This document shows positions 1 to 64,000 of a DNA stretch of 64,000 nt, piece after piece. The notes beneath the pieces are model-generated. The model was not told where the DNA came from and did not search any database. It saw only the letters and a list, made by a program, of their open reading frames with translations. The DNA comes from Utricularia gibba (Eukaryota > Streptophyta > Magnoliopsida > Lamiales > Lentibulariaceae): the NCBI GenBank assembly GCA_002189035.1, contig NEEC01000012.1, positions 3,286,001 through 3,350,000 on the forward strand, written 5' to 3'. Every line of letters begins with the position of its first letter. Position 1 is the first letter of the stretch. The position numbers and the translations under genes were made by a program.

Positions 1-74
1 CGTCACTCATATTATGTTTGCCAGCCATTTCCTACATCATGCATATAATAAAATAAAGCTCAAATCTTAACAGA

Positions 75-704
75 AAGATGGGCGAACAAAGAAGCGCACA
101 GGAAAAGGAAGGAAGGATCAGAAATCTCCTGAAGGGAGCACATATAGCAGCAAGATGGATAGGAGGTTCAGATCACGAGGAAGGTGATACACATACAGCT
201 CATCAGAAGTTGATCCGTGGGGCGGACTATGCAAGGTATGTATTATTGCTTTTTACCAAATCCCATCTTCAACTTTGAAACGAGTTTGTTTTTGACTTAC
301 GAGTAGGATGAAGCTTGAAAATGCCACACTCAAGGAGAGCGTGGAGAGCATGGAGCACCTTGTCTCTTCTGTCCAAAGACTCCGGCTTTCACTCGAAAAG
401 GTTATCCCACCTTTCATTTGAACTCAAACGAATAACCCATGACTGGTTGTCTCAGTTGCAGATCAAGGATTCAGGTAGTGGGATCATTAGTTCCCAATGC
501 ATGTCGTTGGGTCAGATCATCGCAGAAGCAAAACTGATCAAGACCGCACTGAGTAGTTCGTGGCAAGGAAGCAACGAGAGGATGGACTGCGTCTCTGCTG
601 CAGGACTCGAAATGGTGGAGCTCCTCATCATTGCAGCCCAGTTTCTTAGACAGGAGAGTCAGTCTTCTTCGTCTTCAGCTCCCATGGGGCTAGCTACTGG
701 CTAG
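75..704 (+). CDS. 3' exons of a plant coiled-coil protein gene (family not assigned)
   Basis: Three exons join in one frame. Exon a runs from about 75 (after an acceptor ending 'cttaacag') to 235, followed by a GT donor 'gtatgt'. Exon b is 307-400, after an acceptor 'cgagtag'. Exon c is 456-704 with its stop at 702-704. Exon b continues exon a as ...GADYAR then MKLENATLKESVESMEHL, a heptad-like, charged helix that suggests a coiled coil. Exon c contains IIAEAKLIKTALSSS and SAAGLEMVELLIIAAQFL, then a serine-rich tail. The internal introns are short (71 and about 55 nt; an alternative acceptor at 461 would give 61 nt). The 5' part lies outside the window. The pattern resembles the C-terminus of plant 'myosin heavy chain-related' coiled-coil proteins, but I cannot name the family with confidence. 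The gene converges on the TBL gene, with 497 nt between the two stop codons. Confidence 0.6.
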
Positions 705-1201
705 GGCTCATTAAGAGTAAGTTCAACGGCGTGTTCAGTTTCAGCCTTTTTAATAGAATTACCTATCTGTATCATCATTATATGTCAATAGTCAAGTTCA
801 ATAGCGTTATTAGCAAAAAAACACATGCTGAAACTGAAGCCTTGTTCTACATATCAGATTCACACATGATGAAGATGTTCAGTAGCATGCATATAACTGG
901 AGACCTAGAGCTTAACTCACCGATCGAAATTCAAACACTTTGCTTGCAAACATGAGTCCAGGTTCATATTTTCTTGAGTTCTAGTCTTGTGACTTGTGAA
1001 ACACAACTTGATTCAGCCCCTTCAAGTACACCAGCCGAGCATGTACATGCCTTTTACTGTTCTATTCACTCGAGCCCTTCATCCATCTCAACTCTTTCAT
1101 AAACCATGCATACTTCCATGAAATCATTCACTAACGGCAAAACTCGTTAGCTCTGTTCAGAACTCGCATCAAGGCTAAGAAACTACACTTCTGCTCAGAG
1201 G
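705..1201. other. Intergenic spacer between convergent genes
   Basis: This AT-rich stretch lies between the stop of the coiled-coil gene and the stop of the TBL gene, so it should hold both 3' untranslated regions. A 74-codon open frame at 731-955 has no recognisable domain and is probably chance. I see no clear canonical poly(A) signal and no repeat. Confidence 0.6.
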
Positions 1202-3298
1202 CTAAAACTCATCTGGTTTCAAATGGTATGTGACGAGTTGAGCCAAGATGTCAACCCAAGTATCAGGGACGCCAGGAAGGCACCAATGCATGCAATCTTG
1301 GCCCCATACCGCCACAGCATCCTTCTTCCCTAGCCAAATGGCAGGGTGCGCATCGGCTCTGAACTCACTTAGATGAGTCAGGTCCATTGGCATGATGCTG
1401 GTGCCCTGTAATGCCTCGTCGATGATACGATTGAGCTTTCTTGCTTCTTTGTTCACTCCATTGTTAACAGGATCAAACCATGAATCGAGCTGGGGAACAA
1501 TGAGTAGAAGCAGTGAGTGTCGTGGGAATGGCTGGTTCTGAGTATGTGTTATGTACCTGCGATTCCTGAAGAGGATCATGAAACAAGCAGCTTCCGTTCT
1601 GATTCCACTCACCCCCATAGAAGTGTCTTGGGACTGCATTCTCCAGAGCTTTATTGTGGTGCTGGGAACAACATTTTCAATGTAAGCTACCATTTTCTCA
1701 AGGACCACGTTGAACCCATCCATCATTTGCAATGGCGGATGGATTGGTCGACCGTGCTCGAAAAATACAAGAGGTGTCTCATTTGGGAACTTATCATATC
1801 CCCACCTGGAACACGAAAGAACATACATAAAATTTAATGAGAAAGACAAGTTACATCCATTTGGGATTAAGGAGGGAAGAGAAGAGGGAATCACCAGTGG
1901 CCAGTGTTGAAGATCAAAACATGGTAAAAGTCAGCAATATTAGACCAATCGTCTGCAGGAATATCCACATCAACTCGGTACACTCCCTTGGTAGCTTTCT
2001 GGAAGGGCAGATCAACCTTGGGCTGTTCAGCCTTGAACCTTAAAATATCAGCTACTGCTAGTGAGGCAGTCATACACAGCACACAGTTAAAAAAAGAAAA
2101 GCTTAGGTCCTAATAAAAGGGGCCGCTAGGCACAGCTTTTTCCATGAGAAAAACCCACTCCATCAAATTCTAAGATAGATATGATTGTGTCAATCAAACC
2201 GTCGCCACTCGGGACACAAAATTGTTCTAAACAATTAGCCCATCTACCCCAACCTTAGTACTAGACAAAGCTTAGTTGAGCAATTGGAGGCATACTATAG
2301 TTGTGTCAAACATTCTACTGGTAAATGAAATAGACTACTCAACGATTATGATTCCAGGGGAAAAAAAACATTTTCTAGTGTTACTGTTGTGCATCAGCCA
2401 ACTCAACATAAGCATTAAAAGAGAACAATACTAGCATGAGAAAAACTCACACCATCAAATTCTAAGATAGACATGATCTGTGTCAATCAAACCGTTGCCA
2501 TTTGACACACAAGACTGTTCTAACCAGTTAGCCCATCTACCCAACCTTAGTACCAGACAAAGCTTACTTGAGCAATTGGAGGCATACTATAATTGTGTCA
2601 AACATTCTGCTGGTAAATGAAATAGACTACTCAACGACTATGATTCCAGGGGGGAAAAAAACATTTTCTAGTGTTACTGTTGTGCATCAGCCACTTCAAC
2701 ATAACCATTTAAAGAGAACAATAGTGACATGAGAATGTAGCAGCACTTACTCATACTTGGCAAGCAAAACTGCTCGATGATAAGCAACAGTGACATTATA
2801 TTTGGGGAAATACGCCCCTCTCCAAGCACCTTTCCTCTTCCATTTCTTCGCACCAGCATCCGCTACACTCAAGATACACAACAGGGATACCAAGAAGTTT
2901 TCGTTTAAAGAATCCCCAACCAACCCAACATTCTTATTCCTCATTAAACGCATAAAAGCCTCTGCATCAACCCGATTCAATTCACATTTTTCAGGAACCC
3001 ATTTCCACGAGTTTATCTGATCCATGTTTTCCCTTTGGTTCCTGATGCAGTTCCAGGAGTTTCGGTGAAATGGGCAGGTGGAATCGTAAAAGGGCTTGCG
3101 AGAGGGATCGGAAACCCACCGTCCTCTGAGAAGGTTGCAAGGGGCGGAGGGTAAATGTCTGATCTTTGAAGAGGGAGATTCATGGGAGGTCATGACGGAG
3201 AAGGGGAAGACAGTTGAGTATAAAAAGATGATCAAGCATGAAGCAATAATTAGCCATGGGAATGGCGAGAGAGCCCTAGAAGTGAGCTTGAACGCCAT
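1202..3298 (-). CDS. TBL: TRICHOME BIREFRINGENCE-LIKE protein (PC-esterase/DUF231), four exons, one-base frameshift in exon 3
   Basis: TBL proteins are Golgi type II membrane proteins, and characterised members O-acetylate cell-wall polysaccharides. The exons in transcript order are 3298-2751, 2038-1895, 1805-1557 and 1489-1202. All introns are GT-AG (712, 89 and 67 nt) and phases match. With one base restored the product is 409 residues, normal for this branch. A hydrophobic anchor lies at about residues 12-35. PMR5N follows (about 54-107, with CNLLRGRWVSDP and SWKWVPEKC), then the GDS motif at 128-130 (GLVGDSLNEN). FNTGHWWGYDKF spans the exon 2/3 junction. The C-terminal DxxH is D379/H382 in GQDCMHWCLPGVPDTW. 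The wording of the C-terminal half is closest to TBL12/TBL13. Exon 3 reads QSQDTS where the family has S-P-R-H-F; one more C in the CCC run (GGG on +, 1630-1632) restores SPRHFYGGEW and joins exon 4 in frame. The start is the only Met before the anchor. Family assignment is firm; activity of this allele is uncertain. Confidence 0.92.
2143..2727. repeat. Tandem duplication (about 292 bp x 2) inside TBL intron 1
   Basis: Two adjacent direct copies, about 2143-2434 and 2435-2727, start with 'catgagaaaaac' and share long blocks such as 'catcaaattctaagatag' (2161 and 2453) and 'cattttctagtgttactg'. They differ by scattered substitutions and one-base indels. A third 'catgag' at 2728 marks the end of copy 2, as expected for a tandem duplication by unequal exchange. 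It lies wholly within the 712-nt intron and makes up about four fifths of it. It is unrelated in sequence to the satellite to the right. Confidence 0.85.
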
Positions 3299-4233
3299 GT
3301 ATCCGCGTCAGGTACTCTTCAAAATTCTTCCCATGATCTTCCAGGTACTCCCTGGTCCCCCTATCTCCAGCAACCGATCAACAACGTGGGACGCCGCCAA
3401 ACAGATAAATGACTCTGAATTGGCACTCCCCTGAGGAAAAAAATTGCTTGGCCCGTCCTTCCCAACCGCTTCCTGCTGCCTTAGCTATAAAATACGTACA
3501 ATCAACGGGTTCTCTGGCAAGGTCTTGCCTAGAGATCTGGGCGAGATCACGCTCCGAAGAATAAAGCAATCAAATGCATACGGCATTCCGGAAACTTACC
3601 AATCGTGGACCAACCACATTTCCCTGAAATTCACCGAAATTGACCAGAATCTCCACTTTCACTCTTTTCAAACTACATTGCCAGGGCTGACTGCATCTCC
3701 AAAACACTGAACAGATTCCGGGCTTCAGCGCGATTCACCCCTGCACTGCGCAAAGGCAAACACATATTTTTGATGAAAGAGAAAATATCAAGAAATTTTC
3801 GATATTTGAGGGAGTGAAAGTAGAGTTACAGAAACGATCGGGGGTAAAATGGCAATACATGAAAAGTCATCTCCTCCATGTTTTCGGAGCTTAAAACAGC
3901 CATGGTGTCCTTTCTTCGGGATAAATAACACATTTGATTCCCGTTCCAACTGCTTCTAAACAAACAATATGGTGACAAATTATAACATACAATTTTACAA
4001 CAACCTAATCAAGAATCAACCCAACTATGCAACCGATACGCAGCATTGCATTCTACATGCTGCTAAACATCATTAGATTGGTTGCAAGGAGATGCTTAAG
4101 AATGGTTATAAAGGGTGTGGTGTGCACTACTTGGTTTTGCAAACGACGAGTCATTGCTCACTCGTTGCTTTTTCACTAGCCTAGAAGTTGGTGTATCACC
4201 TTGGTGATTGGAATTAGGGGATGGAAGCTAATG
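3299..4233. other. TBL 5' flank and gene-free spacer
   Basis: The first about 190 nt upstream of the TBL start codon are moderately GC-rich and should contain its 5' untranslated region. The rest (about 3.5-4.2 kb) is ordinary AT-rich intergenic sequence between the TBL promoter and the 3' end of the MYB-CC relic. Open frames here (for example 3378-3569 on - and 3444-3710 on +) show no recognisable domain. I see no repeat or RNA gene. Confidence 0.5.
3484..3493 (-). promoter_or_regulatory. Possible TATA element of the TBL gene
   Basis: The top strand reads 'ctataaaata'; its complement reads 'tattttatag', so the element is TATA-like on both strands. It lies about 190 nt upstream of the TBL start codon, a plausible place for a plant core promoter with a 5' leader of about 150 nt. 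There is no other support, and an AT-rich chance match is possible. Confidence 0.3.
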
Positions 4234-4632
4234 TCAGGAGGAGAAGAATTCATCATCTCCAAGAGCATGTTCCTTTGCAGGATTTCCAAGCAATGAAGAT
4301 TCGGGTGCTGGTCCAGGGGTCACTGGATAAGGCTTTTCAGGATCAAGACCAGTTGTAGACGACTCTGAGGCAGGTGATTCTGAAAGAACTTTGCTTAGCC
4401 GATGCTGTTCTTTGATAATTTTCTTCAAGTACTTCCCTTGTGCCTCAATGCGTAGTTGTAGCTATCTTTGTACCTTTTGATTGAATATCCAGTAAGAATA
4501 GAGGACTATGAAACATCAATAAGAAAATTTGACGCTTAAAAATGAACATACCTCCAACTATTCATGGAGGTGCCTCTGCACCTCCATCTGGAGCTTTATG
4601 GCTTTTGATATTTGCATTCCACTATCAAAAAA
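4234..4632 (-). pseudogene. 3' relic of a MYB-CC (PHR1-like) transcription factor gene, truncated by the satellite
   Basis: Two exons of a MYB-CC gene are readable on the minus strand. The upstream exon (about 4621-4552) gives SGMQISKAIKLQMEVQ then RHLHE-stop-LE and ends at a GTATGT donor. The downstream exon (4473-4234, after acceptor 'aaaag') gives VQR-stop-LQLRIEAQGKY, then KKIIKEQHRLSKVLSESP and an acidic tail ending DDEFFSS. This matches the MYB-CC coiled-coil segment (family pattern LQMEVQ..LHEQLEVQ..LQLRIEAQGKYL). The 78-nt intron is phase 0. Stops at 4558-4560 and 4462-4464 are both TAG; the first replaces a near-invariant Gln (CAG), and the second fits CAG as well, although His is common there in the family. 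The MYB DNA-binding domain and everything upstream are missing: inverted satellite begins at 4633, within about 12 nt of the exon's acceptor. Working members of the family bind P1BS-type sites in phosphate signalling; this copy cannot encode one. Confidence 0.85.
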
Positions 4633-4742
4633 GTGAATGTGGTGGCCACGTTGTGGCACATCTGAAGACTAATATAAGGCAAAAATTCGAGCTCTGATGT
4701 ATACTCGGACAAAGAAGTTATCAACACGAAAGATGACCGGCT
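4633..4742 (-). repeat. Inverted partial satellite unit at the array edge
   Basis: The complement of this piece reads as satellite unit positions from about 'gagccggtcatc' through 'gtgttga', 'tccgag', 'tgcatcagagctcgaatt' and 'cttcagatgtgccac' to 'ggccaccac'. It covers about 110 bp in the opposite orientation to every other copy in the window. At 4743 the sequence switches to the direct orientation, with 'acgactc' joined to 'aacgcgaatgtgattttcgg', about 15 bp of the usual unit being absent at the joint. It is the exact boundary between the MYB-CC relic and the array. Confidence 0.85.
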
Positions 4743-7700
4743 ACGACTCAACGCGAATGTGATTTTCGGCTTGCAAAACATATATATTTCATAGGACGAT
4801 GTGAAATTTTTATTTTCGAGGCGATCCTATAAGATACAATGGATGTGTCCCTACCCACAACATCATGGTGGCCTCGTGCACCGTTTGGTATCTAGTCGAT
4901 ATCTTGAAAACTATGATGAGTCCCGTTGTAGATGGCATGCCGTTTCGAAGCTCGTTCTGAGCCGGTCATCACCGTGTTGAGAACATCTTCGTTCGGGAGG
5001 CATCAGAGCTCGAATTATTGCCTTATATTAGCCTTTGGATGTGACACAAAGTGGCCCCCATGTTTACAATGATGCAACTCGGGGCACCAGACTCGACATG
5101 ATTGTGATTTTCGGCTTGCAAAACATATGTGCATCATAGCATGATGTGAAATTTTGGTTTTCGAGGCGATCTATTAAGATGCTATGGGTGTGTCCCTACC
5201 CACAACCTAATGGTGGCATTGTGCACCATTCGGTATCTAGTTGATATCTAGAAAACCGTGATGAATCACGCTTCGCACAGCATATCGTTTTGAAGCTCAT
5301 TCTGAGCCAGCAATCCGTCGTGTTGAGAACTTCTTCGTCCGAAGATGCATCAGAGCTCGAATTATTGCCTTATGTTCGTGTTCATATGTGCCACAAAGTG
5401 GACACCATGTTCGCGACAATGCGACTCAGGACGCAAGACTCGATGCGATGGTGATTTTCGACTTGCAAGACAATAGAACGATATAAAATTTTGGTTTTCA
5501 ATGTGATCCCTTAAGATTCTATGGGTATGTCCCTCAAGGTATGTCCGTATCCACAGCCTCATGGTGAAGTCTCAGACCGTTCGGTATCTCATCAATATCT
5601 TAAAAACCGTGATGAGTCACGCTGCGCTCGGCATACAGTTTCGAAGATAGTTCCAAGCCGGTCATCTTTCGTATTGAAAGCTTCTTCGTCCGAGGATGCA
5701 TCGGAGCTTGAATTATTACCTTATATTAGCCTTCAGATGTGCCACAAAGTGGCCACCACGTTCGCGACGATGCGACTCGGAACACGAGAATCGACGTGAT
5801 TGTGATTTTCGGCTTGCAAAACATCTGCGTTTTATTGGGTGATGTGAAATATGGGCTTTTGAGGCGATCTCTCAACATGCTCTGGGTGTGTCCCTACCCG
5901 CACCCTCATGGTGGCCTCGCACATCGTTCGGTATCTCGTCTATATCCGGAAGACCATGATGAGTCACGCTGCGCCCGGCATACCGTTTCGAAGCTCGTTC
6001 CGAGTTGGTCATCTTTCGTGTTGAAAGCTTCTTCTTCCGATGATGCATCAAAGCTTGAAATATTGCCTTATAATAGCCTTTAGATGTGCCACAAATTGGC
6101 CACCATGTTCGCGACGATGCGACTCGCAACACTAGAATCCACGCGATTGTGATTTTCTGCTCTCGAAACATGTGCGTTTTATATGATGATGTGAAATTTC
6201 GGTTTTCAAGGCGATCCCGTAAGATGGTATTGGTATGTCCCTGCTCGCAGCCTCATGGTGGCCTTGCACACTGTTCGGTATCTCGTCGATATCTTGCAAA
6301 CTACAACGAGTCACGCTGCGCCTGACAAAAGGTTTGAAGCTCGTTCCAAGTGGGTCATTTTTCGTGTTGGAAGCTTCTTCGTCCGAAGATGCATCAGAGC
6401 TCGAATTATCGCCTTATATTAGCCTTCAGATGTGCCACAAAGTGGCCACCACGTTTGCGACGATGCGACTCGCAACACGAGAATCGACACGATTGTGATT
6501 TTCGGCTTGCAAAACATCTGCGTTTTATTGGGTGTTTTGAAATATGGAATTTCGAGGCGATCTCTGAACATGCTCAGGGTGTGTCCCTACCCGCAGCCTC
6601 ATGGTGGCCCTGCACATCGTTCGGTATCTCGTCTATATCCGAAAGACCGTGATGAGTCACGCTGCACCCGGCATACCGTTTCGAAGCTCGTTCCGCGACG
6701 GTCATCTTCCGTGTTGAAAGCTTCTTCGTCCGAGGATGGATCAGAGCTCGAATTATCGCCTTATATTAGCCTTCAGATGTGCCACAAAGTGGCCGGAACG
6801 TTTGCGACGATGCGACTCGGAACACGAGAATCGACGCGATTGTGATTTTCGGCTTGCAAAACATCTGCGTTTTAATGGGTGACGTGAAATATGGGCTTTC
6901 GAGGCGATCTCTGAACATGCTCAGGGTGTGTCCTACCCGCAGCCACATGGTGGCCTCGCACACCGTTCGGTATCTCGACGACATCCTGAAGAGTGTAATG
7001 AGTCACGCTGCGCCCGCCATACCGTTTCAAGCTCGTTCCGAGCCGGTCATCTTCCTTGTTGAAAGCTTCTTCGTCCGAGGATGCATCAGAGCTCGAACTA
7101 TCGCCGTATATTAGCCTTCAGATGTGCCACAAAACGGCCACCACGTTCGCAACGATGCGACTCGGAAACCTGAATCGACGCGATTGTGATTTTCGGCTTG
7201 CAAAACATCTGCGTTTTATTGGGTGATGTGAAATATGGGCTTTCGAGGCGATCTCTCAACATGCTCAGGGTGTGTCCTACCCGCAACCTCATGCTGGCCT
7301 CGCACACCGTTCGGTATCTCGTCGATATCCTAAAAACGCTGATTAGTCACGCTGCGCCCGGCATACCGTTTCGAAACTCGTTCCGAGCCGATCATCTTCC
7401 GTGTTGAAAGCATCTTCGTCCGAGGATGCATCAGAGCTTGAATTATCGCCTTATCTTAGCCTTTAGATGTGCCACAAATTGGCCACCATGTTCGCGACGA
7501 TGCGACTCGGAAAACGAGAATCGACCCGATTGTGATTTTCGGTTTGCAAAACATCTGCGTTTTATTGGATGACGTGAAGTATAGGTTTTCGAGGCGATCT
7601 CTGAACAAGCTCTGGGTGTGTCCTACCTGCAGCCTCATGGTGGCCTCGCACACCGTTCGGCATCTCGTCGATACCCTAAAGACCGTGTTGAGTCACGCTG

Positions 7701-8158
7701 CGGCCGGCATACCGTTTCGAAGCCCGTTCCGAGCCGGTCATCTTCCGTGTTGAAAGCTTCTTTATCCGAGGTTGCATCAGAGCTCGAATTATCGTCTTAT
7801 CATAGCCTTTAGATGTGCCACAAATTGGCCACCACGTTCGCGACGATGCGACTCGGAAAACGAGAATCGACGCGATTGTGATTTTCGGTTTGCAAAACAT
7901 GTTCGTTTTATTGGGTGATGAGAAGTATGGGTTTTCGAGGCGATCTCAGAACAAGCTCTGGGTGTGTTCCTACCGCAGCCTCATGGTGGCCTCGCACACC
8001 GTTCGGCATCTCTTCGATATCTTGAAGATCGTGGTGAGTCACGCTGCGCCTGGCATACCGTTTCGAAGCCCGTTCCGAGCCGGTCATATTCCGTGTTGAA
8101 AGCTTTTTCCTCCGAGGATGCATCAGAGCTCGAATTATCGCCTTATAGTAGCCTTCAG
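4743..8158 (+). repeat. Proximal, diverged satellite block
   Basis: About ten units, the most diverged in the window. All have a 'tatctcgtcgat'/'catctcgtcgat'-like centre, never 'tatttcgg'. Much of the divergence is loss of CpG: the unit at about 5044 has 'catgtttacaatgatgcaactc' where interior units have cacg, ttcgcgacg and gcgact. A short local duplication of 'tatgtccct' occurs near 5525-5545. The pattern is that of an ageing array margin that no longer exchanges with the interior. Confidence 0.85.
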
Positions 8159-11100
8159 ATGTGCCACAAATTGGCCACCACGTTCGCGAGGATGCGACTC
8201 GGAAAACGAGAATCGACCCGATTGTGATTGTCGGGTTGCAAAATGTGCGTTTTATTGGGTGATGTGAAGTATGGGTTTTCAAGGCGATCTATGAACAAGC
8301 TCTAGGTGTGTTCCTACCCGCAACCTCATGGTGGCCTCGCACACCGTTCGGTATTTCGGCCATATCCTGAAAACCGTGATGAGTCAAGCTGCGCTCGGCA
8401 TACCGTTTCGAACCCCTTTCCGTGCCGGTCAGCTTCCGTGTTGAAAGCATCTTCGTCCGAGGATGCATCAGAGCTCGAATTATCGCCTTATATTAGCCTT
8501 CAGATGTGCCAAAAATTGGCCACCACGTTCGCGACGATGCGACTCGGAAACGAGAATCGACGCATATGTGATTTTCGCCTTGCAAAACATATGCGTTTTA
8601 TTGGGTGACGTGAAGTATGGGTTTTCGAGGCGATCTCTGAACAATCTCTGGGTGTGTCCCTACCTGCAGCCTCATGGTGGCCTCGCACACCGTTCGGTAT
8701 TTCGGCCATATCCTGAAAACCGTGATGAGTCATGCTGCGCCCGGCATACCGTTTCGAAGCCTTTTCCGAGCCGGTCAGCTTCTGTGTTGAAAGCTTTTTC
8801 GTGCGAGGATGCATAAGAGTTCGAAATATCGCCTTATCTTAGCCTTTAGATGTGCCACAAATTGGCCACCACGTTCGCGACGATGCGACTCGGAACACGA
8901 GAATCGATGCGATTGTGATTTTCGCCTTGAAAAACATCTGCGTTTTATTGGGTGACGTGAAGTATGGGTTTTCGAGGCGATCTCTGAAGAAGCTCTGAGT
9001 GTGTCCCTACCCGCAGCCTCATGGTGGCCTCGCACACCGTTCGGCATCTCATCGATATCTTGAAGATCATGATGAGTCACGCTGCGCCCGGCATACCGTT
9101 TCGAAGCCCTTTCCGAGCCGGTCAGCTTCCGTGTTGATAGCTTTTTCGTCCGAGGATGCATAAGAGTTCGAATTATCGCCTTATCTTAGCCTTCAGATGT
9201 GCCACAAAGTGGCCACCACGTTCGCGAGGATGCGACTCGAAACACGAGAATCGACGCGATTGTGATTTTCAGCTTGCAAAAGATCTGCCTTTTATTGGAT
9301 GACGTGAAGTATGGGTTTTCGATGCGTTTTCTGAACAAGCTCTGGGCGTGTCCCTACCTGCAACCTCATGGTGGCCTCGAACACCGTTCGGTATTTCGGC
9401 CATATCCTGAAAAACCGTGATGAGTCAAGCTGCGCTCGGCATACCGTTTCGAACCCCTTTCCGTGCCGGTCAGCTTCCGTGTTGAAAGCATCTTCGTCCG
9501 AGGATGCATCAGAGCTCGAAGTATCGCCTTATATTAGCCTTCAGATGTGCCACAAATTGGCCACCACGTTCGCGACGATGCGACTCGGAACACGAGAATC
9601 GATGCGATTGTGATTTTCGCCTTGAAAAACATCTGCGTTTTATTGGATGACGTGAAGTATGGGTTTTCGAGGCGATCTCTGAACAAGCTCTGGGTGTGTC
9701 CCTACCCGCAGCCTCATGGTGGCCTCGCACACCGTTCGTATTTCGGCCATATCCTGAAAATCGTGATGAGTCAAGCTGCGCTCGGCATACCGTTTCGAAC
9801 CCTCTTTCCGTGCCGGTCAGCTTCCATGTGGAAAGCCTCTTCGTCCGAGGATGCATCAGAGCTCGAATTATCGCCTTATATTAGCCTTCAGATGTGCCAC
9901 AAATTGGCCACCACGTTCGTGACGATGCGACTCGGAAAACAAGAATCGACCCGATTGTGATTTTCGCCTTGCAAAACATCTGCGTTTTATTGGGTGACGT
10001 GAAGTATGGGTTTTCGAGGCGATCTCTGAACAATCTCTGGTGTGTCCCTACCCGTAGCCTCATGGTGGCCTCGCACACCGTTCGGCATCTCGTCGATATC
10101 TTGAATATCATAATGAGTCACGCTGCGCACGACATACCGTTTCGAAGCCCTTTCCGAGCCGGTCAGCTTCCGTGTTGAAAGCTTCTTCGTCCAAGGATGC
10201 ATCAGAGCTCGAATTATCACCTTAACTTAGCCTTCAGATGTGCCAAAATTGGCCACCACGTTCGCGACGATGCGACTCGGAAAACGAGAATCGACGCGAT
10301 TGTGATTTTCGCCTTGCAAAACATCTGCGTTTTATTGGGTGACATGAAGTATGGGTTTTCGAGCGATCTGTGAACAAGCTCTGGTGTGTCCCTACCCGCA
10401 GCCTCAAGGTGGCCTCGCACACCGTTCGGCATCTCTTCGATATCTTGAAAACCGTGATGAGTCATGCTGCGCCCGGCATACCGTTTCGAACCCCTTTCCG
10501 TGCCGGTCAGCTTCCGTGTTGAAAGCATCTTCGTCGAGGATGCATCAAAGCTCGAATTATCGCCTTATATTAGCCTTTAGATGTGCCACAAATTGGCCAC
10601 CACGTTCGCGACGATGCGACTCGGAAAACGAGAATCGACGCGATTGTGATTTTCACCTTGCAAAACATCTGCGTTTTATTGAAAGACGTGAAGTATGGGT
10701 TTTCGATGCGATCTCTGAACAAGCTCTTGGTGTGTCCCTACCTGCAGCCTCATGGTGGCTCGCACAACGTTCGGTATTTCGGCCATATCCTGAAAACCGT
10801 GACGAGTCAAGCTGCGCTCGGCATAACCGTTTCGAACCTCTTTCCGTGCCGGTCAGCTTCCATGTGGAAAGCATCTTCGTCCGAGGATGCATCAGAGCTC
10901 GAATTATCGCCTTATATTAGCCTTCAGATGTGCCACAAATTGGCCACCACGTTCGCGACGATGCGACTCAGAAAACGAGAATCGACCCGATTGTGATTTC
11001 GGGTTGCAAAACATCTGCGTTTTATTGGGTGACGTGAAGTATGGGTTTTCGCGGCGATCTCTGAACAAGCTCTGGGTGTGTTCCTACCTGCAGCCTCATG

Positions 11101-12306
11101 GTGGCCACGCACACCGTTCGCATCTCGTCGATATCTTGAAAACCGTCATGAGTCATGCTGCGCACGGCATACCGTTTCGAACCCCTTTCCGTGCCGGTCA
11201 GCTTCCGTGTTGAAAGCATCTTCGTCCGAGGATGCATCAGAGCTCGAATTATCGCCTTATTTAGCCTTCAGATGTGCCAAAAATTGGCCACCACGTTCGC
11301 GACGATGCGACTCGGAAAACGAGAATCGACGCATATGTGATTTTCGCCTTGCAAAACATATGCGTTTTATTGGGTGACGTGAAGTATGGGTTTTCGAGGC
11401 GATCTCTGAACAAGCTCTGGGTGTGTCCTACCTGCAGCCTCATGGTGGCCTCGCACACCGTTCGGTATTTCGGCCATATCCTGAAAACCGTGATGAGTCA
11501 TGCTGCGCCCGGCATACCGTTTCGAACCCCTTTCCGTGCCGGTCAGCTTCCGTGTTGAAAGCATCTTCGTCCGAGGATGCATCAGAGCTCGAAGTATCGC
11601 CTTATATTAGCCTTCAGATGTGCCACAAATTGGCCACCACGTTCGCGACGATGCGACTCGGAACACGAGAATCGATGCGATTGTGATTTTCGCCTTGAAA
11701 AACATCTGCGTTTTATTGGGTGACGTGAAGTATGGGTTTTCGAGGCGATCTCTGAACAAGCTCTGAGTGTGTCCCTACCCGCAGCCTCATGGTGGCCTCG
11801 CACACCGTTCGGCATCTCATCGATATCTTGAAGATCATGATGAGTCACGCTGCGCCGGCATACCGTTTCGAAGCCTTTCCGAGCCGGTCAGCTTCCGTGT
11901 TGAAAGCTTTTTCGTGCGAGGATGCATAAGAGTTCGAATATCGCCTTATCTTAGCCTTCAGATGTGCCACAAATTGGCCACCACGTTCGCGACGATGCGA
12001 CTCGGAACACGAGAATCGATGCGATTGTGATTTTCGCCTTGAAAAACATCTGCGTTTTATTGGGTGACGTGAAGTATGGGTTTTCGAGGCGATCTCTGAA
12101 CAAGCTCTGAGTGTGTCCCTACCCGCAGCCTCATGGTGGCCTCGCACACCGTTCGGCATCTCATCGATATCTTGAAGATCATGATGAGTCACGCTGCGCC
12201 GGCATACCGTTTCGAAGCCCTTTCCGAGCCGGTCAGCTTCCGTGTTGAAGCTTTTTCGTCCGAGGATGCATAAGAGTTCGAAATATCGCCTTATCTTAGC
12301 CTTCAG

Positions 12307-12998
12307 ATGTGCCACAAATTGGCCACCACGTTCGCGACGATGCGACTCGGAACACGAGAATCGATGCGATTGTGATTTTCGCCTTGAAAAACATCTGCGT
12401 TTTATTGGATGACGTGAAGTATGGGTTTTCGAGGCGATCTCTGAACAAGCTCTGGGTGTGTCCTACCCGCAGCCTCATGGTGGCCTCGCACACCGTTCGG
12501 TATTTCGGCCATATCCTGAAAATCGTGATGAGTCAAGCTGCGCTCGGCATACCGTTTCGAACCCCTTTCCGTGCCGGTCAGCTTCCGTGTTGAAAGCTTC
12601 TTCGTCCGAGGATGCATCAGAGCTCGAATTATCGCCTTATATTAGCCTTCAGATGTGCCACAAATTGGCCACCACGTTCGCGACGATGCGACTCGGAACA
12701 CGAGAATCGATGCGATTGTGATTTTCGCCTTGAAAAACATCTGCGTTTTATTGGATGACGTGAAGTATGGGTTTTCGAGGCGATCTCTGAACAAGCTCTG
12801 GGTGTGTCCTACCCGCAGCCTCATGGTGGCCTCGCACACCGTTCGGTATTTCGGCCATATCCTGAAAATCGTGATGAGTCAAGCTGCGCTCGGCATACCG
12901 TTTCGAACCCCTTTCCGTGCCGGTCAGCTTCCGTGTTGAAAGCTTCTTCGTCCGAGGATGCATTAGAGCTCGAATTATCGCCTTATATTAGCCTTCAG
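12307..12998 (+). repeat. Pair of almost identical adjacent 346-bp units
   Basis: Units 12307-12652 and 12653-12998 both carry the rare combination 'gaatcgatgcgattg', 'cgccttgaaaaac', 'ctgaaaatcgtg' and 'agtcaagctgcgctcgg'. By eye they differ at one base (catcagagc against cattagagc at the end of copy 2). Neighbouring units differ at many more sites, so this looks like a very recent single-unit duplication. Confidence 0.8.
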
Positions 12999-14382
12999 AT
13001 GTGCCACAAATTGGCCACCACGTTCGCGACGATGCGACTCGGAAAACGAGAATCGACCCGATTGTGATTGTCGGGTTGCAAAACATGTGCGTTTTATTGG
13101 GTGATGTGAAGTATGGGTTTTCGAGGCGATCTCTGAACAAGCTCTGGGTGTGTCCCTACCTGCAGCCTCATGGTGGCCTCGCACACCGTTCGGTATTTCG
13201 GCCATATCCTGAAAACCGTGATGAGTCATGCTGTGCCCGGCATACCGTTTCGAACCCTTTCCGTGCCGGTCAGCTTCCGTGTTGAAAGCTTCTTCGTCCG
13301 AGGATGCATCAAAGCTCGAATTATCGCCTTATCTTAGCCTTCAGATGGGCCACAAAGTGGCCACCATGTTCGCGAGGATGCGACTCGGAACACGAGAATC
13401 GACGCGATTGTGATTTTCAGCTTGCAAAAGATCTGCCTTTTATTGGATGACGTGAAGTATGGGTTTTCGATGCGTTCTCTGAACAAGCTCTGGGTGTGTC
13501 CCTACCTGCAGCCTCATGGTGGCTCGCACAACGTTCGGTATTTCGGCCATATCCTGAAAACCGTGATGAGTCATGCTGCGCCCGGCATACCGTTTCAAAC
13601 CCTTTCCGTGCCGGTCAGCTTCCGTGTTGAAAGCTTCTTCGTCCGAGGATGCATCAAAGCTCGAATTATCGCCTTATCTTAGCCTTTAGATGTGCCACAA
13701 ATTTGCCACCACGTTCGCGACGATGCGACTCGGAACACGAGAATCGACGCGATTGTGATTTTCGCCTTGCAAAACATCTGCGTTTTATTGGATGACGTGA
13801 AGTATGGGTTTTCGAGGCGATCTCTGAACAAGCTCTGGGTGTGTCCCTACCGCAGCCTCATGGTGGCCTCGCACACCGTTCGGTATTTCGGCCATATCCT
13901 GAAAATCGTGATGAGTCAAGCTGCGCTCGGCATACCGTTTCGAACCCCTTTCCGTGCCGGTCAGCTTCCGTGTTGAAAGCTTCTTCGTCCGAGGATGCAT
14001 CAGAGCTCGAATTATCGCCTTATATTAGCCTTCAGATGTGCCACAAATTGGCCACTACGTTCGCGACGATGCGACTCGGAACACGAGAATCGATGCGATT
14101 GTGATTTTCGCCTTGCAAAACATCTGCGTTTTATTGAAAGACGTGAAGTATGGGTTTTCGATGCGATCTCTGAACAACCTCTTGGTGTGTCCCTACCTGC
14201 AGCCTCATGGTGGCCACGCACACCGTTCGGCATCTCGTCGATATCTTGAAGATCATGATGATTCACGCTGCGCCCGGCATCTCGTTTCGAAGCCCGTTCC
14301 GAGCCGGTCATCTTCCGTGTTGAAAGCTTCTTCGTCCGAGGATGCATTAGAGCTCGAATTATCGCCTTATATTAGCCTTCAG

Positions 14383-14742
14383 ATGTGCCACAAATTGGCC
14401 ACCACGTGGTGGCCTCGCACACCGTTCAACATCTCGTGGTGGCCTCGAGATGGACGCGATTGTGATTTTCGCCTTGCAAAACATCTGCGTTTTATTGGAT
14501 GACGTGAAGCATGGGTTTTCGATGCGATCTCTGAAAGAGCTCTTGGTGTGTCCTACCTGTAGCATCATGGTGGCCACGCGCACCGTTCGGCATCTCGTCG
14601 ATATCCTGAAGACCGTGTTGAGTCACGCTGCGGCCGACATACCGCTTCGAAGTTCGTTCTGAGCCGATCATCCTCCGTGTTGAAAGCTTCTTCGTCCGAG
14701 GATGCATCAAAGCTCGAATTATCGCCTTATCTTAGCCTTTAG
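14383..14742 (+). repeat. Chimeric 360-bp satellite unit
   Basis: After 'attggccaccacg' the usual 'ttcgcgacgatgcgactcgg...' stretch is replaced (about 14407-14452) by two pieces from the unit centre: 'tggtggcctcgcacaccg' and then 'catctcgtggtggcctcgaga'. Normal sequence resumes at 'gacgcgattgtg'. The breakpoint shares 'ccac/gtgg' microhomology with the centre. Confidence 0.8.
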
Positions 14743-15130
14743 ATGTGCCACAAATTTGCCACCACGTTCGCGACGATGCGACTCGGAACACGAGAACCGA
14801 CGCGATTGTGATTTTTGCCTTGCAAAATATCTGCGTTTTATTGGATGACGTGAAGTATGGGTTTTCGAGGCGATCTCTGAACAAGCTCTGGGTGTGTCCG
14901 TACCTGCAGCCTCATGGTGGCCTCGCACACCGTTCGGTATTTCGGCCATATCCTGAAAACCGTGATGAGTCAAGCTGCGCTCGGCATACCGTTTCGAACC
15001 CCTTTCCGTGCCGGTCAGCTTCCGTGTTGAAAGCATCTTCGTTCGAGGATGCATCAGAGCTCGAATTATCGCCTTATAGTAGCCTTCAGATGTGCCACAA
15101 ATTGGCCACCACGTTCGCGACGATGCACTC

Positions 15131-15158
15131 GGAACACGAGAATCGGAACACGAGAATC
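15131..15158 (+). repeat. 14-bp tandem duplication within one satellite unit
   Basis: 'ggaacacgagaatc' occurs twice in direct succession (15131-15144 and 15145-15158) where all other units have it once. Confidence 0.9.
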
Positions 15159-18100
15159 GACGCGATTGTGATTTTCGCCTTGCAAAACATCTGCGTTTTA
15201 TTGGGTGACGTGAAGTATGGGTTTTCGAGGCGATCTCTGAACAAGCTCTAGGTGTGTTCCTACCCGCAGCCTCATGGTGGCCTCGCACACCGTTCGGCAT
15301 CTCGTCGATATCTTGAAGATCAAGATGAGTCACGCTGCGCCGGCATACCGTTTCGAACCCTTTCCGAGCCGGTCACTTCCGTGTTGAAGCTTTTTCGTCG
15401 AGGATGCATAAGAGTTCGAATATCGCCTTATCTTAGCCTTCAGATGTGCCACAAATTGGCCACCACGTTCGCGACGATGCGACTCGGAACACGAGAATCG
15501 ATGCGATTGTGATTTTCGCCTTGAAAAACATCTGCGTTTTATTGGGTGACGTGAAGTATGGGTTTTCGAGGTGATCTCTGAAAAGCTCTGATGTGTCCCT
15601 ACCGCAGCCTCATGGTGGCCTCGCACACCGTTCGGCATCTCATCGATATCTGAAATCATGATGAGTCACGCTGCGCCCGGCATACCGTTTCGAACCCTTT
15701 CCGAGCCGGTCAGCTTCCGTGTTGAGCTTTTTCGTCCGAGGATGCATAAGAGTTCGAATATCGCCTTATCTTAGCCTTCAGATGTGCCACAAATTGGCCA
15801 CCACGTTCGCGACGATGCGACTCGGAACACGAGAATCGACGCGATTGTGATTTTCGCCTTGCAAAACATCTGCGTTTTATTGGATGACGTGAAGTATGGG
15901 TTTTCGAGGCGATCTCTGAACAAGCTCTGGGTGTGTCCCTACCCGCAGCCTCATGGTGGCCTCGCACACCGTTCGGTATTTCGGCCATATCCTGAAAATC
16001 GTGATGAGTCAGCTGCGCCCGGCATACCGTTTCGAACCCCTTTCCGTGCCGGTCAGCTTCCGTGTTGAAAGCTTCTTCGTCCGAGGATGCATCAGAGCTC
16101 GAATTATCGCCTTATATTAGCCTTCAGATGTGCCACAAATTGGCCACCACGTTCGCGACGATGCGACTCGGAACACGAGAATCGACGCGATTGTGATTTT
16201 CGCCTTGCAAAACATCTGCGTTTTATTGGATGACGTGAAGTATGGGTTTTCGAGGCGATCTCTGAACAAGCTCTGGGTGTGTCCTACCCGCAGCCTCATG
16301 GTGGCCTCGCACACCGTTCGGTATTTCGGCCATATCCTGAAAATCGTGATGAGTCACGCTGCGCCGGCATACCGTTTCGAACCCCTTTCCGTGCCGGTCA
16401 GCTTCCGTGTTGAAAGCTTCTTCGTCCGAGGATGCATCAGAGCTCGAATTATCGCCTTATATTAGCCTTCAGATGTGCCACAAATTGGCCACCACGTTCG
16501 CGACGATGCGACTCGGAACACGAGAATCGACGCGATTGTGATTTTCCTTGCAAAACATCTGCGTTTTATTGGTGACGTGAAGTATGGGTTTTCGAGCGAT
16601 CTCTGAACAAGCTCTGGGTGTGTCCCTACCGCAGCCTCATGGTGGCTCGCACACCGTTCGGCATCTCGTCGATATCTTGAAGGATGAGTCACGCTGCGCC
16701 CGGCATACCGTTTCGAAGCCCGTTCCGTGCCGGTCAGCTTCCGTGTTGAAAGCATCTTCGTCCGAGGATGCATCAGAGCTCGAATTATCGCCTTATATTA
16801 GCCTTCAGATGTGCCACAAATTGGCCACCACGTTCGCGACGATGCGACTCGGAACACGAGAATCGACGCGATTGTGATTTTCGGCTTGCAAAACATCTGC
16901 GTTTTATTGGGTGACGTGAAGTATGGGTTTTCGAGGCGATCTCTGAACAAGCTCTGGGTGTTCCCTACCGCAGCCTCATGGTGGCCTCGCACCGTTCGGT
17001 ATTTCGGCCATATCCTGAAACCGTGATGAGTCACGCTGCGCCCGGCATACCGTTTCGAACCCCTTTCCGTGCCGGTCAGCTTCCGTGTTGAAAGCTTTTC
17101 GTCCGAGGATGCATCAAAGCTCGAATTATCGCCTTATCTTAGCCTTCAGATGTGCCACAAATTGGCCACCACGTTCGCGACGATGCGACTCGGAACACGA
17201 GAATCGACGCGATTGTGATTTTCGGCTTGCAAAACATCTGCGTTTTATTGGATGACGTGAAGTATGGGTTTTCGAGGCGATCTCTGAACAAGCTCTGGGT
17301 GTGTCCCTACCCGCAGCCTCATGGTGGCCTCGCACACCGTTCGGTATTTCGGCATATCCTGAAAACCGTGATGAGTCAGCTGCGCCGGCATACCGTTTCG
17401 AACCCCTTTCCGTGCCGGTCAGCTTCCGTGTTGAAAGCTTCTTCGTCCGAGGATGCATCAGAGCTCGAATTATCGCCTTATATTAGCCTTCAGATGTGCC
17501 ACAAATTGGCCACCACGTTCGCGACGATGCGACTCGGAACACGAGAATCGACGCGATTGTGATTTTCGCCTTGCAAAACATCTGCGTTTTATGGGATGAC
17601 GTGAAGTATGGGTTTTCGAGGCGATCTCTGAACAAGCTCTGGGTGTGTCCCTACCCGCAGCCTCATGGTGGCCTCGCACACCGTTCGGTATTTCGGATAT
17701 CCTGAAAATCGTGATGAGTCACGCTGCGCCGGCATACCGTTTCGAACCCCTTTCCGTGCCGGTCAGCTTCCGTGTTGAAAGCTTCTTCGTCCGAGGATGC
17801 ATCAGAGCTCGAATTATCGCCTTATATTAGCCTTCAGATGTGCCACAAATTGGCCACCACGTTCGCGACGATGCGACTCGGAACACGAGAATCGACGCGA
17901 TTGTGATTTTCGCCTTGCAAAACATCTGCGTTTTATTGGATGACGTGAAGTATGGGTTTTCGAGCGATCTCTGAACAAGCTCTGGTGTGTCCCTACCGCA
18001 GCCTCATGGTGGCCTCGCACACCGTTCGGTATTCGTCGATATCTGAAGATCGTGATGAGTCACGCTGCGCCCGGCATACCGTTTCGAACCCTTTCCGTGC

Positions 18101-20560
18101 CGGTCAGCTTCCGTGTTGAAAGCTTCTTCGTCCGAGGATGCATCAGAGCTCGAATTATCGCCTTATATTAGCCTTCAGATGTGCACAAATTGGCCACCAC
18201 GTTCGCGACGACGAGAATCGACGCGATTGTGATTTTCGCCTTGCAAAACATCTGCGTTTTATTGGATGACGTGAAGTATGGGTTTTCGAGGCGATCTCTG
18301 AACAAGCTCTGGGTGTGTCCCTACCGCAGCCTCATGGTGGCCTCGCACACCGTTCGGTCGTCGATATCCTGAAACCGTGATGAGTCACGCTGCGGCCGGC
18401 ATACCGTTTCGAACCCCTTTCCGTGCCGGTCAGCTTCCGTGTTGAAAGCTTCTTCGTCCGAGGATGCATCAGAGCTCGAATTATCGCCTTATCTTAGCCT
18501 CAGATGTGCCACAAATTGGCCACCACGTTCGCGACGATGCGACTCGGAACACGAGAATCGACGCGATTGTGATTTTCGCCTTGCAAAACATCTGCGTTTT
18601 ATTGGGTGACGTGAAGTATGGGTTTTCGAGGCGATCTCTGAACAAGCTCTGGGTGTGTCCTACCGCAGCCTCATGGTGGCCTCGCACACCGTTCGGTATT
18701 TCGGCCATATCTGAAAACCGTGATGAGTCACGCTGCGCCGGCATACCGTTTCGAACCCCTTTCCGTGCCGGTCAGCTTCCGTGTTGAAAGCATCTTCGTC
18801 CGAGGATGCATCAGAGCTCGAATTATCGCCTTATATTAGCCTTCAGATGTGCCACAAATTGGCCACCACGTTCGCGACGATGCGACTCGGAACACGAGAA
18901 TCGACGCGATTGTGATTTTCGCCTTGCAAAACATCTGCGTTTTATTGGATGACGTGAAGTATGGGTTTTCGAGGCGATCTCTGAACAAGCTCTGGGTGTG
19001 TCCCTACCGCAGCCTCATGGTGGCCTCGCACACCGTTCGGTATTTCGGCATATCCTGAAATCGTGATGAGTCACGCTGCGCCGGCATACCGTTTCGAACC
19101 CCTTTCCGTGCCGGTCAGCTTCCGTGTTGAAAGCTTCTTCGTCCGAGGATGCATCAGAGCTCGAATTATCGCCTTATATTAGCCTTCAGATGTGCCACAA
19201 ATTGGCCACCACGTTCGCGACGATGCGACTCGGAACACGAGAATCGACGCGATTGTGATTTTCGCCTTGCAAAACATCTGCGTTTTATTGGTGACGTGAA
19301 GTATGGGTTTTCGAGGCGATCTCTGAACAAGCTCTGGGTGTGTCCCTACCGCAGCCTCATGGTGGCCTCGCACACCGTTCGGCATTCGTCGATATCTGAA
19401 ATCATGATGAGTCACGCTGCGCCCGGCATACCGTTTCGAACCCGTTCCGTGCCGGTCAGCTTCCGTGTTGAAAGCTTCTTCGTCCGAGGATGCATCAGAG
19501 CTCGAATTATCGCCTTATATTAGCCTTCAGATGTGCCACAAATTGGCCACCACGTTCGCGACGATGCGACTCGGAACACGAGAATCGACGCGATTGTGAT
19601 TTTCGCCTTGCAAAACATCTGCGTTTTATTGGGTGACGTGAAGTATGGGTTTTCGAGGCGATCTCTGAACAAGCTCTGGGTGTGTCCCTACCGCAGCCTC
19701 ATGGTGGCCTCGCACACCGTTCGGTATTTCGGCCATATCTTGAAAACCGTGATGAGTCACGCTGCGCCCGGCATACCGTTTCGAACCCCTTTCCGTGCCG
19801 GTCAGCTTCCGTGTTGAAAGCTTCTTCGTCCGAGGATGCATCAAAGCTCGAATTATCGCCTTATCTTAGCCTTCAGATGTGCCACAAATTGGCCACGTTC
19901 GCGACGATGCGACTCGGAACACGAGAATCGACGCGATTGTGATTTTCGCTTGCAAAACATCTGTTTTATTGGTGACGTGAAGTATGGGTTTTCGAGGCGA
20001 TCTCTGAACAAGCTCTGGGTGTGTCCTACCGCAGCCTCATGGTGGCCTCGCACACCGTTCGGTATTTCGGCCATATCCTGAAAACCGTGATGAGTCACGC
20101 TGCGCCCGGCATACCGTTTCGAACCCCTTTCCGTGCCGGTCAGCTTCCGTGTTGAAAGCTTCTTCGTCCGAGGATGCATCAGAGCTCGAATTATCGCCTT
20201 ATCTTAGCCTTCAGATGTGCCACAAATTGGCCACCACGTTCGCGACGATGCGACTCGGAACACGAGAATCGACGCGATTGTGATTTTCGCCTTGCAAAAC
20301 ATCTGCGTTTTATTGGATGACGTGAAGTATGGGTTTTCGAGGCGATCTCTGAACAAGCTCTGGGTGTGTCCCTACCCGCAGCCTCATGGTGGCCTCGCAC
20401 ACCGTTCGGTATTTCGGCCATATCCTGAAAATCGTGATGAGTCACGCTGCGCCGGCATACCGTTTCGAACCCCTTTCCGTGCCGGTCAGCTTCCGTGTTG
20501 AAAGCTTCTTCGTCCGAGGATGCATCAGAGCTCGAATTATCGCCTTATATTAGCCTTCAG

Positions 20561-21197
20561 ATGTGCCACAAATTGGCCACCACGTTCGCGACGATGCGAC
20601 TCGGAACACGAGAATCGACGCGATTGTGATTTTTCGCCTTGCAAAACATCTGCGTTTTATTGGTGACGTGAAGTATGGGTTTTCGAGGCGATCTCTGAAC
20701 AAGCTCGTTCTTTGGTCGTTTCGGCATCTCGTCGATATCTTGAAGATCATGATGAGTCACGCTGCGCCCGGCATCCGTTTCGAAGCCCGTTCCGAGCCGG
20801 TCATTCCGTGTTGAAAGCTTCTTCGTCCGAGGATGCATAGAGCTCGAATTATCGCCTTATATTAGCCTTCAGATGTGCCACAAATTGGCCACCACGTTTG
20901 ATCGAGAATCGACGCGATTGTGATTTTCGCCTTGCAAAACATCTGCGTTTTATTGGATGACGTGAAGTATGGGTTTTCGAGGCGATCTCTGAACAAGCTC
21001 TGGTGTGTCCCTACCGCAGCCTCATGGTGGCCTCGCACACCGTTCGGCATTCGTCGATATCCTGAAGACCGTGATGAGTCACGCTGCGCCGGCATACCGT
21101 TTCGAAGCCCGTTCCGTGCCGGTCAGCTTCCGTGTTGAAAGCTTCTTCGTCCGAGGATGCATCAGAGCTCGAATTATCGCCTTATCTTAGCCTTCAG
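20561..21197 (+). repeat. Two truncated satellite units (312 and 325 bp)
   Basis: In the first, the centre 'ctctgggtgtgt...cacaccg' is replaced by 'cgttctttggtcg' near 20706-20720. In the second, 'ttcgcgacgatgcgactcggaac' is replaced by 'tttgat' near 20898. Flanking units are ordinary. Confidence 0.8.
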
Positions 21198-24100
21198 ATG
21201 TGCCACAAATTGGCCACCACGTTCGCGACGATGCGACTCGGAACACGAGAATCGACGCGATTGTGATTTTCGCCTTGCAAAACATCTGCGTTTTATTGGA
21301 TGACGTGAAGTATGGGTTTTCGAGGCGATCTCTGAACAAGCTCTGGGTGTGTCCTACCGCAGCCTCATGGTGGCCTCGCACACCGTTCGGTATTTCGGCC
21401 ATATCCTGAAAACCGTGATGAGTCGCTGCGCCCGGCATACCGTTTCGAACCCCTTTCCGTGCCGGTCAGCTTCCGTGTTGAAAGCATCTTCGTCCGAGGA
21501 TGCATCAGAGCTCGAATTATCGCCTTATTAGCCTTCAGATGTGCCACAAATTGGCCACCACGTTCGCGACGATGCGACTCGGAACACGAGAATCGACGCG
21601 ATTGTGATTTTCGCCTTGCAAAACATCTGCGTTTTATTGGATGACGTGAAGTATGGGTTTTCGAGGCGATCTCTGAACAAGCTCTGGGTGTGTCCCTACC
21701 CGCAGCCTCATGGTGGCCTCGCACACCGTTCGGTATTTCGGCCATATCCTGAAAATCGTGATGAGTCAAGCTGCGCCGGCATACCGTTTCGAACCCCTTT
21801 CCGTGCCGGTCAGCTTCCGTGTTGAAAGCTTCTTCGTCCGAGGATGCATCAGAGCTCGAATTATCGCCTTATATTAGCCTTCAGATGTGCCACAAATTGG
21901 CCACCACGTTCGCGACGATGCGACTCGGAACACGAGAATCGACGCGATTGTGATTTTCGCTTGCAAAACATCTGCGTTTTATTGGGTGACGTGAAGTATG
22001 GGTTTTCGAGGCGATCTCTGAACAAGCTCTGGGTGTGTCCCTACCGCAGCCTCATGGTGGCCTCGCACACCGTTCGGCATCTCGTCGATATCTTGAAGAT
22101 CGTGATGAGTCACGCTGCGCCCGGCATACCGTTTCGAAGCCCTTTCCGAGCCGGTCAGCTTCCGTGTTGAAAGCTTCTTCGTCCGAGGATGCATCAGAGC
22201 TCGAATTATCGCCTTATCTTAGCCTTCAGATGTGCCACAAATTGGCCACCACGTTTCGCGACTCGGAACACGAGAATCGACGCGATTGTGATTTTCGCCT
22301 TGCAAAACATCTGCGTTTTATTGGATGACGTGAAGTATGGGTTTTCGATGCGATCTCTGAACAAGCTCTTGGTGTGTCCCTACCGCAGCCTCATGGTGGC
22401 CTCGCACACCGTTCGGCATCTCGTCGATATCCTGAAGACCGTGATGAGTCACGCTGCGCCGCATACCGTTTCGAAGCCCGTTCCGAGCCGTCATCTTCCG
22501 TGTTGAAAGCTTCTTCGTCCGAGGATGCATCAAAGCTCGAATTATCGCCTTATCTTAGCCTTCAGATGTGCCACAAATTGGCCACCACGTTCGCGACGAT
22601 GCGACTCGGAACACGAGAAATCGACGCGATTGTGATTTTCGCCTTGCAAAACATCTGCGTTTTATTGGATGACGTGAAGTATGGGTTTTCGAGGCGATCT
22701 CTGAACAAGCTCTGGGTGTGTCCCTACCGCAGCCTCATGGTGGCCTCGCACACCGTTCGGTATTTCGGCCATATCCTGAAAACCGTGATGAGTCACGCTG
22801 CGCCGGCATACCGTTTCGAACCCCTTTCCGTGCCGGTCAGCTTCCGTGTTGAAAGCATCTTCGTCCGAGGATGCATCAGAGCTCGAATTATCGCCTTATA
22901 TTAGCCTTCAGATGTGCCACAAATTGGCCACCACGTTCGCGACGATGCGACTCGGAACACGAGAATCGACGCGATTGTGATTTTCGCCTTGCAAAAACAT
23001 CTGCGTTTTATTGGGTGACGTGAAGTATGGGTTTTCGAGGCGATCTCTGAACAAGCTCTGGTGTGTCCCTACCCGCAGCCTCATGGTGGCCTCGCACACC
23101 GTTCGGCATCTCGTCGATATCTGAAGATCGTGATGAGTCACGCTGCGCCCGGCATACCGTTTCGAAGCCCTTTCCGAGCCGGTCAGCTTCCGTGTTGAAA
23201 GCTTCTTCGTCCGAGGATGCATCAGAGCTCGAATTATCGCCTTATCTTAGCCTTCAGATGTGCCACAAATTGGCCACCACGTTCGCGACGATGCGACTCG
23301 GAACACGAGAATCGACGCGATTGTGATTTTCGCTTGCAAAAGATCTGCGTTTTATTGGATGACGTGAAGTATGGGTTTTCGATGCGATCTCTGAACAAGC
23401 TCTGGGTGTCCCTACCGCAGCCTCATGGTGGCCTCGCACACCGTTCGGCATTTCGTCATATCTTGAAAATGATGAGTCACGCTGCGCCGGCATCCGTTTC
23501 GAAGCCCTTTCCGAGCCGGTCAGCTTCCGTGTTGAAAGCTTCTTCGTCCGAGGATGCATCAGAGCTCGAATTATCGCCTTATATTAGCCTTCAGATGTGC
23601 CACAAATTGGCCACCACGTTCGCGACGATGCGACTCGGAACACGAGAATCGACCGATTGTGATTTCGGCTTGCAAAACATCTGCGTTTTATTGGGTGACG
23701 TGAAGTATGGGTTTTCGAGGCGATCTCTGAACAAGCTCTGGGTGTGTTCCTACCGCAGCCTCATGGTGGCCTCGCACACCGTTCGGCATCTCGTCGATAT
23801 CTTGAAGATCATGATGAGTCACGCTGCGCCCGGCATACCGTTTCGAAGCCCGTTCCGAGCCGGTCAGCTTCCGTGTTGAAAGCTTCTTCGTCCGAGGATG
23901 CATCAGAGCTCGAATTATCGCCTTATATTAGCCTTCAGATGTGCCACAAATTGGCCACCACGTTCGCGACGATGCGACTCGGAAAACGAGAATCGACGCG
24001 ATTGTGATTTTCGGCTTGCAAAACATCTGCGTTTTATTGGGTGACGTGAAGTATGGGTTTTCGAGGCGATCTCTGAACAAGCTCTAGGTGTGTTCCTACC

Positions 24101-27100
24101 CGCAGCCTCATGGTGGCCTCGCACACGTTCGGTATTTCGGCCATATCTTGAAAACCGTCATGAGTCATGCTGCGCCGGCATACCGTTTCGAACCCCTTTC
24201 CGTGCCGGTCAGCTTCCGTGTTGAAAGCTTCTTCGTCCGAGGATGCATCAAGCTCGAATTATCGCCTTATCTTAGCCTTTAGATGTGCCACAAATTGGCC
24301 ACCACGTTTCGCGATCACGAGAATCGACGCGATTGTGATTTTCGCCTTGCAAAACATCTGCGTTTTATTGGATGACGTGAAGTATGGGTTTTCGAGGCGA
24401 TCTCTGAACAAGCTCTTGGTGTGTCCCTACCCGCAGCCTCATGGTGGCCTCGCGCACCGTTCGGCATCTCGTCGATATCCTGAAGACCGTGATGAGTCAC
24501 GCTGCGCCCGGCATACCGTTTCGAAGCCCGTTCCGAGCCGGTCATCTTCCGTGTTGAAAGCTTCTTCGTCCGAGGATCATCAGAGCTCGAATTATCGCCT
24601 TATCTTAGCCTTCAGATGTGCCACAAATTGGCCACCACGTTCGCGACGATGCGACTCGGAAAACGAGAATCGACGCGATTGTGATTTTCGCCTTGCAAAA
24701 CATCTGCGTTTTATTGGGTGACGTGAAGTATGGGTTTTCGAGGCGATCTCTGAACAAGCTCTTGGTGTGTCCCTACCGCAGCCTCATGGTGGCCTCGCAC
24801 ACCGTTCGGTATTTCGGCCATATCCTTGAAAACCGTGATGAGTCACGCTGCGCCCGGCATACCGTTTCGAACCCCTTTCCGTGCCGGTCAGCTTCCGTGT
24901 TGAAAGCTTCTTCGTCCGAGGATGCATCAGAGCTCGAATTATCGCCTTATCTTAGCCTTCAGATGTGCCACAAATTTGGCCACCACGTTCGCGACGATGC
25001 GACTCGGAACACGAGAATCGACGCGATTGTGATTTTCGCCTTGCAAAACATCTGCGTTTTATTGGATGACGTGAAGTATGGGTTTTCGAGGCGATCTCTG
25101 AACAAGCTCTGGGTGTGTCCCTACCGCAGCCTCATGGTGGCCTCGCACACCGTTCGGTATTTCGGCCATATCCTGAAAACCGTGATGAGTCACGCTGCGC
25201 CCGGCATACCGTTTCGAACCCCTTTCCGTGCCGGTCAGCTTCCGTGTTGAAAGCTTCTTCGTCCGAGGATGCATCAAAGCTCGAATTATCGCCTTATCTT
25301 AGCCTTCAGATGTGCCACAAATTGGCCACCACGTTCGCGACGATGCGACTCGGAACACGAGAATCGACGCGATTGTGATTTTCGCCTTGCAAAACATCTG
25401 CGTTTTATTGGTGACGTGAAGTATGGGTTTTCGAGGCGATCTCTGAACAAGCTCTGGTGTGTCCCTACCCGCAGCCTCATGGTGGCCTCGCACACCGTTC
25501 GGCATCTCGTCGATATCTTGAAGATCGTGATGAGTCACGCTGCGCCGGCATACCGTTTCGAAGCCCTTTCCGTGCCGGTCAGCTTCCGTGTTGAAAGCTT
25601 CTTCGTCCGAGGATGCATCAGAGCTCGAATTATCGCCTTATCTTAGCCTTCAGATGTGCACAAATTGGCCACCACGTTCGCGACGATGCGACTCGGAACA
25701 CGAGAATCGACGCGATTGTGATTTTCGCTTGCAAAACATCTGCGTTTTATTGTGACGTGAAGTATGGGTTTTCGAGGCGATCTCTGAACAAGCTCTGGGG
25801 TGTGTCCCTACCGCAGCCTCATGGTGGCCTCGCACACCGTTCGGTATTTCGGCCATATCCTGAAAACCGTGATGAGTCAAGCTGCGCCGGCATACCGTTT
25901 CGAACCCTTTCCGTGCGGTCAGCTTCCGTGTTGAAAGCTTCTTCGTCCGAGGATGCATCAGAGCTCGAATTATCGCCTTATCTTAGCCTTCAGATGTGCC
26001 ACAAATTGGCCACCACGTTCGCGACGATGCGACTCGGAACACGAGAATCGACGCGATTGTGATTTTCGCCTTGCAAAACATCTGCGTTTTTATTGGTGAC
26101 GTGAAGTATGGGTTTTCGAGGCGATCTCTGAACAAGCTCTGGGTGTGTCCCTACCGCAGCCTCATGGTGGCCTCGCACACCGTTCGGCATCTCGTCGATA
26201 TCTTGAAGATCGTGATGAGTCACGCTGCGCCCGGCATACCGTTTCGAAGCCCTTTCCGAGCCGGTCAGCTTCCGTGTTGAAAGCTTCTTCGTCCGAGGAT
26301 GCATAAGAGCTCGAATTATCGCCTTATCTTAGCCTTCAGATGTGCCACAAATTGGCCACCACGTTCGCGACGATGCGACTCGGAACACGAGAATCGACGC
26401 GATTGTGATTTTCGCTTGCAAAACATCTGCGTTTTATTTTTGACGTGAAGTATGGGTTTTCGATGCGATCTCTGAACAAGCTCTGGGTGTGTCCCTACCG
26501 CAGCCTCATGGTGGCCTCGCACACCGTTCGGTATTTCGGCCATATCCTGAAAACCGTGATGAGTCACGCTGCGCCCGGCATACCGTTTCGAACCCTTTCC
26601 GTGCCGGTCAGCTTCCGTGTTGAAAGCTTCTTCGTCCGAGGATGCATCAGAGCTCGAATTATCGCCTTATATTAGCCTTCAGATGTGCCACAAATTGGCC
26701 ACCACGTTCGCGACGATGCGACTCGGAACACGAGAATCGACGCGATTGTGATTTTCGCCTTGCAAAACATCTGCGTTTTATTGGGTGACGTGAAGTATGG
26801 GTTTTCGAGGCGATCTCTGAACAAGCTCTGGGTGTGTCCCTACCCGCAGCCTCATGGTGGCCTCGCACACCGTTCGGCATTCTCGATATCTTGAAATCGT
26901 GATGAGTCACGCTGCGCCGGCATACCGTTTCGAAGCCCTTTCCGTGCCGGTCAGCTTCCGTGTTGAAAGCTTCTTCGTCCGAGGATGCATAAGAGCTCGA
27001 AATTATCGCCTTATCTTAGCCTTCAGATGTGCCACAAATTGGCCACCACGTTCGCGACGATGCGACTCGGAAAACGAGAATCGACGCGATTGTGATTTTC

Positions 27101-27299
27101 GCTTGCAAAACATCTGCGTTTTATTGGATGACGTGAAGTATGGGTTTTCGAGGCGATCTCTGAACAAGCTCTAGGTGTGTTCCTACCCGCAGCCTCATGG
27201 TGGCCTCGCACACCGTTCGGTATTTCGGCCATATCTTGAAAACCGTGATGAGTCATGCTGCGCCGGCATACCGTTTCGAACCCCTTTCCGTGCCGGTCA

Positions 27300-30200
27300 G
27301 CTTCCGTGTTGAAAGCTTCTTCGTCCGAGGATGCATCAAAGCTCGAATTATCGCCTTATCTTAGCCTTTAGATGTGCCACAAATTGGCCACCACGTTTCG
27401 ACGATCGAGAAATCGACGCGATTGTGATTTTCGCCTTGCAAAACATCTGCGTTTTATTGGATGACGTGAAGTATGGGTTTTCGATGCGATCTCTGAACAA
27501 GCTCTGGTGTGTCCCTACCGCAGCCTCATGGTGGCCTCGCACACCGTTCGGCATCTCGTCGATATCTTGAAAGTGATGAGTCACGCTGCGCCCGGCATCC
27601 GTTTCGAAGCCCGTTCCGAGCCGGTCATCTTCCGTGTTGAAAGCTTCTTCGTCCGAGGATGCATCAGAGCTCGAATTATCGCCTTATCTTAGCCTTCAGA
27701 TGTGCCACAAATTGGCCACCACGTTCGCGACGATGCGACTCGGAACACGAGAATCGACGCGATTGTGATTTTCGGCTTGCAAAACATCTGCGTTTTATTG
27801 GGTGACGTGAAGTATGGGTTTTCGAGGCGATCTCTGAACAAGCTCTGGGTGTGTTCCTACCGCAGCCTCATGGTGGCCTCGCACACCGTTCGGCATCTCG
27901 TCGATATCTTGAAAGATCATGATGAGTCACGCTGCGCCCGGCATACCGTTTCGAAGCCCTTTCCGAGCCGGTCAGCTTCCGTGTTGAAAGCTTCTTCGTC
28001 CGAGGATGCATCAGAGCTCGAATTATCGCCTTATCTTAGCCTTCAGATGTGCCACAAATTGGCCACCACGTTCGCGACGATGCGACTCGGAAAACGAGAA
28101 TCGACGCGATTGTGATTTTCGGTTGCAAAACATCTGCGTTTTATTGGGTGACGTGAAGTATGGGTTTTCGAGGCGATCTCTGAACAAGCTCTAGGTGTGT
28201 TCCTACCCGCAGCCTCATGGTGGCCTCGCACACCGTTCGGTATTTCGGCCATATCTTGAAAACCGTGATGAGTCATGCTGCGCCGGCATACCGTTTCGAA
28301 CCCCTTTCCGTGCCGGTCAGCTTCCGTGTTGAAAGCTTCTTCGTCCGAGGATGCATCAAAGCTCGAATTATCGCCTTATCTTAGCCTTCAGATGTGCCAC
28401 AAATTGGCCACCACGTTTCGACGACTCGGACACGAGAATCGACGCGATTGTGATTTTCTCCTTGCAAAACATCTGCGTTTTATTGGGTGACGTGAAGTAT
28501 GGGTTTTCGAGGCGATCTCTGAACAAGCTCTGGTGTGTTCCTACCCGCAGCCTCATGGTGGCCTCGCACACCGTTCGGTATTTCGGCCATATCTGAAAAC
28601 CGTGATGAGTCATGCTGCGCCGGCATACCGTTTCGAACCCCTTTCCGTGCCGGTCAGCTTCCGTGTTGAAAGCTTCTTCGTCCGAGGATGCATCAAAGCT
28701 CGAATTATCGCCTTATCTTAGCCTTTAGATGTGCCACAAATTGGCCACCACGTTTCGACGACTCGGAGAATCGACGCGATTGTGATTTTCCCTTGCAAAA
28801 CATCTGCGTTTTATTGGATGACGTGAAGTATGGGTTTTCGAGGCGATCTCTGAACAAGCTCTTGGTGTGTCCCTACCGCAGCCTCATGGTGGCCTCGCAC
28901 ACCGTTCGGCATCTCGTCGATATCCTGAAAGACCGTGATGAGTCACGCTGCGGCCGGCATACCGTTTCGAAGCCCGTTCCGTGCCGGTCAGCTTCCGTGT
29001 TGAAAGCTTCTTCGTCCGAGGAGCATCAGAGCTCGAATTATCGCCTTATCTTAGCCTTCAGATGTGCCACAAATTGGCCACCACGTTCGCGACGATGCGA
29101 CTCGGAAAACGAGAATCGACGCGATTGTGATTTTCGCCTTGCAAAACATCTGCGTTTTATTGGGTGACGTGAAGTATGGGTTTTCGAGGCGATCTCTGAA
29201 CAAGCTCTTGGTGTGTCCCTACCTGCAGCCTCATGGTGGCCTCGCACACCGTTCGGTATTTCGGCCATATCCTTAAAACCGTGATGAGTCATGCTGCGCC
29301 CGGCATACCGTTTCGAACCCCTTTCCGTGCCGGTCAGCTTCCGTGTTGAAAGCTTCTTCGTCCGAGGATGCATCAAAGCTCGAATTATCGCCTTATCTTA
29401 GCCTTCAGATGTGCCACAAATTTGCCACCACGTTCGCGACGATGCGACTCGGACACGAGAATCGACGCGATTGTGATTTTCGCCTTGCAAAACATCTGCG
29501 TTTTATTGGATGACGTGAAGTATGGGTTTTCGAGGCGATCTCTGAACAAGCTCTTGGTGTGTCCCTACCGCAGCCTCATGGTGGCCTCGCACACCGTTCG
29601 GCATCTCGTCGATATCCTGAAGACCGTGATGAGTCACGCTGCGCCGGCATACCGTTTCGAACCCCTTTCCGTGCCGGTCAGCTTCCGTGTGAAAGCTTCT
29701 TCGTCCGAGGATGCATCAAAGCTCGAATTATCGCCTTATCTTAGCCTTCAGATGTGCCACAAATTGGCCACCACGTTCGCGACGATGCGACTCGGAACAC
29801 GAGAATCGACGCGATTGTGATTTTCGCCTTGCAAAACATCTGCGTTTTATTGGATGACGTGAAGTATGGGTTTTCGAGGCGATCTCTGAACAAGCTCTGG
29901 GTGTGTCCCTACCTGCAGCCTCATGGTGGCCTCGCACACCGTTCGGTATTTCGGCCATATCCTGAAAACCGTGATGAGTCATGCTGCGCCCGGCATACCG
30001 TTTCGAACCCCTTTCCGTGCCGGTCAGCTTCCGTGTTGAAAGCTTCTTCGTCCGAGGATGCATCAAAGCTCGAATTATCGCCTTATCTTAGCCTTCAGAT
30101 GTGCCACAAATTGGCCACCACGTTCGCGACGATGCGACTCGGAACACGAGAATCGACGCGATTGTGATTTTCGCCTTGCAAAACATCTGCGTTTTATTGG

Positions 30201-32500
30201 GTGACGTGAAGTATGGTTTTCGAGGCGATCTCTGAACAAGCTCTGGTGTGTCCCTACCCGCAGCCTCATGGTGGCCTCGCACACCGTTCGGCATTTCATC
30301 GATATCTGAAGATCGTGATGAGTCACGCTGCGCCGGCATACCGTTTCGAAGCCCTTTCCGAGCCGGTCAGCTTCCGTGTTGAAAGCTTTTCGTCCGAGGA
30401 TGCATAAGAGCTCGAATTATCGCCTTATCTTAGCCTTCAGATGTGCCACAAATTGGCCACCACGTTCGCGCGATGCGACTCGGAACACGAATCGACGCGA
30501 TTGTGATTTTCGCTTGCAAAACATCTGCGTTTTATTTTTGACGTGAAGTATGGGTTTTCGAGGCGATCTCTGAACAAGCTCTGGGGTGTCCCTACCGCAG
30601 CCTCATGGTGGCCTCGCACACCGTTCGGTATTTCGGCCATATCCTGAAAACCGTGATGAGTCAAGCTGCGCCGGCATACCGTTTCGAACCCTTTCCGAGC
30701 CGGTCAGCTTCCGTGTTGAAAGCTTTTTCGTCCGAGGATGCATCAGAGCTCGAATTATCGCCTTATCTTAGCCTTTATGTGCCACAAATTGGCCACCACG
30801 TTTCGACGACTCGGAAACGAGAATCGACGCGATTGTGATTTTCGCCTTGCAAAACATCTGCGTTTTATTGGATGACGTGAAGTATGGGTTTTCGATGCGA
30901 TCTCTGAACAAGCTCTTGGTGTGTCCCTACCTGCAGCCTCATGGTGGCCCGCACACCGTTCGGTATTCGTCGATATCCTGAAACCGTGATGAGTCACGCT
31001 GCGCCGGCATACCGTTTCGAATTCGAGCCGGTCATCTTCCGTGTTGAAAGCTTCTTCGTCCGAGGATGCATCAGAGCTCGAATTATCGCCTTATCTTAGC
31101 CTTCAGATGTGCCACAAATTGGCCACCACGTTCGCGACGATGCGACTCGGAAAACGAGAATCGACCCGATTGTGATTTTCGCCTTGCAAAACATCTGCGT
31201 TTTATTGGGTGACGTGAAGTATGGGTTTTCGAGGCGATCTCTGAACAAGCTCTTGGTGTGTCCCTACCTGCAGCCTCATGGTGGCCTCGCACACCGTTCG
31301 GTATTTCGGCCATATCCTGAAAAACCGTGATGAGTCATGCTGCGCCCGGCATACCGTTTCGAACCCCTTTCCGTGCCGGTCAGCTTCCGTGTTGAAAGCT
31401 TCTTCGTCCGAGGATGCATCAAAGCTCGAATTATCGCCTTATCTTAGCCTTCAGATGTGCCACAAATTGCCACCACGTTCGCGACGATGCGACTCGAACA
31501 CGAGAATCGACGCGATTGTGATTTTCCTTGCAAACATCTGCGTTTTATTGGATGACGTGAAGTATGGGTTTTCGAGGCGATCTCTGAACAAGCTCTGGGT
31601 GTGTCCCTACCGCAGCCTCATGGTGGCCTCGCACACCGTTCGGTATTTCGGCCATATCCTGAAAACCGTGATGAGTCATGCTGCGCCCGGCATACCGTTT
31701 CGAACCCCTTTCCGTGCCGGTCAGCTTCCGTGTTGAAAGCTTCTTCGTCCGAGGATGCATCAAAGCTCGAATTATCGCCTTATCTTAGCCTTCAGATGTG
31801 CCACAAATTGGCCACCACGTTCGCGACGATGCGACTCGGAACACGAGAATCGACGCGATTGTGATTTTCGCTTGCAAAACATCTGCGTTTTATTGGGTGA
31901 CGTGAAGTATGGGTTTTCGAGGCGATCTCTGAACAAGCTCTGGTGTGTCCCTACCCGCAGCCTCATGGTGGCCTCGCACACCGTTCGGCATCTCTCGATA
32001 TCTGAAGATCGTGATGAGTCACGCTGCGCTCGGCATACCGTTTCGAACCCTTTCCGTGCCGGTCAGCTTCCGTGTTGAAAGCTTCTTCGTCCGAGGATGC
32101 ATCAGAGCTCGAATTATCGCCTTATCTTAGCCTTCAGATGTGCCACAAATTGGCCACCACGTTCGCGACGATGCGACTCGGAACACGAGAATCGACGCGA
32201 TTGTGATTTTCGCTTGCAAAACATCTGCGTTTTATTTCTGACGTGAAGTATGGGTTTTCGAGGCGATCTCTGAACAAGCTCTGGGGTGTCCCTACCGCAG
32301 CCTCATGGTGGCCTCGCACACCGTTCGGTATTTCGGCCATATCCTGAAAACCGTGATGAGTCAAGCTGCGCGCCGGCATACCGTTTCGAACCCTTTCCGT
32401 GCCGGTCAGCTTCCGTGTTGAAAGCCTCTTCGTCCGGATGCATCAAAGCTCGAATTATCGCCTTATCTTAGCCTTCAGATGTGCCACAAATTGGCCACCA
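27300..32500 (+). repeat. Satellite sub-domain enriched in the 'catcaaag...tatctt' haplotype
   Basis: About nine of the units in this stretch carry 'gatgcatcaaagctcg' linked to 'ccttatcttagcc' (for example 27336, 28364, 28693, 29373, 29714, 30063, 31417, 31759, 32442). Elsewhere 'catcagag' with 'tatatt' dominates and the haplotype appears only singly (about 13.3, 17.1, 19.85, 22.5 and 25.3 kb). Several units here also share a 'cttggtgtgtcc' centre. This suggests local spreading of one variant. Confidence 0.7.
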
Positions 32501-34886
32501 CGTTCGCGACGATGCGACTCGGAACACGAGAATCGACGCGATTGTGATTTTCGCCTTGCAAAACATCTGCGTTTTATTGGATGACGTGAAGTATGGGTTT
32601 TCGATGCGATCTCTGAACAAGCTCTGGGTGTGTCCCTACCTGCAGCCTCATGGTGGCCTCGCACACCGTTCGGCATCTCTTCGATATCTTGAAATCGTGA
32701 TGAGTCACGCTGCGCCCGGCATACCGTTTCGAAGCCCTTTCCGAGCCGGTCAGCTTCCGTGTTGAAAGCTTCTTCGTCCGAGGATGCATCAGAGCTCGAA
32801 TTATCGCCTTATCTTAGCCTTCAGATGTGCCACAAATTGGCCACCACGTTCGCGACGATGCGACTCGGAACACGAGAATCGACGCGATTGTGATTTTCAG
32901 CTTGCAAAACATCTGCGTTTTATTTTCTGACGTGAAGTATGGGTTTTCGATGCGTTCTCTGAACAAGCTCTGGGCGTGTCCCTACCGCAGCCTCATGGTG
33001 GCCTCGCACACCGTTCGGTATTTCGGCCATATCCTGAAACCGTGATGAGTCACGCTGCGCCGGCATACCGTTTCGAACCCTTTCCGTGCCGGTCAGCTTC
33101 CATGTTGAAAGCTTCTTCGTCCGAGGATGCATCAGAGCTCGAATTATCGCCTTATATTAGCCTTCAGATGTGCCACAAATTGGCCACCACGTTCGCGACG
33201 ATGCGACTCGGAAAACGAGAATCGACCCGATTGTGATTTTCGCCTTGCAAAACATCTGCGTTTTATTGGATGACGTGAAGTATGGGTTTTCGAGGCGATC
33301 TCTGAACAAGCTCTGGGTGTGTCCCTACCCGCAGCCTCATGGTGGCCTCGCACACCGTTCGGCATCTCGTCGATATCTTGAAGATCAAGATGAGTCACGC
33401 TGCGCCCGGCATACCGTTTCGAACCCCTTTCCGTGCCGGTCAGCTTCCGTGTTGAAAGCATCTTCGTCCGAGGATGCATCAGAGCTCGAATTATCGCCTT
33501 ATATTAGCCTTCAGATGTGCCACAAATTGGCCACCACGTTCGCGACGATGCGACTCGGAACACGAGAATCGACGCGATTGTGATTTTCGCCTTGCAAAAC
33601 ATCTGCGTTTTATTGGGTGACGTGAAGTATGGGTTTTCGAGGCGATCTCTGAACAAGCTCTGGTGTGTTCCTACCCGCAGCCTCATGGTGGCCTCGCACA
33701 CCGTTCGGCATCTCGTCGATATCTTGAAGATCAAGATGAGTCACGCTGCGCCCGGCATACCGTTTCGAACCCGTTCCGTGCCGGTCAGCTTCCGTGTTGA
33801 AAGCATCTTCGTCCGAGGATGCATCAGAGCTCGAATTATCGCCTTATATTAGCCTTCAGATGTGCCACAAATTGGCCACCACGTTCGCGACGATGCGACT
33901 CGGAACACGAGAATCGACGCGATTGTGATTTTCGCCTTGCAAAACATCTACGTTTTATTGGGTGACGTGAAGTATGGGTTTTCGAGGCGATCTCTGAACA
34001 AGCTCTAGGTGTGTTCCTACCCGCAGCCTCATGGTGGCCTCGCACACCGTTCGGCATCTCGTCGATATCTTGAAGATCGTGATGAGTCACGCTGCGCCCG
34101 GCATACCGTTTCGAAGCCCGTTCCGTGCCGGTCAGCTTCCGTGTTGAAAGCTTCTTCGTCCGAGGATGCATCAGAGCTCGAATTATCGCCTTATCTTAGC
34201 CTTCAGATGTGCCACAAATTGGCCACCACGTTCGCGACGATGCGACTCGGAAACACGAGAATCGACGCGATTGTGATTTTCGCTTGCAAAACATCTGCGT
34301 TTTATTGGGTGACGTGAAGTATGGGTTTTCGAGGCGATCTCTGAACAAGCTCTGGTGTGTCCTACCCGCAGCCTCATGGTGGCCTCGCACACCGTTCGGC
34401 ATCTCGTCGATATCTTGAAGATGATGAGTCACGCTGCGCCCGGCATACCGTTTCGAACCCTTTCCGTGCCGGTCATCGTGTTGAAAGCTTCTTCGTCCGA
34501 GGATGCATCAGAGCTCGAATTATCGCCTTATCTTAGCCTTCAGATGTGCCACAAATTGGCCACCACGTTCGCGACGATGAGTTTCGGAACACGAGAATCG
34601 ACGCGATTGTGATTTTCGGCTTGCAAAACATCTGCGTTTTATTGGATGACGTGAAGTATGGGTTTTCGAGGCGATCTCTGAACAAGCTCTGGGTGTGTCC
34701 CTACCCGCAGCCTCATGGTGGCCTCGCACACCGTTCGGTATTCGGCGATATCCTGAAAACCGTGATGAGTCACGCTGCGGCGCATACCGTTATTCGAACC
34801 CTTTCCGTGCCGGTCAGCTTGTGTTGAAAGCATCTTCGTCCGAGGATGCATCAGAGCTCGAATTATCGCCTTATATTAGCCTTCAG

Positions 34887-35189
34887 ATGTGCCACAAATT
34901 GGGCCCCACGTTCGGAGACTACGAGAATCGACGCGATTGTGATTTTCGGTTGCAAAAGATCTGCGTTTTATTGGATGACGTGAAGTATGGGTTTTCGAGG
35001 CGATCTCTGAACAAGCTCTGGGTGTGTCCTACCCGCAGCCTCATGGTGGCCTCGCACACCGTTCGCGTCGATTAAAAAGATGATGTCACGCTGCGCCCGG
35101 CATCCGTTTCGAAGTCATCTTCCGTGTTGAAAGCTTCTTCGTCCGAGGATGCATCAGAGCTCGAATTATCGCCTTATATTAGCCTTCAG
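34887..35189 (+). repeat. Degenerate 303-bp satellite unit
   Basis: This unit has several losses: 'gggccccacgttcggagactacgag' at its start, 'cgttcgcgtcgattaaaaag' in its centre and 'tttcgaagtcatcttcc' near its end. Neighbours are about 338-347 bp. Confidence 0.8.
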
Positions 35190-38100
35190 ATGTGCCACAA
35201 ATTGGCCACCACGTTCGCGACGATGCGACTCGGAACACGAGAATCGACGCGATTGTGATTTTCGCTTGCAAAACATCTGCGTTTTATTGGGTGACGTGAA
35301 GTATGGGTTTTCGAGGCGATCTCTGAACAAGCTCTAGGTGTGTTCCTACCCGCAGCCTCATGGTGGCCTCGCACACCGTTCGGCATCTCGTCGATATCTT
35401 GAAGTGATGAGTCACGCTGCGCCGGCCCGTTTCGAACCCTTTCCCGGTCAGCTTCCGTGTTGAAAGCTTCTTCGTCCGAGGATGCATCAGAGCTCGAATT
35501 TATCGCCTTATTAGCCTTCAGATGTGCCACAAATTGGCCACCACGTTCGCGACGATGCGACTCGGAACACGAGAATCGACGCGATTGTGATTTTCGGCTT
35601 GCAAAACATCTGCGTTTTATTGGATGACGTGAAGTATGGGTTTTCGAGGCGATCTCTGAACAAGCTCTGGGTGTGTTCCCTACCCGCAGCCTCATGGTGG
35701 CCTCGCACACCGTTCGGTATTTCGCGATATCCTGAAAAAGATGAGTCACGCTGCGCCCGGCATACCGTTTCGAACCCCTTTCCGTGCCGGTCAGCTTCCG
35801 TGTTGAAAGCATCTTCGTCCGAGGATGCATCAGAGCTCGAATTATCGCCTTATATTAGCCTTCAGATGTGCCACAAATTGGCCACCACGTTCGCGACGAT
35901 GCGACTCGGAACACGAGAATCGACGCGATTGTGATTTTCGCTTGCAAAACATCTGCGTTTTATTGGGTGACGTGAAGTATGGGTTTTCGAGGCGATCTCT
36001 GAACAAGCTCTGGGTGTGTCCCTACCCGCAGCCTCATGGTGGCCTCGCACACCGTTCGGTATTTCGGCGATATCTGAAACCGTGATGAGTCACGCTGCGC
36101 CGGCATACCGTTTCGAACCCTTTCGTGCCGGTCAGCTTCCGTGTTGAAAGCATCTTCGTCCGAGGATGCATCAGAGCTCGAATTATCGCCTTATATTAGC
36201 CTTCAGATGTGCCACAAATTGGCCACCACGTTCGCGACGATGCGACTCGGAACACGAGAATCGACGCGATTGTGATTTTCGGCTTGCAAAACATCTGCGT
36301 TTTTATTGGTGACGTGAAGTATGGGTTTTCGAGGCGATCTCTGAACAAGCTCTGGGTGTGTCCTACCCGCAGCCTCATGGTGGCCTCGCACACCGTTCGG
36401 CATTCGTCGATATCTGAAATCGTGATGAGTCACGCTGCGCCCGGCATACCGTTTCGAACCCCTTTCCGCCGGTCAGCTTCCGTGTTGAAAGCATCTTCGT
36501 CCGAGGATGCATCAGAGCTCGAATTATCGCCTTATATTAGCCTTCAGATGTGCCACAAATTGGCCACCACGTTCGCGACGATGCGACTCGGAACACGAGA
36601 ATCGACGCGATTGTGATTTTCGGCTTGCAAAACATCTGCGTTTTATTGATGACGTGAAGTATGGGTTTTCGAGGCGATCTCTGAACAAGCTCTGGGTGTG
36701 TCCTACCCGCAGCCTCATGGTGGCCTCGCACACCGTTCGGTATTTCGGCGATATCCTGAAAACCGTGATGAGTCACGCTGCGCCCGGCATACCGTTTCGA
36801 ACCCCTTTCCGTGCCGGTCAGCTTCCGTGTTGAAAGCATCTTCGTCCGAGGATGCATCAGAGCTCGAATTATCGCCTTATATTAGCCTTCAGATGTGCCA
36901 CAAATTGGCCACCACGTTCGCGACGATGAGACTCGGAACACGAGAATCGACGCGATTGTGATTTTCGGCTTGCAAAACATCTGCGTTTTATTGGATGACG
37001 TGAAGTATGGGTTTTCGAGGCGATCTCTGAACAAGCTCTGGGTGTGTCCCTACCCGCAGCCTCATGGTGGCCTCGCACACCGTTCGGTATTCGTCGATAT
37101 CCTGAAACCGTGATGAGTCACGCTGCGCCCGGCATACCGTTTCGAACCCTTTCCGTGCCGGTCAGCTTCCGTGTTGAAAGCTTCTTCGTCCGAGGATGCA
37201 TCAGAGCTCGAATTATCGCCTTATATTAGCCTTCAGATGTGCCACAAATTGGCCACCACGTTCGCGACGATGCGACTCGGAACACGAGAATCGACGCGAT
37301 TGTGATTTTCGCTTGCAAAACATCTGCGTTTTATTGGGTGACGTGAAGTATGGGTTTTCGAGGCGATCTCTGAACAAGCTCTGGGTGTTCCTACCCGCAG
37401 CCTCATGGTGGCCTCGCACACCGTTCGGCATTCGTCGATATCTGAAATCGTGATGAGTCACGCTGCGCCCGGCCACCGTTTCGAACCCCTTTCCGTGCCG
37501 GTCATCCGTGTTGAAAGCTTCTTCGTCCGAGGATGCATCAGAGCTCGAATTATCGCCTTATATTAGCCTTCAGATGTGCCACAAATTGGCCACCACGTTC
37601 GCGACGATGCGACTCGGAACACGAGAATCGACGCGATTGTGATTTTCGGCTTGCAAAACATCTGCGTTTTATTGGGTGACGTGAAGTATGGGTTTTCGAG
37701 GCGATCTCTGAACAAGCTCTGGGTGTGTCCCTACCCGCAGCCTCATGGTGGCCTCGCACACCGTTCGGCATCTCGTCGATATCTGAAAATGATGAGTCAC
37801 GCTGCGCCCGGCATACCGTTTCGAACCCCTTTCCGTGCCGGTCAGCTTCCGTGTTGAAAGCATCTTCGTCCGAGGATGCATCAGAGCTCGAATTATCGCC
37901 TTATATTAGCCTTCAGATGTGCCACAAATTGGCCACCACGTTCGCGACGATGCGACTCGGAACACGAGAATCGACGCGATTGTGATTTTCGGCTTGCAAA
38001 ACATCTGCGTTTTATTGGGTGACGTGAAGTATGGGTTTTCGAGGCGATCTCTGAACAAGCTCTGGTGTGTCCTACCCGCAGCCTCATGGTGGCCTCGCAC

Positions 38101-38258
38101 ACCGTTCGGTATTTCGGATATCCTGAAAACCGTGATGAGTCACGCTGCGCCGGCATACCGTTTCGAACCCCTTTCCGTGCCGGTCAGCTTCCGTGTTGAA
38201 AGCATCTTCGTCCGAGGATGCATCAGAGCTCGAATTATCGCCTTATATTAGCCTTCAG

Positions 38259-38574
38259 ATGTGCCACAAATTGGCCACCACGTTCGCGACGATGCGACTC
38301 GGAACACGAGAATCGACGCGATTGTGATGTTTTTTTTAGGACGTGAAGTATGGTTTTCGAGGCGATCTCTGAACAAGCTCTGGGTGTGTCCCTACCCGCA
38401 GCCTCATGGTGGCCTCGCACACCGTTCGGCATTTCGATATCTTGAAGATCAAGATGAGTCACGCTGCCCGGCATACCGTTTCGAACCCTTTCCGGCCGGT
38501 CAGCTTCCGTGTTGAAAGCTTCTTCGTCCGAGGATGCATCAGAGCTCGAATTATCGCCTTATATTAGCCTTCAG
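38259..38574 (+). repeat. 316-bp satellite unit with a T8 run at a deletion
   Basis: After 'gcgattgtgat' the usual 'tttcggcttgcaaaacatctgcg' and 'attgggtg' are missing. A short 'gttttttttagg' (T run at 38330-38337) joins directly to 'acgtgaagtatgg'. The T run looks like merged remnants of 'gatttt' and 'gcgtttt'. Confidence 0.8.
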
Positions 38575-41500
38575 ATGTGCCACAAATTGGCCACCACGTT
38601 CGCGACGATGCGACTCGGAACACGAGAATCGACGCGATTGTGATTTTCGCTTGCAAAACATCTGCGTTTTATTGGGTGACGTGAAGTATGGGTTTTCGAG
38701 GCGATCTCTGAACAAGCTCTGGGTGTGTCCCTACCCGCAGCCTCATGGTGGCCTCGCACACCGTTCGGCATCTCGTCGATATCTGAAATCAAGATGAGTC
38801 ACGCTGCGCCCGGCATACCGTTTCGAACCCGTCCCCGTTTCAGCTTCCGTGTTGAAAGCATCTTCGTCCGAGGATGCATCAGAGCTCGAATTATCGCCTT
38901 ATATTAGCCTTCAGATGTGCCAAATTGGCCACCACGTTCGCGACGATGCGACTCGGAACACGAGAATCGACGCGATTGTGATTTTCGGCTTGCAAAACAT
39001 CTGCGTTTTATTGGGTGACGTGAAGTATGGGTTTTCGAGGCGATCTCTGAACAAGCTCTGGGTGTGTCCCTACCCGCAGCCTCATGGTGGCCTCGCACAC
39101 CGTTCGGCATCTCGTCGATATCTGAAATCGTGATGAGTCACGCTGCGCCCGGCATACCGTTTCGAAGCCCTTTCCGTGCCGGTCAGCTTCCGTGTTGAAA
39201 GCTTCTTCGTCCGAGGATGCATCAGAGCTCGAATTATCGCCTTATATTAGCCTTCAGATGTGCCACAAATTGGCCACCACGTTCGCGACGATGACTCGGA
39301 ACACGAGAATCGACGCGATTGTGATTTTCGGCTTGCAAAACATCTGCGTTTTATTGGGTGACGTGAAGTATGGGTTTTCGAGGCGATCTCTGAACAAGCT
39401 CTGGTGTGTCCCTACCCGCAGCCTCATGGTGGCCTCGCACACCGTTCGGCATCTCGTCGATATCTGAAGATCAAGATGAGTCACGCTGCGCCCGGCATAC
39501 CGTTTCGAACCCCTTTCCGTGCCGGTCAGCTTCCGTGTTGAAAGCTTCTTCGTCCGAGGATGCATCAGAGCTCGAATTATCGCCTTATATTAGCCTTCAG
39601 ATGTGCCACAAATTGGCCACCACGTTCGCGACGATGCGACTCGGAACACGAGAATCGACGCGATTGTGATTTTCGGCTTGCAAAACATCTGCGTTTTATT
39701 GGGTGACGTGAAGTATGGGTTTTCGAGGCGATCTCTGAACAAGCTCTGGGTGTGTCCCTACCCGCAGCCTCATGGTGGCCTCGCACACCGTTCGGCATTC
39801 GTCGATATCTGAAATCAAGATGAGTCACGCTGCGCCCGGCATACCGTTTCGAACCCCTTTCCGTGCCGGTCAGCTTCCGTGTTGAAAGCATCTTCGTCCG
39901 AGGATGCATCAGAGCTCGAATTATCGCCTTATATTAGCCTTCAGATGTGCCACAAATTGGCCACCACGTTCGCGACGATGCGACTCGGAACACGAATCGA
40001 CGCGATTGTGATTTTCGCTTGCAAAACATCTGCGTTTTATTGGGTGACGTGAAGTATGGGTTTTCGAGGCGATCTCTGAACAAGCTCTAGGTGTGTTCCT
40101 ACCCGCAGCCTCATGGTGGCCTCGCACACCGTTCGGCATTCGTCGATATCTGAAATCGTGATGAGTCACGCTGCGCCCGGCATACCGTTTCGAACCCTTT
40201 CCGTGCCGGTCAGCTTCCGTGTTGAAAGCTTCTTCGTCCGAGGATGCATCAGAGCTCGAATTATCGCCTTATCTTAGCCTTCAGATGTGCCACAAATTGG
40301 CCACCACGTTCGCGACGATGCGACTCACGAGAATCGACGCGATTGTGATTTTCGGCTTGCAAAACATCTGCGTTTTATTGGGGTGACGTGAAGTATGGGT
40401 TTTCGAGGCGATCTCTGAACAAGCTCTGGGTGTGTCCCTACCCGCAGCCTCATGGTGGCCTCGCACACCGTTCGGTATTCGGCGATATCCTGAAACCGTG
40501 ATGAGTCACGCTGCGCCCGGCATACCGTTTCGAACCCCTTTCCGTGCCGGTCAGCTTCCGTGTTGAAAGCATCTTCGTCCGAGGATGCATCAGAGCTCGA
40601 ATTATCGCCTTATATTAGCCTTCAGATGTGCCACAAATTGGCCACCACGTTCGCGACGATGCGACTCGGAACACGAGAATCGACGCGATGTGATTTTCGC
40701 TTGCAAAACATCTGCGTTTTATTGGGTGACGTGAAGTATGGGTTTTCGAGGCGATCTCTGAACAAGCTCTGGTGTGTCCCTACCCGCAGCCTCATGGTGG
40801 CCTCGCACACCGTTCGGTATTTCGGCATATCCTGAAAACCGTGATGAGTCACGCTGCGCCGGCATACCGTTTCGAACCCCTTTCCGTGCCGGTCAGCTTC
40901 CGTGTTGAAAGCATCTTCGTCCGAGGATGCATCAGAGCTCGAATTATCGCCTTATATTAGCCTTCAGATGTGCCACAAATTGGCCACCACGTTCGCGACG
41001 ATGACGATTCGGAACACGAGAATCGACGCGATTGTGATTTTCGCTTGCAAAACATCTGCGTTTTATTGGGTGACGTGAAGTATGGGTTTTCGAGGCGATC
41101 TCTGAACAAGCTCTGGGTGTGTCCCTACCCGCAGCCTCATGGTGCTCGCACACCGTTCGGCATTCGTCGATATCTGAAAAAGATGAGTCACGCTGCGCCC
41201 GGCATACCGTTTCGAACCCCTTTCCGTGCCGGTCAGCTTCCGTGTTGAAAGCATCTTCGTCCGAGGATGCATCAGAGCTCGAATTATCGCCTATATTAGC
41301 CTTCAGATGTGCCACAAATTGGCCACCACGTTCGCGACGATGCGACTCGGAACACGAGAATCGACGCGATTGTGATTTTCGCTTGCAAAACATCTGCGTT
41401 TTATTGGGTGACGTGAAGTATGGGTTTTCGAGGCGATCTCTGAACAAGCTCTGGGTGTGTCCCTACCCGCAGCCTCATGGTGGCCTCGCACACCGTTCGG

Positions 41501-44500
41501 CATTCTCGTCGATATCTGAAACCGTGATGAGTCACGCTGCGCCCGGCATACCGTTTCGAACCCTTTCCGTGCCGGTCAGCTTCCGTGTTGAAAGCATCTT
41601 CGTCCGAGGATGCATCAGAGCTCGAATTATCGCCTTATCTTAGCCTTCAGATGTGCCACAAATTGGCCACCACGTTCGCGACGATGCGACTCGGAACACG
41701 AGAATCGACGCGATTGTGATTTTCGGCTTGCAAAACATCTGCGTTTTATTGGTGACGTGAAGTATGGGTTTTCGAGGCGATCTCTGAACAAGCTCTGGGT
41801 GTGTCCCTACCCGCAGCCTCATGGTGGCCTCGCACACCGTTCGGTATTCGTCGATATCCTGAAAACCGTGATGAGTCACGCTGCGCCGGCATACCGTTTC
41901 GAACCCCTTTCCGTGCCGGTCAGCTTCCGTGTTGAAAGCATCTTCGTCCGAGGATGCATCAGAGCTCGAATTATCGCCTTATATTAGCCTTCAGATGTGC
42001 CACAAATTGGCCACCACGTTCGCGACGATGCGAGTTTCGGAACACGAGAATCGACGCGATTGTGATTTTCGGCTTGCAAAAGATCTGCGTTTTATTGGAT
42101 GACGTGAAGTATGGGTTTTCGATGCGATCTCTGAACAAGCTCTGGGTGTGTCCCTACCCGCAGCCTCATGGTGGCCTCGCACACCGTTCGGTATTTCGGC
42201 GATATCCTGAAAACCGTGATGAGTCACGCTGCGCCGGCATACCGTTTCGAACCCTTTCCGTGCCGGTCAGCTTCCGTGTTGAAAGCATCTTCGTCCGAGG
42301 ATGCATCAGAGCTCGAATTATCGCCTTATATTAGCCTTCAGATGTGCCACAAATTTGGCCACCACGTTCGCGACGATGCGACTCGGAACACGAGAATCGA
42401 CGCGATTGTGATTTTCGCTTGCAAAACATCTGTTTTATTGGGTGACGTGAAGTATGGGTTTTCGAGGCGATCTCTGAACAAGCTCTAGGTGTGTTCCTAC
42501 CCGCAGCCTCATGGTGGCCTCGCACACCGTTCGGCATTCGTCGATATCTGAAATCAAGATGAGTCACGCTGCGCCCGGCATACCGTTTCGAACCCCTTTC
42601 CGTGCCGGTCAGCTTCCGTGTTGAAAGCATCTTCGTCCGAGGATGCATCAGAGCTCGAATTATCGCCTTATATTAGCCTTCAGATGTGCACAAATTGGCC
42701 ACCACGTTCGCGACGATGCGACTCGGAACACGAATCGACGCGATTGTGATTTTCGCCTTGCAAAACATCTGCGTTTTATTGGTGACGTGAAGTATGGGTT
42801 TTCGGCGATCTCTGAACAAGCTCTAGGTGTGTTCCTACCCGCAGCTCATGGTGGCCTCGCACACCGTTCGGTATTCGTCGATATCCTGAAATCGTGATGA
42901 GTCACGCTGCGCCGGCATACCGTTTCGAACCCCTTTCCGTGCCGGTCAGCTTCCGTGTTGAAAGCATCTTCGTCCGAGGATGCATCAGAGCTCGAATTAT
43001 CGCCTTATATTAGCCTTCAGATGTGCCACAAATTGGCCACCACGTTCGCGACGATGATTCGGAACACGAGAATCGACGCGATTGTGATTTTCGGCTTGCA
43101 AAACATCTGCGTTTTATTGGATGACGTGAAGTATGGGTTTTCGAGGCGATCTCTGAACAAGCTCTGGGTGTGTCCCTACCCGCAGCCTCATGGTGGCCTC
43201 GCACACCGTTCGGTATTTCGGCGATATCCTGAAAACCGTGATGAGTCACGCTGCGCCGGCATACCGTTTCGAACCCCTTTCCGTGCGGTCAGCTTCCGTG
43301 TTGAAAGCATCTTCGTCCGAGGATGCATCAGAGCTCGAATTATCGCCTTATATAGCCTTCAGATGTGCCACAAATTGGCCACCACGTTCGCGACGATGCG
43401 ACTCGGAACACGAGAATCGACGCGATTGTGATTTTCGCTTGCAAAACATCTGCGTTTTATTGGTGACGTGAAGTATGGGTTTTCGAGGCGATCTCTGAAC
43501 AAGCTCTGGGTGTGTCCCTACCCGCAGCCTCATGGTGGCCTCGCACACCGTTCGGCATTTCGTCGATATCTGAAGACATGAGTCACGCTGCGCCGGCATA
43601 CCGTTTCGAACCCTTTCCGTGCCGGTCAGCTTCCGTGTTGAAAGCATCTTCGTCCGAGGATGCATCAGAGCTCGAATTATCGCCTTATATTAGCCTTCAG
43701 ATGTGCCACAAATTGGCCACCACGTTCGCGACGATGCGACTCGGAACACGAGAATCGACGCGATTGTGATTTTCGCCTTGCAAAACATCTGCGTTTTATT
43801 GGGTGACGTGAAGTATGGGTTTTCGAGGCGATCTCTGAACAAGCTCTGGTGTGTTCCTACCCGCAGCCTCATGGTGGCCTCGCACACCGTTCGGCATTCG
43901 TCGATATCTGAAATCGATGAGTCACGCTGCGCCCGGCATACCGTTTCGAACCCTTTCCGTGCCGGTCAGCTTCCGTGTTGAAAGCATCTTCGTCCGAGGA
44001 TGCATCAGAGCTCGAATTATCGCCTTATATTAGCCTTCAGATGTGCCACAAATTGGCCACCACGTTCGCGACGATGCCCGGAACACGAGAATCGACGCGA
44101 TTGTGATTTTCGGCTTGCAAAACATCTGCGTTTTATTGGTGACGTGAAGTATGGGTTTTCGAGCGATCTCTGAACAAGCTGGGTGTGTCCTACCCGCAGC
44201 CTCATGGTGGCCTCGCACACCGTTCGGTATTTCCGATATCCTGAAAACCGTGATGAGTCACGCTGCGCCGGCATACCGTTTCGAACCCCTTTCCGTGCCG
44301 GTCAGCTTCCGTGTTGAAAGCATCTTCGTCCGAGGATGCATCAGAGCTCGAATTATCGCCTTATATTAGCCTTCAGATGTGCCACAAATTGGCCACCACG
44401 TTCGCGACGATGCGACTCGGAACACGAGAATCGACGCGATTGTGATTTTCGCTTGCAAAACATCTGCGTTTTATTGGTGACGTGAAGTATGGGTTTTCGA

Positions 44501-44739
44501 GGCGATCTCTGAACAAGCTCTGGGTGTGTCCCTACCCGCAGCCTCATGGTGGCCTCGCACACCGTTCGGCATCTCGTCGATATCTTGAAACAAGATGAGT
44601 CACGCTGCGCCGGCATACCGTTTCGAACCCTTTCCGTGCCGGTCAGCTTCCGTGTTGAAAGCATCTTCGTCCGAGGATGCATCAGAGCTCGAATTATCGC
44701 CTTATATTAGCCTTCAGATGTGCCACAAATTGGCCACCA

Positions 44740-45720
44740 CGTTCGCGACGATGCCGCTCGACTCACGGTGGCCGACGATCGATTGTGACCGTTTTCGCTT
44801 CATCTCGTCGATATCTGAACATCTGCGATTTTATTGGGTCAGACGTGCCCGGCATACCTTTTTCGGCGATCTCTGAACAAGCGTCAGCTGTTCCTACCCG
44901 CAGCCTCATGGTGGCCTCGCACACCGTTCGGCATCTCGTCGATATCTGAGGATGAAGATCAAGAGAATCACGCTCTTATCGCCGCCTTCAGATGTGCCAC
45001 AAATTGGCCACCACGTTCGCGACGATGCGACTCGGAACACGAGAATCGACGCGATTGTGATTTTCGCGTTGCCGGAACAGCTCTCCGTGTTGATTGGGAC
45101 GTCTTCGTCCGAGGATGCATTTTCGAGGCTCGAATTATCAAGCTCTTATATTAGCCTTCAGATGTGCCACAAATTGGCCACCACGTTCGCGACGATGCGA
45201 CTCGGAACACGAGAATCGACGCGATTGTGATTTTCGCTCTTGCAAAACCGTCTCGGCATTGGGTGACGTCGATATCTTATGAGGTTTTCGAGAGTCTCTG
45301 CTGCAAGCTCGGCATACCGTGTTCCTACCCGCAGCCTCATGCGTGGCCTGCGCTCCACTGTTGAAGCATGCGTCGATATCCTTGATGCAACAAGAGAATC
45401 ACGCTCTTATCGCCCCTTCAGATGTGCCACAAATTGGCCACCACGTTCGCGACGATGCGACTCGGAACACGAGAATCGACGCGATTGTGATTTTCGCCTT
45501 GCAAAATCTGCCGATCAGCTTCCGTGTTGAAGCATGGGTTCGTTCGAGGAGGATGATCAAGAGCTCGAATTATCGCCTTATATTAGCCTTCAGATGTGCC
45601 ACAAATTGGCCACCACGTTCGCGACGATGCGACTCGGAACACGAAATCGCTCGCGATTGTGACACGCGTTCGCAAGCAACATCGCGTTCGATATCCTGAT
45701 GAATGATGTAGTGGTTTTCG
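44740..45720 (+). repeat. Scrambled satellite block with half-length units
   Basis: Unit starts ('atgtgccacaaattgg') fall at 44718, 44992, 45162, 45422, 45594 and 45938, giving spacings of 274, 170, 260, 172 and 344 bp in place of about 344. The first 80-90 bp of each unit are normal. The remainder interleaves fragments of the two halves, for example 'ttgattgggacg' with 'tcttcgtccgaggatgca', 'ttttcgagg' with 'ctcgaattatc' and 'aagctct'. No foreign sequence is present. It may be a real rearrangement or an assembly consensus made from reads aligned in two registers. Confidence 0.85.
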
Positions 45721-48700
45721 AGGCGATCTCTGAACAAGCTCTGGTGTGTCCTACCCGCAGCCTCATGGTGGCCTCGCACACCGTTCGGTATTCGGCGATA
45801 TCTGAAAACCGTGATGAGTCACGCTGCGCCGGCATACCGTTTCGAACCCCTTTCCGTGCCGGTCAGCTTCCGTGTTGAAAGCATCTTCGTCCGAGGATGC
45901 ATCAGAGCTCGAATTATCGCCTTATATTAGCCTTCAGATGTGCCACAAATTGGCCACCACGTTCGCGACGATGCGACTCGGAACACGAGAATCGACGCGA
46001 TTGTGATTTTCGCCTTGCAAAACATCTGCGTTTTATTGGGTGACGTGAAGTATGGGTTTTCGAGGCGATCTCTGAACAAGCTCTGGGTGTGTCCCTACCG
46101 CAGCCTCATGGTGGCCTCGCACACCGTTCGGTATTTCGGCGATATCTGAAAACCGTGATGAGTCACGCTGCGCCCGGCATACCGTTTCGAACCCCTTTCC
46201 GTGCCGGTCAGCTTCCGTGTTGAAAGCATCTTCGTCCGAGGATGCATCAGAGCTCGAATTATCGCCTTATATTAGCCTTCAGATGTGCCACAAATTGGCC
46301 ACCAGTTCGCGACGATGCGACTCGGAACACGAGAATCGACGCGATTGTGATTTTCGCCTTGCAAAACATCTGCGTTTTATTGGATGACGTGAAGTATGGG
46401 TTTTCGAGGCGATCTCTGAACAAGCTCTGGGTGTGTCCCTACCCGCAGCCTCATGGTGGCCTCGCACACCGTTCGGTATTCGGCGATATCTGAAAACCGT
46501 GATGAGTCACGCTGCGCCGGCATACCGTTTCGAACCCCTTTCCGTGCCGGTCAGCTTCCGTGTTGAAAGCATCTTCGTCCGAGGATGCATCAGAGCTCGA
46601 ATTATCGCCTTATATTAGCCTTCAGATGTGCCACAAATTGGCCACCACGTTCGCGACGATGCGACTCGGAACACGAGAATCGACGCGATTGTGATTTTCG
46701 CTTGCAAAACATCTGCGTTTTATTGGTGACGTGAAGTATGGGTTTTCGAGGCGATCTCTGAACAAGCTCTGGTGTGTCCTACCCGCAGCCTCATGGTGGC
46801 CTCGCACACCGTTCGGTATTCGTCGATATCTGAAATGATGAGTCACGCTGCGCCCGGCATACCGTTTCGAACCCTTTCCGTGCCGGTCAGCTTCCGTGTT
46901 GAAAGCTTCTTCGTCCGAGGATGCATCAGAGCTCGAATTATCGCCTTATCTTAGCCTTCAGATGTGCCACAAATTGGCCACCACGTTCGCGACGATGCGA
47001 CTCGGAACACGAGAATCGACGCGATTGTGATTTTCGCTTGCAAAACATCTGCGTTTTATTGGATGACGTGAAGTATGGGTTTTCGAGGCGATCTCTGAAC
47101 AAGCTCTGGTGTGTCCTACCCGCAGCCTCATGGTGGCCTCGCACACCGTTCGGTATTCGGCGATATCCTGAAATCGTGATGAGTCACGCTGCGGCATACC
47201 GTTTCGAACCCCTTTCCGTGCCGGTCAGCTTCCGTGTTGAAAGCATCTTCGTCCGAGGATGCATCAGAGCTCGAATTATCGCCTTATATTAGCCTTCAGA
47301 TGTGCCACAAATTGGCCACACGTTCGCGACGATGATCGGAACACGAGAATCGACGCGATTGTGATTTTCGGCTTGCAAAAGATCTGCGTTTTATTGGATG
47401 ACGTGAAGTATGGGTTTTCGAGCGATCTCTGAACAAGCTCTGGGTGTGTCCCTACCCGCAGCCTCATGGTGGCCTCGCACACCGTTCGGTATTTCGGCCA
47501 TATCTGAAAACCGTGATGAGTCACGCTGCGCCGGCATACCGTTTCGAACCCCTTTCCGTGCCGGTCAGCTTCCGTGTTGAAAGCTTCTTCGTCCGAGGAT
47601 GCATCAGAGCTCGAATTATCGCCTTATCTTAGCCTTCAGATGTGCCACAAATTGGCCACCACGTTCGCGACGATGCGACTCGGAACACGAGAATCGACGC
47701 GATTGTGATTTTCGGCTTGCAAAACATCTGCGTTTTATTGGGTGACGTGAAGTAATGGTTTTCGAGCGATCTCTGAACAAGCTCTGGGTGTTCCCTACCC
47801 GCAGCCTCATGGTGGCCTCGCACACCGTTCGGCATCTCGTCGATATCTGAAGATCAAGATGAGTCACGCTGCGCCCGGCATACCGTTTCGAACCCTTTCC
47901 GTGCCGGTCAGCTTCCGTGTTGAAAGCTTCTTCGTCCGAGGATGCATCAGAGCTCGAATTATCGCCTTATTTAGCCTTCAGATGTGCCACAAATTGGCCA
48001 CCACGTTCGCGACGATGAGTTTCGGAACACGAGAATCGACGCGATTGTGATTTTCGGCTTGCAAAACATCTGCGTTTTATTGGATGACGTGAAGTATGGG
48101 TTTTCGAGGCGATCTCTGAACAAGCTCTGGGTGTGTCCCTACCCGCAGCCTCATGGTGGCCTCGCACACCGTTCGGCATTTCGGTCGATATCTGAAAAGT
48201 GATGAGTCACGCTGCGCCCGGCATACCGTTTCGAACCCCTTTCCGTGCCGGTCAGCTTCCGTGTTGAAAGCATCTTCGTCCGAGGATGCATCAGAGCTCG
48301 AATTATCGCCTTATATTAGCCTTCAGATGTGCCACAAATTGGCCACCACGTTCGCGACGATGAGTTTCGGAACACGAGAATCGACGCGATTGTGATTTTC
48401 GGCTTGCAAAAGATCTGCGTTTTATTGGATGACGTGAAGTATGGGTTTTCGATGCGATCTCTGAACAAGCTCTGGGTGTGTCCCTACCCGCAGCCTCATG
48501 GTGGCCTCGCACACCGTTCGGTATTTCGGCATATCCTGAAAACCGTGATGAGTCACGCTGCGCCGGCATACCGTTTCGAACCCCTTTCCGTGCCGGTCAG
48601 CTTCCGTGTTGAAAGCATCTTCGTCCGAGGATGCATCAGAGCTCGAATTATCGCCTTATATTAGCCTTCAGATGTGCCACAAATTGGCCACCACGTTCGC

Positions 48701-51066
48701 GACGATGCGACTCGGAACACGAGAATCGACGCGATTGTGATTTTCGCCTTGCAAAACATCTGCGTTTATTGGGTGACGTGAAGTATGGGTTTTCGAGGCG
48801 ATCTCTGAAAAGCTCTGGGTGTGTCCTACCCGCAGCCTCATGGTGGCCTCGCACACCGTTCGGCATCTCGTCGATATCTTGAAGATCAAGATGAGTCACG
48901 CTGCGCCCGGCATACCGTTTCGAACCCGTTCCGTGCCGGTCAGCTTCCGTGTTGAAAGCATCTTCGTCCGAGGATGCATCAGAGCTCGAATTATCGCCTT
49001 ATATTAGCCTTCAGATGTGCCACAAATTGGCCACCACGTTCGCGACGATGCGACTCGGAACACGAGAATCGACGCGATTGTGATTTTCGCCTTGCAAAAC
49101 ATCTGCGTTTTATTGGGTGACGTGAAGTATGGGTTTTCGAGGCGATCTCTGAACAAGCTCTGGTGTGTCCTACCCGCAGCCTCATGGTGGCCTCGCACAC
49201 CGTTCGGCATTCGTCGATATCTGAAGATCAAGATGAGTCACGCTGCGCCCGGCATACCGTTTCGAACCCTTTCCGTGCCGGTCAGCTTCCGTGTTGAAAG
49301 CATCTTCGTCCGAGGATGCATCAGAGCTCGAATTATCGCCTTATATTAGCCTTCAGATGTGCCACAAATTGGCCACCACGTTCGCGACGATGCGACTCGG
49401 AACACGAGAATCGACGCGATTGTGATTTTCGCCTTGCAAAACATCTGCGTTTTATTGGGTGACGTGAAGTATGGGTTTTCGAGGCGATCTCTGAACAAGC
49501 TCTGGTGTGTCCTACCCGCAGCCTCATGGTGGCCTCGCACACCGTTCGGTATTCGTCGATATCTTGAAATCAAGATGAGTCACGCTGCGCCCGGCATACC
49601 GTTTCGAACCCCTTTCCGTGCCGGTCAGCTTCCGTGTTGAAAGCATCTTCGTCCGAGGATGCATCAGAGCTCGAATTATCGCCTTATATTAGCCTTCAGA
49701 TGTGCCACAAATTGGCCACCACGTTCGCGACGATGCGACTCGGAACACGAGAATCGACGCGATTGTGATTTTCGCTTGCAAAACATCTGCGTTTTATTGG
49801 ATGACGTGAAGTATGGGTTTTCGAGGCGATCTCTGAACAAGCTCTAGGTGTGTTCCTACCCGCAGCCTCATGGTGGCCTCGCACACCGTTCGGCATTCGT
49901 CGATATCTTGAAATGATGAGTCACGCTGCGCCGGCATACCGTTTCGAACCCTTCCGTGCCGGTCAGCTTCCGTGTTGAAAGCATCTTCGTCCGAGGATGC
50001 ATCAGAGCTCGAATTATCGCCTTATATTAGCCTTCAGATGTGCCACAAATTGGCCACCACGTTCGCGACGATGCGACTCGGAACACGAGATCGACGCGAT
50101 TGTGATTTTCGCCTTGCAAAACATCTGCGTTTTATTGGGTGACGTGAAGTATGGGTTTTCGAGGCGATCTCTGAACAAGCTCTGGGTGTGTCCCTACCCG
50201 CAGCCTCATGGTGGCCTCGCACACCGTTCGGTATTTCGGCGATATCTGAAAAGATGAGTCACGCTGCGCCCGGCATACCGTTTCGAACCCCTTTCCGTGC
50301 CGGTCAGCTTCCGTGTTGAAAGCATCTCGTCCGAGGATGCATCAGAGCTCGAATTATCGCCTTATATTAGCCTTCAGATGTGCCACAAATTGGCCACCAC
50401 GTTCGCGACGATGCGACTCGGAACACGAGAATCGACGCGATTGTGATTTTCGCCTTGCAAAACATCTGCGTTTTATTGGGTGACGTGAAGTATGGGTTTT
50501 CGAGGCGATCTCTGAACAAGCTCTGGTGTGTCCTACCCGCAGCCTCATGGTGGCCTCGCACACCGTTCGGCATCTCGTCGATATCTTGAAGATCAATGAG
50601 TCACGCTGCGCCCGGCATACCGTTTCGAACCCTTTCCGTGCCGGTCAGCTTCCGTGTTGAAAGCATCTTCGTCCGAGGATGCATCAGAGCTCGAATTATC
50701 GCCTTATATTAGCCTTCAGATGTGCCACAAATTGGCCACCACGTTCGCGACGATGCGACTCGGAACACGAGAATCGACGCGATTGTGATTTTCGGCTTGC
50801 AAAACATCTGCGTTTTATTGGGTGACGTGAAGTATGGGTTTTCGAGGCGATCTCTGAACAAGCTCTGGGTGTGTCCCTACCCGCAGCCTCATGGTGGCCT
50901 CGCACACCGTTCGGCATCTCGTCGATATCTTGAAGATCAAGATGAGTCACGCTGCGCCCGGCATACCGTTTCGAACCCCTTTCCGTGCCGGTCAGCTTCC
51001 GTGTTGAAAGCATCTTCGTCCGAGGATGCATCAGAGCTCGAATTATCGCCTTATATTAGCCTTCAG

Positions 51067-51686
51067 ATGTGCCACAAATTGGCCCTACCCGCAGCCTCAT
51101 GGTGGCCTCGCACACCGTTCGGTATTTCGGCGGATATCCTGAAAACCGTGCCGGTCATGAGTCACGCTGCGCCTTATATTAGCCTTCAGGCATACCGTTT
51201 CGAACCCCTTTCCGTGCCGGTCAGCTTCCGTGTTGAAAGCATCTTCGTCCGAGGATGCATCAGAGCTCGAATTATCGCCTTATATTAGCCTTCAGATGTG
51301 CCACAAATTGGCCACCACGTTCGCGACGATGCGACTCGGAACACGAGAATCGACGCGATTGTGATTTTCGCCTTGCAAAACATCTGCGTTTTATTGGGTG
51401 ACGTGAAGTATGGGTTTTCGAGGCGATCTCTGAACAAGCTCTCGAATTATCGGCCTGTGTTCCTACCCGCAGCCTCATGGTGGCCTCGCACACCGTTCGG
51501 CATTCGGCGATATCCTGATATCTGCGCCCGGCATACCGAAAGCTTCCGTGTTGAAAGCATGATGAGTCACGCTGCGCCCGGCATACCGTTTCGAACCCGT
51601 TTCCGTGCCGGTCAGCTTCCGTGTTGAAAGCATCTTCGTCCGAGGATGCATCAGAGCTCGAATTATCGCCTTATATTAGCCTTCAG
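51067..51686 (+). repeat. Second scrambled satellite block (229- and 391-bp units)
   Basis: The unit starting at 51067 jumps from 'aaattggcc' to 'ctacccgcag', losing about 140 bp. It then has misplaced pieces 'gtgccggtcatgag' and 'gccttatattagccttcagg' inside its second half. The next unit, 51296-51686, contains 'ctcgaattatcgg' within its centre and a repeated 'gcccggcatacc' plus 'agcttccgtgttgaaagcat' near 51527-51560. All pieces are satellite. Confidence 0.85.
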
Positions 51687-54600
51687 ATGTGCCACAAATT
51701 GGCCACCACGTTCGCGACGATGCGACTCGGAACACGAGAATCGACGCGATTGTGATTTTCGCCTTGCAAAACATCTGTTTTATTGGGTGACGTGAAGTAT
51801 GGGTTTTCGAGGCGATCTCTGAACAAGCTCTGGGTGTTCCTACCCGCAGCCTCATGGTGGCCTCGCACACCGTTCGGCATCTCGTCGATATCTTGAAGAT
51901 CAAGATGAGTCACGCTGCGCCCGGCATACCGTTTCGAACCCCTTTCCGTGCCGGTCAGCTTCCGTGTTGAAAGCATCTTCGTCCGAGGATGCATCAGAGC
52001 TCGAATTATCGCCTTATATTAGCCTTCAGATGTGCCACAAATTGGCCACCACGTTCGCGACGATGCGTTTCGGAACACGAGAATCGACGCGATTGTGATT
52101 TTCGCTTGCAAAAGATCTGCGTTTTATTGGATGACGTGAAGTATGGGTTTTCGAGCGATCTCTGAACAAGCTCTGGGTGTCCCTACCCGCAGCCTCATGG
52201 TGGCCTCGCACACCGTTCGGTATTTCGGCGATATCTGAAAACCGTGATGAGTCACGCTGCGCCCGGCATACCGTTTCGAACCCCTTTCCGTGCCGGTCAG
52301 CTTCCGTGTTGAAAGCATCTTCGTCCGAGGATGCATCAGAGCTCGAATTATCGCCTTATATTAGCCTTCAGATGTGCCACAAATTGGCCACCACGTTCGC
52401 GACGATGCGACTCGGAACACGAGAATCGACGCGATTGTGATTTTCGCCTTGCAAAACATCTGCGTTTTATTGGGTGACGTGAAGTATGGGTTTTCGAGGC
52501 GATCTCTGAACAAGCTCTGGTGTGTTCCTACCCGCAGCCTCATGGTGGCCTCGCACACCGTTCGGCATCTCGTCGATATCTTGAAGATCATGATGAGTCA
52601 CGCTGCGCCCGGCATCCGTTTCGAACCCCTTTCCGTGCCGGTCAGCTTCCGTGTTGAAAGCATCTTCGTCCGAGGATGCATCAGAGCTCGAATTATCGCC
52701 TTATATTAGCCTTCAGATGTGCCACAAATTGGCCACCACGTTCGCGACGATGCGACTCGGAACACGAGAATCGACGCGATTGTGATTTTCGCTTGCAAAA
52801 CATCTGCGTTTATTGGGTGACGTGAAGTATGGGTTTTCGAGGCGATCTCTGAACAAGCTCTGGGTGTGTCCTACCCGCAGCCTCATGGTGGCCTCGCACA
52901 CCGTTCGGATTCGTCGATATCTTGAAGATCAAGATGAGTCACGCTGCGCCCGGCATACCGTTTCGAACCCTTTCCGTGCCGGTCAGCTTCCGTGTTGAAA
53001 GCATCTTCGTCCGAGGATGCATCAGAGCTCGAATTATCGCCTTATATTAGCCTTCAGATGTGCCACAAATTGGCCACCACGTTCGCGACGATGACTCGGA
53101 ACACGAGAATCGACGCGATTGTGATTTTCGCTTGCAAAATCTGCGTTTTATTGGATGACGTGAAGTATGGGTTTTCGAGGCGATCTCTGAACAAGCTCTG
53201 GGTGTGTCCCTACCCGCAGCCTCATGGTGGCCTCGCACACCGTTCGGTATTTCGGCGATATCCTGAAAACCGTGATGAGTCACGCTGCGCCGGCATACCG
53301 TTTCGAACCCCTTTCCGTGCCGGTCAGCTTCCGTGTTGAAAGCATCTTCGTCCGAGGATGCATCAGAGCTCGAATTATCGCCTTATATAGCCTTCAGATG
53401 TGCCACAAATTGGCCACCACGTTCGCGACGATGCGACTCGGAACACGAGAATCGACGCGATTGTGATTTTCGCCTTGCAAAACATCTGTTTTATTGGGTG
53501 ACGTGAAGTATGGGTTTTCGAGGCGATCTCTGAACAAGCTCTGGGTGTGTCCCTACCCGCAGCCTCATGGTGGCCTCGCACACCGTTCGGTATTCGGCGA
53601 TATCTGAAATGATGAGTCACGCTGCGCCGGCATACCGTTTCGAACCCCTTTCCGTGCCGGTCAGCTTCCGTGTTGAAAGCATCTTCGTCCGAGGATGCAT
53701 CAGAGCTCGAATTATCGCCTTATATTAGCCTTCAGATGTGCCACAAATTGGCCACCACGTTCGCGACGATGCGTTTCGGAACACGAGAATCGACGCGATT
53801 GTGATTTTCGCCTTGCAAAACATCTGCGTTTTATTGGGTGACGTGAAGTATGGGTTTTCGAGGCGATCTCTGAACAAGCTCTGGTGTGTCCCTACCCGCA
53901 GCCTCATGGTGGCCGCACACCGTTCGGTCTCGTCGATATCTTGAAATCAAGATGAGTCACGCTGCGCCCGGCATACCGTTTCGAACCCCTTTCCGTGCCG
54001 GTCAGCTTCCGTGTTGAAAGCTCTTCGTCCGAGGATGCATCAGAGCTCGAATTATCGCCTTATATTAGCCTTCAGATGTGCCACAAATTGGCCACCGTTC
54101 GCGACGATGCGACTCGGAACACGAGAATCGACGCGATTGTGATTTTCGCCTTGCAAAACATCTGCGTTTTATTGGGTGACGTGAAGTATGGGTTTTCGAG
54201 GCGATCTCTGAACAAGCTCTGGTGTGTTCCTACCCGCAGCCTCATGGTGGCCTCGCACACCGTTCGGCATCTCGTCGATATCTTGAAGATCAAGATGAGT
54301 CACGCTGCGCCCGGCATACCGTTTCGAACCCCTTTCCGTGCCGGTCAGCTTCCGTGTTGAAAGCATCTTCGTCCGAGGATGCATCAGAGCTCGAATTATC
54401 GCCTTATATTAGCCTTCAGATGTGCCACAAATTGGCCACCACGTTCGCGACGATGCGACTCGGAACACGAGAATCGACGCGATTGTGATTTTCGCCTTGC
54501 AAAACATCTGCGTTTTATTGGGTGACGTGAAGTATGGGTTTTCGAGGCGATCTCTGAACAAGCTCTGGGTGTGTCCTACCCGCAGCCTCATGGTGGCCTC

Positions 54601-57600
54601 GCACACCGTTCGGCAATCTGAAAAAGATGAGTCACGCTGCGCCCGGCATACCGTTTCGAACCCTTTCCGTGCCGGTCAGCTTCCGTGTTGAAAGCATCTT
54701 CGTCCGAGGATGCATCAGAGCTCGAATTATCGCCTTATATTAGCCTTCAGATGTGCCACAAATTGGCCACCACGTTCGCGACGATGACGGAACACGAGAA
54801 TCGACGCGATTGTGATTTTCGCTTGCAAAACATCTGCGTTTTATTGGATGACGTGAAGTATGGGTTTTCGAGCGATCTCTGAACAAGCTCTGGGTGTGTC
54901 CCTACCCGCAGCCTCATGGTGGCCTCGCACACCGTTCGGTATTTCGGCGATATCCTGAAATCGTGATGAGTCACGCTGCGCCGGCATACCGTTTCGAACC
55001 CCTTTCCGTGCCGGTCAGCTTCCGTGTTGAAAGCATCTTCTTCGTCCGAGGATGCATCAGAGCTCGAATTATCGCCTTATATTAGCCTTCAGATGTGCCA
55101 CAAATTGGCCACCACGTTCGCGACGATGCGACTCGGAACACGAGAATCGACGCGATTGTGATTTTCGCCTTGCAAAACATCTGCGTTTTATTGGGTGACG
55201 TGAAGTATGGGTTTTCGAGGCGATCTCTGAACAAGCTCTAGGTGTGTTCCTACCCGCAGCCTCATGGTGGCCTCGCACACCGTTCGGCATTCGTCGATAT
55301 CTTGAAGATCAAGATGAGTCACGCTGCGCCGGCATACCGTTTCGAACCCTTCCGTGCCGGTCAGCTTCCGTGTTGAAAGCATCTTCGTCCGAGGATGCAT
55401 CAGAGCTCGAATTATCGCCTTATAAGCCTTCAGATGTGCCACAAATTGGCCACCACGTTCGCGACGATGCGACTCGGAACACGAGAATCGACGCGATTGT
55501 GATTTTCGCCTTGCAAAACATCTGCGTTTTATTGGGTGACGTGAAGTATGGGTTTTCGAGGCGATCTCTGAACAAGCTCTGGTGTGTCCCTACCCGCAGC
55601 CTCATGGTGGCCTCGCACACCGTTCGTATTTCGGCGATATCCTGAAAGATGAGTCACGCTGCGCCGGCATACCGTTTCGAACCCCTTTCCGTGCCGGTCA
55701 GCTTCCGTGTTGAAAGCATCTTCGTCCGAGGATGCATCAGAGCTCGAATTATCGCCTTATATTAGCCTTCAGATGTGCCACAAATTGGCCACCACGTTCG
55801 CGACGATGCGACTCGGAACACGAGAATCGACGCGATTGTGATTTTCGCCTTGCAAAACATCTGTTTTATTGGTGACGTGAAGTATGGGTTTTCGAGGCGA
55901 TCTCTGAACAAGCTCTGGGTGTGTCCCTACCGCAGCCTCATGGTGGCCTCGCACACCGTTCGGTATTTCGATATCCTGAAAAAGTGATGAGTCACGCTGC
56001 GCCGGCATACCGTTTCGAACCCCTTTCCGTGCCGGTCAGCTTCCGTGTTGAAAGCATCTTCGTCCGAGGATGCATCAGAGCTCGAATTATCGCCTTATAT
56101 TAGCCTTCAGATGTGCCACAAATTGGCCACCACGTTCGCGACGATGCGACTCGGAACACGAGAATCGACGCGATTGTGATTTTCGGCCTTGCAAAATCTG
56201 CGTTTTATTGGATGACGTGAAGTATGGGTTTTCGAGGCGATCTCTGAACAAGCTCTGGGTGTGTCCCTACCCGCAGCCTCATGGTGGCCTCGCACACCGT
56301 TCGGCATTTCGTCGATATCTGAAAACCGTGATGAGTCACGCTGCGCCGGGCACCGTTTCGAACCCCTTTCCGTGCCGGTCAGCTTCCGTGTTGAAAGCAT
56401 CTTCGTCCGAGGATGCATCAGAGCTCGAATTATCGCCTATATTAGCCTTCAGATGTGCCACAAATTGGCCACCACGTTCGCGACGATGCGACTCGGAACA
56501 CGAGAATCGACGCGATTGTGATTTTCGCCTTGCAAAACATCTGCGTTTTATTGGGTGACGTGAAGTATGGGTTTTCGAGCGATCTCTGAACAAGCTCTGG
56601 GTGTGTCCTACCCGCAGCCTCATGGTGGCCTCGCACACCGTTCGGCATTCGTCGATATCTTGAAAGATGAGTCACGCTGCGCCCGGCATACCGTTTCGAA
56701 CCCCTTTCCGTGCCGGTCAGCTTCCGTGTTGAAAGCATCTTCGTCCGAGGATGCATCAGAGCTCGAATTATCGCCTTATATTAGCCTTCAGATGTGCCAC
56801 AAATTGGCCACCACGTTCGCGACGATGCGTTTCGGAACACGAGAATCGACGCGATTGTGATTTTCGGCTTGCAAAAGATCTGCGTTTTATTGGATGACGT
56901 GAAGTATGGGTTTTCGAGCGATCTCTGAACAAGCTCTGGGTGTGTCCCTACCCGCAGCCTCATGGTGGCCTCGCACACCGTTCGGTATTTCGGCGATATC
57001 CTGAAAATGATGAGTCACGCTGCGCCGGCATACCGTTTCGAACCCCTTTCCGTGCCGGTCAGCTTCCGTGTTGAAAGCATCTTCGTCCGAGGATGCATCA
57101 GAGCTCGAATTATCGCCTTATATTAGCCTTCAGATGTGCCACAAATTGGCCACCACGTTCGCGACGATGCGACTCGGAACACGAGAATCGACGCGATTGT
57201 GATTTTCGCCTTGCAAAACATCTGTGTTTTATTGGGTGACGTGAAGTATGGGTTTTCGAGGCGATCTCTGAACAAGCTCTAGGTGTGTTCCTACCCGCAG
57301 CCTCATGGTGGCCTCGCACACCGTTCGGCTCGTCGATATTTGAAATCAAGATGAGTCACGCTGCGCCCGGCATACCGTTTCGAACCCTTTCCGTGCCGGT
57401 CAGCTTCCGTGTTGAAAGCATCTTCGTCCGAGGATGCATCAGAGCTCGAATTATCGCCTTATATTAGCCTTCAGATGTGCCACAAATTGGCCACCACGTT
57501 CGCGACGATGCGACTCGGAACACGAGAATCGACGCGATTGTGATTTTCGCTTGCAAAACATCTGCGTTTTATTGGGTGACGTGAAGTATGGGTTTTCGAG

Positions 57601-60600
57601 GCGATCTCTGAACAAGCTCTGGTGTGTCCTACCCGCAGCCTCATGGTGGCCTCGCACACCGTTCGGCATTTCGTCGATATCTTGAAATCAAGATGAGTCA
57701 CGCTGCGCCCGGCATACCGTTTCGAACCCCTTTCCGTGCCGGTCAGCTTCCGTGTTGAAAGCATCTTCGTCCGAGGATGCATCAGAGCTCGAATTATCGC
57801 CTTATATTAGCCTTCAGATGTGCCACAAATTGGCCACACGTTCGCGACGATGCGACTCGGAACACGAGAATCGACGCGATTGTGATTTTCGCCTTGCAAA
57901 ACATCTGCGTTTTATTGGGTGACGTGAAGTATGGGTTTTCGAGGCGATCTCTGAACAAGCTCTGGTGTGTTCCTACCCGCAGCCTCATGGTGGCCTCGCA
58001 CACCGTTCGGTATTCGGCGATATCCTGAAAACCGTGATGAGTCACGCTGCGCCGGCATACCGTTTCGAACCCCTTTCCGTGCCGGTCAGCTTCCGTGTTG
58101 AAAGCATCTTCGTCCGAGGATGCATCAGAGCTCGAATTATCGCCTTATATTAGCCTTCAGATGTGCCACAAATTGGCCACCACGTTCGCGACGATGAGTT
58201 TCGGAACACGAGAATCGACGCGATTGTGATTTTCGGCTTGCAAAAGATCTGCGTTTTATTGGATGACGTGAAGTATGGGTTTTCGAGCGATCTCTGAACA
58301 AGCTCTGGGTGTGTCCTACCCGCAGCCTCATGGTGGCCTCGCACACCGTTCGGTATTCGTCGATATCTTGAAGATCCGTGATGAGTCACGCTGCGCCCGG
58401 CATACCGTTTCGAACCCTTTCCGTGCCGGTCAGCTTCCGTGTTGAAAGCATCTTCGTCCGAGGATGCATCAGAGCTCGAATTATCGCCTTATATTAGCCT
58501 TCAGATGTGCCACAAATGGCCACCACGTTCGCGACGATGAGTTCGGAACACGAGAATCGACGCGATTGTGATTTTCGCTTGCAAAATCTGCGTTTTATTG
58601 GATGACGTGAAGTATGGGTTTTCGATGCGATCTCTGAACAAGCTCTGGGTGTGTCCCTACCCGCAGCCTCATGGTGGCCTCGCACACCGTTCGGTATTTC
58701 GGCGATATCCTGAAAACCGTGATGAGTCACGCTGCGCCGGCATACCGTTTCGAACCCCTTTCCGTGCCGGTCAGCTTCCGTGTTGAAAGCATCTTCGTCC
58801 GAGGATGCATCAGAGCTCGAATTATCGCCTTATATTAGCCTTCAGATGTGCCACAAATTTGGCCACCACGTTCGCGACGATGCGACTCGGAACACGAGAA
58901 TCGACGCGATTGTGATTTTCGCCTTGCAAAACATCTGCGTTTTATTGGGTGATGTGAAGTATGGGTTTTCGAGGCGATCTCTGAACAAGCTCTGGTGTGT
59001 CCCTACCCGCAGCCTCATGGTGGCCTCGCACACCGTTCGGTATCTCGTCGATATCTTGAAATCAAGATGAGTCACGCTGCGCCCGGCATACCGTTTCGAA
59101 CCCTTTCCGTGCCGGTCAGCTTCCGTGTTGAAAGCATCTTCGTCCGAGGATGCATCAGAGCTCGAATTATCGCCTTATATTAGCCTTCAGATGTGCCACA
59201 AATTGGCCACCACGTTCGCGACGATGCGACTCGGAACACGAGAATCGACGCGATTGTGATTTTCGCTTGCAAAACATCTGCGTTTTATTGGGTGACGTGA
59301 AGTATGGGTTTTCGAGGCGATCTCTGAACAAGCTCTGGTGTGTCCTACCCGCAGCCTCATGGTGGCCTCGCACACCGTTCGGTATTCGGCGATATCCTGA
59401 AATGATGAGTCACGCTGCGCCGCATACCGTTTCGAACCCTTTCCGTGCCGGTCAGCTTCCGTGTTGAAAGCATCTTCGTCCGAGGATGCATCAGAGCTCG
59501 AATTATCGCCTTATATTAGCCTTCAGATGTGCCACAAATTGGCCACCACGTTCGCGACGATGCGACTCGGAACACGAGAATCGACGCGATTGTGATTTTC
59601 GCCTTGCAAAACATCTGCGTTTTATTGGGTGACGTGAAGTATGGGTTTTCGAGGCGATCTCTGAACAAGCTCTGGTGTTCCCTACCCGCAGCCTCATGGT
59701 GGCCTCGCACACCGTTCGGCATCTCGTCGATATCCTGAAGATCAAGATGAGTCACGCTGCGCCCGGCATACCGTTTCGAACCCCTTCCGTGCCGGTCAGC
59801 TTCCGTGTTGAAAGCATCTTCGTCCGAGGATGCATCAGAGCTCGAATTATCGCCTTATATTAGCCTTCAGATGTGCCACAAATTGGCCACCACGTTCGCG
59901 ACGATGCGACTCGGAACACGAGAATCGACGCGATTGTGATTTTCGCCTTGCAAAACATCTGCGTTTTATTGGGTGACGTGAAGTATGGGTTTTCGAGGCG
60001 ATCTCTGAACAAGCTCTGGTGTGTCCTACCCGCAGCCTCATGGTGGCCTCGCACACCGTTCGGTATTCGGCGATATCCTGAAAACCGTGATGAGTCACGC
60101 TGCGCCGGCATACCGTTTCGAACCCCTTTCCGTGCCGGTCAGCTTCCGTGTTGAAAGCATCTTCGTCCGAGGATGCATCAGAGCTCGAATTATCGCCTTA
60201 TATTAGCCTTCAGATGTGCCACAAATTGGCCACCACGTTCGCGACGATGCGACTCGGAACACGAGAATCGACGCGATTGTGATTTTCGGCTTGCAAAAGA
60301 TCTGCGTTTTATTGGGTGACGTGAAGTATGGGTTTTCGAGGCGATCTCTGAACAAGCTCTGGGTGTGTCCCTACCCGCAGCCTCATGGTGGCCTCGCACA
60401 CCGTTCGGTATTTCGGCGATATCCTGAAAACCGTGATGAGTCACGCTGCGCTCGGCATACCGTTTCGAACCCTTTCCCGTGCCGGTCAGCTTCCGTGTTG
60501 AAAGCATCTTCGTCCGAGGATGCATCAGAGCTCGAATTATCGCCTTATATTAGCCTTCAGATGTGCCACAAATTGGCCACCACGTTCGCGACGATGCGAC

Positions 60601-61240
60601 TCGGAACACGAGAATCGACGCGATTGTGATTTTCGCCTTGCAAAACATGCGTTTTTATTGGGTGACGTGAAGTATGGGTTTTCGAGGCGATCTCTGAACA
60701 AGCTCTGGTGTGTCCCTACCCGCAGCCTCATGGTGGCCTCGCACACCGTTCGGCATTTCGGCGATATCTTGAAGATGAGTCACGCTGCGCCCGGCATACC
60801 GTTTCGAACCCTTTCCGTGCCGGTCAGCTTCCGTGTTGAAAGCATCTTCGTCCGAGGATGCATCAAGCTCGAATTATCGCCTTATAGTAGCCTTCAGATG
60901 TGCCACAAATTGGCCACCACGTTCGCGACGATGCGACTCGGAACACGAGAATCGACGCGATTGTGATTTTCGCTTGCAAAACATCTGCGTTTTATTGGTG
61001 ACGTGAAGTATGGGTTTTCGAGCGATCTCTGAACAAGCTCTGGGTGTGTCCCTACCCGCAGCCTCATGGTGGCCTCGCACACCGTTCGGTATTTCGGCGA
61101 TATCCTGAAAACCGTGATGAGTCACGCTGCGCCGGCATACCGTTTCGAACCCCTTTCCGTGCCGGTCAGCTTCCGTGTTGAAAGCATCTTCGTCCGAGGA
61201 TGCATCAGAGCTCGAATTATCGCCTTATATTAGCCTTCAG

Positions 61241-61484
61241 ATGTGCCACAAATTGGCCACCACGTTCGCGACGATGAGTTTCGGAACACGAAATCGACGC
61301 GATTGTGATTTTCTCATGGTGGCCTCGCACCGTTCGGTTCGGCATATCCTGAAAACCGTGATGAGTCACGCTGCGCCGGCATACCGTTTCGAACCCCTTT
61401 CCGTGCCGGTCAGCTTCCGTGTTGAAAGCTTCTTCGTCCGAGGATGCATCAGAGCTCGAATTATCGCCTTATATTAGCCTTCAG
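61241..61484 (+). repeat. 244-bp satellite unit with an internal deletion
   Basis: After 'gcgattgtgatttt' the sequence jumps to 'ctcatggtggcctcgcaccg', losing about 95-100 bp of the unit middle. The unit also carries the 'gatgagtttcgg' variant. Flanking units are full size. Confidence 0.85.
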
Positions 61485-64000
61485 ATGTGCCACAAATTGG
61501 CCACCACGTTCGCGACGATGCGACTCGGAACACGAGAATCGACGCGATTGTGATTTTCGCTTGCAAAACATCTGCGTTTTATTGGGTGACGTGAAGTATG
61601 GGTTTTCGAGGCGATCTCTGAACAAGCTCTGGTGTGTTCCTACCCGCAGCCTCATGGTGGCCTCGCACACCGTTCGGTATTTCGGCCATATCCTGAAACC
61701 GTGATGAGTCACGCTGCGCCCGGCATACCGTTTCGAACCCTTTCCGTGCCGGTCAGCTTCCGTGTTGAAAGCTTCTTCGTCCGAGGATGCATCAGAGCTC
61801 GAATTATCGCCTTATCTTAGCCTTCAGATGTGCCACAAATTGGCCACCACGTTCGCGACGATGCGACTCGGAACACGAGAATCGACGCGATTGTGATTTT
61901 CGCCTTGCAAAACATCTGCGTTTTATTGGGTGACGTGAAGTATGGGTTTTCGAGGCGATCTCTGAACAAGCTCTGGGTGTGTTCCTACCCGCAGCCTCAT
62001 GGTGGCCTCGCACACCGTTCGGTATTCGTCGATATCTGAAAACGATGAGTCACGCTGCCCGGCATACCGTTTCGAACCCCTTTCCGTGCCGGTCAGCTTC
62101 CGTGTTGAAAGCATCTTCGTCCGAGGATGCATCAGAGCTCGAATTATCGCCTTATATTAGCCTTCAGATGTGCCACAAATTGGCCACCACGTTCGCGACG
62201 ATGCGACTCGGAACACGAGAATCGACGCGATTGTGATTTTCGCCTTGCAAAACATCTGCGTTTTATTGGGTGACGTGAAGTATGGGTTTTCGAGGCGATC
62301 TCTGAACAAGCTCTGGGTGTGTCCCTACCCGCAGCCTCATGGTGGCCTCGCACACCGTTCGGTATTTTCGATATCTGAAATGATGAGTCACGCTGCGCCG
62401 GCATACCGTTTCGAACCCCTTTCCGTGCCGGTCAGCTTCCGTGTTGAAAGCTTCTTCGTCCGAGGATGCATCAGAGCTCGAATTATCGCCTTATATTAGC
62501 CTTCAGATGTGCCACAAATTGGCCACCACGTTCGCGACGATGCGACTCGGAACACGAGAATCGACGCGATTGTGATTTTCGCCTTGCAAAACATCTGCGT
62601 TTTATTGGGTGACGTGAAGTATGGGTTTTCGAGGCGATCTCTGAACAAGCTCTGGTGTGTTCCTACCCGCAGCCTCATGGTGGCCTCGCACACCGTTCGG
62701 CATTCGTCGATATCTGAAAACGATGAGTCACGCTGCGCCGGCATACCGTTTCGAACCCTTTCCGTGCCGGTCAGCTTCCGTGTTGAAAGCATCTTCGTCC
62801 GAGGATGCATCAGAGCTCGAATTATCGCCTTATATTAGCCTTCAGATGTGCCACAAATTGGCCACCACGTTCGCGACGATGCGACTCGGAACACGAGAAT
62901 CGACGCGATTGTGATTTTCGCCTTGCAAAACATCTGCGTTTTATTGGTGACGTGAAGTATGGGTTTTCGAGGCGATCTCTGAACAAGCTCTGGGTGTGTT
63001 CCTACCGCAGCCTCATGGTGGCCTCGCACACCGTTCGGCATCCATATCTGAAATGATGAGTCACGCTGCGCCGGCATACCGTTTCGAACCCCTTTCCGTG
63101 CCGGTCAGCTTCCGTGTTGAAAGTTCGTCCGAGGATGCATCAGAGCTCGAATTATCGCCTTATATTAGCCTTCAGATGTGCCACAAATTGGCCACCACGT
63201 TCGCGACGATGCGACTCGGAACACGAGAATCGACGCGATTGTGATTTTCGGCTTGCAAAACATCTGCGTTTTATTGGATGACGTGAAGTATGGGTTTTCG
63301 AGGCGATCTCTGAACAAGCTCTGGGTGTGTCCCTACCCGCAGCCTCATGGTGGCCTCGCACACCGTTCGGTATTTCGGCGATATCCTGAAAACCGTGATG
63401 AGTCACGCTGCGCCGGCATACCGTTTCGAACCCCTTTCCGTGCCGGTCAGCTTCCGTGTTGAAAGCATCTTCGTCCGAGGATGCATCAGAGCTCGAATTA
63501 TCGCCTTATATTAGCCTTCAGATGTGCCACAAATTGGCCACCACGTTCGCGACGATGCGACTCGGAACACGAGAATCGACGCGATTGTGATTTTCGCTTG
63601 CAAAACATCTGCGTTTTATGGTGACGTGAAGTATGGGTTTTCGAGGCGATCTCTGAACAAGCTCTGGGTGTGTCCCTACCCGCAGCCTCATGGTGGCCTC
63701 GCACACCGTTCGGGTCGATATCCTGAAACCGTGATGAGTCACGCTGCGCCGGCATACCGTTTCGAACCCCTTTCCGTGCCGGTCAGCTTCCGTGTTGAAA
63801 GCATCTTCGTCCGAGGATGCATCAGAGCTCGAATTATCGCCTTATATTAGCCTTCAGATGTGCCACAAATTGGCCACCACGTTCGCGACGATGCGACTCG
63901 GAACACGAGAATCGACGCGATTGTGATTTTCGGCTTGCAAAACATCTGCGTTTTATTGGATGACGTGAAGTATGGGTTTTCGAGGCGATCTCTGAACAAG

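Follow-up and report, generated by a model that had tools for sequence, protein, structure and literature searches.

The single-base deletions that crowd a satellite array of Utricularia gibba fall preferentially on the sites at which its repeat units differ from one another and, judged from the assembled sequence alone, they are very probably consensus drop-outs from mis-registered reads. The sequence analysed, hereafter the window, is a 64,000-bp stretch of contig C244 (C244:3286001-3350000) in an assembly of 100.09 Mb and 516 contigs. The initial annotation had already read the deletions as likely consensus drop-out and not biology. That reading is supported by their enrichment in polymorphic columns, their lack of linkage to haplotype and their clustering in "dirty" units, and further by their inverse relation to divergence, their recurrence on contigs C32 and C49, and a stretch within the window where two registers are mixed.

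The satellite array and its setting

Positions 1-4742 of the window hold ordinary land-plant genes, ahead of the satellite start at 4743. They include a PMR5N/PC-Esterase gene (Table 1) and a weak MYB-CC match. Two tandem copies of 292 bp each, 90% identical, lie at 2143-2735 in an apparent intron of the PMR5/PC-Esterase gene. TRF and unit segmentation show head-to-tail units over tens of kb, and the array runs past the window up to the end of the contig (3,405,668 bp). The satellite is present also on other contigs, including C32, C49, C53, C82 and C372, and the arrays on C32 (59 kb) and C49 (40 kb) were used as independent comparisons. Sites are named by unit column (s14, s41 and so on), with GATTGTGATTTTCG as column 0. 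Units in C32:1-28000 are more diverse and have SNPs with four-unit periodicity; the C32 array in total has 42 polymorphic columns. A subtype of C32:1-28000, with A at s205, T at s214 and A at s237, is rare or absent in C244 beyond 15.3 kb.

Table 1. Features of the window, in window coordinates.
Feature	Position	Strand	Basis and remarks
PMR5N/PC-Esterase gene	within 1-4742	-	
Satellite array, ~343-348 bp unit, head-to-tail	4743-64000	+	TRF, unit segmentation; about 170 units in window
Array edge, diverged, few drop-outs	4743-14700	+	pairwise divergence 4-14%; 5.5-10.5% of diagnostic sites dropped
Homogeneous array with probable consensus drop-outs	15300-64000	+	0.6-2% divergence outside drop sites; 19-35% of diagnostic sites without base
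Scrambled stretch, 8-20 bp words alternating between two unit registers	44755-45555	+	36 phase switches in 44-46 kb
Similar but smaller register break with scrambled words	51084-51560	+	TRF break
Unit cut to ~245 bp, out-of-register join	61313-61558	+	

The satellite resembles plant satellites with subtype units and dimeric higher-order repeats in its ~345-bp unit, its head-to-tail array and its A and B subtypes; here the A-B dimer is resolved in contig C49. There, at 8.6-14 kb, the array is apparently resolved as a dimer of ~690 bp, the best-resolved piece of array seen, and its A units mostly retain the T at s65 and s177 that is usually missing from A units elsewhere. Over 900 exact-motif copies of the satellite are assembled. 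A satellite in such numbers is of interest because the putative centromeres of the U. gibba genome have been stated to be without satellite repeats (PMC8333044).

Deletions fall at subtype sites

After alignment of the units to an IUPAC consensus, every single-base deletion was assigned the full interval of its possible positions. The 130 units at 15.3-64 kb carry 418 single-base deletions, or 9.4/kb, and 267 of these (64%) can be placed on a column with two common bases. Uniform deletion would put 11% there (p = 5e-144), and deletion confined to homopolymers 16% (OR 9.0, p = 6e-105). If polymorphism is pooled across all arrays, 357 of the 418 fall on polymorphic columns. The enrichment recurs on contig C32 (OR 9.3) and in the C244 tail (OR 7.2). 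Errors at columns that differ between copies are a mark of a collapsed or mis-registered consensus, and they are found here at an odds ratio of 9 over the homopolymer null. The unit alignment and per-column tally that the initial annotation had proposed thus place the missing bases at subtype sites, as it had claimed, and do not spread them evenly.

Its observation that deletions are much rarer at monomorphic positions was also borne out. Invariant runs of 2, 3 and 4 lose a base in 0.8, 0.5 and 1.7% of units, against 9, 15 and 13% for runs that touch a polymorphic base; invariant TTTT, AAA and GGG runs are barely affected. Every trio of two alleles and a drop-out listed in that annotation exists. 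In the window beyond 15.3 kb, the counts for allele, allele and drop are 65/29/34 for ttcg[C/G]cttg, 67/45/16 for attg[G/A], 116/9/11 for tcga[G/T], 78/11/33 for ctct[G/A], 77/23/24 for gtgt[C/T], 71/2/55 for gcgc[C/T], 37/34/36 for atc[C/T], 92/5/33 for tac[C/T], 72/18/33 for gaa[C/G] and 30/54/30 for [C/T]tcg, while ggc[C/G]at is real yet weak, with 5 drops. Double calls, in which both alleles stand in the sequence, number 0-1 per site versus 11-55 drops. Deletion forms such as TTTTCGCTTGC, GTGTGTCCTAC and GATATCTGA reach frequencies of 15-35% in the assembly.

Deletions are mostly unlinked to haplotype

The state of a SNP can be predicted from the other columns of its unit (AUC mostly 0.75-1.0), and the state of a deletion mostly cannot (AUC mostly 0.34-0.70). 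Linkage of deletions to SNPs is therefore unlike that of SNPs to each other, with partial exceptions at s177 and s101, where deletions are partly haplotype-linked (AUC 0.71-0.85). Drop rates are about equal on both imputed haplotypes (for instance 22/16% at s14, 24/24% at s94, 26/21% at s195, 19/24% at s137), and bases outside homopolymers are dropped too (A at s86 in 19%, G at s195 in 21%, T at s65 in 29%). On the same haplotype, units that miss one diagnostic base miss more of the others. Such clustering of losses is seen in B-type units at s86 (9.6% versus 24%, p = 1e-7), s195 (p = 5e-7) and s137 (p = 1e-8), and among A-type units the other drop-outs number 0.65 in those with T at s177 versus 1.93 (p = 3e-6). 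The number of drop-outs per unit is overdispersed in C32; overdispersion was also looked for in the window and was absent there. At a lag of four units, deletion states correlate at 0.22 in the window (null sd 0.034) and 0.13 in C32, a correlation that resembles that of SNPs.

At the two sites with partial linkage, both CCC to CC changes, the variation in length could be genuine. A mixed case, in which s177 (GCGCCCGGC to GCGCCGGC) and perhaps s101 vary truly in length and the other sites are drop-outs, is compatible with the drop-out explanation for those remaining sites, and we consider it unlikely. Besides the AUC at s177, it is favoured by a deletion frequency, in homogeneous parts, of about 55-65% on an A-like background versus about 15-35% on a B-like one. 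It is favoured as well by genome-wide counts, made with exact patterns and not by whole-unit search, of 39 copies with T, 1011 with C and 453 with the deletion; the 453 copies of the deletion form GCGCCGGC are set against the 39 of GCGCTCGGC. However, T is present in intact A units of the best-resolved stretch, on C49, and other drop-outs are fewer in A units with T than in A units with a gap. Copies with T are concentrated at the diverged edge of C244 and in C49, at its clean start.

A context rule and a model of the consensus

Loss of a base needs an allele that extends an adjacent run, a rule absent from the initial annotation. About 19-24% of units lack the base at G[C/G]C, T[C/T]CC, C[C/T]T, T[G/A]GG, A[C/G]CCC and T[C/T]T. 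Where neither allele extends a run, as in GG[T/C]AT, CCG[A/T]GC, TCA[G/T]CT and TTC[A/G]TC, loss occurs in 0-1% of units, even at a minor-allele frequency of 45%. A pair-HMM with CLR-like error rates was used to obtain the cost of omitting the base from a 50:50 mixture of alleles. Ordered by its margin, 23 SNP sites follow the observed ranking (rho = 0.89, p = 1e-8), and the model makes the shortening of invariant runs far costlier. At plain error rates the gap comes close to the alleles and never wins outright; it wins at three sites, only with very costly mismatches. Since omission does not win at plain rates, the model supports the context rule and not a particular program.

The initial annotation had pictured a consensus that meets two conflicting bases and calls neither, and this part of its account fared poorly. 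In the plain majority vote that its wording describes, both bases are dropped if neither reaches half of the reads. Simulation of such a vote does make mixed sites lose bases and leaves invariant runs intact, but it predicts drop-outs at every SNP whatever the context. With a 50% threshold and indel-only alignment, it ranks the sites in the opposite order to the observed rates (rho = -0.57), as against 0.89 for the insertion-tolerant pair-HMM. A vote of this kind is very unlikely to be the mechanism, though it could act in an early step, with errors mended later at sites without runs. On the modelling, the process would be better described as an insertion-tolerant likelihood consensus acting on a mixture.

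We propose that drop-outs would arise as follows. The true array would consist of near-identical units of ~345 bp in at least two subtypes, A and B, which appear to alternate as an A-B dimer in the seemingly well-resolved stretch of C49. Noisy long reads of different units, probably PacBio CLR, would be placed in the wrong register, and the reads piled on one unit would be a mixture of subtypes. At sites such as G[C/G]C, T[C/T]CC, C[C/T]T and A[C/G]CCC, where an allele lengthens a neighbouring run, omission with both alleles explained as extra bases would cost about as little as a mismatch in half of the reads, and because the two are about equally cheap to an insertion-tolerant consensus, the base would be lost. 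At sites where no run is lengthened by either allele, the consensus would simply choose one of them.

Divergence dependence and natural controls

The drop rate is inversely related to local divergence (rho = -0.80, n = 34 bins, p = 1.4e-8), also within each contig, and errors thus multiply as copies become more alike, as in a collapsed or mis-registered consensus. The claim that deletions are slight at 4.7-15 kb and heavy beyond holds, with 5.5% and 10.5% of diagnostic sites affected at 4.7-14.7 kb and 19-35% thereafter. Contigs C32 and C49 give the same drop-out picture as the window. With identical alleles and contexts, 2-14% of sites are dropped in C32 0-28 kb versus about 18-35% in the window beyond 16 kb. 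Onset in C244 comes about 10 kb into the array. The PacBio genome of U. gibba has been described as an HGAP assembly with a contig N50 of 3.4 Mb, 88x coverage and a mean subread of 10.4 kb (PMC5793159). The depth of onset is near that subread length, and divergence drops at the same place, so that the two causes are inseparable there. The chemistry was probably PacBio CLR and the consensus program probably HGAP/Quiver.

Some observations fit drop-out less well. Within a site, drop-outs are not commoner where intact neighbours are locally mixed (stratified z -2 to -4), which we ascribe, after the fact, to merging that also hides the minor allele. In the C244 tail, some sites drop in 30-50% of units without a visible second allele. 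Together with the four-unit periodicity and the linkage at s177 and s101, these results are compatible with merged reads hiding a minor allele.

Real one-base indel alleles of the satellite, arisen by mutation and spread with the units, would account for the four-unit periodicity of deletion states and for the partial linkage at s177 and s101. They are nevertheless highly improbable as the general explanation: the majority of deletions lack linkage and are found on either background, they are rare in divergent, better-resolved parts with identical alleles and contexts such as C32 0-28 kb, and about ten independent spreads would be needed, every one at a SNP site. Moreover, the A subtype has T at s177 in clean parts of C49 and at the window edge, and the gap can be a lost T. 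On linkage, inherited indels are rejected at most sites, with s177 and s101 excepted. An expansion model, with the short form ancestral and the alleles as independent run expansions, was also rejected; neither A at GG[G/A]T nor T at A[G/T]G, for example, extends a run, and among the diverged edge units the full-length forms are in the majority.

Most of the listed drop-outs could also be read as run shortening in one allele, as expected of platform errors in homopolymer length that are independent of polymorphism, but only 0.5-2% of units lack a base in invariant runs of 2-4, the enrichment persists against the homopolymer-only null, and loss is equally frequent on haplotypes whose base lies outside runs. 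One and the same CCC run keeps its length in places where it is invariant and is unstable in those with a T allele. In the TACCCGCAG run, 30/51 units lack a C at 15-33 kb, where the T allele is present; in places where the run is invariant the figures are 3/80, 0/86 and 2/47. The rate is not set by run length regardless of polymorphism. On the invariant-run controls, homopolymer error alone is rejected, and we regard this source as hardly credible. A real process on heteroduplex between the subtypes, whether gene conversion or mismatch processing, that removes a mismatched base next to a run with a frequency that rises with copy similarity, is very improbable.

Register mixing

Within the window, read mis-registration is signalled most clearly by the scrambled stretch at 44,755-45,555, where the paired registers have phases near 134 and 262, next 216 and 61, and finally 50 and 147. 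Most other 2-kb bins of the homogeneous array have 0-6 phase switches. The extended sequence is worse over much of 78-111 kb, where the switches reach 66 per 2 kb, and in both places the sequence itself holds the out-of-register mixing that marks a mis-registered consensus. Unit lengths in C244:3364001-3397000 are chaotic (about 160-690 bp), with many register switches; in the last ~8 kb before the contig end the array is regular again. No biological process is known to us in which the words of two registers come to alternate, and merged out-of-register reads do produce such interleaving.

In large repeats of CHM13 chromosome X, ambiguous mappings let polishing degrade the sequence (PMC7484160). 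Before marker-assisted polishing, those repeats were like the present array in their near-identical copies, misplaced reads and poorer consensus inside the repeat. The U. gibba array differs in having a specific signature, the loss of the diagnostic base at run-adjacent subtype sites. A limited search of the open literature found no paper describing exactly this signature.

Implications

The missing bases should almost certainly not be treated as real mutations. Studies of the satellite on this assembly, whether of unit length, subtypes, mutation rate or higher-order structure, would count as variation hundreds of indels that are artefacts, and for users of the assembly a true A-B dimer would dissolve into noise. 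The signature is a loss of bases from subtype sites next to runs, without linkage to haplotype and rising with copy similarity. The assembly alone suffices to detect it, and noisy long-read genomes could be checked with it for mis-registered repeats.
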